Shown here piece after piece: positions 1 to 64,000 of a DNA stretch of 64,000 nt (position 1 is the stretch's first letter; each line of letters begins with the position of its first letter). The translations under genes were made by a program, and so were the position numbers. The stretch lies in contig OX485806.1 of assembly GCA_950295325.1 (NCBI GenBank), positions 31,496,001 to 31,560,000 of the forward strand, read 5' to 3'. The notes beneath the pieces are model-generated. The model ran no database searches. It was not told the origin of the DNA and saw only the letters and a list, made by a program, of their open reading frames with translations. Source of the DNA: Polytrichum commune (Eukaryota > Streptophyta > Polytrichopsida > Polytrichales > Polytrichaceae).

Positions 1-3000
1 CAAGCGTGCGGCTAGAGATATTGAAAACTTGGATAAAGATCACGAAAGGCTATGGAGAAGGGAGGATGAATTGATCCCACAATTCATCCCCATACGCCCT
101 AGGGTGGTAACGGTAGAACCCGCTAAGTATGAGAACCAAATTCCATATGCCATTGTGGACACCGGTCCCCGACCTTTAGCGGTTAGGGAACCGGCACCTC
201 TTTTGGCACTACCGGCCCCTAGAACGGATCCACACTTGGAGGAGGTTGAGAGAAGACTAGGTGCTAGCCAACTAGGATTCCAAGAGGCTATGATAAAACA
301 AATGCAAAGCCTCACGGATCAAATGTCATTAATGATCCGGAGTCAACAACCGGGGCCTCCACCCCCGGTTGAGTCGGGTAGGCATTCTTCCGGATTATGG
401 TGTGTCCAATGTGGCCAACCGGGCCACACGCGTCAATTTTGTAGAAGTGGACAAAACCGTGACCAAAGAGGAAACGGTAACCCACCTCAACAAAATCAAC
501 GAGGTCAAGCGCCACCTCACTATGGAAATGGAAGCAATAGAGGACCACAACCTAGAGGGCAAGGTGGCCAAAATTTAGAGAAGAAGGAATTTCATCCCTT
601 TTGTGGAAGGTGGCACGCTCAAGGACAATGTTGGTCCGAAGGTCAAGAGTTTAATTGTAGCAATTGTGGAGGAAGTCATCCCTCGGATACGTGTCGCCAA
701 CCGGACAAAATAATTAATGTCCCTTACCCGGTGGCTAATCCACAACAACAAGCAAGGGATAATATGCGAGGTGCTAGGCCACAAGGAGTACCGGCCAATG
801 AACTTAGGCCACCTAACTTATACTATGACCATAGTAATGCTAGGCAAACTTTTCATCCACCGGCGGGCTTGCAAACTACAACCGGTTACATTCCAATACA
901 AAATAGACAAGGAGTTCCACCTAATGGTAGTAACGGGAGACAAGCGCCTCCAACGGATCCGGGACCATCTAACTCCCAAGATGTTAGGTTCATGGATGGA
1001 GTGTTGGAGGCCACATGTGATGACATGCTTCCTCTCCCAACGAGAATTGGAGAGGAGCAAAGTCAATGGCCTCCTCACACCAATGCTATTACATATGAGT
1101 TAGTGAAGGGTAAGGGTGTGGTTGAAGAAGCACCTGCACTAGCGGTAACTACTAGGGCTAGGAGAGGGGATGCCCCGTTGGAGGTAGGAATAGGAGAGCA
1201 AGGAAATTACTCTTCGGATGAAGAGATTAATCTCTCCGAGTTGGATAGGGTAGCTAGAAGAGCTACTAAGGATGTGGAGAGGGAAAATATAATTTTACAA
1301 GATAGGGAGAGGACTAATGCGGTACATGACTTGGATAATAGCGATGTGGGTGAATGGGAAGGACCGGGGGTTCCCGTAGACGAATTCGACGTAGTGGGTA
1401 ATTCTAAGGTGGAAAGATCTACCGGGTACGACTTGTGGGCGGACCTTAGTACACTCAAGGCGGATATTACTTTCGGCCAACTATTGGAAATTTCACCCAC
1501 GGCAAGGAAAACATTAAAGGAGGGAATGCCGGTACACAAGAGGATGAGGAAGGTGAAAGCTAAAATAGCCGCTAGGATCCAATCACAAGGTGGAAGAGAC
1601 GTGAAAGCTATAGAAATAGAAGTTGTTATAGTAGATAAGGTGGTTCCTAATGTGCTAGTCGACGGAGGGAGTAGTCTAAATATACTACCGGAGGATACTA
1701 TGAAAAAATTGGGACTTGGACTCACGGGGCCTTCACCTTTGGTCATAAATATGGCAAATCAAAGTTCGACTACGCCTTTGGGGATGATCAAGGATTGTAG
1801 AATGACTACGGGAGGTGAGGAGTACTTGGTCACCTTCCATGTCATTAAAATGCACTCCAACAAGGACACCTTCCCCATTTTGCTAGGTAGGCCTTGGTTG
1901 CGGATGGCGAATGCTATGGTCAATTGGGGTGGACCTAAACCATCCATCACTTATGGTCCGGAGGGTAATAGGGTCATAGTGTCCATTGGTTCATTAGAAG
2001 GATGGATGAAGAAGGAGATGTATTTGCCATTGGAGACGGAAATTGATGACTTAAACGAGAATGAGATTGGCAAGGCATTGGTGGGAGTCGTCCATCCCGA
2101 AGGTCAAAGGGTTGTTATAGATTCGGGCTCGGGAAGTCTAGGTCCTAATTTTTACAATTATGGGGATAATGGGGATTATGCCCAATGGCTAAGGGAGTAC
2201 CCCGAGTCCGAGGTTGATGTAATGGTTACATTTCACCAAGTAGGCTTAGGGAGTGAATTTCCTAGTGTTAGTTTAGGAGAGGGCTCATTGTTGGAGCCAT
2301 GTGAGGTGCTCACCGAGGAAGAGTGGGTTAGCGGTGGGTTAACACCTTGGGTAGATGACGTGGAAGAGGGTGAGGTTAGTTTAATTCATGTAGATGGGAC
2401 TCAAGAGGAGGATGTGATTATTGAGTCATCGAAATTGGAGGAGCCTTTACATTTCAAGACCACGTCTACGGGGATAGTTGTAGGTCAAGATGTGAAAGAT
2501 TACCCCAATGTGCCTTCCGATTGGTATCGGAACAAAGAGGAACAAGCACATGTGTCGGAAGCGGATTGGCGGTACGTGGATGTGAAATTAAAGAATGGAA
2601 AAACCCGACAAATGAAGATGGGCTCCAAATTGGGGGAGAAAGAGGTTAGGGAGTATAGCAATTTGGTGGATGAGTTTAGTGATACTTTTGCATGGTCCTA
2701 CGATGAGCTTAAGGGAATTCCTAGGGAAATGGTAGAGCACCGGATTCCTTTAATTCCGGGGGCGAGGCCAATTAGACAAAAGGAGAGGAGGATGAATCCT
2801 CAATTGCAATTGTTGGTGAAAGCGGAATTGGAAAGGTTATTGAAGGCCGGGTTTATCAAGCCGGTGGAAATCACGGATTGGGTTTCTCCTATGGTCTTAG
2901 TAAAGAAAAAAAATGGGAAATTAAGGGTTTGTGTCGACTATAGGAAATTGAATTCGTGCACACAAAAGGATCACTTCCCCTTACCTTTTATCACCTTGTT

Positions 3001-5408
3001 GCTTGAGGAGGTTGGAGGTCATTCGCGATATACCTTTATGGATGGGTATGCGGGTTATAATCAAATTTCCATAGCCCTCCAAGATATCCATAAAACGGCT
3101 TTTACTACACCTTGGGGTACTTTTGTGTGGGTAGTGATGCCATTTGGGTTATGTAATGCCCCGGCTACTTTCCAACGATTAGTAATGTATATCTTCACCG
3201 ACTTGTTGTTCAAATCCATGACCGTCTTTGTGGACGATTTTAGCACACAAAGTAATGTGGATGATCACCTACATTGTGTTAGGGAGGCATTGGTTAGGTG
3301 TAGGAAGATGAAGTTAGCATTGAACCCGGATAAGACATTTTTGGGAGTGAATAAGGGAGTGTTGTTGGGTTATGTTGTTAGTGAGAAAGGTAGAAAACCC
3401 GATCCGGATAAGATTGCGGCCATAAGCGACTTGGCAACTCCAACCAATTCCAAGGGGATCTCTAAGTTGTTAGGACATGTGGGATGGTACCGGGAACTTA
3501 TTCCTAATTTTTCAAAGATAGCGGTGCCCATTACCCATTTGCTCAAAAAGGATGTCAAATTCGAGTGGACGGATGCTTGTCAAAAAGCCTTTGAGGAATT
3601 GCGGGATAGGTTGAGCACCTATCCGGTGTTGATACCACCCAATTGGGGTAAACCTTTTCACGTCTATTGTGATGCTAGTAATGTGGCAATAGGGAGTGCG
3701 CTTTGTCAAGCAACGGGAGAAAAAGAGAAGGATCAACCCATAGCTTATGCGAGTAAGCAATTGACCCCCGCCGAAAGAAACTACTCTACAACGGAGAGGG
3801 AGTGCCTAGCCATGGTGTTTTCCGTTAAAAAGTTTAGGCATTACCTCATGTGCAACCCGGTTGTATTTTTTGTTGACCACATGGCTATCAAGTATCTAAT
3901 TAACAAGGCGGAGTTAAGTGGTAGGTTAGCTAGGTGGGTTTTGTTATTAGAAGAATTCGACTACACGGTGGAATATAAACCGGGTCGTATGCATTTACAA
4001 GCGGACCACTTGTCTAGGTTGTCGGAGGAGATAGGAAAAAATCCGGTAAATGATATGTTAGTAGATGATAGCCTCTTTGTGGTCACTTCTACACCGGAGT
4101 GGTATGCGGGCATAGTGGAATTTCTAACAACCCACAAGTTGCCCAAAGAGTGGACAAAAGAAGAGAGAAGGAAGGTGAGGGTAAATAGTAGGCAATTTGT
4201 TGTAGTGGGCCATAGGTTGTTTAGAAGGGGGTCCGATGGTATTTTACGACGATGCGTGTCAAAAACGGAGGTTGAAGCGATTTTAATCGCTTGCCACGAT
4301 AGCGCTTGCGGCGGTCACTTCTCGGGTCAACTCACCGGGCAAAAAATACTTAGAGCGGGCTACTTTTGGCCTACACTATTTAAGGACGCCCATGACTATG
4401 TAAGGAAATGCGACGCTTGCCAACGGTATGCCCGAGACGACCTTAGAATGGAGATGCCTTTACATGTATCATTACCCTTAATTCCTTTCGAAAAATGGGG
4501 CATCGACTATGTGGGTGAGGTCCATCCCCAATCTTCAAAAGGAATGAAATATATTGTGGTGGCAACCGAGTACCTCACCAAGTGGGCGGAAGCCAAAGCG
4601 GTGAAGACCGACACGGCGGAACACGCGGCAACATTTATGTACGAAAACATAATTTCGCGGTTCGGGGTGCCGAAGATCCTAGTAAGCGATAGGGGTACTC
4701 ACTTTTTGAATGACTTGATTCGAGAGATGACAGAGAAATTTAAAATTGATCACCGGAAGACTACTCCCTACCACCCACAAACCAATGGACAAACGGAAAG
4801 GGTTAACGGAATTTTGGTGAGTATACTACGCAAGACGGTTATAGACTCGAAGCGGGATTGGGATACGAAACTAACGGCGGCACTTTGGGCATACCGTACA
4901 ACCTATAAGGTAACTACGCGTGCTACACCATTTTCCTTAGTCTATGGTCTTGAAGCGACACTACCAATCGAATATGAAGTCGAGTCACTTAGGGTGGCCG
5001 TGAGTACGAGACTTACCGAAAGTCAATCCTTACGAAATCGACTAACCGATTTGGAAGCACTTGACGAAGGGAGGAGAATGGCGGCTCAACATATTGAGGC
5101 AATCCAAAGAAGGAGAAAGATTACTTTCGACAAACGACATAAGAGAAGGGCCCTAACACCGGGAATGATGGTCATGATTCAAGACGCACGAAAGCTTGAA
5201 TTTCCGGCGAAATTCAATGCGGTATGGTTAGGACCTTACCTTGTCTATGAGGTCTTTCCTAATAATTCAATTCAATTGGAAACGTTGAATGGTGAGCTCT
5301 TTCCTACCCGTACATCGGGAAGTAGATGTAAGGAGTACCGAGCTTGACTAGGCAACTTACCCTTGGAGCAAGAGATGTTTGGATTCATCCCCCGATGGTC
5401 GCCAATTA
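1..5408 (+). mobile_element. 3' part of upstream Ty3/Gypsy copy (tandem unit 1)
   Basis: This is the internal region of a Ty3/Gypsy element whose 5' end lies before the window. It matches 9323-14730 at a constant offset of 9322 bases. By eye I found only two substitutions: an AAG to AGG codon (3311 region versus 12633 region) and a silent C/T (about 3739 versus 13061). It runs directly into an LTR that also serves as the 5' LTR of the next unit, so the two form a tandem array (internal-LTR-internal-LTR). Such arrays arise by unequal recombination between LTRs or between sister elements. Confidence 0.93.
2..5347 (+). CDS. Gag-Pol polyprotein, 5'-truncated by the window edge
   Basis: The reading frame is open from base 2 and corresponds to residues from about 299 onward of the full-length polyprotein in the next unit. 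It retains the end of Gag, a CCHC zinc knuckle (C-x2-C-x4-H-x4-C near 399-440), a second Cys-rich stretch, the aspartic protease (LVDGG), reverse transcriptase with FVDD at its active site, RNase H, an HHCC zinc-binding integrase N-terminus and the DDE integrase core. No stop or frameshift is seen. It differs from the downstream copy by one residue (K versus R) in the reverse transcriptase. The missing first 300 residues are only outside the window, not deleted. Confidence 0.95.
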   Translation, partial: KRAARDIENLDKDHERLWRREDELIPQFIPIRPRVVTVEPAKYENQIPYAIVDTGPRPLAVREPAPLLALPAPRTDPHLEEVERRLGASQLGFQEAMIKQMQSLTDQMSLMIRSQQPGPPPPVESGRHSSGLWCVQCGQPGHTRQFCRSGQNRDQRGNGNPPQQNQRGQAPPHYGNGSNRGPQPRGQGGQNLEKKEFHPFCGRWHAQGQCWSEGQEFNCSNCGGSHPSDTCRQPDKIINVPYPVANPQQQARDNMRGARPQGVPANELRPPNLYYDHSNARQTFHPPAGLQTTTGYIPIQNRQGVPPNGSNGRQAPPTDPGPSNSQDVRFMDGVLEATCDDMLPLPTRIGEEQSQWPPHTNAITYELVKGKGVVEEAPALAVTTRARRGDAPLEVGIGEQGNYSSDEEINLSELDRVARRATKDVERENIILQDRERTNAVHDLDNSDVGEWEGPGVPVDEFDVVGNSKVERSTGYDLWADLSTLKADITFGQLLEISPTARKTLKEGMPVHKRMRKVKAKIAARIQSQGGRDVKAIEIEVVIVDKVVPNVLVDGGSSLNILPEDTMKKLGLGLTGPSPLVINMANQSSTTPLGMIKDCRMTTGGEEYLVTFHVIKMHSNKDTFPILLGRPWLRMANAMVNWGGPKPSITYGPEGNRVIVSIGSLEGWMKKEMYLPLETEIDDLNENEIGKALVGVVHPEGQRVVIDSGSGSLGPNFYNYGDNGDYAQWLREYPESEVDVMVTFHQVGLGSEFPSVSLGEGSLLEPCEVLTEEEWVSGGLTPWVDDVEEGEVSLIHVDGTQEEDVIIESSKLEEPLHFKTTSTGIVVGQDVKDYPNVPSDWYRNKEEQAHVSEADWRYVDVKLKNGKTRQMKMGSKLGEKEVREYSNLVDEFSDTFAWSYDELKGIPREMVEHRIPLIPGARPIRQKERRMNPQLQLLVKAELERLLKAGFIKPVEITDWVSPMVLVKKKNGKLRVCVDYRKLNSCTQKDHFPLPFITLLLEEVGGHSRYTFMDGYAGYNQISIALQDIHKTAFTTPWGTFVWVVMPFGLCNAPATFQRLVMYIFTDLLFKSMTVFVDDFSTQSNVDDHLHCVREALVRCRKMKLALNPDKTFLGVNKGVLLGYVVSEKGRKPDPDKIAAISDLATPTNSKGISKLLGHVGWYRELIPNFSKIAVPITHLLKKDVKFEWTDACQKAFEELRDRLSTYPVLIPPNWGKPFHVYCDASNVAIGSALCQATGEKEKDQPIAYASKQLTPAERNYSTTERECLAMVFSVKKFRHYLMCNPVVFFVDHMAIKYLINKAELSGRLARWVLLLEEFDYTVEYKPGRMHLQADHLSRLSEEIGKNPVNDMLVDDSLFVVTSTPEWYAGIVEFLTTHKLPKEWTKEERRKVRVNSRQFVVVGHRLFRRGSDGILRRCVSKTEVEAILIACHDSACGGHFSGQLTGQKILRAGYFWPTLFKDAHDYVRKCDACQRYARDDLRMEMPLHVSLPLIPFEKWGIDYVGEVHPQSSKGMKYIVVATEYLTKWAEAKAVKTDTAEHAATFMYENIISRFGVPKILVSDRGTHFLNDLIREMTEKFKIDHRKTTPYHPQTNGQTERVNGILVSILRKTVIDSKRDWDTKLTAALWAYRTTYKVTTRATPFSLVYGLEATLPIEYEVESLRVAVSTRLTESQSLRNRLTDLEALDEGRRMAAQHIEAIQRRRKITFDKRHKRRALTPGMMVMIQDARKLEFPAKFNAVWLGPYLVYEVFPNNSIQLETLNGELFPTRTSGSRCKEYRA

Positions 5409-7463
5409 TGTGAGCCCAAAAGGGTGCCCACATTTAGTCTTAGACCCTTGAAACGTTAGTTGATGCACTTTGAAGTAGCATGTTACTTCACAAAAATATA
5501 AAAAGAGTGAAATGTTAGTCTTAGAAGTACCATGTTGTAAGAGGCTAGGATGTGAGTTGTTATTGTGTTTTTACCTTCGGAAGGATTTGAATGAATGAGG
5601 ATAGGTAAGGAGAACTTGGATTGAGTAGTTAGTGAGTAGGCTAGTACAAATGGATGGAGACAACCAAAGTGACTCAAGAGGCAAGTGCATTCGAATTGGG
5701 ATGAATGGAGGATCACATGGAGCGCACAAGTGGACCACCTCATCATGGCCACTTAATGGGGAAGGCCCAAGGAAGAATGCAAGGTGGAGGATAAGCAAAT
5801 TCTCAAAGCACCAATCAAATCACGAGTTAAGCATCGTGGTTTGAATTAAGTGGTGAGCGACGATTTGGGAAAGTAAGGGGAGAAAGTTATGGCGGCGGAA
5901 AGCGAAGGAGGCTAAGTTTGGGTTGAAGCATCCCAAGTTTGGTAAAGTGTGGTAGATAGAAAGCCAAGGCTAGTTAAATGTTCGAATTAGGATCCTTGTT
6001 GATCATTTGAGGGAGGAAGGCTTAGAAGATAGGATTGGCGCCTACTAAGTAGGAGGAAATCTCAAGGGCTTATCGTGAGCCTTGAGGGTGCTCACCCCCT
6101 CAAGCTTACTATATAATCCCTCATTCTTCCCTCACTCATCCTCTCTTTCCTTTGTGCTCCAAGGCACCCCACGAGTTATAAGTGTGGGTGTGGGAAGCCA
6201 TATTGGAGCACATGTGTGTGCTTAGTTTTTAGTTTGAGAGCCAAGGCTTGTTAGCCTTGAAGAGGGCTTGACCTCTTGGTAGAATTAGTGTTGACGTGAA
6301 GGATTTTAAAGTTAATTCATGATTCCAATTTGTGGTACTTAAAGTTCATGTTTTGAATACACGTGGTTGCAAGTTCCATGTTTAAGAGTTGAGCACTTGA
6401 TGTTGTGATGAGTGCAAAAATATACTTGTGTGGATTAGTTAGTCTTAGTGAAGTTAGGAAATTCTCTCTCCCCCTCTCCTCTCTAGGATTTTAGGATTTT
6501 AGGATTAGAGAAGAATTGTGTGATTAGAAAGGGGTTGTTAGTAGAATTAGGGAAATTAGGTAGGAAGATTAGTTAAGGGCTTGAATAATTAGTGAGGTAG
6601 TTGGGGATTACAACTACAAAGTTGTGGGTTCATGAAGGACCTGGGTTTATGAAGGACCTGGGTTTGTTTAGTTAGAAGCTAAGGAGCTGGGTTCATGAAG
6701 GAGCTGGGTTTATGAAGGAGCTAGGTTTATGTAATTAGAAAGTAAAGAGATGGGTTCATGAAGGAGCTTAGTAGATAGCCTACCTAATTAGCTCATAGAC
6801 AAGTAGTTAGTTACATTATGCTAGTTAGTGTTATGTGTGGCTTTCACAAGTAAATGTATTTGAGATTGACTATAGAGAATAGTGTTTTTTTAACACTTGC
6901 ATCCTCTCTTTAAAAATAAACCACGTGCACAAATTAATGGAGAATGTGGAGCACTCTCGCGATGGCAAGACAAAGGAAGCAAAGACCAAAGGTGCGAGGG
7001 AGAGATTGACATAAGTCACATAAGTATTTCTTAATACTTAAAGGCTTATGTACGGTATGGAGACACCAAGTGAGACCTCTTATAGTAGCGATACGGAATA
7101 CACAAGTGATAGTTCAAGTGGTAGTATAGAGTCAACGGCACGGACTCCATTTAGGAGAGGGATATCCTTAAGGGCTTGTGTAGCTAAAGCAGCCGGATGG
7201 ACGTTAGAAGCAAACAAAGACAAAATAGCACCCGAGCATAAGGAGGTTAAAATAACATAGTTAACTTGTGCATTCTCCACATACGTATTGAAATCGTACA
7301 TTGAGTTGTTAAAAGTGAAATTCCAGTTAAATCCAAGACCACTTGAAGGGTGAACCTTGCACTATGGACTCATCCAAGTCCAAATCCAATACCGCGGAGG
7401 AATGTGAGCCCAAACCCACTACTCGGACTACGGACGCTTAAGGGTGGGGGGTTTGGCCTCACA
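5409..7463 (+). repeat. Long terminal repeat shared by two tandem retrotransposon units
   Basis: The 2055-bp LTR starts TGTGAG and ends CTCACA, a perfect 6-bp terminal inverted repeat with TG...CA ends. It is repeated at 14731-16785 at the constant 9322-base offset and looks identical by eye. The 3' boundary is firm because the sequence after CTCACA differs between the two copies. The 5' boundary rests only on the TG/CA rule; no clear purine-rich polypurine tract precedes it. Inside are a TATA box (6110), short direct repeats built on GGGTTCATGAAGGA-like units (6627-6770) and a 70-codon ORF (7048-7260) that I do not consider a supported gene. Confidence 0.88.
6110..6116 (+). promoter_or_regulatory. 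LTR TATA box
   Basis: The sequence CTATATAATC sits within a pyrimidine-rich stretch, followed by CCCTCATTCTTCCC, a reasonable RNA polymerase II start region. The same site is at 15432-15438 in the second LTR. It would drive the genomic RNA of the downstream unit. Confidence 0.55.
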
Positions 7464-8429
7464 TAATTGGTGCGTCCGCCGGGAGCGAAGCGGAAGGTAG
7501 TTACAAGACTTGGAGGCGACTAGGAGACTTGGAGGCGACTAGGAGACTTGGAGGCGACTAGGAGACTTGGAGGCGACTAGGAGACTTGGAGGCAACTAGG
7601 AAAAATTGGAGACACAAACTTGAGAGAAGGGAAGGAGCACCCGAAACTCGGTAAGTATTCTCTCTTTGGGTTACATTTGAATTCATTGTATTTCAACTAT
7701 TCCTTGGAATGAATTGCATTGTCAATTACGCAAATTCATTTTTGAGGAAGGAGCGCGGCGAAGGTACGTCCTCAACCTTTTTGGGGATTTGCTAAGAACT
7801 TAAAAGGAACCTATAACCGAGTAGCTCATTAAAACATTAGAGGGTAAATTCACCTTAGGACATTGAACTTTGACACTCACCTCGGGGTGAGTCTCAAAGT
7901 TTTGGGAGTTGTCATTTCATGCTCTAGATTGAATTAATATTTCGCAAAGTTTATGGTGTTGTTACATTGAGTCACGATTGAGGGGAGTGCTAACTCACAG
8001 GGGGATGCGATTGCTCAAGGTATGTTTATTTCTTCAAAGTGAACTCATTAACTAATTAAGGAATGCCTTTTGTACTCGTGATTGTTGTTATCCGTTGTAG
8101 AGGGTAATTCCCGAATTGTGGATGGTGTGAGAAGTTGAAGGGTGAAGCCTCGACTTTTAACATAATCTACTCGGAAGGTCACCCCCTCACAATCGGTATT
8201 GTGGTGAGTGTTAATTTGCGGGAAGGTGCGGAGGTGATGCTCCGACTTAACCAAAAAATTAACATGAACATGCCTATCCCCTATTGGGATTCTTTCACCT
8301 AAGTGGGCTTGCAGGTTCTTTTCCTCACCTCCTAAAAAAATTATAACCACACCAAGACAAGTGAAAATATTAAGAGGGGAATTGCTAGGATTATGTGTGG
8401 TCAAGTGAGGGTCGATCGATTCTTATGGA
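7464..8429 (+). other. Retrotransposon leader with primer-binding-site candidate
   Basis: This is the untranslated leader between the LTR and the gag start. Four bases after the LTR comes TGGTGCGTCCGCCGGGAG (7468-7485), in the position of a tRNA primer-binding site and beginning with the expected TGG. It resembles, but does not match perfectly, the tRNA-Asp-type site of many plant Ty3 elements, so the primer tRNA is not assigned. A 19-bp minisatellite lies at 7507-7601. The rest shows no gene. Confidence 0.6.
7507..7601 (+). repeat. 19-bp tandem repeat in the retrotransposon leader
   Basis: Five head-to-tail copies of GACTTGGAGGCGACTAGGA are present; the last carries a G-to-A change (GGCAAC). 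They lie between the primer-binding-site candidate and gag. Confidence 0.9.
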
Positions 8430-11400
8430 ATGCAAGGTAGGACTCGCTCACAAAAACCAAGTTTGATAGTAGGACTAGAGAAATCTACTCGAAAGAGGCG
8501 GTCCTCTAAAATCAGTGATAGATTAGAACAAGATAATGTTAGAATAGAGAGTTGTTTGAACGTCGAACCTAGGACTAGGTCAATTCTAGACACCTTAGAA
8601 CTTGGAGCTCAACTTGAAGAGGAGATCACTCCCTCCAAATTGAGTGGTGAAACTTCTTCGGAAAATTACACACTTAGAGAAGAATTCCCGGTAGAAGTTG
8701 ATAGGGGATTGTTGAATAGTTCACCGGTCACCATGGCCGAGGAACGGGGGATGGATCCACCACCCATACCCCCAATTCCGCCCATACCTCCTATACCTCC
8801 AATAGACCCATTGGTTAGGCCAAGAGGCCTACCAATTGTGGTTCCACAAAATTTAGCGGCGATGGATATGCCATCTCATCTCCCTAAATTTTATGGGACC
8901 AAGGATGAGGACCCCTCTCGGCACATGGAACGGTATATCGAACGGTTGGCTAGCTTCCTCATAACCGACCCGGGTTATTGGTTAGTGTGGTTTCCTACCA
9001 CTCTAGAGGGGGAAGCCTATGAATGGTATCGGGATCATGCCGAGGGACATTTTAGGGGATGGGAACAATTACAAAGGGAGTTTCTTAACGAATTTAGGCC
9101 GGAAGTGGGTCAAAGTACCGCATTAAGGGCATTGTCGTCATTGAAGCAAGGAAGGGAGGAAGAAATTTCGGCTTACATTAGGAGGTTTGATTTAGTGTGC
9201 ACTAGATTTGTGGGTACCATGCTCAACGACGACACGCTAAAGCAATTTTTCATTCAAGGGTTTTTTAAGTCCGGAACTATTAGGGGTGTTCTAGAAAGGA
9301 ATCCCTTGACCTTGGCGGATGCCAAGCGTGCGGCTAGAGATATTGAAAACTTGGATAAAGATCACGAAAGGCTATGGAGAAGGGAGGATGAATTGATCCC
9401 ACAATTCATCCCCATACGCCCTAGGGTGGTAACGGTAGAACCCGCTAAGTATGAGAACCAAATTCCATATGCCATTGTGGACACCGGTCCCCGACCTTTA
9501 GCGGTTAGGGAACCGGCACCTCTTTTGGCACTACCGGCCCCTAGAACGGATCCACACTTGGAGGAGGTTGAGAGAAGACTAGGTGCTAGCCAACTAGGAT
9601 TCCAAGAGGCTATGATAAAACAAATGCAAAGCCTCACGGATCAAATGTCATTAATGATCCGGAGTCAACAACCGGGGCCTCCACCCCCGGTTGAGTCGGG
9701 TAGGCATTCTTCCGGATTATGGTGTGTCCAATGTGGCCAACCGGGCCACACGCGTCAATTTTGTAGAAGTGGACAAAACCGTGACCAAAGAGGAAACGGT
9801 AACCCACCTCAACAAAATCAACGAGGTCAAGCGCCACCTCACTATGGAAATGGAAGCAATAGAGGACCACAACCTAGAGGGCAAGGTGGCCAAAATTTAG
9901 AGAAGAAGGAATTTCATCCCTTTTGTGGAAGGTGGCACGCTCAAGGACAATGTTGGTCCGAAGGTCAAGAGTTTAATTGTAGCAATTGTGGAGGAAGTCA
10001 TCCCTCGGATACGTGTCGCCAACCGGACAAAATAATTAATGTCCCTTACCCGGTGGCTAATCCACAACAACAAGCAAGGGATAATATGCGAGGTGCTAGG
10101 CCACAAGGAGTACCGGCCAATGAACTTAGGCCACCTAACTTATACTATGACCATAGTAATGCTAGGCAAACTTTTCATCCACCGGCGGGCTTGCAAACTA
10201 CAACCGGTTACATTCCAATACAAAATAGACAAGGAGTTCCACCTAATGGTAGTAACGGGAGACAAGCGCCTCCAACGGATCCGGGACCATCTAACTCCCA
10301 AGATGTTAGGTTCATGGATGGAGTGTTGGAGGCCACATGTGATGACATGCTTCCTCTCCCAACGAGAATTGGAGAGGAGCAAAGTCAATGGCCTCCTCAC
10401 ACCAATGCTATTACATATGAGTTAGTGAAGGGTAAGGGTGTGGTTGAAGAAGCACCTGCACTAGCGGTAACTACTAGGGCTAGGAGAGGGGATGCCCCGT
10501 TGGAGGTAGGAATAGGAGAGCAAGGAAATTACTCTTCGGATGAAGAGATTAATCTCTCCGAGTTGGATAGGGTAGCTAGAAGAGCTACTAAGGATGTGGA
10601 GAGGGAAAATATAATTTTACAAGATAGGGAGAGGACTAATGCGGTACATGACTTGGATAATAGCGATGTGGGTGAATGGGAAGGACCGGGGGTTCCCGTA
10701 GACGAATTCGACGTAGTGGGTAATTCTAAGGTGGAAAGATCTACCGGGTACGACTTGTGGGCGGACCTTAGTACACTCAAGGCGGATATTACTTTCGGCC
10801 AACTATTGGAAATTTCACCCACGGCAAGGAAAACATTAAAGGAGGGAATGCCGGTACACAAGAGGATGAGGAAGGTGAAAGCTAAAATAGCCGCTAGGAT
10901 CCAATCACAAGGTGGAAGAGACGTGAAAGCTATAGAAATAGAAGTTGTTATAGTAGATAAGGTGGTTCCTAATGTGCTAGTCGACGGAGGGAGTAGTCTA
11001 AATATACTACCGGAGGATACTATGAAAAAATTGGGACTTGGACTCACGGGGCCTTCACCTTTGGTCATAAATATGGCAAATCAAAGTTCGACTACGCCTT
11101 TGGGGATGATCAAGGATTGTAGAATGACTACGGGAGGTGAGGAGTACTTGGTCACCTTCCATGTCATTAAAATGCACTCCAACAAGGACACCTTCCCCAT
11201 TTTGCTAGGTAGGCCTTGGTTGCGGATGGCGAATGCTATGGTCAATTGGGGTGGACCTAAACCATCCATCACTTATGGTCCGGAGGGTAATAGGGTCATA
11301 GTGTCCATTGGTTCATTAGAAGGATGGATGAAGAAGGAGATGTATTTGCCATTGGAGACGGAAATTGATGACTTAAACGAGAATGAGATTGGCAAGGCAT

Positions 11401-14400
11401 TGGTGGGAGTCGTCCATCCCGAAGGTCAAAGGGTTGTTATAGATTCGGGCTCGGGAAGTCTAGGTCCTAATTTTTACAATTATGGGGATAATGGGGATTA
11501 TGCCCAATGGCTAAGGGAGTACCCCGAGTCCGAGGTTGATGTAATGGTTACATTTCACCAAGTAGGCTTAGGGAGTGAATTTCCTAGTGTTAGTTTAGGA
11601 GAGGGCTCATTGTTGGAGCCATGTGAGGTGCTCACCGAGGAAGAGTGGGTTAGCGGTGGGTTAACACCTTGGGTAGATGACGTGGAAGAGGGTGAGGTTA
11701 GTTTAATTCATGTAGATGGGACTCAAGAGGAGGATGTGATTATTGAGTCATCGAAATTGGAGGAGCCTTTACATTTCAAGACCACGTCTACGGGGATAGT
11801 TGTAGGTCAAGATGTGAAAGATTACCCCAATGTGCCTTCCGATTGGTATCGGAACAAAGAGGAACAAGCACATGTGTCGGAAGCGGATTGGCGGTACGTG
11901 GATGTGAAATTAAAGAATGGAAAAACCCGACAAATGAAGATGGGCTCCAAATTGGGGGAGAAAGAGGTTAGGGAGTATAGCAATTTGGTGGATGAGTTTA
12001 GTGATACTTTTGCATGGTCCTACGATGAGCTTAAGGGAATTCCTAGGGAAATGGTAGAGCACCGGATTCCTTTAATTCCGGGGGCGAGGCCAATTAGACA
12101 AAAGGAGAGGAGGATGAATCCTCAATTGCAATTGTTGGTGAAAGCGGAATTGGAAAGGTTATTGAAGGCCGGGTTTATCAAGCCGGTGGAAATCACGGAT
12201 TGGGTTTCTCCTATGGTCTTAGTAAAGAAAAAAAATGGGAAATTAAGGGTTTGTGTCGACTATAGGAAATTGAATTCGTGCACACAAAAGGATCACTTCC
12301 CCTTACCTTTTATCACCTTGTTGCTTGAGGAGGTTGGAGGTCATTCGCGATATACCTTTATGGATGGGTATGCGGGTTATAATCAAATTTCCATAGCCCT
12401 CCAAGATATCCATAAAACGGCTTTTACTACACCTTGGGGTACTTTTGTGTGGGTAGTGATGCCATTTGGGTTATGTAATGCCCCGGCTACTTTCCAACGA
12501 TTAGTAATGTATATCTTCACCGACTTGTTGTTCAAATCCATGACCGTCTTTGTGGACGATTTTAGCACACAAAGTAATGTGGATGATCACCTACATTGTG
12601 TTAGGGAGGCATTGGTTAGGTGTAGGAAGATGAGGTTAGCATTGAACCCGGATAAGACATTTTTGGGAGTGAATAAGGGAGTGTTGTTGGGTTATGTTGT
12701 TAGTGAGAAAGGTAGAAAACCCGATCCGGATAAGATTGCGGCCATAAGCGACTTGGCAACTCCAACCAATTCCAAGGGGATCTCTAAGTTGTTAGGACAT
12801 GTGGGATGGTACCGGGAACTTATTCCTAATTTTTCAAAGATAGCGGTGCCCATTACCCATTTGCTCAAAAAGGATGTCAAATTCGAGTGGACGGATGCTT
12901 GTCAAAAAGCCTTTGAGGAATTGCGGGATAGGTTGAGCACCTATCCGGTGTTGATACCACCCAATTGGGGTAAACCTTTTCACGTCTATTGTGATGCTAG
13001 TAATGTGGCAATAGGGAGTGCGCTTTGTCAAGCAACGGGAGAAAAAGAGAAGGATCAACCTATAGCTTATGCGAGTAAGCAATTGACCCCCGCCGAAAGA
13101 AACTACTCTACAACGGAGAGGGAGTGCCTAGCCATGGTGTTTTCCGTTAAAAAGTTTAGGCATTACCTCATGTGCAACCCGGTTGTATTTTTTGTTGACC
13201 ACATGGCTATCAAGTATCTAATTAACAAGGCGGAGTTAAGTGGTAGGTTAGCTAGGTGGGTTTTGTTATTAGAAGAATTCGACTACACGGTGGAATATAA
13301 ACCGGGTCGTATGCATTTACAAGCGGACCACTTGTCTAGGTTGTCGGAGGAGATAGGAAAAAATCCGGTAAATGATATGTTAGTAGATGATAGCCTCTTT
13401 GTGGTCACTTCTACACCGGAGTGGTATGCGGGCATAGTGGAATTTCTAACAACCCACAAGTTGCCCAAAGAGTGGACAAAAGAAGAGAGAAGGAAGGTGA
13501 GGGTAAATAGTAGGCAATTTGTTGTAGTGGGCCATAGGTTGTTTAGAAGGGGGTCCGATGGTATTTTACGACGATGCGTGTCAAAAACGGAGGTTGAAGC
13601 GATTTTAATCGCTTGCCACGATAGCGCTTGCGGCGGTCACTTCTCGGGTCAACTCACCGGGCAAAAAATACTTAGAGCGGGCTACTTTTGGCCTACACTA
13701 TTTAAGGACGCCCATGACTATGTAAGGAAATGCGACGCTTGCCAACGGTATGCCCGAGACGACCTTAGAATGGAGATGCCTTTACATGTATCATTACCCT
13801 TAATTCCTTTCGAAAAATGGGGCATCGACTATGTGGGTGAGGTCCATCCCCAATCTTCAAAAGGAATGAAATATATTGTGGTGGCAACCGAGTACCTCAC
13901 CAAGTGGGCGGAAGCCAAAGCGGTGAAGACCGACACGGCGGAACACGCGGCAACATTTATGTACGAAAACATAATTTCGCGGTTCGGGGTGCCGAAGATC
14001 CTAGTAAGCGATAGGGGTACTCACTTTTTGAATGACTTGATTCGAGAGATGACAGAGAAATTTAAAATTGATCACCGGAAGACTACTCCCTACCACCCAC
14101 AAACCAATGGACAAACGGAAAGGGTTAACGGAATTTTGGTGAGTATACTACGCAAGACGGTTATAGACTCGAAGCGGGATTGGGATACGAAACTAACGGC
14201 GGCACTTTGGGCATACCGTACAACCTATAAGGTAACTACGCGTGCTACACCATTTTCCTTAGTCTATGGTCTTGAAGCGACACTACCAATCGAATATGAA
14301 GTCGAGTCACTTAGGGTGGCCGTGAGTACGAGACTTACCGAAAGTCAATCCTTACGAAATCGACTAACCGATTTGGAAGCACTTGACGAAGGGAGGAGAA

Positions 14401-14669
14401 TGGCGGCTCAACATATTGAGGCAATCCAAAGAAGGAGAAAGATTACTTTCGACAAACGACATAAGAGAAGGGCCCTAACACCGGGAATGATGGTCATGAT
14501 TCAAGACGCACGAAAGCTTGAATTTCCGGCGAAATTCAATGCGGTATGGTTAGGACCTTACCTTGTCTATGAGGTCTTTCCTAATAATTCAATTCAATTG
14601 GAAACGTTGAATGGTGAGCTCTTTCCTACCCGTACATCGGGAAGTAGATGTAAGGAGTACCGAGCTTGA
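8430..14669 (+). CDS. Gag-Pol polyprotein of a Ty3/Gypsy retrotransposon (2079 residues)
   Basis: This is one uninterrupted ORF holding Gag and Pol. Approximate residue order: proline-rich stretch (IPPIPPIPP, about 110-130); Gag/capsid region (about 150-300); CCHC zinc knuckle CVQCGQPGHTRQFC (about 430-445); a second Cys-rich motif (about 516-529); aspartic protease with LVDGG (about 850); reverse transcriptase (about 1230-1450) whose active site is FVDD rather than YxDD; RNase H (YCDAS, about 1517); integrase with HHCC zinc-binding N-terminus (about 1729-1765), then D in GIDYVG, D in SDRG and E in GQTERVNG (about 1798, 1860, 1896). No chromodomain is seen, which argues against a chromovirus. 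The start at 8430 is the first ATG; a downstream ATG in MAEERG (8733) is an alternative. The intact frame and near-identical sister copy suggest recent activity. Confidence 0.97.
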   Translation: MQGRTRSQKPSLIVGLEKSTRKRRSSKISDRLEQDNVRIESCLNVEPRTRSILDTLELGAQLEEEITPSKLSGETSSENYTLREEFPVEVDRGLLNSSPVTMAEERGMDPPPIPPIPPIPPIPPIDPLVRPRGLPIVVPQNLAAMDMPSHLPKFYGTKDEDPSRHMERYIERLASFLITDPGYWLVWFPTTLEGEAYEWYRDHAEGHFRGWEQLQREFLNEFRPEVGQSTALRALSSLKQGREEEISAYIRRFDLVCTRFVGTMLNDDTLKQFFIQGFFKSGTIRGVLERNPLTLADAKRAARDIENLDKDHERLWRREDELIPQFIPIRPRVVTVEPAKYENQIPYAIVDTGPRPLAVREPAPLLALPAPRTDPHLEEVERRLGASQLGFQEAMIKQMQSLTDQMSLMIRSQQPGPPPPVESGRHSSGLWCVQCGQPGHTRQFCRSGQNRDQRGNGNPPQQNQRGQAPPHYGNGSNRGPQPRGQGGQNLEKKEFHPFCGRWHAQGQCWSEGQEFNCSNCGGSHPSDTCRQPDKIINVPYPVANPQQQARDNMRGARPQGVPANELRPPNLYYDHSNARQTFHPPAGLQTTTGYIPIQNRQGVPPNGSNGRQAPPTDPGPSNSQDVRFMDGVLEATCDDMLPLPTRIGEEQSQWPPHTNAITYELVKGKGVVEEAPALAVTTRARRGDAPLEVGIGEQGNYSSDEEINLSELDRVARRATKDVERENIILQDRERTNAVHDLDNSDVGEWEGPGVPVDEFDVVGNSKVERSTGYDLWADLSTLKADITFGQLLEISPTARKTLKEGMPVHKRMRKVKAKIAARIQSQGGRDVKAIEIEVVIVDKVVPNVLVDGGSSLNILPEDTMKKLGLGLTGPSPLVINMANQSSTTPLGMIKDCRMTTGGEEYLVTFHVIKMHSNKDTFPILLGRPWLRMANAMVNWGGPKPSITYGPEGNRVIVSIGSLEGWMKKEMYLPLETEIDDLNENEIGKALVGVVHPEGQRVVIDSGSGSLGPNFYNYGDNGDYAQWLREYPESEVDVMVTFHQVGLGSEFPSVSLGEGSLLEPCEVLTEEEWVSGGLTPWVDDVEEGEVSLIHVDGTQEEDVIIESSKLEEPLHFKTTSTGIVVGQDVKDYPNVPSDWYRNKEEQAHVSEADWRYVDVKLKNGKTRQMKMGSKLGEKEVREYSNLVDEFSDTFAWSYDELKGIPREMVEHRIPLIPGARPIRQKERRMNPQLQLLVKAELERLLKAGFIKPVEITDWVSPMVLVKKKNGKLRVCVDYRKLNSCTQKDHFPLPFITLLLEEVGGHSRYTFMDGYAGYNQISIALQDIHKTAFTTPWGTFVWVVMPFGLCNAPATFQRLVMYIFTDLLFKSMTVFVDDFSTQSNVDDHLHCVREALVRCRKMRLALNPDKTFLGVNKGVLLGYVVSEKGRKPDPDKIAAISDLATPTNSKGISKLLGHVGWYRELIPNFSKIAVPITHLLKKDVKFEWTDACQKAFEELRDRLSTYPVLIPPNWGKPFHVYCDASNVAIGSALCQATGEKEKDQPIAYASKQLTPAERNYSTTERECLAMVFSVKKFRHYLMCNPVVFFVDHMAIKYLINKAELSGRLARWVLLLEEFDYTVEYKPGRMHLQADHLSRLSEEIGKNPVNDMLVDDSLFVVTSTPEWYAGIVEFLTTHKLPKEWTKEERRKVRVNSRQFVVVGHRLFRRGSDGILRRCVSKTEVEAILIACHDSACGGHFSGQLTGQKILRAGYFWPTLFKDAHDYVRKCDACQRYARDDLRMEMPLHVSLPLIPFEKWGIDYVGEVHPQSSKGMKYIVVATEYLTKWAEAKAVKTDTAEHAATFMYENIISRFGVPKILVSDRGTHFLNDLIREMTEKFKIDHRKTTPYHPQTNGQTERVNGILVSILRKTVIDSKRDWDTKLTAALWAYRTTYKVTTRATPFSLVYGLEATLPIEYEVESLRVAVSTRLTESQSLRNRLTDLEALDEGRRMAAQHIEAIQRRRKITFDKRHKRRALTPGMMVMIQDARKLEFPAKFNAVWLGPYLVYEVFPNNSIQLETLNGELFPTRTSGSRCKEYRA

Positions 14670-14730
14670 CTAGGCAACTTACCCTTGGAGCAAGAGATGT
14701 TTGGATTCATCCCCCGATGGTCGCCAATTA

Positions 14731-16785
14731 TGTGAGCCCAAAAGGGTGCCCACATTTAGTCTTAGACCCTTGAAACGTTAGTTGATGCACTTTGAAGTAG
14801 CATGTTACTTCACAAAAATATAAAAAGAGTGAAATGTTAGTCTTAGAAGTACCATGTTGTAAGAGGCTAGGATGTGAGTTGTTATTGTGTTTTTACCTTC
14901 GGAAGGATTTGAATGAATGAGGATAGGTAAGGAGAACTTGGATTGAGTAGTTAGTGAGTAGGCTAGTACAAATGGATGGAGACAACCAAAGTGACTCAAG
15001 AGGCAAGTGCATTCGAATTGGGATGAATGGAGGATCACATGGAGCGCACAAGTGGACCACCTCATCATGGCCACTTAATGGGGAAGGCCCAAGGAAGAAT
15101 GCAAGGTGGAGGATAAGCAAATTCTCAAAGCACCAATCAAATCACGAGTTAAGCATCGTGGTTTGAATTAAGTGGTGAGCGACGATTTGGGAAAGTAAGG
15201 GGAGAAAGTTATGGCGGCGGAAAGCGAAGGAGGCTAAGTTTGGGTTGAAGCATCCCAAGTTTGGTAAAGTGTGGTAGATAGAAAGCCAAGGCTAGTTAAA
15301 TGTTCGAATTAGGATCCTTGTTGATCATTTGAGGGAGGAAGGCTTAGAAGATAGGATTGGCGCCTACTAAGTAGGAGGAAATCTCAAGGGCTTATCGTGA
15401 GCCTTGAGGGTGCTCACCCCCTCAAGCTTACTATATAATCCCTCATTCTTCCCTCACTCATCCTCTCTTTCCTTTGTGCTCCAAGGCACCCCACGAGTTA
15501 TAAGTGTGGGTGTGGGAAGCCATATTGGAGCACATGTGTGTGCTTAGTTTTTAGTTTGAGAGCCAAGGCTTGTTAGCCTTGAAGAGGGCTTGACCTCTTG
15601 GTAGAATTAGTGTTGACGTGAAGGATTTTAAAGTTAATTCATGATTCCAATTTGTGGTACTTAAAGTTCATGTTTTGAATACACGTGGTTGCAAGTTCCA
15701 TGTTTAAGAGTTGAGCACTTGATGTTGTGATGAGTGCAAAAATATACTTGTGTGGATTAGTTAGTCTTAGTGAAGTTAGGAAATTCTCTCTCCCCCTCTC
15801 CTCTCTAGGATTTTAGGATTTTAGGATTAGAGAAGAATTGTGTGATTAGAAAGGGGTTGTTAGTAGAATTAGGGAAATTAGGTAGGAAGATTAGTTAAGG
15901 GCTTGAATAATTAGTGAGGTAGTTGGGGATTACAACTACAAAGTTGTGGGTTCATGAAGGACCTGGGTTTATGAAGGACCTGGGTTTGTTTAGTTAGAAG
16001 CTAAGGAGCTGGGTTCATGAAGGAGCTGGGTTTATGAAGGAGCTAGGTTTATGTAATTAGAAAGTAAAGAGATGGGTTCATGAAGGAGCTTAGTAGATAG
16101 CCTACCTAATTAGCTCATAGACAAGTAGTTAGTTACATTATGCTAGTTAGTGTTATGTGTGGCTTTCACAAGTAAATGTATTTGAGATTGACTATAGAGA
16201 ATAGTGTTTTTTTAACACTTGCATCCTCTCTTTAAAAATAAACCACGTGCACAAATTAATGGAGAATGTGGAGCACTCTCGCGATGGCAAGACAAAGGAA
16301 GCAAAGACCAAAGGTGCGAGGGAGAGATTGACATAAGTCACATAAGTATTTCTTAATACTTAAAGGCTTATGTACGGTATGGAGACACCAAGTGAGACCT
16401 CTTATAGTAGCGATACGGAATACACAAGTGATAGTTCAAGTGGTAGTATAGAGTCAACGGCACGGACTCCATTTAGGAGAGGGATATCCTTAAGGGCTTG
16501 TGTAGCTAAAGCAGCCGGATGGACGTTAGAAGCAAACAAAGACAAAATAGCACCCGAGCATAAGGAGGTTAAAATAACATAGTTAACTTGTGCATTCTCC
16601 ACATACGTATTGAAATCGTACATTGAGTTGTTAAAAGTGAAATTCCAGTTAAATCCAAGACCACTTGAAGGGTGAACCTTGCACTATGGACTCATCCAAG
16701 TCCAAATCCAATACCGCGGAGGAATGTGAGCCCAAACCCACTACTCGGACTACGGACGCTTAAGGGTGGGGGGTTTGGCCTCACA
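14731..16785 (+). repeat. 3' LTR of the full-length retrotransposon
   Basis: It is the second copy of the 2055-bp LTR, TGTGAG...CTCACA, co-linear with 5409-7463. Its end fixes the right border of the tandem array, because the next base departs from the leader sequence seen after the first LTR. Confidence 0.9.
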
Positions 16786-18184
16786 GTCTTCTTAATTAGG
16801 GGAGTGGCTAGATTGATTAGGCAGAAGAGAGGTAGGCAGGTAGGACTTAGGAGTTTTTGAAGACGATTAATAAAATTTTCCTTTGGTAGTGTCAGCGGAA
16901 AACCCGGATCTGGATCCGAGAAATCCGGGAGACCGGGGGTAGTTAGGGTTTTCTTGAGCGGCGGCCGCTTGGGCCGCCGCCCTCAGTTTAGGGATTTTTG
17001 AGCCTCTACTTAAGGCTGAATAAGGAGCTTGGGGGGGGTTCCTTCTCCATTGTTGTATTGTGGTTACTCCTACCCCGAATAAATGTCTTTGCTTCTCACC
17101 CCTTGACTTCTCTTGATTGATGTGTGTGTGAATGACCCGGAGATCGTTAGTGGAAGAGAAAGGGAGGGCATGAATGATAGGAGTCCCGGATAGGACATGA
17201 GAGAGGAGACCCGGATCAGATCCGGTTACCGCCTTGTAGATCCTCTTTGAGTGTAGTGGGAGGGAAACCTCACTAATCCGGTAGGTTGGGTAACGTCTAG
17301 GTGGGATAGCCGCTGGGAAGATTGGGTGAGATCCGGAAGGAATCCGGACTTACGCCAATCTGATCTTCTGAAGAGGTCCCACCGTCCTTAGACGGACCTG
17401 CCCGGATTAGTGGTACAGATCGCCTAGTTATCTCAGATTGAGTAGAATCCAAGGTAAAGGTAGCCGGACAGATCCGTCGGACGGAGAAGGAGAGGTCCGG
17501 ATCAGTAAGGATTCCGATAGGAGGCCACCTCCGGAGTGCAGTAGGAAGAGATCCTCATTGTTCCGAATGCCTAGGTAACGTCCATGTGAGATAACCGTCG
17601 TTAGGACTGGGCAAGATCCGGAAGGTGCCGGACTTACGCCATCCGACCTTCTGAAGAGGTCTCACAGTCTTTGGACGGGGTAATCCGGAAAGTGGTACGG
17701 GTCACCTACTCATCCCGTCGAGTTAGATCTCCGGTTGGAATCCGGACTCCTCTGGCCACTTTGGTCCCAAGAAACAATCCAGATCTCTCTGCGTGACCTG
17801 CCAGGACGGACCTGATCAATCCGGATTGGTTGTGAGGGAGTTTCCGGATTCTAACCTTATCAAGGACGTCTTCACCGGAAGAAACCAATTATTCTAGAGG
17901 GTAGACGTAAAGGGGTGGGTAAGTATTATAAAGAGGACCTAGAAATAACATCCGGAGAGGTACCCTCCGGAAAAAGGCTAAGAATGTCCCCAAAGACCAA
18001 ATATTCGGAAATTAGGATTTCCGGAAATTTGGCTAAGGAAGAAGAAATAAGCAGGTACGGAGAGTTTTAGACCTCCTACACTTCACAGAATCCCTGGACG
18101 ATACTAAGGTCACCCGGAAATATCCGGATTTGGCACAAAAACCCGCCAATCCGGAACTTTTGGTGTTCGCGTGTCCCCACAAGT
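16786..18184. other. Unclassified ATCCGG-rich, LTR-like insertion remnant
   Basis: This 1.4-kb stretch lies between the retrotransposon and a truncated transposase gene whose homology to its relatives stops abruptly at 18185. It is rich in ATCCGG/CCGGAT words and has a GC-rich hairpin with 9-bp arms GCGGCGGCC/GGCCGCCGC (16958-16980). A TTGTATTGTGG...CCCCGAATAAATG stretch at about 17050-17090 resembles an LTR R region with a poly(A) signal. Two diverged copies of a roughly 160-bp segment (about 17270-17440 and 17570-17720) share ACTTACGCCA, CTTCTGAAGAGGTC and GTCCTTAGACGG-like words. No coding sequence is recognised. A decayed retrotransposon end is my best guess. Confidence 0.4.
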
Positions 18185-19324
18185 TCCAATGTGGATGCAC
18201 GCTCTTGTGTGGTTGTTTTTGCCAGCAACATAATAAATTTTCGCTCCACATGTAGCAATACATGTTGGGGGTTCTTTATATACCTTGCAAACAAGCGTAG
18301 AGTCAGGTGGGGGCGCTTGATCCACTACAAAGGCTTGGAGGGTACAACCTTCAAACTCTGTCTCGTTGACTTCGAAAATACGAGGTCGGCGGATCAAATA
18401 TTTGCACTCCTTGTTGTTGCAACGCAGGTATCCAACGCAGGCGGAAGAACGGAAGGACAAACCAAAGTCGTTTGTGATGTTGGTGGTGATGGTCTTCGTC
18501 CACACATGGCCGTCGTAACGCTTGTCCATTCCCTGCATTGACTTGGCCTGTGACCGTGCGGCCGTGTCACTAGTGGGTGGCAACTCAAATATGACGACAC
18601 CATCGAACACAGCAGGAAGGTACTCTACTCTCTCGTGTCTAATCACTGAGTAATCTATTTTTTTTAGAATATTTTTTTTTCCCGGCCTTCCTGCAAGTTG
18701 TTTTAGCAATGGAAATATGCTAACAGTCTCTTGGGACAAAGGATATACTTTAGGAGCATTCCCACTAACTATAACCTGAGGCGGGGGCTTGGTGGGACTG
18801 CCTTCTTCATCTGAAGAAAGTGTAATTACAGCCTGAACTCTAACGTTTTCTACAATTGGCGTGTCGAGACCGGGCTCGAGCTTGACCTTCACATCACGTG
18901 GCAGAGGAGTTTGAATGGTGCACGTAGAGGAATTACGAGGAGTGAGGATCTCAGTAGACGCAGCCATCTGAGAATCAATGAGGCCATACACTCGGTAACT
19001 ACCTGGAGGAAGACTCCAAAACAAGTTATTGTTCTCATCTCGCTGCGATACTCGACCAAGGGTGTGTGTAAGTTCTGACGTGACAACATCAAAAATATCC
19101 TCGTCAACAATAATAGTGTCCTCTCTGAAGCCGAACCGAATACTCAGACGTTGGGACGTCACGTAAGCTAGACCGTCCTCTTGCATCTGAAAGGTAAGTG
19201 GGACTCTCACACCATCTGCATAGAGGACAGCCAACCCCAAGTCTCCAATAGCAGGAATATGAGCCATGATGAGGGGAATGAGCCCTTGCGGCAAGATGGA
19301 AATATGAAAGAGGATTCTAAACAT
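18185..19324 (-). pseudogene. MULE-type transposase, N-terminal half (third copy, truncated)
   Basis: This continuous minus-strand frame of about 380 codons starts at the ATG at 19324 and matches the N-terminal half of the transposase at 38547-42291 nearly residue for residue. It contains the RADGERVPLTF-type N-terminal domain, a KVKLEP linker (sumoylation-like), a serine/acidic patch and the first part of the Cys/His region (C-x4-C, then C-x2-C, C, TRACIH). Homology ends after the ACIHIG segment, where the neighbouring ATCCGG-rich sequence begins. DDE and SWIM parts are therefore missing. Its poly-A tract has eight A's where the inner copy has seven, showing that the eight-A version is the in-frame one. 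The gene is divergent from a basic exon at 19808. Confidence 0.8.
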
Positions 19325-19807
19325 TGTGGGCCATCTATATATTACAAATGGGCTGACAACGACAACGACATGATCCACATGATGGATGAACTCTGAACGA
19401 AAGCTTCATTAATATTTTCAATATGGAAACAACCGCCCTTGGGTCTAAAAGTGATGGGTAACGCTGTCACGATATATATAAGTACAGCGTGCAAGTCATG
19501 ATAGACATTCTACTCGACAAGCAATTAAATTTGATTATTTGGCGCCGACTTAAAGCATGATTCATAACTAGGTCTAGAGATAGACTTGACGTTTCAAGAC
19601 AGGAATAGAACGAATGACAAAGACCCAATTGGGCATTAAATATAGGACTGTCCCTCGTGCGAACACTTGTATAAGATCTCGTGATACTCAGCTCCTTTGT
19701 TTTAGAATCATAAGTTATGGACTCTCGAGTGCCGTAAGATGTGTTCGGTTCAAGGGAGGATTTTGGGAGTGTTGGAGTAAACATGCTCTGGAAGGGTGAT
19801 ACCTGAT
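19325..19807. promoter_or_regulatory. Divergent promoter region of the two-gene element (third copy)
   Basis: These 483 bases separate the transposase start (minus strand) from the basic first exon of the methyltransferase-like gene (plus strand). A conserved block at 19456-19530 (read on the minus strand: GTCGAGTAGAATGTCTATCA, then ATATATATCGTGACAG) recurs twice at 37426-37496 and 38335-38404 in the inner element, always just upstream of the transposase start. The TATATATA run is a plausible TATA box. Confidence 0.5.
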
Positions 19808-19984
19808 ATGCAAAATCATATCAAAAGAAGGAAAAAGAGAGGGAAGTTGTATTTTAGTAGCACTAAGGCATTGAAGACAAGTAAAATGGGGAGGAAGAAG
19901 GCACAACACGAAAAATACGAGACAAATGGAATTAACAAAGTTTCCCTCCCAAACGTAGAACATCTTGCCAGAAAGGTGTTCAAG
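19808..19984 (+). pseudogene. First exon of the ParB/methyltransferase-like gene (third copy)
   Basis: It begins at an ATG (MQNHIK) and encodes a strongly basic segment, KRRKKRGKLYFSSTKALK, followed by MGRKK. Nearly the same segment opens at 37156 on the minus strand and in more diverged form at 44209. It resembles a nuclear-localisation or DNA-binding tail. The exon ends at CAAG|GTAAGG, a good donor. No later exons of this copy are found to the right, so it is a remnant. Confidence 0.6.
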
Positions 19985-21290
19985 GTAAGGGTCAATTTGA
20001 ATTAAAATTGAAAATGCAGTGGAGCAGTTACTTAAGTTAGTCATGATCATATGCCAATCCAAATTAGATATATTAATAACAAACATGAGGCTGGATGCCG
20101 AGTGACGTACTTATAAATACACCAGAGACCACGTGAACCATTTAGTGGATATAAGGGACACCCTAAAGTAAAGTGTTTCTTTTGGAGTGGAGGATTGAAA
20201 TGGGCAAAGGAAGAGCATTAACCTTTAAGGAGAAGCTAGAATAGGTTAGTTTAGTTGGAAGAGTATCGTCAAGGTATGGCTATACAGAATATTTCTTCCA
20301 ATTAGTTTAGTTTGAATTATATATTATCATTTGTACTATCATTTTTATTTTTATAAAACATGATATTCTTCATTTTTAGATTACTTCTGGATTATTTCTA
20401 TAAATGTTATTAGACATCCGTGTTCATTCTTTTAATGTTCTTTTTTATGATTCCTTATATGTTTATAGCAACTTGACTGTAATCAAAACATATCGACATT
20501 ATGTGAAAGAGATTATGGGATGGAATATTAGTGTCGATGTAATACAGGCGAGACACATACATTGATAGAGTGATGTTCACATAGGAGGGAAGTGTAGAAT
20601 TTGTGAAGCCGGTTCAATTACATGACATGGTCCTTGCCGATAGAGTTAGTGAAACCAAAGGCGAAGAGGAGGAGGAAGGCACTTTTCTCAAGCAGGAAGC
20701 AATTAAGGGCATCTAGGATGAGACAACCGAAACAACGATATGATAGCTTAAATTGCACAGTCAAGGCATTGGAATTCTCCCCAGACCGCACACGGTCAAG
20801 GTCTCGTATACGGAGAAGCCAGACTCACAGTGGTGAAGACATTGCTAGCAAGGAAGCTGGAGTGGGTACGACCAGACAAGTGGAGATATCACATGATCTA
20901 TCGAGAATTCGCGAGACCCAGGTATGAACCTCAAGTCGATGTTAACATATATGCACTAAAAATTAAGGGTTGTATTCGTGAGCTAGAGAAGGCAACAAGT
21001 GTGGGCCCGTCGAAGCACTCGACATCACAATGAGACCGTCACAAGTGGAAGGGAACAAGACTGCCGCGGCAGTAGCCTACCATCGTTCCCCGCATTACAA
21101 CGGACCTCTGAACTAGGCTTGCAGGGTTGCAACCACGATTTGGAGCGGGGGAGTGACTCGAGGGAAGAGCAGTGGTCGCCCCGTGGAGAGGTTTGAGGTG
21201 AGAGCCCTGGGGGATGAAATTTGAACCTCGCAAATGACTTTAGATGGCTGGTTTAGGGTTGGCAAAGGGCTCCTTAGTGAGGGAGCGACG
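19985..21290. other. Decayed element DNA with a second basic-exon relic
   Basis: Most of this stretch is AT-rich and uninformative. At about 20645-20930 (plus) a frame encodes PKAKRRRKALFSSRKQLRA followed by MRQPKQ, a diverged relative of the basic first exon, ending near a CCCAGGTATG donor-like site. This suggests a fourth, older copy of the same gene. From 20950 to 21290 I see nothing identifiable; the outer element's inverted repeat begins just after. Confidence 0.35.
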
Positions 21291-21336
21291 CTATTTTGCG
21301 AGCAGTGAGCAGTAAGCGGTGAGCGGTGAGCGATAA
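21291..21336. repeat. Left terminal inverted repeat of the outer element
   Basis: It reads CTATTTTGCGAGCAGTGAGC and continues with heptamers GAGCGGT, GAGCGGT, GAGCGAT. The reverse complement of 56936-56982 reads GCTATTCTGTGAGCAGTGAG and continues similarly to GAGCGATAA. The exact outer border and any target duplication are not resolved. Confidence 0.65.
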
Positions 21337-21991
21337 GTTTTTCTTTTTTTAGTTAAAATAATCGTTTAATGTGCAGGGTATATTAAAAAAATCATTGTTT
21401 TGCAAATATATTTCCAATTATAGTAAATTTTGGGACCTATGCCCGTGGAAAATTCCTCCACAGTGATCGTTGCAAAGTTCTTTTTGCGATGTTTTTAGGG
21501 TTTAGGGAGTCGAAATCAATATTGACAAACATTGTGGAGTATTTCTATGTAGCAAAATTAAATTACATTGGCATCTTTTGAGATCCGTGAGATTGAAGAT
21601 GAATTCAAGAAAAGTGGAGATATCAAACACCTAAGGTTTCTAGACTATCAGAAAGAAAATTAAATGAAGCTTCGAGGTCAACAAAAACGTTGATACATCA
21701 AATACCTCGAAGTGGCCCTTTTAATCTCACTAGTTCATGATTAAAACAGAGGCTGCATACATACATTTCTTTGAGAAGACAATGAACTCAACATCTCTAC
21801 ACAAGATTTTGTGTAATGAAGGAAACAGTAATTGATGAGTATTAAAACTAAACCATTCAAATTCAATACTGTAGCGCCTTTAAAGAGTGACGGTATAAAA
21901 ATACTGCACTTGGTAGTGGCCCTTTCCGTCTCACTACCTCAATTTCATTGATGTGATTGAAATGAAATTACAAGAGTACTTCATCCAAAGC
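21337..21991. other. Subterminal region of the outer element, no gene seen
   Basis: This AT-rich DNA lies between the left inverted repeat and the transposase stop. It includes GACCTATGCCCGTGGAAAAT at about 21430-21450, a version of the CCGTGGAA motif found near the ends of all three elements. No coding potential is seen. Confidence 0.45.
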
Positions 21992-24900
21992 CTAAGAGGT
22001 TGTCTGGGTCAACAATCCACTCTGAAGGATTTGCTTGACCTCATTAAAGCTAAAACTAGCAGCATGAATAAAAGTATCAGAATCAGGATCAAGTCCACAA
22101 ATTATCGTAAACACATAGTATAGGTGCTTACAATTGGCCCACTGACCGCGCTTTCCAAGTGCCTTGGTTGCCATTTCCTTGAAATTGTGACAAGTACACG
22201 CCGGAAGCTGAGAAATAGTCAAGTGGTACTGGTGAATATTGGGAGGAGAACCAGAATCCAAGGTAACAATACAGCCAAGAGCTGGGGCAGGCACCATGCT
22301 AATGTTGCGAATGCAAGCTTTTAACGTGAGAGCAGAGGCGCAGTTGTTGGCGTGACATGTGGAAGGGGCCTTACTTATGCGACGGATATTCTTCCCGGAC
22401 ATGCGCTTGGGGAACTCATCCGGAGATGCCGGAGTAACATACGAAGTCAAGTCCACGTGGGAGAGGTTGTCTTGGAACAATCGTCTTGGAGAGATTTCTT
22501 GTCGTTGAGGAAGGCGAAATCCAGCAGTCTCCAATTGGAGGATCTCCTTGCGGGTAAGGTTTGTCCCCATCTTGACAGGCCAAGTCTCAGGGACTTCAGG
22601 CCTTGATATAACCCACTTCCTGCGAGTTCCTTTAACACACCTTTTAATATCATCGTTACAAAAGAAGAATTGCAAGAGTTCTTGCTTATTCTTTCGGTAA
22701 TTGGTCATCATCCCAGTGTATGTTGGCGCAGCGGTACTCTTCCCGTCTTGAACAATACGGGCCACACACTTCTTCTTTGTCATCGCTTGTATAGCAAAGC
22801 AAGCCTTTGCAGACGTCTTAGGAAGACGTGCGATGTGCCACTTACTTTCGTCACAAGCTGATTCTTGAACTGTTGTAACATGCTGCAAAGGAGCAAGTGG
22901 GGTGACATCACTTATTCGAGTCTTGCCGTTCAATTGTTGCGGCGCAATTGGAGTTGCAAACGTTTCAGGAGATTCTGAATCAGCGGTTGGTGAGGCCGTT
23001 TGAGAGTTTTTGATGGAAGACCGCGTTTGCACTCGGGGACGAGAGATGGAGATCTTGTCAGGTCGGTGAGAGTCAAGTTCCGAACCTAGAGGAAGGTCAG
23101 CCTTCCGTTTCAAGGATAGGAAGACTTCTTCACCTTCTAAGTGTGGCGTGCGGATGCAAAACTCTTGCGCTCCGGGCATTCTAGTCACTGCTTCGTGAAG
23201 GGACTTGGTGTTGCCGGTAATCTCCGAAGAACGTTGTGCGGCACGTAACTTCAGCTCTTCCTTGGACGGGCCAGTACCAGCACGATCTCCTTTTAAGTAC
23301 TGGTAGTACGAGACACATTGCATAAATGCGCGCACGTAGTCATCAACTGTTGCAACGTATGGATCCTTACCACGGTGGCCGGATTGTTGGAGCCACTTAT
23401 TGTGCACGGTCTCGGCCAAATTGTAAGAAGGCATTTCAGCCAATTCAACTTCGTTCAAGTCCTATGGAGAAGGAGTTTAGAAAGAATCGATTAGGAAACA
23501 TGTAGGAGACGATTGACGATTGCTTTATCAATGGATGGGTAGACGTTCAATGAGCGAAGAACTTACCAATTGCATGAAGCCACCCCATTGGCGGTAGCGG
23601 AAATGCCAAAAAGCAAGCCAGAGGTCGAGTCGGGATATGGCATCCTCAGATGCGGCACCGGACGAAAGCCACCACGCGCGAATGGCAAGGTAGCGCATTT
23701 CAGCTTCAAAAATGGTCTTGGCGTTCTTGTATTGCTTGCAAAGCAATCGGTGCTGATCTTGAAGGTCGAGTCTAATGTAGGCCTTTGTGTGCTTCTCGAG
23801 GGACTGAGTCCAGTGAAAGAGGCACGTTCTCTCCTTGTTTTCCATGGGCATAGATGCATCTCCGTTTCCGTAGACAATACGGATAGCATTCCAATTGGCT
23901 TGAGCGCTATCTGCCATAAATCCTTTGAAGTTTGGTTGAGAAACGTTGTGGCGAGCCATAACAGCGTTGAGGTTTTTCCAAACCACAATTTGAGCAGCGG
24001 TATCCTCGGACTGCATGTCGCAGACGGCAATGGTCATTACTCGACAAAAGGTGGCATCATAAACATGGCACGCCATTGTAGTCCAACTTTGCACACGCTT
24101 AACATGGTCAAACATGAGCCAGGCGTTTTCGAGGTCTCCACCGGCTTGCATCCGTTTCACGAGGTCGACTCCACTACCCGGTCCTACCTCAGACATTTTG
24201 AACACAAAGACCTTGTCAGTTTCCGCTCCTTGGCCTGGAAACTTGTTCTCCTGGACATAAGGCCAGTTGCTTGACCCACGAAGTTTGGTGATGCTATCCA
24301 TAACCCCAAATCTACGGATGTATTTGAAACCCGATACAGTATTACGGATGCTAGGCGAAGTAAGGTGCTTACAACGATCAAACAAAGGTAGGAGGTCATC
24401 CACAGAGAGGAATTTTGGTTGTGAACCCTCAGGCGCTAGGAGCATGTCTCCAACTAAGTCTTTGCTAGCTTCCAAAACTAAAGCGGAGTTGGTAGCTGTA
24501 GGAGTGTTTTGAATTTGTTCACTCAGGAAGCTGGTAGTATGCTCAATGGAGTCGCGATAATCACCAGTTTTGACCGGATGGGCATGGATTCCGAAGTGAA
24601 TACAAGCCCGAGTCATAGATTCTGATCCAACTACATAATAAATCCTAGCCGGACACAAGGCAACACAATTCGGCGAAACCTTACAAATGGAACAGACGAT
24701 GGTTGAATCCTTGGGAGGCACTGTACCACACTCAAAGGGCAAAGATGAGTTGCCCTCCCACTCCGTTTCATTAATAGGTGTGGTGCGGTGTACTCGAGTA
24801 AGGAACTCACAGTCAACATTATCGCACCGTAAATGACCTAAATAGGAAGAGGTACGAAAAGTGAGACCAAAATCGTTAGAGATGTTGGACGTGATAGTTC

Positions 24901-25307
24901 GGGTCTAGGCGTGGCCATCGAAACGTTTGTCCATACCACGAAGTTGTTTCGCTACAGTCTGCCTAGCGTGACAGCTGAGTGGCGGAAATTCAAAAATGAT
25001 ATCTCCATCAAATGTAGGCGGGAGGTACTCAACCCTCTCTATTGTAATGGTATCATAATCGATTTTGGAAAGAACGTTCTTTGACCTCTTTCTGGTGCAA
25101 GTTGTTTCAGTGAATCTATGACACTAGTAGACTTGCTAGTAGACTTGCTAGTAGGTTGTAAATCGGAGTCTTTGGGCAGATATTTTGTGCTACATTTCTC
25201 AAACATGTGGCTGACATCGACATTTGGAAGAGGGCAAGAGTCTCTCAATTCATAGATAGTACGGAGTCCAGGCTCAATCTTCACTTTTCTAAGAGATGGT
25301 GTCTGAA
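21992..25307 (-). pseudogene. MULE-type transposase of the outer element, DDE and SWIM part
   Basis: This is the 3' portion of a transposase gene whose 5' part is at 42826-43609, separated by a 17.5-kb insertion. The first segment is 25307-23567, then a 105-bp intron (GTAAGT donor, CATAG acceptor), then 23461-21992. It encodes the Cys/His-rich region, the DDE core (MFDHVKRV with first Asp, GFMADSAQANWNA with second Asp, C-x2-H in RTCLFHWTQS, candidate Glu in NLAETVHNKW) and a C-terminal SWIM finger (C-x-C-x(n)-C-x-H: CTCHNF ... CKHLYYV). The intron phase matches the inner copy. It is broken by a frameshift near 25060-25085 and an in-frame TAG at about 24905 where relatives have Trp (GHxWTRTI). 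A diverged, inactive relative of the inner transposase. Confidence 0.85.
25299..25307. repeat. Left 9-bp target-site duplication of the inner element
   Basis: GTGTCTGAA here is repeated exactly at 42826-42834. Nine bases is the usual length for Mutator-superfamily insertions. Rejoining the flanks restores continuity of the interrupted transposase frame around the SSFQTQ/TPSLRK point. Confidence 0.92.
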
Positions 25308-25352
25308 CGGGGAAAGTTAGTATGCGAGCGGAGAGCGGAGAGCGGCGATTTG
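25308..25352. repeat. Left terminal inverted repeat of the inner element
   Basis: It begins CGGGGAAAGTTAGTATGCGA and continues as GAGCGGA heptamers. The shared core GTATGCGAGCGG recurs inverted at the right end. The 45226 element begins similarly (GGGGAAACTCAAGTATG). Confidence 0.88.
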
Positions 25353-26546
25353 GAGAGCGGAAAACTCCATTTGAGACATGAATTGAGAGGGGAAATGCAC
25401 CTATAACCGTGAAATTATGGGTTTAGGGTAGATCTATTTTTAGAAAATTTTATGAGTTAGGGTCTCTATTACCGTGGAAATAGAACAACATTTCCCCATT
25501 TGAAACGTTTACATATTTTTGAAACATATATATATTATAATAAAATACAAAATTAGGGCTTACATCACTATTACGTCATAAATACAATTACCAAACTTGT
25601 GTACTATAGTACATATCACTGTAAATCAAATAAAAATTACTATATGAAGGAAACACGAAGGAGGTATGTGAAAAGAATTCCCCACATATAGTCCACTCTA
25701 TTAATGTTACACCTATAAATGTTAACCCTTTCTAATTGTTAACTTTATTCTACTCCCCACATATTGCACACTTTTAAATTTGACTCTATATATGTTAACA
25801 AATGAAATGCAACCATAACTACTCTTTGGAAAGACTACGTTTGGCTACGTTTAGTTCTAGTGACGGAAGTGTAAGAATGGAGGCACATGAGAACTTCCAT
25901 TAGAAGGTACATGGAAACACGTTCATGTGGGTGTCCAAGTATGTGGGTTTGTTGGTGCAAATTGAGAAATATTTGCAAGTTGTGCATGCCCATGATTCAT
26001 ACTTCACCCATGATTTCTAAACTTCATATTGAATAAAGTTTTGATTGGGTTTGCAATTTTATGAATGGTATTCTCTCACAAGGACTCTTCAAAAATGCTT
26101 ATATTTATAAATGTTAAGATTTGTATATTGGTCGATAAAACAATTTTATAATTGGTAACTGTTAACACCTTAATAAATGTTAACTATGATCGTTTCCCGA
26201 GGGTTAACATTTGAGGGTGAACATTATAGAAAGTGTAGTGTGGTGTGCAACTTAAGTATTATTGAGTATTTATGATTTAGTGAAACAAGGAGGAGGTGTG
26301 TGAGGCACCAACTTTATATTTGAATGGGTGGATGCTACATTAGCGGTTAAGATTGTGAGAGGCATACCGTTTAGGGATACTTGAACTATACTTAAGGGCT
26401 AATCCACAAACTAAAAATATTTACAATAATAATTGAAAAATGCAATGCGGGTTGACATTATGGGAATGAAATAAAGAAGAGCAAGTATGAGACTTGCGCC
26501 GGAAATCTAAAAGCCAAAAATAATACAATCCAATACAAAATGGAGT
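25353..26546. other. Subterminal AT-rich region of the inner element
   Basis: No gene is seen between the left inverted repeat and the methyltransferase-like gene. Two CCGTG-containing blocks (CTATAACCGTGAAATTATGG at about 25391 and CTATTACCGTGGAAATAGAA at about 25466) match subterminal motifs of the other elements. The rest is AT-rich with short ATGTTAAC/GTTAACA repeats. Confidence 0.5.
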
Positions 26547-26748
26547 TCAAGGAATAAACTCATCCTCACTCTCCGAAGCACTTTGATCTATGTATCTAAG
26601 TACTCTTGGATCGTATCTCTCACGTGGACTAGAAGAGGCACTAGAGCTATGGGAGGAGTATTTGGCATAAGCTACTGCCATATCCTCGGCATAAGAAGGA
26701 AGTCGCATGGTAGGACTAGTCGGCGAGCCGAAGTATTGATCCATCAGA
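26547..26748 (-). other. Last exon: conserved C-terminal tail (inner copy)
   Basis: The acceptor GTGCAG is followed by a phase-2 start (Asp codon split across the junction). It encodes a tail with PSYAEDMAVAYA, a Ser-rich stretch and DPRVLRYIDQ, ending in an acidic SESEDE segment. The outer copy has PVYAEAMALAYA and DPRVLRYFDL in the same positions, showing selection on this tail. Confidence 0.7.
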
Positions 26749-26840
26749 CTGCACCAACAGAGGAGAAATTACAATTGTTAGAATACTTCCAATCAAATGC
26801 AACATACTCAACATTAAGTTTAAGATGACAACAAACTTAC

Positions 26841-27854
26841 TCACATAGATTAACTGCACCCTGTTGAGGGAGGGCATCGTCGTCGTCCTCGTCAAGGTCT
26901 ACAACGTGAGTTGGATCGACCCCTAGAGACTCCGAGGCTGCGACCTGTATTGGGTGCAAAATTTCTTCGTACAATTCCTTGTCTCCCTCAAGTGCCACTA
27001 TTGCCCTGTTAGTAGATTGTGCTGCAAGAACCGAGGCACCTACAAAGAGCAAAACAAATGAATTAGTAGAAGGTGATTGAATTGCCTAAGTCTAGAGGCA
27101 TGGGAATGTTACACAAATTACTCATACCAGTTCCAGCAGTGAGGTCACATATAATCCCGCCTGGAGGGCTAAGGCCACTGATTAGAAGCTGGAGCAGGGA
27201 CACTGCCTTCTCTTTAGGGCCCCTCCAGAATGTGTCACCGTCGTTGTGCTTGAGTGCAGTATCAGAGGTGACAATGTTGAAAAGAACGTCATCATTTGCA
27301 AGGTCAACATCTTCAAATTTGTCACTGGAAGAAATAACAAACTCCTTGGGTGGCCTAAGCAAAGGTGTGGAGAAAGATCGAACCAACACGATTGCTTTGA
27401 ATTTCAGAGTCTGGACATCAAACATAGGCCTCGAATTGTTAGCAATGTGATTGAAAGTATGAATGACTTCGAACTTGAAGAGTGGGAAATGGCTACAATT
27501 ACTCACCCGCTTAGAGTTATGCATACGGTGAGTGAGGTGTAGAGAATTAACGATGGTCCATTCCTCCTTGACCTCAAAGTTGTTGTTGTAGAGAAAGCTC
27601 AAGACCTCCTTCTTGATTTGCACACTATCAGGATAAAATAAGAGGAGTGCGCCATCGTCGTGAAGATAGCCCTGACAAAAACCAATGGTGAACTTGATAA
27701 AGTTCTGAACCTGCTTATTCCAATTTGGAACTTGCCCCGGGAATTCAGAAACTCCTGGGACAGGCAAACCATCAGGATACTCTGCAATGACGAGGTCCAC
27801 CGCAGCCTTATGCAACACCTTGCCGGAGAAGAAGAATTCCCTGGATGCTCCAAC
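26841..27854 (-). other. Methyltransferase-like exons (inner copy)
   Basis: Three exons form the C-terminal domain: 27854-27507, 27410-27128 and 27039-26841. Reading order: GKVLHKAAVDLVIAEYPDG (position of the catalytic loop), YLHDDGALLLFYPDS (a strand and Gly turn typical of the fold), EEWTIVNS, TLKFKAIVLVRS, FWRGPKEK, then PPGGIICDLTAGTG split by an intron from ASVLAAQSTNRAIVALEGD. The last part is a good S-adenosylmethionine-binding motif I followed by an acidic residue at the end of strand 2. Motif I after the catalytic region is the order of beta-class amino-methyltransferases. The usual D/N/S-PP-Y/F/W is replaced by AEYPDG. Confidence 0.6.
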
Positions 27855-28049
27855 CTAAAAAGAAAAAACCCGTGAACGGCATATCTCGAGAGGGTGCCGT
27901 TAACGAAAAATTTGATTTTCATTACCATATCAAGCATCCTAATATGACCATTAACCAAGAATTAAATGAACGTAGCGGGTCCACCTATATGACCAACCTG
28001 AAATTTCTAACCATATTCGGTCATCCTAAACCTATTAGTGCATATCCAG

Positions 28050-29230
28050 GCCATATATGAGCACCAAAAAAATAAAAATAAAAGTCCCCCGAGGGGGGTG
28101 CCGTAAACGGCAACTCTCGGGGGCACCACATATTAACCTCAAAATCTTATATTTATGAGTGTATTATGCATCCTAATATGACCATTAACCAAGCTTTAAA
28201 TGACCGTAACGGGTCCGAATATATGACCAACCTGAAATTTCTAGCCATATTGACTTACCCTCAACCTTAGAGTGCATAAACAGGCCATATTCAAGCACCA
28301 AAAAAATAAAAAATAAAACCCCCGAGGGGGGTGCCGTTAACGGCACCTCTCGGGGGCACCACATTTTATCCTCACAATCTGATATTTAAGAGTGTATTAT
28401 GCATCCTTATATGACCTTCAACAAAGACCAACATCAACTTAAGGGGGTCCGAATATATGACCAACGAGCAATTTCTATCCATATTGACTTACTCTCAACC
28501 TTAGAGTGCATAAACAGGCCATTTTCAAGCACCAAAAAAACCAAAAAAAAACCCCCCGAGGGGGGTGCCGTTAACGGCACCTCTCGGGGGCACCACATTA
28601 AAACCTCAAAATCTGATATTTATGAGTATATTATGCATCCTTATATGACCTTCAACCAAGACCAAAATCAACTTAAGGGGGTCCGAATATATGACCAACC
28701 AGCAATTTCTAGCGATATTGACTTACCCTCAACCTAAGAGTGCATAAACAGGCCATTTTCAAGCACCAAAAAAATAAAAATAAAAAGCCCCCGAGGGGGG
28801 TGCCGTTAACGGCACCTCTCGGGGGCACCACATTATTACCTCAAAATCTGATATTTATGAATATATTATGCATCCTTATATAACCTTCAACCAAGACGAA
28901 CATCAACTTAAGGGGGTCCGAATATATGACCAACGAGCAATTTCTAGCCATATTGACTCATCCTCAACCTTACAGTGTGTAGACAGGTCATTTTCAAGCA
29001 CCAAAAAAATAAAAATAAAAACCCCTGAGGGAGGTGCCGTTAATGGCACCTCTCGGGGGCACGACATTATAACCTGAAACTTCTAACTATATTGAGTCAT
29101 CCTTAACCATATAGTGCATAACGAGGCCATTTACAAGCACCAGATAAATTAAAAAAAAGTCATCCGAGGGGGGTGCCTTTAACGGCACCTCTTGGGGGCA
29201 CCACATTATAACTTTAAAATGAGATTTTCA
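28050..29230. repeat. Hairpin-bearing 235-bp tandem array, left block (intron)
   Basis: About six units centre at roughly 28100, 28335, 28567, 28804, 29039 and 29175. Each holds an A-rich tract (CACCAAAAAAATAAAAATAA), an inverted repeat with arms CCCCCGAG/CTCGGGGG around the palindrome GGTGCCGTTAACGGCACC, and a conserved spacer ending CCATTTTCAAGCACC. The block lies within the intron between the exons ending 29336 and starting 27854. Confidence 0.9.
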
Positions 29231-29335
29231 TTTGCATATTAAACATCCTAAGCAGACCATGGCGTTAAGGGAAGATGCATTTGGTGAATAGAGGAAGGTG
29301 AGCCAAATTGAATGGGAATTAAGCAAAATATTTAC

Positions 29336-30769
29336 CTCATTGAGAAAAGCAACCATGTCATCGTAAATTGAAGGGAATTTGTTGTGCTTTGTCTTATAAT
29401 CTAACATCCTGTGGAAGGAGTCATTAAGTAAAAGAACCCGAGGAGAAGCAGAGGAGGAGTTGTATGCCTGGGATGAAGACATTGTCTTGACAGCAGGTGG
29501 GATGAATCTGATGGGATTGGATTCACCAGCAACTCCTAGGCGAATACGCTTTAGAGCAGGTTCCCGCGGAGTATGTGAGATAAGAGGGTCCGCAAGTGAA
29601 TCAGGTTGATCACCGATATCCTCTGTTACTTGAATATCTTCGTCCATTGGCTCCTCAACCACCTCAGCAGCCTTCCGCTTAGATACCCGAGGCCTACTCC
29701 CTGTAGTAGCTGTCTTGCTTTTGGAGGAGCCACCCATAGGAGGTGTAGGAGATTGTGAGACAGGAACTAATGCGGCGGGAGAAGGTAAGAAAGGTTGGAT
29801 GGAGTCCCTGAGTGCGATGTCAAATGGAAGAGGCTTCTTGAACGGACAGTCCAAATACCATCCGCACTGTTGAAAATGGATTGGATCCCATGTCCTTATA
29901 ATTGCAATAGTGAACATGGAATCATGGCTTTCGATATCCAGGTAGTTAGGGAAGAAAATGGGTACCTTAAATATGGCCTTCCTCGGCAGGAGAACGTACC
30001 GAAAGTACCTGTAAAGGACCCTGCGGATAGCTTGAACGAAGAATGGTTGCTTGTCCGGGGGGTTGTTCTTGTGAGCGCCGTTATCTCCACCTAATTCAAC
30101 AAAGAATGCAATCTCCCAAAGTTGACACCTCATAGCCTCCACGTAATGGAAAATAGTTAGGATCGGATCTTCGCCATGGGGATTGTAGTCAACAACTTCT
30201 CCAAGATCTGTGAGAACACCCGAAAAGAGCTTCTCAGCCTCCACCGCAATCTGATGCCATGCGCAATTAGATATAGTATGAAATGTTAAGGTTGATTTCC
30301 ATAGCTCATTACAGGACATGCAAATGACAACATGAACTTTGAGATGAATGCTCATCTGCGCCCACCATGTTGCACGATTAAGCCATTCCGGGAACTTGGA
30401 GTCGGCGAAGGCAGTCTTGGGAAAGCGATGCGCATCCCGGATTGCCGCAGAGGAGTTCCACCTCTGGAGCCACTTAACCATCATTCTTGAAGGCATCGCT
30501 AAAGTAGCTAGCATATATAATTTCTCTTGAAGCATCTCAGGTTCATCAAACTTCTCATAATGAGCCTTCACTTCCTCTAGAAAAGCAGAATTTCATTTGG
30601 AATCCGCGACAAGCAAATGCTTCCTGAGCTCCGCGACAAGCTTATCCTCCACCTTCTTCATAGCTTTCCTAACCCATTCCTCTGCATTACGCTCCGTCCA
30701 ATTGCTAGAATCTGGGTTCTTCATCTTGTACTTGTCCTCAGCAACATGGGCAGCTTCTGCAATCTCTTG
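29336..30769 (-). pseudogene. Middle-region exons of the ParB/methyltransferase-like gene (inner copy)
   Basis: The segment starts at acceptor ATATAG with QEIAEAAHVAEDKYK and ends at AATGAG|GTAAAT. It contains LPWLQRW-like and FPEWLNRATWWAQ motifs, a block of aromatic residues (YRYFRYVLLPRKAIFKVP, then QQCGWYLDCPFKK), and a low-complexity basic and Ser/Pro linker with SKRKAAEVVEE (nuclear-localisation-like). The outer copy matches throughout (YRYFKYVLFPSKAISRSP, ERCGWYLNCPASK). No known domain is recognised. An in-frame TGA lies at 30593-30595 and the donor after TWWAQ is mutated, so the former intron (about 30351-30251) is read through in frame. Confidence 0.7.
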
Positions 30770-31088
30770 CTATATGTCAAACAAACAATACAATCAGTTA
30801 CATGAATTGCACATGCATAATTCAAATGACACGATAATATTAGAGGTTGAGGGTGAACCATGTGCGATGTTTCCCAGCCTGCTTCTTCCTTGCAGCCTCC
30901 AACATAGTCAGAGATACTAAACCCTCAAAGTAGGACAGTGGCTGGGGCGCTAGATTCTGTATGCAAAATAGCTTGTGAACTAGGTTTGTGGTGACGTGTG
31001 ATTTTTGATTCTTCCTAGAAAACCAAAATATATATTAGAATGATGCATGACTAAAAGAACAATTCAAAAGCAGGGATTAGGATCTTAC

Positions 31089-31644
31089 CAATTAACTTCG
31101 TGCAGAGCGGCTATCATGGATGGAACATCTCCTCTAGGTTCAAGGATTACACCCTCAACACAGAAATGCCAATTAATATCATGAGTGTGAAATTGTTCAA
31201 TGATAGGCATCCATGCTTGAAGCCGATGGTTCCCATCCCAAACCATGAACATCTTATTAGAAAATATCTTCAAATCGTCATATGCAAGAAGCTTCTTCTC
31301 AAATTCGTCATTCACCTCCTTCCACTCCGAAGACCACTTGGCAACCACATTGGGTGTCACGTCATTGGTGTGTCCATGGTGGTCCTCCAATGCCACATAA
31401 AAGAAACCACACCCCTCCATGTAGCCATCAATCATAAAATGAGTAGCAAGTTGAGATACATCATTTTTAAAAAACGGTCTCACAACAGGAAGAACCATCA
31501 TGCGACAAACATGGATAAAGAGACGACCCTTTTGTTTTGGTTGCCATTTAAGTTTCTCAAGCCTAGATGCGGTTGGAACGCTCTCCTTAATGGCAAGGTC
31601 GTGAAGCTTGAATTTCACCTGTCCATCTGTAAGGCGGACTTCAT
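31089..31644 (-). other. ParB/sulfiredoxin-like exon (inner copy)
   Basis: A 556-bp exon is bounded by TTCAG and G|GTAAGA. It encodes a basic strand (KGRLFIHVCRMMVLPVVRPF), a stretch with YMEGCGFFYVALED, and the signature FMVWDGNHRLQAW, ending LHEVNW. The DGNHR motif after a hydrophobic strand corresponds to the D/G-x-H/R-R motif of ParB-N/sulfiredoxin-fold domains. The outer copy keeps FHVWDGNHRIQAW. The assignment rests on motif and predicted strand pattern only; no profile search was possible. Confidence 0.55.
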
Positions 31645-31829
31645 CTGAACAAAGGTCTCAGCATCAAAATACATTAGAAGTGATAAGAACTTGTCCTTAA
31701 CTCCAAACAATTGAACTAAAGTGCACTCCTAAACCTTAAAATCAGATCAATAACCAAAACCTGAAGCTTCATAATCAACAAAGAAAAAACATCCATTGAG
31801 GGCCACCTGTAAGCGCAACGAGAAACCTC

Positions 31830-34800
31830 AAACCATATTCAGTCATACTAAGCCATACTCAGTTATCCTAATGTATAGAGTACATAAACAGGCCATATAC
31901 AAGCAACGAAAAAATTAAAAAAAATACCCCCAAGGAGGTGCCGTTAACGGCACCTCTCGGGGGCATCACATTATCACCTCAAAATCTGATATTTATGAGT
32001 ATATTATGCATCCTTATATGACCTTCAACCAATACTAAAATCAACTTAAGGGGGTCCGAATATATGACCCACCTGAAAATTCTAGCCATATTGACTCATC
32101 CTCAACCTTACAGTGTGTAGACAGGCCACATTCAAGCACCAAAAAAAAAAAAAAAAAAACCCCCTCGGGGGGTGCCATTAACGGCACCCCTCGGAGGCAC
32201 CACATTTTATCCTCAAAATCTGATATTTATGAGTATATTATGCATCCTTATATGGCCTTCAACCAAGACCAAAATCAACTTAAGGGGGTCCGAATATATG
32301 ACGCACCTGAAATTTATGGCCATATTGATTCATCCTCAACCTTACAGTGTGTAGAGAGGCCATTTTCAAGCACCAAAAAAATAAAAATAAAACCCCCCGA
32401 GGGGGGTGCCGTTAACGGCACCTCTCGGGGGCATCACATTATCACCTCAAAATCTGATATTTATGAGTATATTATGCATCCTTATATGACCTTCAACCAA
32501 TACTAAAATCAACTTAAGGGGGTCCGAATATATGACCCACCTGAAAATTCTAGCCATATTGACTCATCCTCAACCTTACAGTGTGTAGACAGGCCACATT
32601 CAAGCACCAAAAAAAAAAAAAAAAAAGCCCCCTCGGGGGGTGCCATTAACGGCACCCCTCGGAGGCACCACATTTTATCCTCAAAATCTGATATTTATGA
32701 GTATATTATGCATCCTTATATGACCTTCAACCAAGACCAAAATCAACTTAAGGGGGTCCGAATATATGACGCACCTGAAATTTATGGCCATATTGATTCA
32801 TCCTCAACCTTACAGTGTGTAGAGAGGCCATTTTCAAGCACCAAAAAAATAAAAATAAAACCCCCCGAGGGGGGTGCCGTTAACGGCACCTCTCGGGGGC
32901 ACCGTTTTATAACCTCAAAATCTGATATTTATGAGTATATTATGCATCCTTATATGACCTTCAACCAAGACCAAAATCAACTTAAGGGGGTCCGAGTATA
33001 TGACCCACCTGCAATTTCTAGCCATATTGACTCATCCTCAACCTTACAGTGTGTAGACAGGCCATTTTCAAGCACCAAAAAAATTAAAAAAAAACCCCCG
33101 AGGGAGGTGCCGTTAACGGCACCTCTCGGGGGCACCATTTTATAACTTCAAAATTTGATATTTATGAGTATATTATGCATCCTTATATGACCTTCAACCA
33201 AGACCAAAATCAACTTAAGGGGGTCCGAGTATATGACCCACTTGCAATTTCTAGCCATATTGAGTTACCCTCAACCTTAGAGTGCATAAACAGGCCATTT
33301 TCAAGCACCATAAAAATAAAAATAAAAACCCCCGAGGGGGATGCCGTTAACGGCACCTCTCGGGGGCACCACTTTATATCCTCACAATTTGAAGTTCACT
33401 CTCATATCAAGCACCCTGTTATGTCCTTCAACTAAGACCAAAATGAACTTAAGGGTCCGAGTATATGACCAACGAGCAATTTCTAGCCATATTGACTCAT
33501 CCTCAACCTTATAGTGTGTAGACAGGCCATTTTCAAGCACCAAGAAAATAAAAATAAAAATAAAAACCCCCGAGGAGGGTGCCGTTAACGGCACCTCTCG
33601 GGGGCACCACTTTATATCCTCACAATTTGAAGTTCACTCTCATATCAAGCACCCTGTTATGTCCTTGAACTAAGACCAAAATGAACTTAGGGGTCCGAGT
33701 ATATGACCAACGAGCAATTTCTAGCCATATTGACTCATCCTCAACCTTATAGTGTGTAGACAGGCCATTTTCAAGCACCAAAAAAATAAAAATAAAAATA
33801 AAAACCCCCGAGGAGGGTGCCGGTAACGGCACCTCTCGGGGGCACCACTTTATATCCTCATAATCTGATATTTATGAGTATTTTATGCATCCTTATATGA
33901 CCTTCAACCAAGACCAAAATCAACTTAAGGGGGTCCGAGTATATGACCCACTTGCAATTTCTAGCCATATTGAGTTACCCTCAACCTTAGAGTGCATAAA
34001 CAGGCCATTTTCAAGCACCATAAAAATAAAAATAAAAACCCCCGAGGGGGGTGCCGTTAACGGCACCTCTCGGGGGCACCACTTTATATCCTCACAATTT
34101 GAAGTTCACTCTCATATCAAGCACCCTGTTATGTCCTTGAACTAAGACCAAAATGAACTTAGGGGTCCGAGTATATGACCAACGAGCAATTTCTAGCCAT
34201 ATTGACTCATCCTCAACCTTATAGTGTGTAGACAGGCCATTTTCAAGCACCAAGAAAATAAAAATAAAAATAAAAACCCCCGAGGAGGGTGCCGTTAACG
34301 GCACCTCTCGGGGGCACCACTTTATATCCTCACAATTTGAAGTTCACTCTCATATCAAGCACCCTGTTATGTCCTTGAACTAAGACCAAAATGAACTTAG
34401 GGGTCCGAGTATATGACCAACGAGCAATTTCTAGCCATATTGACTCATCCTCAACCTTATAGTGTGTAGACAGGCCATTTTCAAGCACCAAAAGAATAAA
34501 AATAAAAACCCCCGAGGAGGGTGCCGTTAACGGCACCTCTCGGGGGCACCACTTTATATCCTCATAATCCGATATTTATGAGTATATTATGCATCCTTAT
34601 ATGACCTTCAACCAAGACCAAAATCAACTTAAGGGGGTCCGAGTATATGACCCACCTAAAATTTCTGGCCATATTGACTTACCCTCAACCTTAGAGTGCA
34701 TAAACATGCCATTTTCAAGCACCAAAAAAATTAAAAAAAAGACCCCCAAAGGGGGTGCCGTTAACGGCACCTCTCGGGGGCACCACATTACAAACTCAAA

Positions 34801-36420
34801 ATCCGATATTTATGAGTATATTATGCATTCTTATATGACCTTCAACCAAGACCAAAATCAACTTAAGGGGGTCCGAATATATGACCCACCTTCAATTTCT
34901 ATCCATATTGACTTACCCTCAACCTTACAGTATGTGGACATGCCATTTTCAAGCACAAAAAAAATCAAAAAAAAAAATCCCGAGGGGGTGCCGTTAACGG
35001 CACCTGTCGGGGGCACCACATTAAAACCTCAAAATCTGATATTTATGAGTATATTATAGATCTTTATATGACCTTCAACCAAGACCGAAATCAACTTAAG
35101 GGGGTCCGAGTTTATGACCCACCTAAAATTTCTAGCCATATTGATTCATCCTCAACCTTACAGTGTGTACACAGGCCATTTTCAAGCACCAAATTTTTTT
35201 TTTAAAAAACCCCCGAGGGGGGTGCCGTTAACGGCACCTCTCGGGGGCACCACTTTATATCAGAGCCCAACATTTTCCTTTCTAATTGCACCCATACCCA
35301 AACCATGTCCATCAGCAGCGACCTATGCCCACCCATGCCCACCCATAGCATGACATGTGCGCACCCATGCCCACCCATGCGCACACATAGCATGACATGT
35401 GCCCACCCATGCCCACCCATGCTATTCAAATTGCGCCCATGTATTCAAAAATTATGTAATGTGTATTGTGTAATTGTGTAATTGTGCCCCACCCATGCCC
35501 ACCCATGAACAATAATATCGCAGCCATGCCCACCCATGCCCGCCTATGAACAATAATATTGCACCCATGCCCACCCAAAACCCATGGGTATGGGCATGGG
35601 TATGGGCGCCTGATGTAGGGCCCTGCTTTATATCCTCACAATCTGAACTTCACTCTCATATCAAGTACCATGTTCTGTCCTTCAACCAAGACCAAAATGA
35701 ACTTAGGGGGTCCGAGTATATGACCCACCTATAATTTCTAGCCATATTTGACTCATCCTCAACCTTGCAGTGTATAGACAGGCCATTATCAAGCACCAAA
35801 ATAAAATAAAATAAAACCCCCGAGGGGGGTGCCGTTAACGGCACCTCTCGGGGGCACCACATTACAAACTCAAAATCTGATATTTATGAGTATATTATGC
35901 ATTCTTATATGACCTTCAACCAAGACCAAAATCAACTTAATGGGGTCCGAATATATGACCCACCTTCAATTTCTATCCATATTGACTTACCCTCAACCTT
36001 ACAGTATGTGGACAGGCCATTTTCAAGCACTAAAAAAATAAAAATAAAAACCCCCGAGGGGGGTGCCGTTAACGGCACCTCTCGGGGGCACCACATTATA
36101 ACCTCACAATCTGATATTTATGAGTATATTATGCATCCTTATATGACCTTCAACCAAGACCAAAATCAACTTCAAGGGGTCCGAATATATGAGGCACCTG
36201 AAATTTCTGGCCATATTGACTCATCCTCAACCTTGCAGTGTGTAGACAGGCCATTTTCAAGCACCAAAAAAATAAAATAAAAACTCCCGAGGGGGGTGCC
36301 GTTAGCGGCACCTCTCGGGGGCACCACATTCTATCCTCACAATCTGAACTTCACTAGCATATCAAGCATCATGTTCTGTCCTTCAACCAAGACCAAATTG
36401 AACTTAGGGGGTCCGAATAT
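31830..36420. repeat. Hairpin-bearing 235-bp tandem array, right block (intron)
   Basis: About 18 units centre near 31943, 32175, 32408, 32645, 32881, 33113, 33346, 33584, 33824, 34056, 34294, 34527, 34761, 34993, 35227, 35834, 36068 and 36303. They share the palindrome GGTGCCGTTAACGGCACC (some units vary). Two subfamilies alternate: one with GAGTATATTATGCATCC, the other with GAAGTTCACTCTCATATC. Some pairs are duplicated as a higher-order block (for example 31930-32400 and 32400-32880). The array sits between the basic first exon and the ParB-like exon of the minus-strand gene, that is, in its first long intron. A MITE interrupts it at 35261-35625. Confidence 0.92.
35261..35625. mobile_element. 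hAT-type MITE inserted in the hairpin array (365 bp)
   Basis: The ends are CAGAGCCCAACA and TGTAGGGCCCTG, imperfect inverted repeats (10 of 12 match) starting CAG as in hAT elements. An 8-bp target duplication CTTTATAT flanks it (35253-35260 and 35626-35633). The interior is mostly a CCCACCCATGC minisatellite and its inverse GGGTATGGGCATGGG near the right end, with no coding capacity. Confidence 0.85.
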
Positions 36421-36839
36421 ATGAACCTGAGTCTCCGCTGGACACTTCGGGTTTCATCCTCGGCCTTCAAATCCTACCTCACCTTACAATCAAACCCTCA
36501 ACAACAAAACCCTTCCACACCCTCGGGGGCACCCTTGAGCTCCAAAAGATTCCCTCAATTTTCAAAGTTGACTTCAGTCCTTGGTTTTACCTTCAAACCC
36601 TAAACCCGTAAATCTTTGGACCCACTCGGGTGCACCCTAGGGCTCTAGAAAGATTCCCTCAATATCGAAATTTGACTGCGCTACTAAGCCATACAATCAC
36701 TTCCGGAGGGGTGCCCTTGATGGGTCCTATTCTTTGGCTACTCTAAGCCCACCACTTTTTGGGCTAACTTCTATTCCGCGTCTAAATTCTTTCAAAATTG
36801 TCAAGTTTAGGGTCCGAGGAACCAACCTTCTGGTTCCAT

Positions 36840-37156
36840 CAAGCTCGTCTCTTCAACCTCTTCCTCGCCACTCTCCTCCTGCGATGCTGGATTGGATGCG
36901 GGATTGGACTCTGTCCCCACATCCTTTGATGCTTCTCGACACTGTGATCCTGGGCTCTTGGATTTTGAGGGACCCAGAGATTCGATAATGTTCCGTTCTC
37001 CTCAGTGTCGTCAAAATCTAAAACTTTGTTAATTCCACTAGTGTCATATGTTTCAGGCGCCACCTTCTTCCTCCCCATCCTGCTCGACTTCAATTTCTTA
37101 GTGCTATTGAAATATAACTTCCCTCTCTTCTTTCTCCTCTTGATAGGGGCCTGCAT
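36840..37156 (-). other. Basic first exon of the inner ParB/methyltransferase-like gene
   Basis: It starts at an ATG (MQAPIKRRKKRGKLYF, then SSRMGRKK) matching the exons at 19808 and, more distantly, 44209. The frame that follows the basic part changes near 36985: an acidic frame (SQEESGEEEVEE) equivalent to the acidic end of the 44209 exon lies one base out of register, so a frameshift or a short intron is likely. The 3' end is not fixed. Confidence 0.55.
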
Positions 37157-38546
37157 GTCACATGTCACCCTTCCTGTGCATGTCTACTCCAACACTCGCA
37201 AACCCTCCCGTCAATCAAACACGTCTTACGCCTCTCATGAAATTCATAACTTTTGACACTAAGTGAGAGGATATGAGTTTCACGAAATCTAAGACAAGAC
37301 TTTCCATATGTGACATTCCTTTATTTAATGCCTAATTGGGATTTCATTATACTTCCTATTCCTGTCCTGAAACGTCATGCCTAATTATGATTTCAGGCTT
37401 TATATCGGCGCCAACTAATAATATGTAATTGCCTGTCAAGTAGTATGTCTACCATGACTTGTACTCTCTTATTTTGTATATCGTGACAGCGTTACAAATT
37501 TTAAAAATATTAATGTTACTCTCGTTTAGAGTACCTCCGTCATGTGGAGCTTGTGTATCGCAGTTCTCTTTTGGCAGCACATTCCTAATAAATAGGTAGC
37601 CCACAATGTTGAGATTCCTCTTTCATATTTCCATTGTAATACATTCTAATCCTTCATGCTACAGTTTGTCACAATTTACATAAATACATATTGACTCTAT
37701 ATTGATCTAACAGGTTATCAAATATTCTAAGTGCATTGGTGTCTACCCTAAGTGTATATAATACCCGATTACTTGTACCCATTCCTTCATGTAATCTACT
37801 CATATTCTTCTCAAATGGGTACTGACGCAAGTCCCCCCAACCTTCCTCCGTCAGGTGCTCCTAGTTCCTCTGGAATTCACACCAAGTTGACCATCGATGG
37901 TTCTTCAGACGTCAACATCATTAAGATTGCCAACCCACATGACTGCTCAGTTCCTCCGGTTGTCGTCGTTCACACTCCTCAACCACATACTCCATCTTTG
38001 CAGGCAGATGTTGCAGCGCTGAAAGAGGACAAGTCTACTTTACAAACTCATGCCTATTCTAGAGCAGGGGTTATTAAACCGGGCACTTACTCTAGATCCC
38101 TGTTTAGGAATGCCAAAGGTCAGAAACTCGATTGCGCAGCAAGCACTGCAGTTCATAGTTTGGGGATTGACCATTGCCATAAACATGACGGTGACAAATA
38201 TGGCAAAGGGCCCCATAAGAGTATTCGTCGTTAATAACAATGTTGCATTCTAATGTTTGGAATTTCCTATTCATGAGGTACTATCATGTTTAGTATATAT
38301 GCATGTTATTGGATTCTACTATTTGAAAAGAAATACTATCTTGTCAAGTAGAATGTCTACCATGACTTGACTGATATAATTTGGTATATCTTGACAGCCT
38401 TTCTGCTCCCTTTCAGACTCCTTGGTTTAGGGTGGGTCATTTTTAGAAGTATTTATTCATGCTTTCCTTCATTGTTCATCCGTCATTTGGATCTGTCCAT
38501 CATTGTTGTCTTTGGCCATTCATTTCCAATAAATAGGTTTCCCACA
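37157..38546. promoter_or_regulatory. Divergent promoter zone with duplicated transposase upstream block
   Basis: It lies between the basic exon (minus) and the transposase ATG (plus). A block around CTACCATGACTTG...ATATCGTGACAGC occurs twice, at 37426-37496 and 38335-38404, and each is followed by AATAGGT...CCCACAATGTTGAGA (37592 and 38532). The first copy leads only to a short aborted frame and then to an unrelated ORF at 37816-38234; the second leads to the transposase. This is a roughly 930-bp partial duplication of the promoter and gene start. Confidence 0.6.
37816..38234 (+). CDS. Orphan ORF between duplicated promoter blocks
   Basis: A 139-codon frame begins with MGTDASPPNLPPSGAP and ends in HKSIRR. 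It has a Ser/Pro-rich start, a VVVVH segment and a His/Lys/Gly-rich C-terminus (HKHDGDKYGKGPHK). It follows the first, duplicated copy of the transposase promoter block by about 300 bases, so it may be expressed from it. No relative is seen elsewhere in the window and I recognise no family. It may be a chance ORF. Confidence 0.3.
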
Positions 38547-41500
38547 ATGTTGAGAAACCTCTTCCATATTTCCATCACCGCGCAAGGCCTCATTCCCCTC
38601 ATCATGGCTCATGTGCCTGCTAACGGAGAAGTCGGTATGGCAATCCTCAGAGCCGATGGAGAGAGAGTCCCACTTACCTTTCGCATGGATGACAGCGGAC
38701 TAGCTTACGTGACGTCCCAACGTCTAAGTATTCGGTTCGGTTTCAGAGCGGACACTATTGTTGTTGACGAGGATATTTTTGATGTTGTCACGTCTGAGCT
38801 TACACATACCCTAGGTCGCATTTCGCATCGTGATGAGAACAATAACATGTTTTGGACTCTTCATCCAGGTAGTTACCGAGTCTATGGCCTCACTGAATCT
38901 CAGATGGCTGCTTCTACTGAGATCCTCACTCCTCGCTCTTCCTCTACCTGCACCATTCAAACTCCTCTGCCACGTGATGTGAAGGTCAAGCTCGAACCCA
39001 GTCTCGAGACGCCTATTGTAGACAACTCTAGAGTAGAATCTGTAATTACACTTTCTTCAGATGACGAGGTCAGTCCCACCAAACCCCCGCCTCAGGTTAT
39101 AGTTGGTGGGGACGCTCCTAAAGTATATCCTTTGTCGCAAGATACTGTTAGCATAGTACCATTATTAAAACAACTTGCAGCAATGCCGGGAAAAAAAACA
39201 TTCTTAAAAAAATAGACTACTCGGTGATTAGACACGAGAGGGTAGAGTACCTTCCTGCTCTGTTCGATGGTGTTGTCATCTTCGAGTTGCCACACATTGG
39301 TCACACGGCCGCACGGTCACAGGCCAAGTCTATGCAGGGAATGGACAAGCCTTACAACGGCCATGTGTGGACCAAGACCATCACCACCAACATCACAAAC
39401 GACTTTGGTTTGTCCTTCCGTTCTTCCTCCTACGTTGGACACCTGCGTTGCAAGAACAAGGAGTGCGAATATCTGATCCGCCGACCTCGTATTTTCGAAG
39501 TCAACGAGACAGAGTTTGAAGGTTGTACCCTCCAAGCCTTTGTAGTGGATCAAGCACCCTCAACTGACTCTACGCTTGTTTGCAAGGTGTGTAAAGAACC
39601 CCCGACATGTATTGCTACATGTGGGGCTAAGATTTATTATGTTGCTGGCAAAATCAACCATACAAGAGCGTGTATCCACCTTGGAATTCACGATCACCCA
39701 GTCAATGTGGGCGACTACAGAGACACTAAGGCTGAGATCAGTGGCCTAATTGAAGAACAGATCGAGAAGACTCCCCAGGCTACCAGGAGTGCGGTTGTGT
39801 TGGAGGCTAGCAAAGTTCTAATTGGCAGTTATCTCCTTCAACCCGATGACGCGCCAACAAAGAAGCTTTCTCTTGAGGAACTTGTTCCAGTATTCGACCG
39901 GTGCAAGGACATGGCTTCCCCAAACATCCGCAACAAGGTCATGAGCTTCCGTTTCCTCAGAAGGTATGGTGTCATGGACTCTATCACCAAACTCCGTGGA
40001 ATCAGTTTATGGGCATTTGTGCAGGAGAACAAATTCCCAGGTCAAGGGGCAGATCTTGACAAGGTTTTTGTCTTTAAGATGTCGGAAGTCGGGCCTGGTA
40101 GTGGGGTAGACTTGGTGAAGCGTATGCAGCCCGGCGAAGATTTGGAGAATGCTTGGATTATGTTCGACCATGTGAAACGGGTGAGACAGTGGACCACAAT
40201 GGCATGCCACGTGTATGACTCCACGTATTGTCGTGTCATGACCATTGCAAGCTGTGACATGCAATCGGAGGATTGTGATGCCCAGATCGTTTTCTGGAAG
40301 AATCTCAATGTTGAGATGGAGAGGAATGGCGTTGTCGATACCAACTTCAAGGGTTTCATGGCCGACAGCACCCAGGCCAATTGGAATGCAGTTCGGGTCA
40401 TATATGGCAACGGGAAGAAGGAGGACCGCATGGATGACCGGGAAAGAACCTGTCAGTTTCACTGGACCCAATCTATGGTTAAGTATACCGAGAAATACAT
40501 CCCCGAAGAACTCTGGGAGCAACACAAGAAGATGTGCCACCAATATAGGACCGCCAGGACCATGGACGAAGCGGAAAACCTGTACCACGGGCTACGTGCA
40601 TGGTGGGTATCCGCCGGGGCAGTGACAGAGAAGGCACTTGACAAACTTGAGCTCTGGCTTGCATTCTGGCACTTCCGTTATCGCCAATGGGGAGGCTTCA
40701 TGACCGGGGTATGTTCTCCCAAAACTTGTTTTTTTTTTTTTTCTTTTCACTCTAATATGAAACAACTCTTCTCCAATTTCTAATTGCTTACACTATGTAC
40801 ACGCAGAAATTTACAGTAGAAGAACTAGCAGAAATGCCTTCATGTAATCTCGCCGAATCAATACACAACAAGTGGCTTCAATCGTCTGGAAACAGCGGCG
40901 GCGACCTCTATGTTGCTACAGTGGACGACTTTGTTCGAGGCTTCCTTCAGGTTGTCAATTACTACCAGTTCCTGAAAGGTGATGTTGGCGGTACAGGCCT
41001 TACAAAGAAAGAGCTCAAGCTAAGGTTGGCAGAGCGCAGGGCGAAGCAAACGGGTAATCCTTTAGTCCTCGAAGACCCCATGATGGACATGCCTGGAGCA
41101 GAAGAGTTCTGTACCCGGGTGCGTTGTATGGCTGGGGAAGAGGTGTTCGGGTCCACGAAGCGCAAAGCAGATCTACCTCTTGGAGCAGAAGAGGAGTCGC
41201 ACAGACCTGATAAGGTCAACTTCTCACATCCCCGTGCCTCTAGTAGGGCTGTCCGGACTCGTTCCACTGATATGCCCATAATTATTGAAGAGGAAGATTC
41301 CAATGTCCCGGAAGTTGCACCCCCGGCGCCACATGCGGATGATATCGTCCCGTCCCCCATCCCCGTGGGACGGATCAGCCACGTCACTGCCGTCGAGGAG
41401 ACTAGGGTGAACGTGAAGGAGTGGCACATCGCTCGGTTGCCAAAGACTTCTGCCAAATGTTGTTGGGCACAGAGAGCCGTCACCAAAAAGAAGTGTACTG

Positions 41501-42291
41501 AGAGAATCGTAAGGGGTGCAAAATCAACCCCTGCCCCTACGTACACCGGTCTATGGCACAGCACTAGGAGAAATGTGAAAGAGACCACAAAGTTTTTCTT
41601 CTGCTCAGATGATATCCATAGATGCGTTAAGGGTAGCAGGCGCAAATGGGTTGTTCAATACTCTGCGGAACAGGAGAGGCCAAGCATTCCGGATGTTTGG
41701 CCAGTGAAACTTGGGACTAACCTCAAGCAATGTGAGATCCTGGCCCTCGAGGCGGCCGGATTCCAACTGCCGCAGAAAGTGCCAGTCTCATCCAGAAGGC
41801 TATTTTCCACTGCACCATCTCCGGCAAATTTAGACTCCGTGCCGGTGCCAGCAGATGCAGACAGGTATCCTGGGAAGAGAGAAGGGAAGCTCGTTAAGCG
41901 CACCGCAACCCGTCCAAACCCTCAGCAGCGGTTATCCATGGGCTCTGCGGACTCCCTCAAAGCTCAACTCCGCTCGGTGACGATGATTCCTCACCCTGGC
42001 CATGGGTGCATCATTGCACTAGACTCGATGACGCCACCCGACGTGACACAATACCACATCACCATCAGTTCCCTCCCGGGTTGCAACTGCCCTGCATTCA
42101 AGAAGACAATGACCAACTTTCGAGGGCGGAGTCAATTCTCGTATTGCAAGCATGTTTACTATATTTTTTTAAAGGTCTGCCATCGCAATCCTGATGTAGA
42201 CCTTTTCATCCACGCGCCAACCTTCAGCTTCAACGAGGTCAAAGTAATTCTCGAGAGTGGAATTTTAACTCACCCTTTAGATCGGGCCTAG
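38547..42291 (+). pseudogene. MULE-type transposase of the inner element (one frameshift)
   Basis: Exon 1 is 38547-40708, the intron 40709-40806 (GTATGT...CGCAG, phase 0), exon 2 40807-42291; about 1215 residues in all. Order: N-terminal domain shared by all copies; KVKLEP linker and SDDE patch; Cys/His region (C-x4-C, C-x2-C, C, TRACIHLGIHDHP, GCM/WRKY-like spacing); DDE core with first Asp in MFDHVKRV (40165), second in FMADSTQANW (40364), C-x2-H in RTCQFHW (40451-40462), candidate Glu in NLAESIHNKW (about 40854); C-terminal SWIM finger C-x-C...C-x-H (42082-42153). The only visible lesion is a 7-A run at about 39207 where the third copy has 8, shifting frame and giving TAG at 39213. It would bind element ends and catalyse cut-and-paste transposition. 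The gene points toward the right inverted repeat. Confidence 0.88.
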
Positions 42292-42780
42292 GATTTACTC
42301 TAAGTGTCCCTTTCTCCCATCAACATGATAGATGAAGTAGTGCCTATTCATCCATGTTTCTAATAGAGTACACCATATACTAAGTGATATAAGATTTTCA
42401 TTGAATAATTAAATATTATCAGCTCAAAAATATAATAAATATAATCGCATGGATTATTTTTATTCAGCTCAAAAAGTTGGATTACAATATTCAACCGTAT
42501 CATGTGTCTCTATACATATTGGGATCATCATTGGTTTTCATCATCTACTTAATTATTATATCACAATTTTACGATCATTTTGGCACTTCACGGTTCTCAA
42601 ACTAAATCAGACCATTTCAAATTCAGGGCATTTATTCTATTTAGTGCCCACACATTCCACGGAAATAAGTCCCAAAAATTTTCTATTTTTGGGCAGAATC
42701 TGGAATATTCTAAGTATATTCTTTTACTATTTTAGGGAATTCTAAATTTAATACAGAATCTATCCTATTTTTACCACATT
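42292..42780. other. Right subterminal region of the inner element, no gene seen
   Basis: AT-rich DNA lies between the transposase stop and the right inverted repeat. It includes ACATTCCACGGAAATAAGTCCC at about 42651-42672, the inverted form of the CCGTGGAA subterminal motif. Nothing else is recognisable. Confidence 0.5.
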
Positions 42781-42825
42781 TCCGCTCTCCGCTCTCCGCT
42801 CACCGCTCGCATACAAGCCTCGTCT
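42781..42825. repeat. Right terminal inverted repeat of the inner element
   Basis: Read on the minus strand it begins AGACGAGGCTTGTATGCGAG and continues GCGGTGAGCGGAGAGCGGAG. It pairs with 25308-25352 through GTATGCGAGCGG and four GAGCGG-type heptamers. Confidence 0.88.
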
Positions 42826-42834
42826 GTGTCTGAA
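42826..42834. repeat. Right 9-bp target-site duplication of the inner element
   Basis: GTGTCTGAA, identical to 25299-25307. It lies inside the 5' coding part of the outer transposase gene. Confidence 0.92.
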
Positions 42835-43609
42835 AGGATGACATGGATGACTCTCTGGAAGTAAGTAACTCGGTAGATGCATCCATGAGAGAAATAGAGA
42901 TTCCGTAGGCCCGAAATTTTCCTGGCTTCAAGAACCAAACCTTCCCGTCATCATTCCTGAAAGAGAGTTGTCCAATAGTTTGAATCGCTTGAGGGGATTT
43001 GAATTCAAAAATTTCTTCCTCAATGTGGACAGACTCCTTTTTGAACAGAAATTGGAGAGCAAGACTTCGCTCATTGACTGTGGCATAACCAGCAGGACCA
43101 ACTGGAAAAGTGACTGGCACAGGATGATCATCAGCACGAATGAATGCTAAAGCGGAGGGCTGCATAGGGGTACTCGTCTCAAACAAATTCGAGTCTGAAA
43201 CAAGGACGTCCTCACTATCGGAATCGTCACTGAGGTTATGGATGGTATGATGATCAGGTTCTACTTTGACTTGTATAGGAACGAATGGATCAATGCTAAC
43301 AGTGGACGACTGTCGAGGAGTGAGTATTTCAATGGAAGCAGGCATAACAGAATCAGGAAGTCCATATGCTCGATACTTTCCGGGTTTAAGCGACCAAAAC
43401 ATACCGGCATCGTTCGTACTATGCAACTGACCAATTGCGTGCTGGAGGATTCCAAATTCATTGTCAAAAATCTCCTCCTCGACAAACAATGCATCTTCAC
43501 GAAATTGGAACCTAAGACTAAGCGTAGTTGAGCTAACGATGGCATAACCATTCGCACCCAAAGGAAACGTAATCGGCACAGAATGCGAATCAGCACGAAT
43601 GAAGGCCAT
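42826..43609 (-). pseudogene. MULE-type transposase of the outer element, N-terminal part with duplicated domain
   Basis: This 5' fragment of the gene continues at 25307 beyond the inner insertion. The first ATG considered is at 43609 (MAFIRADSH); the frame is open further upstream to 43873. It holds two tandem copies of the N-terminal domain: one from AFIRADSHSVPITF to ASIEILTPRQSS, the second from AFIRADDHPVPVTF to ASTELLTSRESS, joined by an acidic SDDSDSED linker. The other copies have one such domain. The frame is cut at SSFQTQ by the 17.5-kb element. Confidence 0.8.
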
Positions 43610-44208
43610 TGAACCGTAAACAACAGAGGAAGAAGAAGAGATTGGATCAAAGAGGGAATGCAAGAGACGATCTGAAGCTAGAGTTCTGCAATTTATAAGC
43701 TCCGGGTTAGGGATACCCTGAATCCAGACTACCAAGCTTTGTCTAATCATGTGCTGGTATACAACAGCATAAATAATTATAATTACTGTGAAACGTGGTA
43801 AGGAATCGCAATTAAAAAATGGATGGATCTCAACAACTATATGCATTAATTGTCCGCACCTTGAAATGAGCAACTTGACATGTCAGAAATGGAGTGGAAT
43901 AAGACGTGGGCATCGGAATTAGAAATTGACTGGAATAAGACGTGGGCTTTGACGGCGCAGGCTCTATAATACGAACACGACATATGTCCAGCATGGATGA
44001 TCCACATGTTCATCTATGTATAGTTAAAAACCCGCTGGAACAATTCAAAGAATGGATGGATTTCGGTAGTCGTTAAAATCTTCCCAGGCAATAAATATAT
44101 ATTTAAAAAAAAGTCCATGTGCACTTTTAGAAGAGTCTTGTAAGGCACGAAAATGTACACCTGTAAATCATATAAGAGCAATCGGAATTTGTAGTGTGCG
44201 AGAACAGA
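43610..44208. promoter_or_regulatory. Divergent intergenic region of the outer element
   Basis: It separates the outer transposase start (minus) from the basic first exon (plus). The sequence AATAAGACGTGGG(C) is present twice (43899 and 43935) as a short direct repeat. No strong TATA box is evident beyond AATATATATTTAAA at about 44096. Regulatory role is by position only. Confidence 0.35.
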
Positions 44209-44478
44209 ATGCTGGGAGTGAGTGCAAGAAAGAGACGCAAGCGTGGTCTCCTCTTTACAAGTGCAAAGTCTTTGAAGCGGAACAGAATGGTTCGGACGAG
44301 GCGTTCAAGCGAGGAGAGGTGTGACATTACCGATATTGCGAAGGTGCTCAAATACAATGATGAAGGACAGGAGAACCAACTAGAAGGCATACCAGAAACG
44401 CAGGAAGGGGGTAGCTCAGACAGTGAAGCTCATGATGCCCCAAGGAGCGATGACAGGGACGACAGGGACTCAGACTCG
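44209..44478 (+). other. Basic first exon (outer copy)
   Basis: It starts MLGVSARKRRKRGLLF with SLKRNRM and RTRR following, then turns acidic (SDSEAHDAPRSDDRDD), ending at CTCG|GTAAGT. Basic-then-acidic organisation is shared with the 37156 exon. Confidence 0.6.
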
Positions 44479-44929
44479 GTAAGTCTCGAAACTTAAAATT
44501 TTAGAACAAGAGTTGGGGCAAGCGGAACGGAAGAGGCTTTGTAGAGGCTAGTAGGGCGGGCATTGGGGAGGATAGTACGGCGGGCAGGTGCTAGTGAGAG
44601 GGTTAGGCAAGCGGTAACCCTAGAACATATCTAGCAGCACCGTAAACATTTCCAAGCTTTTGAGAGGGTGCGCAAGCTGTGGCAGATGAATCCTGCGCCG
44701 ACAACCATGGACACCAGGGAGGTCACAGCGGGCAATCAAAGAGGTAGTACATCGAGACAGCTTGGAGAGTCGTCGTCGACGGAGGTGCGCAACCTCGAGG
44801 GCGACATCGCAGGTGAGCCTTGAATCCTGAAACCCTAATAAAACTTTGCGGGTTTCTTCATGCTTCTAGCCTTCAGAAAACTTGTGCTTGTGCCTGTGGG
44901 TTGTAATCAGATTTCTTGTGGGTTGCTCT

Positions 44930-45216
44930 CTGTGGGTTGCAATCAGATTGCTTCTGGGTCGCTCTTAATGTGCTCTTAGGTCGCTCTTATTGTGCTCTCA
45001 GGTTGCTTAGATTTCTCTTAAGGTGCTCCCAGGTCGCTCTTAAGGTACTCTCAGGTTGCTTAGATTTCTCTTAATGTGTTATCAGGTCGCTCTTCATGTG
45101 CTCTCAGGTCGCTTAGATTTAAAAGTTGGAATTTTCATTGGGTGCCTGAGGCACCCCGCCGGTGCCGGCTAGGGGCTCTGGGCTGGACCCTGAGGGATCC
45201 TGGTTGCTCCCAGGTG
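44930..45216 (+). repeat. GCTCTCAGGT-type minisatellite, left block
   Basis: Irregular tandem copies of units such as GTGCTCTCAGGTTGCTTAGA and TTTCTCTTAA are present, ending with GGGTGCCTGAGGCACCC (a hairpin) and GCCGGTGCCGGC. The 45226 element inserted in this array, which resumes at 49291. Confidence 0.88.
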
Positions 45217-45225
45217 GCTCTTAAG
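45217..45225. repeat. Left 9-bp target-site duplication of the 4.07-kb element
   Basis: GCTCTTAAG, identical to 49291-49299. Nine bases fits Mutator-type transposition. Confidence 0.9.
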
Positions 45226-45619
45226 GGGGAAACTCAAGTATGTGAGCGTAGAGCGTAGAGCGGAGAGCGGAAAATATAGATTTTGTTGGGTAATTTTAGG
45301 AGAAGCAGTGCCTATTTCCGTGGAATTAGAGATAGATGGAATTCTATATTTGGAAATGCACCCCATTCCCGTGGACATAATAACCCAAAATTGTTCGAGA
45401 AACCAACGGATCCTATAGGCGTGGAAGATTGCATTTTTTATCAAACATCTTATAGTATTTGTTTCAAATGTATCATATTCCATTAGGGCTGACGTCACCA
45501 AATTTAAATCAAAATACCATACACAAAATATATTATTGGTCAACAAATTGTAGCCAACCTCAAAAGTTACAAAAATGGGTAGTCAGTTCAAGTAGCTATA
45601 TACTGTAGTTTTCGGCCAT

Positions 45620-46306
45620 CTACACCCTATTTTCCGGGCATGTCCAATATGGCCAAGATGGCCCAAAGAACATGCCATACATATTCTCCGCACCATAAGA
45701 GGCTTCCAGCTCAGTCCTTAGCTTAGCCAAAGACCGCAAAGACAAATCCCCCAACTCCGACCTCAAAATCCTCTGGAAAATTCTCGAGGTGACATGCCGG
45801 CTCTCTGAAAACAACATGAAGTTCAATTTAAACAATTTAACCAGGTTATGCTCGCGTGGCAAATACAACTCTGGCATCCCATGTGGACCCATCCTAAACT
45901 CATGCGCCGCCAGACGAAGAGCATTGTATTCCACAGTGCTATCCACAATCCGCTTCCAGGCCTTGCAACATAGCCGCAGTTTCCCGATTAAAACCAAACG
46001 GCGTTTGGTATCAAATGCCCTCTCCCGGCCAATCAAATCTTTTGCGGCACCCAACACTAAGTTGGGCACTAGTACGGACAACTGCACATCTAAATCCAGC
46101 TGCAATACGTGTGGCACATCCAAAACGAATCGGCGAGTTTTCGCGTTACCCCCTGAAACACATTGAAACACACAACCAGAATTTAATTAAATCAGAATTA
46201 ACCAACACAATTCAAATGTGGATTGAACACAAATGTTGTGGCTATAAAATCAAACAAAAATGAACTTCATAATGTAGGGCCAAATGAACTTACCTATCCA
46301 CGGCAT
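45620..46306 (-). CDS. Two-exon gene of unknown function, possibly F-box-like, captured by the element
   Basis: Exon 1 is 46306-46294 (ATG then MPWI), the intron 46293-46153 (GTAAGT...TTTCAG), exon 2 46152-45620; about 181 residues with no internal stop. The protein has LVLIGKLRLCCKAWKRIVDS, which resembles the L-x-C-K-x-W-K part of F-box domains, followed by a basic helical region and a C-terminal FGPSWPYWTCPE segment. Splicing restores a natural ATG, which supports a real gene or a recent capture of one. No homologue is seen elsewhere in the window. F-box assignment is tentative. Confidence 0.5.
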
Positions 46307-46383
46307 CTTGAATATGAGGATAGTGCTTGAGTCCTCCAATATCTCAACATGTAAATATAGACCTACCATCACAAAATCAGATT

Positions 46384-47040
46384 TGAAGTCTAAACCAACA
46401 AATTCACAATCACAAGCCAAATGCTACTGAAGGCCATTGAACCTCACAAGTTGATAATCTGGCCTAACCTCAAAAGATCAGATTTGAAGTCTAAGCCAAC
46501 AAATTCACAATCACAAGCCAAATGCTACTGAAGGCCATTGAACCTCACAAGTTGATAATTTGGCCTAACCTCAAAAGATCATATTTGAAGTCTAAGCCAA
46601 CAAATTCACAATCACAAGCCAAATGCTACTTAAGGCCATTGAACCTCACAAGTTGATAATCTGGCCTAACCTCAAAAGATCAGATTTGAAGTCTAAGCCA
46701 ACAAATTCACAATCACAAGCCAAATGCTACTGAAGGCCATTGAACCTCACAAGTTGATAATCTGGCCTAACCTCAAAAGATCAGAGTTGAAGTCTAAGCC
46801 AACAAATTCACAATCACAAGCCAAATGCTACTCAAGGCCATTGAACCTCACAAGTTGATAATCTGGCCTAACCTCAAAAGATCAAATTTGAAGTCTAAGC
46901 CAACAAATTCACAATCACAAGCCAAATGCTACTGAAGGCCATTGAACCTCACAAGTTGATAATCTGGCCTAACCTCAAAAGATCAGAGTTGAAGTCCAAG
47001 CCAACAAATTCACAATCACAAGCCAAATGCTACTCAAGAG
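46384..47040. repeat. 101-bp tandem repeat, about 6.5 copies
   Basis: Units begin near AAATGCTACTGAAGGCCATT at 46419, 46519, 46621, 46722 and onward at the same spacing. They differ at a few positions only (for example AGATTTGAAG versus AGAGTTGAAG). They lie just 5' of the two-exon gene's start. Confidence 0.92.
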
Positions 47041-47289
47041 CAAACAAAATATGAAGAGAGGCCAAGAGACGCACCTTTAGTGACGCTTGCATGAATATGA
47101 GCTTGCAACCATTTGTGGCTGATATATAGTTACCCAAGTCATTGCATTTGTTAAGGGTCTAATGTGAAAAGGGAGAAAGGTGAGGTGTCTATGATTGGTA
47201 GTATATTTGGTTTGATTGCCTTGTATTAAAGGGGTGAATCAAAACTCAAGTAGAGGATCCGGGCTAGACCACCATATGATGAACCCCTC

Positions 47290-47800
47290 ATCCAATACAT
47301 GGCCCCCTATAACTAAGACCTTGAACTAACTAGCCGAGAGCCTAAACAAACATAACCTTGAAGCTTTCACATTCATCCAAAATATGGCCCCCTATAACTA
47401 AGACCTTCACTAACTAGCCGGGAGCCTAAACAAACATGACCTCTAAGCTTTCACATTGATCCAAAATATGGCCCCATATAACTAAGACCTTGAACTAACT
47501 AGCCGAGAGCCTAAACTAGCAGAACTTGAAGGCTTTCACATTCATCCAAAATCTGGCCCCTCTAACTAAGACTCTACACTAACTAGCCGAGAGCCTAAAC
47601 TAACAGAACTTGAAGGCTTTCACATTCATCCAAAATATGGCCCCCCTAACTAAGACCTTAGACTACCTAGCCGAGAGCCTAAACTAACAGAACATGAAGG
47701 CTTTCACATTCATCCAAAATCTGGCCCCTCTAACTAAGGCTCTACACCAACGAGCCGAGAGCCTACCCAACCAAACATGTAACCACCCACATTGAAACAA
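47290..47800. repeat. Roughly 88-bp tandem repeat, about six copies
   Basis: Units share CATCCAAAATATGGCCCC, AACTAAGACCTT and ACTAGCCGAGAGCCTAAAC with moderate divergence between units. Confidence 0.88.
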
Positions 47801-47889
47801 TATCTGGTCCCAGAGCCCAAGGGATTACCCTCTCGGAGCCGAGAGCCTACCCAACAAAAAATCTAACCTCCCCCCTTCATACAAAATGT

Positions 47890-48185
47890 GGCCACTTAGA
47901 TTCCGAGAGGCTAGGCCTTTCAAGGCTAATGGACCAGATTTCGCATTGATTTGAATGTTTGAGTTAGCACTTAGTTTCCGAGAGGCTAGGCCTTTCAAGG
48001 CTAATGGACCAGATTTCGCATTGAATTGAATGTTTGAGTTAGCACTTAGATTCCGAGAGGCCAGGCCTTTCAAGGGTCTTGGACCAGATTTCGCATTGTT
48101 TTGAATGTTTGGGTTAGCACTTAGATTCCGAGAGGCTAGGCATTCAAGGGTCTTGGACCAGATTTTCGCTTTGAATTGTATGTTT
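47890..48185. repeat. Roughly 75-bp tandem repeat, four copies
   Basis: Units share TTCCGAGAGGCTAGGC, TTTCAAGG and GGACCAGATTTCGCATTG. They may be a further diverged segment of the preceding family, because the words GCCGAGAGCCTA and CCGAGAGGCTA are related. Confidence 0.85.
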
Positions 48186-48313
48186 GAGTTATGTGTCCAT
48201 TTTAGGACCTCTTGTGAAGCAATAATTGATTGATATAATAAAGATATAATCTCAATGATTATGTTTATTCCATTCAAAGTATCGTATTACAATGTATCAT
48301 TTGTCTATCAACT

Positions 48314-48779
48314 CTATTTTCGTTTTACATACTTCTTGGGTGAATCCGAGGGAGGTGGATCCGGTCGAAGCAAATCCATATAAGAAACTGTCTTATCTTT
48401 GTTTCGATCCTTCAGCGGAAGATGATGCGGCGGCAAGGTTCTCATCCGTTCGCGAAATGAAATAGACTTCGAAGATTCCCCTTCCACCTTCACCTCCTCC
48501 TCCGTTTCGTTCGATTTGTCTTCATCCAAATCAGCGTCATTCTCGGGCACATCTTCCTGCTTTTTCTTTTTTTTCACGTTGTTTTTGTTCCTCCCACGTC
48601 CTCCACCTCCATGCTTGTGTAGACTGCGAAAATGGAGTCAGGTCGTAGTCATCACTACTTCGATTTCCAGCAGCAAACGAAAATTCCGGCGATAAATTAA
48701 CCGGAATATGAAGATCTGCTAGACTTCTAATTTCCTTATCCCATCCTAATCCAGCAAACATGTCTCTTTCATCACCCAT
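48314..48779 (-). CDS. Small orphan gene, paralogue of the one at 59130-59590
   Basis: The ATG at 48779 gives MGDERDMFAGLGWDKEI, then HIPVNLSPE and DDYDLTPFSQSTQAW. The matching paralogue has MGEKKDMFEGLGCDEEI, HIPFNPSPE and DDYVMIPFSQSTQAW. After STQAW the conserved remainder (acidic region, then RMRTLPPHHLPLKDR, paralogue RRLSPHRLPLKER) continues in a different frame in both copies. The copies therefore share a frameshift, an overlapping two-ORF arrangement, or an unseen splice. The protein is small, charged and hydrophilic. It lies near the element's right end. Function unknown; conservation between two distant sites says it was a real gene. Confidence 0.5.
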
Positions 48780-49290
48780 TGTATGCAAGTGTATATACAA
48801 TGATGTTGGGTATGAGTCCAATATATAATCTATTCGGCCATAAACGATAATTGCTAAAGTCCAAGCTATAGAGTAGACTCACATATAAGACAAAGAGAAA
48901 AGTGATGAATAAAAACGAAGGAAGTTGATTATTTTGATTCCTTTGTATTTTGATTGATTCATTCTTCAATTATACCAATCTCAGAATATCCATTTTCATT
49001 GATTTTTTCTTGTAATCATCCTTGGTTTTAACAATTCAACTACCTCGCGGTCTCCAAACTTAGTGAGACCATTTCAATTTCAGGGCATTTTTGTTTCTTT
49101 TATGACCTATAATTCCCACGGAAATAGGTCCAATTTTTTTACTAAGTTTGGTAGATTCTGGAATATTCCAGGCATATTATTGTCTATTTTTGAAACATTC
49201 CTATTTTTATCAAGAAGGTTTGCTATTTTTATTTCATCTACGCTCTCCGCTCTCCGCTCTACGCTCTACACTCACATACAAGTGTCGTCC

Positions 49291-49299
49291 GCTCTTAAG
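49291..49299. repeat. Right 9-bp target-site duplication of the 4.07-kb element
   Basis: GCTCTTAAG, matching 45217-45225. Confidence 0.9.
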
Positions 49300-50820
49300 G
49301 TGCTCTCAGGTGGCATAGATTTCTCTTAAGGTGCTCCCAGGTCGCTCTTAATGTGCTCTCAGGTTGCTTAGATTTCTCTTAATGTGCTCTCAGGTCGCTC
49401 TTAATGTGCTTTCAGGTTGCTCTTAAGGTGCTCTCAGGTTGCTTAGATTTAAAAGTTGGAATTTTCATTGGGTGCCTGAGGCACCCCGCCGGTGCCGGCT
49501 AGGGGCTCTTGGCTGGACCCTGAGGGATCCTGGTTGCTCCCAGGTGGCTCTTACGGTGCTCTCAGGTCACGCGAAGTGGGAAACAAAAAGCTGCTGAAGT
49601 CTTGATCCTGAAATCCTGCCTCCCTCAGACGCTTAGCCTCCTTCTCCTTCTCCGTCTTTTTTCCCTTTATTTTGGCTCATTGGGGTTTGGACAAGGCTTA
49701 TGGGACAAGGGTTTGGACAAGGCTTATGAACAAGTTCAGTGCAGTGCAGTGCAGTGCAGTGCTTTGCAGTCCGAATTGTCTTCTGCCATGCTTGGATGTG
49801 GATGCCACATCTTCAAATTTGTTTTTCTGGAGCAAAGATTCTTCAAAATTGTTTTTCTAAAGCAAAGATTCTTCGTGATTCGATTCATGCCTGCCAAAAC
49901 TTCCTCGGAATCTCGTCAACCTGGTCTTGCCAATCTTCTTCACCCACGTGGTGGTCACAGTCAAGCATTCAAGTGCGAGTCGGAGATGGTGACGTTGGGA
50001 ATCCTGTGTTTTAAAAGCATAGCTGAGTGTGGAATTAGCATGATTCAAAGATCCTGGTTTCATCTAGTGACGATGAATTGGGAAGAATCGATTCACAAGT
50101 TGCTCCCAGGTGGCTCTTAAGGTGCTCTCAGGTGGCTTAGATTTTTCTTAAGGTGCTCCCAGGTCGCTCTTAATGTGCTCTCAGGTTGCTTAGATTTCTC
50201 TTAATGTGCTCTCAGGTCGCTCTTAATGTGCTCTCAGGTTGCTTAGATTTCTCTTAATGTGCTCTTAGGTTGCTCTTAAGGTGCTCTCAGGTTGCTTAGA
50301 TTTAAAAGTTGGAATTTTCATTGGGTGCCTGAGGCACCCCGCCGGTGCCGGCTAGGGGCTCTTGGCTGGACCCTGAGGGATCCTGGTTGCTCCCAGGTGG
50401 CTCTTAAGGTGCTCTCAGGTGGCTTAGATTTCTCTTAAGGTGCTCTCAGGTATTTCTTAATGTGCTCTCAGGTGGCTTAGATTTCTCTTAAGGTGCTCTC
50501 AGGTATCTCTTAATGTGCTCTCAGGTTGCTTAGATTTCTCTTGATGTGCTCTCAGGTCGCTCTTAATGTGCTCTCAGGTTGCTTAGATTTCTCTTAAGGT
50601 GCTCTCAGGTCGCTCTTATTGTGCTCTCAGGTTGCTTAGATTTCTCTTAATGTGCTCTCAGGTCGCTCTTAAGGTGCTCTCAGGTTGCTTAGTGCTAAAA
50701 GGTGGAATTTTCATTGGATTGCTCTCAGGTTGCTCAAGTTGCTCTCTTGTTTCTCTCAGGTTGCTCGGTTGTTGCTCTCAAGTTGCTTGTAGCTTTCAGG
50801 TGCTGAGGGCTGAGGGTTGT
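49300..50820 (+). repeat. GCTCTCAGGT-type minisatellite, right block
   Basis: It continues the interrupted array with many short units (GTGCTCTCAGGT, CGCTCTTAAG, TTGCTTAGATTTCTCTTAA). A longer module with GGGTGCCTGAGGCACCC and GCCGGTGCCGGC recurs near 49471, 50322 and (left block) 45141. About 49570-50100 is non-repetitive and includes a (GTGCA)n run at 49737; I see no exon in it. The array forms the first long intron of the outer ParB/methyltransferase-like gene. Confidence 0.88.
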
Positions 50821-51529
50821 GGGCTTAAGGCTGTGGGTTGCTCTCAGCTATCATGCGAGACCGTATTCTTGAAATTCTCGAGAAACAGGTGAGCCAATTT
50901 CTTAATAAATGTTTACATTCTTCTCACATGAGCTGAAGGTGGCATTGTGTTGAATGTGTTTCAGTTGAAGCGAGTATTATGAGTCCAGGAAATGGTGGAG
51001 ATGGTGGGGAAGGTGCATTCCACATTGCTTTCAGATTTGGGGTTTATTTATTCATTCCAATTTCATGTGGTTTGGTGTTGCATTCCAATTTCGTGAATGA
51101 ACCTTGTCGATTATGAGGTGCGTAAATTGTTAGGGGTCATTCACCATGTAATCAAATGCTCTCTTCTTCTGATATTTTAGAAATCGAGTAAATGTTGTTT
51201 GCACACAATTCTATTATGACTTCCAGTGACTGATATGGCATTGTGCGCTTCCTCAGCTTCTTCGGGTGAGCCTGCCGGTACGTTCTGCGTCGGTCACCAG
51301 TCCAAACCTGGTTGTCCTCTGTTCATTTTGCAGTTTGCTATTAACTCATTAGTGGGATTTTCAAAATGAACATTCACTCACGTTTTTGGCTCACGTATTG
51401 CTTTCTTAACTGCTGATATACATGTCACATTGTAATCAATCAGTAAATGATTTATTGAACGATTATCTTGAGGCAGAATTCTCATGCAATATCTCATGCA
51501 ATATCTGCTGAATTTGCCTTCATTTTCAG

Positions 51530-52073
51530 ACAATCCAAGAGATGCTCGCTCGAAGCTCCATACCATGGTCTCTAATGAGATTCCCAACACCAAATCCAGG
51601 ATTGAGGGACTTAGATTTCAACCGAGGAACAAGTCCAAGATCTTCATTCCTCTTTGTCGAATGGTTTGTCTTCCCGTGGTCTGTCCCTTCCTTAAGAATG
51701 ATGTCCGGAAGTTGGCTTCGCATTTCCAGGAGAACAGTTACATGGAAGGTAATGGTGTTTTTTATGTTGCCCTGGAGGATAATGAAGGCAAAACTTCAGA
51801 CATTTCCGAAGAGATCATTTCCACTTGGAGTCAACATTGGGTGACAGTGAACAACGAATTTGAGGCCATGCTAGCCGCCGATCCAGTTCTCCAAGTCTTT
51901 TGTGGGAAGATGTTCCATGTTTGGGATGGCAACCACCGCATCCAAGCTTGGATGCCAATTATCAACAATGACCACCTGGATGACATTTCTTGGCATTATA
52001 CGGTCGAGAGTATTATTCTCGTTGTGAATGGGGATGTTGTATCCATGCTCACTGCCTTACACGAGGTCAACTG
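51530..52073 (+). other. ParB/sulfiredoxin-like exon (outer copy)
   Basis: Bounded by TTTTCAG and CTG|GTATGT with the same phases as the inner exon. It encodes SKIFIPLCRMVCLPVVCPF, YMEGNGVFYVALED, FHVWDGNHRIQAW and LHEVNW. The exon itself has no stop. Residues conserved between two diverged copies centre on DGNHR, as expected for the ligand or nucleotide-binding motif of this fold. Confidence 0.55.
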
Positions 52074-52166
52074 GTATGTTCTCATTGCAATCACAGGCTC
52101 TCTTGATTCCATCTCATTTTTTTCATGATACCTCATCTCTAATTCCATCTTGATTTTCTGCCACCA

Positions 52167-53965
52167 GGGAGAAATGAAAATTCATATGTGGTTGCAAACC
52201 TTGTGCATCGGCTCTACCACACTCAGAGTCTTGCCAAACAACCAGTGGAGTTCTTCAAGTCCTTGGTGTCTCAAGATGAAGTTCGAGCTGCGGAGACAAA
52301 ACAAAAGAATCCTAAAACCAAGACTTGGTTCACCCTTACAACTGCATCGCTCACCTCCATACTCTACCAGGTTCAATTATTTTGATAGTCTTCCTATGGT
52401 TTCATTCCCACTTTTCTCTTCCTCCATATTTATATGTTACACGTATTACTAATATCCTTATTCCTTGCTTTTCAAATGTGTCAGCAAGAAATTGGAGTGG
52501 TTGCAGCATCTGCAGAGCGGAAATTTTATGATCGATATCCAAACCCTGAGGACTGGACATCTCAACCCGTTGATGACATCGTTGGTAAGGCGGTTACACG
52601 TGCCAAGGTGCATTTCAAAAGTGAGTTGAAGAAGATCTTACCAATTGTTGATCCTCAGAACACTCCTGCTTTTCTTGCCGAAGTAAAGACTCATTATGAG
52701 TGTCGTGATGACGGTGTTGAGATGAAGTTAGAGAAGTTGTGGATGTTGGCTGTGTCTGCCATGGATCCTTCCATGAAGGTACTTTGGCTTGAGCGCTGGA
52801 ATCAGCCTACAAGCCTTCGGGTGCAACTGAAATTCCCCAAGCAAGGTTTCAACGATGACGCCTTTTACACTTGGCTGAATAAGGCAACATGGTGGGCTCA
52901 AGTATGTGATTCTCTACCTGCCCTCTTTGTTGAGTTCTCAAAAATTGTTGTTGAACTTTCATCTTCATTGCTAGTCCATTGCAAATTTGTTGTCTTCTGT
53001 GTTCATAACTCCTCTGTCTTGCTATGCAGTTGGCAGTGGAAGCACAAAAACTTCTCGATGGTGTCCTGCGTGATCAAAAAGCCACCATCAATTACCAACC
53101 TGATGGCCGGGATCCAATTCCCACCATTTTTTATTATATTGAGCAAATTCGCATTTCATTATGGGACACGGCATTCTTCCGCGAATTCGCAGTGGAAAAA
53201 GGAGTGAACAAGAACAACAGTATCGACAAGCAGTACTTGTTCAAGCCAGCATTACACCGTCACTTGTACCGGTACTTCAAATATGTCCTCTTCCCCTCCA
53301 AGGCTATCTCTAGATCCCCTCCCTTCTTTGTTAATTTCTTGGAGATAGATAGTGAGGATTTCATGCTCACTGAGGGGATCATGAAATCATGGGATTCTGT
53401 GCACTGGGAGCGATGTGGTTGGTATCTTAACTGCCCAGCTTCGAAGGCCCCTTCGTTTGACATCGCTCTTTGGGACTCTATCCAACCACCTTCCCTTCGA
53501 ACTGGGACTCCCTCGGATACCGTCGACACTCCGCTTGAGGTGCTTGCCAGTCAACGGCCGGCCTCAAAATCCAAGAGGCAACCGAGGCAGAAGAAGGCTC
53601 CCGTTTCTGATTAGGTTCAGTGGGCCACTTCCCCAGTTGTGACACCGCCCCTCTTCTCTGCACCAGATGTTGCACATACTTCAAGTGCATCTAGACTTCC
53701 TGCATCACCTCCGAGTCTTTCAGTACTTCCAGCAGAGCCAATTACGAAGCGCCAGAAAGTTGATGTCCCGGAGTCCAGTACGGCCACCACGTTCTTGTCT
53801 CCCCCTAAGCGTCATCCCATGAAGATGAAGGCTGTTGCATTGTCAAGCGCATTTACTTCTCAGCAACTTCTTGTAAATGATTCTTTTGTTTGAATTGTGG
53901 AGGAGAAGACAATCACTGGAAAGTTCAGCACCAACTACGCCGACATTGTTTACTTTCTGAACAAG
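52167..53965 (+). pseudogene. Middle-region exons (outer copy)
   Basis: Exons 52167-52370, 52485-52901 and 53030-53965. Conserved features with the inner copy: NLVHRLYHTQ, TWFTL, QEIGVVAASAE, WLNKATWWAQ, YRYFKYVLFP, WERCGWYLNC, and a basic Ser/Pro-rich linker ending KRQPRQKKAP. An extra G at the first acceptor throws the frame out; TAG (53612-53614) and TGA (53891-53893) interrupt the last exon. No known domain recognised. Confidence 0.65.
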
Positions 53966-54100
53966 GTTTTCACTCCCCCTCATTTTCCAATTCACTACAA
54001 CATTGTAGGTTGGTAGTTGGATTTTTGTGGCATTGGATATTTTTTTCAATGTCAAGTTCTAGCTCGGAACTCCCAGGACTTACATTCCTTTCCGTTTTAG

Positions 54101-56394
54101 GTTGGTAGTGGACACCACTTCTACTTTGATGGCAAACTCATTCAAAAACCTGCAGTGGACTTGCTTATTGCTGAGTACCCTGACGGGCAGAGAGTTCCTG
54201 GAGTTTCTAATCCCCCGTCTCAGATCCCACCTTGGAATGAGTACTCCGATTCTTTTCTTCAAGTGACCATGAGATTTGCATATTCCTACTTGCATGACGA
54301 TGGAGCCTTCATTCTTTTCTACCCCGACAGTTCCATGGTTCGCAAGGAGATTTCATCATTTTTCAAGAATTACAAGATGAAGGTTCTTGACGAGTGGACC
54401 ATCATCAATTATTTGCACCTTGCCAATCCCCTCGTGCCAGCCAAAAATGTTTGTTTCTTGTCCTTCTCTCTTTCCTACTATTTTAACTAAGTTTTTACTT
54501 CTCTTCCGATTTTTCTTCTTAAGAGTTAGCTAATTGTTTGATTTACCTTTGCAGACTTTGAAGTTCAAGGCTATTCTTATAGTCAGATCTGTCCCTACTT
54601 CTGAGGCTAGGCAGCCAAAGAACCTCACGATCACTCCAGATCCTTCAGTCCCTCAGGTGGACTTAGCGTGTGATGATGTCCTCTTCAATCCTGTCACATC
54701 CGAGTCCCAGTTGATTCGTAAAAGCGATGGTTCGCCATGGCGAGGCCCGAAGGAGAAATCGGATGTTCTCATAAAGCTCTTTATGCATGGATTATGTCCT
54801 CCAGATGGTATTGTCGCCGACCTAACCGCTGTCGTGATGTGGGCGGTCTATTAGTTAGAATTTAGATATTTTATTTGTTTTCATTATTTTTAAAATTGAT
54901 CTTAGTTAGGTAAAAACCGGTCTTAAGTTGAAGACCAGATGAATTGGTAGATGGATGTGGTAGGTAGGATTGAATTTACCGGCGGGCCAATAGCTAACCA
55001 CCTAGGAGTTCTAGAAGGTTTTTAACTTTAAATTCCTATTGGCTTGCCGGATTAGCCTTTAGCCCCAAACGTCCTATTTCTAGCGGGATTAAGGTTCTAG
55101 AAACCTTTAACCCCATATCTTTCCTATTTCTAGTAGGATAAGGATTCTAGAAACCTTTAACCCCAAAGGTCACCCATTAGCAAGCCACTTGGAGGGGTTC
55201 TAGAGGACCTTACCTCGATGGTTTCCTATTGGCCGAAGGGGGGCAAGGTGGAAGACTATTTAAGGGGTGTTAGAAGAATGTTTAAGGGGACCATAAGTAT
55301 TTTGGAGTTGTTACTTGTGTTGGATTGAGAGAGCTTAGAGCATCGTGAGAGGGATAAGTGCTTAGGAGGCTCATCTACATAAGAGGGTGTGGAGGTGTGG
55401 CATTTAGAGTGACTAGATTGCACTAGGTGCACTACTTGTTGAGTTTATTGGTTATGAACTTGAGCAGAACTTTATAGTGAAAGATTTGTCAATTATGGAT
55501 GATCGGAGTGTTCAATGGATATGAAAATTTGAAAGATTGTTTATTATGAATTATGGAAGTTGTGGTAAAAATTTGAGAGCTTCAGTCATTGGCATGAAAA
55601 AATTATTAAGAGTTGAAGGGAAGGGTGTCTAGGAACAAAGCCAACTAAACTAGCAAGATTTGAAAATATGTATCTTTTAGAGAGTTATAGATATGGATAC
55701 CAAAATTTGACACCACCTTTTGAACTTACACATCTATCTTGTGTTAAAATCTGAAATTTATTGGACATAAGATTAGGAAGTTATTAAGGTTTTAGAGACC
55801 GGGTGTTTTATCACAGCATTCATGCTAGGTAGTTAGAGTTAGAATATAATGCATAACTTTTGCATATGAACTCTGATTGTGCTCAAATTTGGTGAGAATG
55901 TTTTTGATAAGGTACTTAATAAGTGTACCAAATTTCACTTGAAGAATATGAGTTGGTTTTGAATTATACTATTCTGAAGTTTAGAGGGATCACATTAAGA
56001 GAGATTTACATCAAGAGTGTAGGAGAAGGAAAGCTATTATATTTTTTTTTAAACACTACCATAAAATAGAAGCCCGGCGCTTACCGGATAGTGCATATTT
56101 TCCTTGATACCGCTTCCACAGGTACCTCATACCCACTTCTTCTTCATTTTTAATTTTTAATTTTTATACCATGTTTCATGTCCTAATTTATCTCATTACT
56201 CCAGGAGCTACTATTCGCGCAGCCCGTGCATGTAACCGCCACATTCTGGCTTTAGAGAGCGACTCTATGTTCTTTTCTGAAGTCCTTGAACCCCTGGCAG
56301 TTCCACCTCCAAATGCTTCGAGTTTCTCTACTCCGGGCGACCTGATTGATGATGACGAGTCCATTCCAGATGCCCCTTTGTACGATATATGTGA
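54101..56394 (+). pseudogene. Methyltransferase-like exons, split by an LTR insertion (outer copy)
   Basis: Exons 54101-54448, 54555-54829 plus 56109-56121, and 56205-56394. They encode KPAVDLLIAEYPDG, YLHDDGAFILFYPDS, DEWTIINY, TLKFKAILIVRS, PWRGPKEK, then PDGIVADLTA, interrupted, and GATIRAARACNRHILALESD. Joining across the insertion gives DLTASTG in place of the inner DLTAGTG. Apart from the insertion these exons have no stops, in contrast to the middle region. Confidence 0.6.
54830..56108. mobile_element. Probable solo LTR inserted in the motif I exon (1.28 kb)
   Basis: It begins TGTCGTGATGTGGGCGG at 54830 and is flanked by the 5-bp duplication ACCGC (54825-54829 and 56109-56113). Removing it rejoins the exon in frame (DLTA|STG). 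The start looks like a plant LTR; the 3' end lacks a canonical CA, so the right border may be off by a few bases or mutated. It has TATTTAAGGGGTGTTAG (55257), a possible TATA-like site, and no coding sequence. Confidence 0.65.
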
Positions 56395-56492
56395 GTAAGT
56401 CCACGCCTTCGTTGGTTGACATTGTTTTCTATTTATCTCTTAATTGTAATCCATCCTTTGTCCATCTCTAAATCTTGCTCTGAACATGGCAG

Positions 56493-56727
56493 TTTGACAA
56501 ATCCAGGGAGACCGCTACGAACTCCACCTTCAACTTGGTACTTTCCGTCGCCGCCCCCAAGTCCTCGTGGCTTACCTGTATATGCTGAAGCCATGGCCTT
56601 GGCGTATGCCCATGGTAGCTCTGGGAATTCGACATCCTTCTTCACTCCTAAGAATCATGTTGATCCTCGAGTTCTACGCTACTTTGATTTGGAAGCAGTG
56701 TCGAGCTCTCTATGTAGCAGTGATTGA
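56493..56727 (+). other. Last exon: conserved C-terminal tail (outer copy)
   Basis: Acceptor TGGCAG, phase-2 join giving an Asp codon as in the inner copy. It encodes a Pro-rich part (PPPSPRGLPVYAEAMALAYA), a Ser-rich stretch and DPRVLRYFDL, and stops after SLCSSD. Confidence 0.65.
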
Positions 56728-56935
56728 AGTAATGGCGACCTTCTTGATCATACAAAGTATCTTGAGCTCCCATGAATTGTCACGGATATAGGCCCCTTTA
56801 ATAAAAATTGTGTTCTACAACTTTCAAGTTTTCAGTGAAAACCGCGGTCATAGAGCTCAAAAGTTTTCAAATTCTTGCTCTATTCCTGATTATAGTGCTT
56901 CATTTTCAATAAAAAATATCTAAAAACTGTACAAG

Positions 56936-56982
56936 TTATCGCTCACCGCTCAACGCTCACTGCTCACTGCTCACAGAATAGC
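56936..56982. repeat. Right terminal inverted repeat of the outer element
   Basis: TTATCGCTCACCGCTCAACG and onward to CTCACAGAATAGC. Its reverse complement parallels 21291-21336, including the tandem heptamers and the GCTATT(C/T)TG end. Confidence 0.65.
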
Positions 56983-57588
56983 ATTCCTCGTCCTAGGTTC
57001 ATCCACTAGTTTAGGATTCCTCCTGAACCACTCCGGAACGGGAGTGTATGGAATATCTGGAATTGTACACTTAGTGAATGAAATTCCAATACCCCCAAAT
57101 TTCTGAGCATTCAGAGCACCCAGACTTGACCAATCCACTGTAATTTGCAACACGTGCTCCGCATACATCATACATGCCACAGACTTCGGAATTGCACTCT
57201 TGGGCCATCTTTCCAAACTGGAGATATTTCTAAGTATTGTTAGAAATCTCCATTTTGTCTCCACGTCTACAAGCTGGATATAACTCGCACTAATGGATTT
57301 GCAATGTCGCTCGTGACAAGGTCTTGGCCACAACCGATCAAAGTGAGGGAAACCCACGTACTGCATTACAGTCTTTGCAGACCACGGCTGTGGTACATTC
57401 TCCCAACCTGGCCTGGCTTTTTGGGTGTCGTCATCATAAACATCCCACTCCAACTCAGCGGCCTTGCGTCCATATTTCTTGTGCTCCCCTGATCCTCCAC
57501 TTGCCATGTCTCCAGATCCTCCACTTGTCATGTGTCTGGATCCTCCACTTGCCACGTATCCATCCAAATCGTAGTTTCTAAGTCTAAT
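56971..57588 (-). pseudogene. Gene fragment of unknown function, cut by the outer element
   Basis: An open frame starts after a TTCTAG acceptor-like site at about 57589 (no ATG) and encodes GSG-type repeats (three runs of SGGSG/SGGSR), then a folded-looking region with WDVYDDD, RPGWENVPQPW, MQYVGFPHFDRLWPRPC and PEWFRRNPKLVDEP. It runs straight into the outer element's inverted repeat, and its stop codon (TGA) lies within that repeat, so the natural C-terminus is lost. No continuation was found left of 21291. No family recognised. Confidence 0.4.
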
Positions 57589-57954
57589 CTAGAACTCTAA
57601 TTTTTAAATTACTAATTGCACTTCATAATAGTGCTACAAAACATCCAAGCATACACTTCAAAATAGTGTTGCTGTGGAATGAGTTCAAAAATGTTGTTAA
57701 AAAATAAAGTACAAAAATTCAGCACACCCTTCGAGCACCCCGCTACTGGCGCTCACGCAGAGGCCAGTTGACTGGGCGCGTCAAAATGAATGTGCCAAAA
57801 AATCCGCCACCGTGATCACACCCACAAAACACGTGAATAATAAAAATATGTGAAAAACAATCCCCAAAAAGGGACCCTACACTCCCCCGAATGCCCCGCT
57901 ACCCCGCACTCTTTGGTAGAGGAGGGTTGTCCGGGCGCCCACAAGGAGTGGAGT
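57589..57954. other. Intergenic, nothing identifiable
   Basis: AT-rich then mixed sequence. The words GAGCACCCCGCTACTGGCG (57734) and GAATGCCCCGCTACCCCGCA (57889) are a loose direct repeat. No gene seen. Confidence 0.4.
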
Positions 57955-57990
57955 GGGGTATATAAGTGGTCCCCTCCACTTATATACCCC
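57955..57990. repeat. Perfect inverted repeat containing a TATA-like box
   Basis: Arms GGGGTATATAAGTGG and CCACTTATATACCCC (15 bp each) are separated by six bases. Each arm has TATATAAG, so the structure is a possible bidirectional core promoter or a cruciform. C-rich low-complexity DNA follows at once. Confidence 0.7.
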
Positions 57991-58290
57991 CGTCCGCCCT
58001 TCCATCCGCTCCCCGTTCCCACCCGGTTCCCGACCCGTTCCCCCCCGTCCAACCCCGCTCCCCTCCCGTACCCCCGTACCCGTTCTCCCCGTACCCCGTA
58101 CCCGCGTTCCCCCCCGTTCTCCCCGTCCGCCCCCCGCGTTCCTCCCCATCTGCCCCCCCCCCCCGTTCCCCACCCGCCCCCGCGTTCCTCCCACCCGTTC
58201 CCACCCGCCCCCCCGTCCGCCCCCCATCCGCCCACCCCGTTCCCACTTGCCCCCGCATTCCCCCGTTCCCGTCCCGTCCGCCCATTTTTC
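57991..58290 (+). repeat. C-rich low-complexity repeat (CCCGTTCC/CCCCGTCCG)
   Basis: Irregular repeats of CCCGTTCC, CCCCGTCCG and CGTACCC. Similar sequence recurs at 62730-62770 and 63425-63545. ORFs on both strands through it are composition artefacts. Confidence 0.88.
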
Positions 58291-59129
58291 TCCCTAACTA
58301 ACTAATGCCCTGCCTTCCGAATTCATCCATCCACCAAAATACATCGTAATAGCCACCCATGTAGTCAAATGAATTAAGAATATCTATCACTTGCACACTA
58401 AAATGGAAGCATATGACATTTTTCATTAGTATGCTCAATAGTATCCTTGATACTAAAACGCAAGCTACCATCTGAAGTATTCCAATGTGCAATGCTAAAT
58501 GTTATAATGTAAATACTTTTCCATTTTATGAAGTTACTAATGTTCATAAATAATGTCATATTGGCACTTTGAGTCCTCTAGGCATCTAACTTAGGCCCTT
58601 CGCAAATAATATATGTGACACTAAATACCATAACCGGTAAACTTATCCACACAAAACTAATTATGGATCCCTCAAGCAACAAAATAACCAATGTAGTATG
58701 ATGACCAACAAATTATCACCGCTATGGAGATTTTTGATCTATACAACAATTTGTCATAAGGACAAATATACTAAAATACACATATTTGCTACTCTATATA
58801 TAACATTAAAATTTCAAATTTTGTAAGACAACGATGAACATGCATAGAAGTATGCAATAATAAACGGTTGGTTGAATTTTTAAATTAAAAAAAAAAATCC
58901 TAAAAGTGATACAATATATTGCACAAGTAAGAACTTTATTATTGGGACGACGGTACAAATGCCCTTTATAAATGACATACATGCGCAAACCATGCACAAT
59001 CTAATATTCTACTTCATTCCGTCAACTTCACTTCCATCATGACAACTTCGTAGATGCTTGTGGCTTTCGTCGAGGGTCAAATTTTGGCGGAAGAGGATCC
59101 GGCCTAAGTAAATCAGCATAGCTAATTGT
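58291..59129. other. AT-rich intergenic DNA, no gene seen
   Basis: Short ORFs only, none with recognisable features. It precedes the 3' end of the small orphan gene on the minus strand. Confidence 0.5.
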
Positions 59130-59590
59130 TCAGTCTTTCATTCGTTCCTTCAACGGTAGCCGATGAGGCGATAATCTTCTCCTCTTCTTATGAAAAGGCA
59201 AAGTCCTTGAAGATTCTTCCGCTACCTTGTCTTCTTCAATGTCGATTGAATTGTCATCCACATCCACATCCCCGGGTTTCCGTAAAATATCCGCGATCAA
59301 ATCAACCACATCATTTGGATCTCCACCCACGCTTTTTGTTAGGTTCTTCTCCACCGCATCGATCTCGAATTTGACCGCATATCGTCGTTGGTCCTCCTCC
59401 GCCTTCAATTCCATGCTTGTGTAGATTGTGAGAAGGGGATCATGACATAGTCATCACGAAATTGATCTCTAACACTTCTCTCATCTCTCTCACGCTCGGG
59501 TGATGGATTGAATGGAATATGGGGTTCTCCTAAATTCTCTATCTCCTCATCACATCCTAGACCCTCAAACATGTCTTTCTTCTCTCCCAT
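59130..59590 (-). CDS. Small orphan gene, second paralogue
   Basis: The ATG at 59590 gives MGEKKDMFEGLGCDEEI, HIPFNPSPE, an acidic and Arg-rich spacer, DDYVMIPFSQSTQAWN, then stop TGA. A second frame opens at an ATG overlapping the codons for AWN (ATGGAATTGA), encoding a KAEEDQRRYAVKFEID helix, an acidic region (DVDVDDNSIDIEED) and KRRRLSPHRLPLKERMKD. The same two-frame layout exists at 48314-48779, so overlapping translation or a shared ancestral frameshift are both possible. Function unknown. Confidence 0.45.
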
Positions 59591-59872
59591 CCTATCCATA
59601 ATACTCTACCCTCGTTATATGTGTGAGTCTAAAGGTTCTACTTACATACTGAGCTCAAAGGACTTCATGAAATATTCAATAATTGATGTAATCCAAGATG
59701 TAGAGGATCTAATTCTCGTTGGTAAGATAAAGACAACACAATAGGAATAAAAAGAAAGTTGGTGAAGTCAAAAAGTTAGTTGCATTTTTTGAAAAATTCC
59801 CCAGACACGCGCATTGGAAATCTCTTTGATGCCTCTTTGAAGCTTCTATATTTGATTAATTATCTATTCATT

Positions 59873-60248
59873 CAACAAATCACAAATTTGTGCTTCAACC
59901 TTAGTGGTTCATATGGTTTCACAACCCATGTCACGCATCCGAATGTCACTCTCATTCAACAAATCACTAATTTGTGTTTGAACCTTAGTGGTTCATATGG
60001 TTTTACAACCCATGTCACGCATCCAAATGCCACTCTCATTCAACAAATCATAAATTTGTGTTTCAACCTTAGTGGTTCATATGGTTTTACAACCCATGTC
60101 ACGCATCCGAATGTCACTCTCATTCAACAAATCATAAATTTGTGTTTCAACCTTAGTGGTTCATATGATTTTACAACCCATGTCACGCATCCGAATGCCA
60201 CTCTCATTCAACAAATCACAAATTTTTTCTTGAACCTTTGTGGTTCAT
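59873..60248 (+). repeat. 84-bp tandem repeat, about 4.5 copies
   Basis: Units start CAACAAATCA at 59873, 59957, 60041, 60125 and 60209 and share CCTTAGTGGTTCATATGG and CCCATGTCACGCATCC. They keep one open frame by virtue of the 84-bp (3 x 28) period, but I do not regard it as a gene. The array abuts a telomere-like repeat. Confidence 0.92.
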
Positions 60249-60296
60249 AAACCCTAAACCCTAAACCTTAAACCCTAAATCCTAAACCCTTAAACC
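60248..60296 (+). repeat. Interstitial telomere-like repeat
   Basis: About six to seven slightly degenerate CCCTAAA units (AAACCCTAAACCCTAAACC, then variants). The TTTAGGG motif is typical of plants and many green algae. Confidence 0.88.
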
Positions 60297-60307
60297 AATC
60301 CAAATTG

Positions 60308-60580
60308 CTACCACATATGTGCCATTATTTTGTTCTCACACTCACGTAGAAGTGTTTCCATAAATTCCAATAGTTCTCCTTTACACATGTCACTTTCTTC
60401 TTCAGTGTATTCAAACTCCAACAATATTCTTTTGAGCCACAATTCGGTATTTGTGTTTCGATCACTATCATCGCTTGGATATTTACGAGGATTAAAAAGT
60501 TTGGCTGCATTGAATATTGGGAGGTATGGGAAACGATCATTCAAAGCATGAACAACTTTTTGCACACAAGATGCACCCAA
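60308..60580 (-). pseudogene. Possible hAT-type transposase fragment
   Basis: A 90-codon frame includes ALNDRFPYLPIFNAAKLFNP, YPSDDSDRN and WLKRILLEFEYTEEE. The RFP...FNAAKLF-P...YP pattern is reminiscent of the C-terminal part of plant hAT-like proteins. No dimerisation motif or complete domain is present, so this is a remnant at most. Confidence 0.3.
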
Positions 60581-61385
60581 TAATATGAATGGTTGTAGTT
60601 CATTGGGCCCATAACATCAAGTAGCAAGGCTAGGAGGGTACCCTTTGAGTACCCGCAAATTTACCTCAACAAGAAGGGAAAAGCTTGCAAAGCAAGGGTG
60701 AATGAATGGATAATTAATCAAATATAGAAACTTCAAAAAGGCATCAAAGATGTTTCTAATGCGGGTGTCGGGAGATTTTTCAAAGTGTGCAACTACCTTT
60801 TTGACCTCACCAAGTTTTCCGTTGCTATATAGCTATTAAGATTTGTTTAGATTGTAATTTAGCCTAGATTAGAACCTTTACCACCACTTGGCATTAGTTT
60901 TGTCCTACAAACCGACATATTAATTTTAAACATTGAAAGTAACTATCCAAATAGTTTAAGCACGCGCCGGTTTGATGCTCTTTTGAGAAGGTCAATGCGG
61001 GCTTGCTACTTAATGTTATGCCCATCAGTTGCCAATGCATGAACAACACAATATCTTGTATTGTTTTCATAACTCAACTGAAGATTTCTTGCAAATTTCC
61101 TCAAGAATTTTCCCAAATTCTTGCTTGTACGACCCAACATAGGTCCATTCCTAGATTTTAAATTGAATCGGGCTTTAGGGTTTGACCGGTATATTTTGGG
61201 ACATTGGTGTCTTGCCATAAGGTTCATATGATAACTATTCTTGGTTCATTAGTCCACACAACTTTGTGTGTTTGTGTTTGTGTGTGTGTGTGGGGGAGGG
61301 GGGGGGGGTCGAACACAAGATTTTATTTATTTATTTATTTATTTTTGGGACATAAGGTAGACAAACTAGCGCCCAAACATTAAGA
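60581..61385. other. Intergenic DNA with simple repeats
   Basis: No gene recognised. (GT)n followed by a G-run is at 61259-61308 and (TTTA)n at 61320-61348. A partial match to the 84-bp repeat region flank (CTTCAAAAAGGCATCAAAGA, inverted relative to 59814-59840) occurs near 60730. Confidence 0.45.
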
Positions 61386-61487
61386 ACCATAAACTTGCTC
61401 TTCTTCATTTTGAGAGGAATCACTTGAACTTCCTCTTTGTAGAAAAATCTTACCAGGGCCCACTTTGCCCAACATTACATCTTTAAC
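61386..61487. repeat. Left arm of a perfect 102-bp inverted repeat
   Basis: It is the exact reverse complement of 62325-62426. The minus strand of this arm encodes GKVGPGKIFLQRGSSSDSS and an acidic NEEEQ segment, as does the right arm on the plus strand. Confidence 0.95.
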
Positions 61488-62056
61488 AATAATTTGGTAT
61501 GAAAATAAGTTTGTTAGTTTGTTGAGCATGGCGTTCTTACCTATTGACATGAATGATGTTGTGTTTGTGAAAAGGTGGCATAAGACTGCGGAGAAGTCCA
61601 TCCCAATTCTAGTTCATTATCAAGCTTACATGAGAGGTGTGGATGTGGCGGATCAACTTCGAGGCTACCACACGGTTCAAAACAAAGACCACAAGTGGTG
61701 GCGTCGTCTATTTATGCACAATCTTGACACATCATTGGTAAGCTCATGGGTCATGTATAGAAGTAATATGCAAGAGGAGGTTGAAAAAAAAAGATTTATC
61801 CCATAGGGAATTCAATTATGCAATAGCAAAGAAACTAACATTGTTTGCTAAACGGCTTGCAGCTACATGCACAACGGAGAGTGGAGTTGGAAATGCACAC
61901 ATGCTTCATTATAGCATGATGTGGAGCGGGCATAAAGGAGGGAAAAGAAGAAAATGTGGAACTTGCGGTAAAACAAAACAACAATATTATTGCCCTACAT
62001 GTCACTACCAAGTACTTTGCCTATGTCAATGTTTTGTGACATGGCATGCAAAATAG
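61488..62056 (+). pseudogene. piggyBac-like transposase, C-terminal part (frameshifted)
   Basis: The first frame (to about 61800) has WYENKFVSLLS, then VHYQAYMRGVDVADQLRGYH and HKWWRRLFMHNLD, matching the last part of the DDE_Tnp_1_7 (piggyBac) catalytic domain; the GVD-x2-DQ contains the third catalytic Asp. A poly-A run near 61785 shifts frame. The second frame gives HREFNYAIAKKL and a C-terminal cysteine-rich finger (C-x2-C-x8-C-x2-C, then C-x3-C F...WH), diagnostic for piggyBac. The position of the usual W-x-D (second Asp) reads WYEN. N-terminal two-thirds are missing. The fragment lies between the arms of a perfect inverted repeat. Confidence 0.82.
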
Positions 62057-62324
62057 TCACAAATTACATTTAAATGTTTACTACATAAGGGGGGGGGGGG
62101 TTAGGGAAGAACTAGTGCTTGTAGGGGGGTTGAAGAGGGTCAATTCCTCTCACTAGCAATTTTTTGATATATATTTATTTGTACATGAGATAAAAGAAAT
62201 TATGCACAATATCATATATACGGGATGTAATATGCAAAGCAATTCGAAGATAATTGCACATGAGATGTTATTTAATAGGTATTGTAGGTAGAAAGATGAA
62301 TTATTTGCAAGAATTTATCCTCTT

Positions 62325-62426
62325 GTTAAAGATGTAATGTTGGGCAAAGTGGGCCCTGGTAAGATTTTTCTACAAAGAGGAAGTTCAAGTGATTCCTCTC
62401 AAAATGAAGAAGAGCAAGTTTATGGA
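62325..62426. repeat. Right arm of a perfect 102-bp inverted repeat
   Basis: Exact reverse complement of 61386-61487; the spacer is 837 bp. Perfect identity implies a recent inverted duplication or gene conversion. Confidence 0.95.
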
Positions 62427-62588
62427 TTTCCAAACTCTAAAAAACTTGATAACGTTCAAGTGGATGAAATATTGGTTGGGGGCATACCTAGTCCACAAAG
62501 AGATTATGTCTATCAATATATAAATATAAAGGGTGATAACCCTTCTCTTTCAAATGATTCCACATTGGCTAAATCTTCATCATCATAA
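62337..62588 (+). pseudogene. Acidic, Ser-rich ORF beside the piggyBac remnant
   Basis: An 83-codon frame: GKVGPGKIFLQRGSSSDSSQ, an acidic NEEEQ stretch, and DEILVGGIPSPQRDYVYQY. Acidic, Ser-rich N-termini are common in piggyBac transposases, so it may derive from the N-terminal region of the same element after rearrangement. Not a recognised family. Confidence 0.3.
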
Positions 62589-63619
62589 CCATTTAGTAAC
62601 TTTCCTAGAGTGTCATGAAAAAATAAAGTATCCCTACATTGATGTCTAGTAACATATGATCAACATTAGGTGTTGGCCTTCAAAGATCATTCGAAGAAAT
62701 CGCGACCGTATTCAATTTGGTTAGAAATTCCCCCTCGTTCCCCGTCCCCCGTCCCCTGTCCCCCATCCTATGTTCGGGGAAAACCGACGGCTAGTTCATT
62801 ATCAACCGATGGATTTCCCCTCATGGCCGGTCCAAATTTCCAACCATCGGATGGCAATCCGACTGTAATTTCAATCCTCCGCCAATTAGCCGATGGACTA
62901 GAAAATGTCCCGGAAATGTAGCCGATTCTTCTTGTGAGTTACTGGATTTTAGCTGGAAGCATCCATAGCGCTATTTGTATGGGGCATCTGATGATGCACT
63001 TGAGGAAGTACCCTAAACCTTAAACTTTTTGAATTATGCAACCTTTCCATGACCAAATCCAATTGCTTCTATGAAGAATTGGGGGACCCTTGGCCTTCAA
63101 GCGGTGAAGGCATTGCTAGGTTCAATTCCTGCCAAGGATATTAACTCTTCAAATTTAAAGTTTTGAACATGCCTTTTCTTTTCACTTATTCAAGATTTTA
63201 TACTAAGAAATGATTTCTAATAACTTTTCATACATTTTTTAAACAATTAGAGCCGATATGAATTCCATTTAATCGGATATTGGCCAATGAAAATATGAAA
63301 ATATAGGCAATTGGCCAATTGATTTTACAAAAGACCGGCTCTTGCCAATGTAAATTGGAAAAAATCCGACCCTTCGTAGCAACTACCGGCAATTAGCCAC
63401 TTAGCCGGCTTCAAAAACTTCCCGAACTCTGCCCCCGTCCCGTTCCCCCCCGTTCCCCCCGTCCGCACCTGTTCCACCCCGTCCGCACCCGTTCCCGCCC
63501 GCGTCCGCCCCTGCGTTCCCCCCCGTCCGCCCCGCTCCCACGTCCTTTCATCCTACGTCCTTTCGGTTCCCCATGTCTAATCCGACCGGGATCCCATAAT
63601 CATTGTGCTCCCCTTTACC
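62589..63619. other. Intergenic DNA with C-rich runs
   Basis: C-rich words (CCCCGTCCCC, CCCGTTCCCCC) recur at 62735-62770 and 63425-63545. Between them are repeated GGCCAAT/ATTGGCC words (63280-63320) and a possible RNA polymerase III promoter pair at 63091-63129. No coding sequence supported. Confidence 0.45.
63091..63129 (+). other. Possible tRNA/SINE-like A and B box pair
   Basis: TGGCCTTCAAGCGG (63091-63104) resembles an A box and GGTTCAATTCC (63119-63129) a B box, only 14 bases apart. That is too close for a complete tRNA; no anticodon arm can be folded. At best a degenerate tRNA-derived fragment. Confidence 0.25.
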
Positions 63620-63627
63620 TATATAAA
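63620..63627 (+). promoter_or_regulatory. TATA box upstream of the window-end ORF
   Basis: CTATATAAAG lies about 214 bases before the ATG at 63834, with a pyrimidine-rich CTTTCCTCTCCTCCC stretch 30 bases downstream as a likely start region. C-rich DNA precedes it, as it does near the TATA-containing palindrome at 57955. Confidence 0.5.
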
Positions 63628-63833
63628 GCCCCCGGCTTTAGTTCCAATCACTTTCCTCTCCTCCCACCACATTGGGACCCGAGACCTTGTTGCCGTCCTA
63701 AGGGACAGCGGCACCGCGCGGGTCTCAGGGGTTTTGGGAGGGCAGGGCAAATTGTGGGGGAACCCTCGCAATTTTTTTCTTCAGATTCACGCACTCATTT
63801 CTACACTCACTCACTCACACGGTTTTTTTCACG

Positions 63834-64000
63834 ATGGAGGGGAAGGACATTGCTCCTTACCAAGACGAGGATACAAGGCTGCACCGTGCTTGGCTCCGAA
63901 GCAATGCATCAGCGAATACTGGCGAGGGTATGGGAAGCGAGCCCGGAAGTGGAAGTCCTGCACCACGTAGAGCACGTCCAGATCCTTTTGAATTTGATCA
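63834..64000 (+). CDS. 5' end of an unidentified gene, running off the window
   Basis: The ATG at 63834 opens a frame that stays open to the last base (about 55 codons): MEGKDIAPYQDEDTRLHRAW, then a Ser/Gly-rich stretch, APRRARPDP and FEFD. A TATA box and pyrimidine-rich start region lie upstream at suitable distance. The composition suggests a flexible N-terminus. It could open a transposase of yet another element or a host gene; nothing here decides. Confidence 0.45.
   Translation, partial: MEGKDIAPYQDEDTRLHRAWLRSNASANTGEGMGSEPGSGSPAPRRARPDPFEFD

Follow-up and report, generated by a model that had tools for sequence, protein, structure and literature searches.

In the MULE MuDR, the second of the two genes is mudrB, and we know of no domain resemblance between either mudrB or MutB and the second gene described here (gene 2). 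MutB of Mutyl, likewise the second gene of a two-gene MULE, is similar to gene 2 in arrangement; it is listed as antisense for a MULE group in PMC6446971. Closer in domain content is the Sola1 transposon of Ectocarpus, which carries a divergent ParB and DNA methyltransferase gene encoding 1,104 aa (PMC12477816); the same study draws attention to further cases in green and red algae and cites Iyer 2011 and Petroll 2025. For the VANDAL MULEs of Arabidopsis, it has been reported that the targets of the accessory factor VANC form tandem repeats, including in the introns of VANC21, and that conservation is higher in the transposase than in VANC (PMC5735166).

The window analyzed here, a 64-kb stretch of the Polytrichum commune genome, holds two nested MULEs from a large two-gene family, each consisting of a transposase and a multi-exon gene 2 arranged back to back. 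As in Sola1, a single gene with ParB-like and N4/N6 methylase-like parts lies opposite the transposase of a large DNA transposon. Unlike its Ectocarpus counterpart, the moss gene resides in a MULE, is exchanged between elements, contains palindromic repeats in its introns, and is without the canonical catalytic motif, which was read in the moss copies alone. Since transposon genes combining ParB and methylase have already been reported from algae (PMC12477816), moss gene 2 is not the first of its kind, and the preliminary description, which knew of no account of such a two-gene element, put its case too strongly. The likeness to VANC is of a different sort: both are MULE accessory genes that are less conserved than the transposase, and both are accompanied by type-specific motifs in tandem repeats, also within the introns of the accessory gene. 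VANC differs in having DUF1985/DUF287 domains and no methylase-like domain, and gene 2 is known here from sequence alone.

Two nested MULEs and their genes

The inner element (25308..42825) has exact boundaries, with its gene 2-side end at 25308 and its transposase-side end at 42825, GAGCGGN-type inverted ends, and a perfect 9-bp target site duplication, GTGTCTGAA, at 25299-25307 and 42826-42834. It splits the outer element (21291..56982) inside the N-terminal part of the outer transposase. The inverted arms of the outer element (21283-21355 and 56917-56989) match at 82% over 73 nt, and no target site duplication with one mismatch or fewer was found in the ~50 bases compared at each end. The layout initially proposed for the window is borne out in that both gene pairs are divergent, with each gene aimed at its own element end, and the two elements correspond, their gene 2 copies being alignable exon by exon and their transposases likewise. 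A third copy, originally placed at 18185-19984, is real and truncated as had been claimed, but it extends to ~20927 and belongs to another subfamily, the E1 type; the region 18110..20927 holds an N-terminal part of the transposase (- strand) along with a fossil inner-type exon 1 and an E1-type exon 1 (+ strand). A separate nested element at ~45226-49290 carries other coding-like sequence, and its 9-10 bp target site duplication is ambiguous, as it sits in a tandem repeat with the same letters.

Hallmarks of MULEs include a DDE transposase with C-x2-H and N-x-AES motifs. The inner transposase (+ strand) begins with an open reading frame at 38604..39203, which runs up to a frameshift near 39194 and is 77% identical in amino acids to the third copy, which stays in frame there. 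The remainder of exon 1 (39194..40708) contains two catalytic Asp residues and C-x2-H, and exon 2 (40807..42291) contains the Glu motif NLAES and a SWIM CxC...CxH finger, both recognized by eye. In the outer transposase (- strand), exon 2 (21992..23461) is 52% identical in amino acids to the inner one, and exon 1 (23567..25090) has one in-frame stop, with its N-terminal part lying past the inner element at 42826-43882. The motifs FDH, MADS, TCxFH, and NLAES/NLAET were read by eye from the transposase alignment and exon 2 sequences. Pfam returned zero families at E ≤10 for a 403-aa transposase core and the 494-aa exon 2, and no MULE profile at E ≤1 for 33 aligned transposase members. GAGCGGN-type arms supply the terminal inverted repeats expected of a MULE, matching at 86% over 37 nt in the E1 element. 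The target site duplications of the inner element (9 bp) and E1 (9-10 bp) agree with the 8-11 bp given for MULEs in PMC6446971.

Gene 2 is predicted to encode a protein of ~1,000 residues or more, in which the N-terminus is basic, a domain with the ParB box follows, and the C-terminal domain is of the beta-class DNA-methylase type. The inner copy (- strand) begins with the basic N-terminal exon (36842..37183, ends not fixed), to which related exons exist in the outer and third copies, L029, L030, L032, E1, and, weakly, L033. The exon with the ParB-like box MFxVWDGNHRxxAW (31089..31644) is followed by exons at 30843..31014, where the normal donor is missing, at 30356..30769, with one in-frame stop and a lost donor GT, and at 29336..30250. 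The methylase-like part continues in an exon with an altered motif IV (27507..27854), where AEYPDG replaces xDPPYx, an exon whose 3' end is SAM motif I, CDLTAGTG (27128..27410), an exon with the remainder of motif I/II, ASVLAAQSTNRAIVALEGD (26841..27039), and the last exon (26548..26748). The intron between the N-terminal and ParB-box exons is occupied by 234-bp tandem arrays (31888..36424, in two blocks at 31888-35261 and 35679-36424), most units of which contain the palindrome GGTGCCGTTAACGGCACC, exact or slightly changed, and a second 234-bp array with the same palindrome lies in a later intron (27927..29212). The outer gene 2 (+ strand) has an N-terminal exon at 44176..44493 (ends not fixed) and further exons within 51530..56727, the first four at 51530-52073, 52168-52370 (acceptor frame off by one), 52485-52901, and 53030-53965 (two stops), and the last four at 54101-54448, 54555-54830, 56205-56394, and 56493-56727, with extra sequence at ~54831-56204. 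Both pairs are damaged. The inner gene 2 is interrupted by one in-frame stop and is missing splice donors, the outer gene 2 has two stops and an insertion, and, as noted above, the inner and outer transposases have a frameshift and a stop, respectively.

The ParB-like box and the methylase-like domain

The signature box of ParB-N is DGxHR, and a box of the form [DE]GNHRxxAW is found in 18 of 18 rows of the gene 2 alignment. Profile searches gave no match to PF02195 in sets of 18 and 48 members at E ≤1 and no ParB match in NCBIfam, while CB_ParB_C matched 2 of 48 members (best E 0.089) and the ParB-like phrog_1033 matched 3 of 18 and 7 of 48 (best E 0.046). Structure models made from window sequences alone had a pLDDT of 33-35 (34.5 and unusable for the ParB test), and a fold search with one such model gave no match at E ≤0.001. 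A PDB sequence search produced nothing convincing (best E 0.03-0.04, to unrelated proteins), and no relatives were found in the viral contigs searched. The spliced 1,028-aa product found nothing at E ≤10 in a protein search, probably because the length window excludes exon-sized entries, and a protein search with the ParB-exon alignment found 831 relatives at E ≤10, of which 120 are listed.

The C-terminal domain is, judged by its sequence, a relative of N6/N4 DNA methylases. When the whole spliced domains of the inner element and E1 were scanned with Pfam, N6_N4_Mtase (PF01555) matched E1 with 29.4 bits (E 9.5e-7), above the curated cut-off of 26.7, and the inner copy with 26.6 bits (E 6.9e-6), just under it. 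Of the ParB/methylase identity first suggested for gene 2, the methylase half therefore stands, with the profile's cut-off passed in one family; the ParB half is a motif-level call on a single motif, with no profile confirming it. SAM motif I (DxxxGxG) reads DLTAGTG in the inner copy and DINAGVG in E1 and is weaker in other copies (DLTASTG, DLTCSTG, DVTASSG). Catalytic motif IV was read in 18 of 23 gene 2 copies, leaving out L013, L021, L022, L023, and L026, and the canonical [DNS]PP[YFW] is present in none of the 18. The variants are EYPD, DYPD, AYPD, DLPE, or QFPD, each without the closing aromatic residue and first proline and with an acidic residue at position 4. METTL14, in the host-cell RNA methylase complex, is a methylase-fold partner without catalysis that has the degenerate tetrad EPPL, and gene 2, compared with it by description, likewise keeps a methylase fold with a degenerate catalytic motif.

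Given the altered motif IV in all 18 copies read, active methylation is doubtful, which bears on the earlier proposal that gene 2 perhaps modifies or marks element DNA. We consider it unlikely that gene 2 marks its own element as a working N6-adenine or N4-cytosine DNA methylase, as that proposal and the Ectocarpus authors would have it. The methylase homology, the recognizable SAM motif I (DINAGVGTS...HIVALEED in E1), and the precedent proposal in PMC12477816 all speak for such an enzyme, and activity with a changed motif could persist, but the consistent loss of the closing aromatic and first proline together with the acidic fourth position argues against it.

Pairing, selection, and cassette exchange of gene 2

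For 79 of the 135 transposase matches in the genome, a gene 2 exon with the ParB box lies divergently no more than 25 kb away, compared with a mean of 1.1 and a maximum of 6 in 200 random placements, so the pairing is beyond chance. The same data contain 5 convergent and 7 same-strand arrangements within 25 kb, a control by which the clustering of elements is also allowed for. Of the 50 transposase matches whose open frame reaches 750 aa or more, 36 have a divergent partner found with two gene 2 queries. Against these two query lists, 56 of the 135 matches are unpaired, 14 of them with such a frame; gene 2 types beyond the two queried exist. The gene 2 listing of 150 rows omits 4 that are second pieces of exons already listed, and the union of the lists comes to 276 places, with some exon pieces counted separately. 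In the other direction, a divergent transposase lies upstream of known gene 2 copies in 6 of 6 fetched stretches (the N-terminal part only in L032). Transposase copies lacking gene 2 were considered as a refutation, since a single gene 2 query paired 40 of 135 within 40 kb; this was weakened by the E1 query, with which 27 of 85 transposases (≥90% identity) were paired with an E1-type gene 2.

Gene 2 evolves under purifying selection, with dN/dS of 0.07-0.17 in eight comparisons: 0.07-0.13 in four ParB-exon pairs (dS 0.65-1.2), 0.17 in one ParB-exon pair (dS 0.38), and 0.09-0.17 in three methylase-exon pairs (dS 0.46-0.51). Among recent copies, dN/dS is 0.26-0.62, which implies that many copies are decaying.

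Gene 2 is swapped between elements as a cassette and does not simply descend together with the transposase. The inner and E1 transposases are 95% identical while their ParB exons are 37% identical, and at the DNA level their transposase halves match at 92% over 4,467 bp and two stretches of the gene 2-side end at 74-80%, with the body of gene 2 showing no match. E1 retains an inner-type fossil exon 1 alongside its own exon 1. L031 and L034 repeat the pattern (transposase 94%, ParB exon 43%), and L029 departs from the inner element in the opposite direction (transposase 86%, ParB exon 95%). In AU tests, two transposase groupings are rejected on the gene 2 data (p 0.030 and 0.003), as are two gene 2 groupings on the transposase data (p 0.0002 and 0.032); the groupings had been picked after the identities were known, and the E1 branch is long in the gene 2 tree. 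The idea that gene 2 is an integral, vertically kept component thus survives as to an integral and selected part of the MULE, while vertical descent with the transposase gives way to cassette exchange.

These data also bear on whether gene 2 could be a transposition helper, for example an end-joining or transposase-loading subunit like mudrB or MutB. The frequent pairing with the transposase would fit, as would the antisense second gene listed for a MULE group in PMC6446971, but a subunit should co-evolve with its transposase, and transposases that are 94-95% identical carry ParB exons that are 37-43% identical, making a helper role improbable. Very rapid change of gene 2 in place of exchange is a very unlikely source of the discordance: the types of gene 2 do differ strongly, VANC is likewise quick to evolve, and the E1 branch is long, but such evolution is at odds with the reversed identities of L029, with a gene 2 body lacking any DNA match between two matching flanks, and with the fossil exon kept in E1. 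Chance capture of a host gene in the manner of Pack-MULEs, common as capture is in MULEs and despite the other coding-like sequence in the element at ~45226-49290, can hardly be credited given divergent pairing across families, purifying selection, and transposase partners for every one of several gene 2 types.

Palindromic repeats and the possible function of gene 2

In several types of gene 2, palindromic repeats peculiar to the type lie within the introns or next to them. The inner type has an 18-bp palindrome in 234-bp units, L017 a 26-bp palindrome in ~107-bp units, and E1 a 16-bp palindrome in 170-bp units, where fewer than 0.003 such palindromes per unit are expected by chance. The E1 palindrome differs from that of the inner type despite the 95% identical transposase. 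Between L017 and the inner type, the ParB exon is 57% identical and dS is saturated, yet a 12-bp core, GCCGTTAACGGC, is common to both palindromes. Palindromes present in three or more copies are found in 8 of 29 fetched stretches, in one of which (L029) they are located beyond the transposase end, and in the inner element of the window; L028 was excluded from the count, its repeats being runs of N and TA. The outer element has no palindrome repeated to this extent, and tandem arrays as a universal feature of the elements were rejected, as they are missing from some stretches. Given the location of the repeats in or beside gene 2 introns, their traveling together with gene 2 requires no function.

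The exchange of gene 2 as a block suggests recognition and protection of its own element, and we would give an even chance to gene 2 acting like VANC, binding the element that encodes it and protecting that element. Under such a model, the transposase would mobilize the element, and the gene 2 protein would bind sites within its own element, for which the palindromic repeats are candidates, and would either mark that element specifically or counteract its silencing, by a logic like that of VANC. The methylase domain may be a scaffold that binds DNA in response to SAM, or else an enzyme of a non-canonical kind, and a cassette swap would alter which elements are recognized, leaving the transposase unchanged. 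More tentatively, the altered methylase could itself be an element-specific recognition module that reads the palindromes in its own introns, with swaps of gene and repeats changing the identity of an element and so evading silencing or a rival's factor; we regard this as possible but doubtful.

Anti-silencing genes are known in transposons, and few are understood. With the Polytrichum elements, the ParB and methylase genes reported from algal transposons extend to another transposon superfamily, the second for such genes, and to another lineage of hosts. If the reading of gene 2 as an element-specific factor is true, the exchangeable gene and its matching palindromes would represent a natural set of DNA-binding specificities and would offer a direct test of prokaryote-type methylase modules having been turned into sequence-specific element markers.

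MULE elements and their divergent gene pair

Both MULE elements proposed in the preliminary description are present in the window: an inner element at 25308-42825, whose ends are exact and flanked by a perfect 9-bp target duplication, and an outer element at 21291-56982, split by the inner one, with inverted arms that are 82% identical and with no target duplication found at its ends. For MULEs generally, the portion of PMC6446971 consulted gives target duplications of 8-11 bp and accessory ORFs as criteria. In each element, a transposase gene of two exons lies back to back with a gene of at least nine exons containing a ParB box and a methylase-like region (gene 2). The inner and outer copies are concordant in exon structure and protein reading, with 51-55% identity in the best-conserved exons. 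Stops, one frameshift, lost splice donors, and insertions disrupt the window copies; other parts of the genome hold copies whose exon frames are open.

The N-terminal domain of the outer transposase is doubled in tandem at 42827-43882 (40% and 37% identity to the inner domain), whereas it is single in the inner element and in a third, truncated copy. Nested inside the outer element, at approximately 45226-49290, is an element with GAGCGGN-type ends that may be a Pack-MULE. It contains tandem repeats and coding-like stretches, with an F-box-like look by eye at 45620-46186, and its 9-10 bp flanking repeat, GCTCTTAAG(G), is ambiguous because the surrounding 53-bp tandem repeats contain identical letters. 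Judged by eye, the window also holds a Ty3/gypsy-type polyprotein ORF of 2,086 codons at 8409-14669 and an ORF at 61414-61806 resembling a piggyBac transposase fragment, RGVDVADQLRGYHTVQ. The protein of the ORF at 10036-10425 recurs identically at 714-1103, which places part of a second copy upstream.

Across the genome (408 Mb, 64 contigs), the transposase core query gave at least 135 matches (scored out of 1,797 candidates), the inner ParB-box exon at least 151 (150 candidates scored of 1,178), and the corresponding exon of E1, an element elsewhere with a second type of gene 2, at least 150 (scored out of 1,134). Joined, the two gene 2 queries mark at least 276 places, with four E1-query rows excluded as second pieces and with some exon pieces still entered separately. 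Among the matches listed, gene 2 lies within 25 kb and divergent for 79 of the 135 transposases, convergent for five, and on the same strand for seven; the median distance between the two genes is 7.5 kb. In 200 trials of random placement, the mean was 1.1 pairs and the highest count 6, versus the 79 observed. A partner is likewise listed for 36 of 50 transposases whose open frame reaches at least 750 aa. The case for gene 2 as a constant component is weakest at the 56 of 135 transposases with no partner among the matches listed; these may carry or lack gene 2, as there are at least three gene 2 types and each list is a lower bound. In the reverse direction, a divergent transposase was found in all six upstream stretches inspected, drawn from a set of 20 gene 2 copies, although in one (L032) only its N-terminal part. 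An additional convergent transposase lies in the gene 2 stretch L020. In two stretches (L019, 2806-3312; L025, 2663-3091), a distinct second ParB-box exon lies close to a known gene 2 copy, which shows dense element nesting.

The gene 2 protein

Of the ParB and methyltransferase likenesses originally proposed for gene 2, profile searches upheld the latter. The C-terminal part matches Pfam N6_N4_Mtase in the inner copy (E 6.9e-6, 0.1 bit under the curated cut-off) and in E1 (E 9.5e-7, above the cut-off), while neither Pfam nor NCBIfam profiles supported ParB. The ParB label instead derives from a GNHRxxAW box, invariant and preceded by D or E; a ParB-like phage family matched recurrently, at E near 0.05 only, and structure models were too poor in quality for use. 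The ParB-box exon has 831 relatives at E up to 10, and the 120 matches listed include one from the moss Ceratodon purpureus with 56% identity to the inner exon, which points to a moss as host.

In the methylase region, motif IV comes first and SAM motif I later, which is the order of the beta class. Motif I is legible as DLTAGTG or DINAGVG and looser in other families. Motif IV reads EYPD in nine, DLPE in three, DYPD in one, and QFPD in one of the 14 aligned rows, and outside the alignment AYPD (L010) or EYPD (L011, L016, and L020); [DNS]PP[YFW] was found in none of the 18 copies read there, of 23. Since the change is common to gene 2 types that share only about 35-40% identity, it characterises the family as a whole and does not reflect decay of single copies. 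That gene 2 encodes an active methylase is less likely given this altered motif.

For the ParB exon, dN/dS is 0.07-0.13 in four comparisons (dS 0.65-1.2) and 0.17 in another (dS 0.38), and for the methylase exon it is 0.09-0.17 in three (dS 0.46-0.51). Eight comparisons of recent gene 2 copies gave 0.26-0.62, and four further comparisons, with saturated dS, carry little information.

Exchange of gene 2 and palindromic repeats

Across eight elements with both genes, transposase and ParB-exon identities are discordant: 95% and 37% between inner and E1, 94% and 43% between L031 and L034 (half the columns for L031), and 86% and 95% between inner and L029. The trees of the two genes are also discordant. 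On the gene 2 data, AU tests rejected two transposase groupings (p 0.030 and 0.003), and the reverse test, on the transposase data, rejected two gene 2 groupings (p 0.0002 and 0.032). These p-values are biased towards rejection because the groups were picked after the identities were known and E1 has a long branch. Among the matches listed, 85 transposases of at least 90% identity are accompanied by inner-type gene 2 (22), E1-type (27), another type (3), or no partner (33). A transposition helper would be expected to follow its transposase, and such a role for gene 2 is therefore less likely.

By blastn at E up to 1e-5, inner and E1 share 92% identity across 4,467 bp in the transposase half and 73% across the adjoining 658 bp. 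Two stretches at the gene 2-side end match at 80% (510 bp) and 74% (440 bp), with no match across the gene 2 body. Beside its own first exon, E1 retains a fossil first exon of the inner type (74% over 54 aa), and the third window copy, an E1-type element at 18110-20927, has both. Together, this DNA pattern and the fossil exon mark a cassette replacement. A short ParB-box-like piece, LSGKMFYVWEGN, on the transposase strand near the E1 transposase start (L035, 7953-8039) and within 19718-20110 of the third copy, is probably a rearrangement relic.

In inner-type gene 2, the introns contain tandem arrays of 234-bp units that carry the palindrome GGTGCCGTTAACGGCACC. Its 12-bp core recurs in a 26-bp palindrome of L017 (present twice in full and once as 18 bp) and, as two near matches, in L022, and L014 has a related, imperfect palindrome. 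E1 has 170-bp repeat units with CTGTCGGATCCGACAG, and L033 four exact copies of GCAGAATTCTGC, not an array by TRF. Palindromes of at least 12 bp repeated at least three times occur in 8 of 29 stretches (parts of elements) and in the inner element; none was found in the outer copy. Sited in or beside gene 2 introns, the repeats move along with gene 2 anyway. The inner element and L017 share the core although their dS is saturated, which suggests a function. Long palindromic tandem repeats, GTTTGGGTCGATCGACCCAAAC, also lie beyond both ends of one copy, on the transposase side and on the gene 2 side (L029, 6828-7029; L009, 883-1301).

Known relatives and possible function

Transposon genes combining ParB and methyltransferase are already in print. 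The accessible text of PMC12477816 describes one opposite to the transposase in Ectocarpus Sola1-1_Ec32 and mentions reports of similar proteins in green and red algal transposons; the gene combination is the same, but the transposon is a Sola1 there and a MULE here. No other description of a MULE with both parts, or of a moss Mutator-like element with a ParB part, was recognised by title and abstract, with most subscription journals outside coverage.

The nearest functional parallel is VANC, which is an accessory protein of MULEs. According to the part of PMC5735166 consulted, VANC targets are often tandem repeats, VANC21 introns included, and the transposase is more conserved than VANC in the elements that bear it. 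Gene 2 is established as paired with the transposase, under selection, altered in its catalytic motif, and exchanged between elements; its protein would bind in an element-specific manner and may act in anti-silencing.
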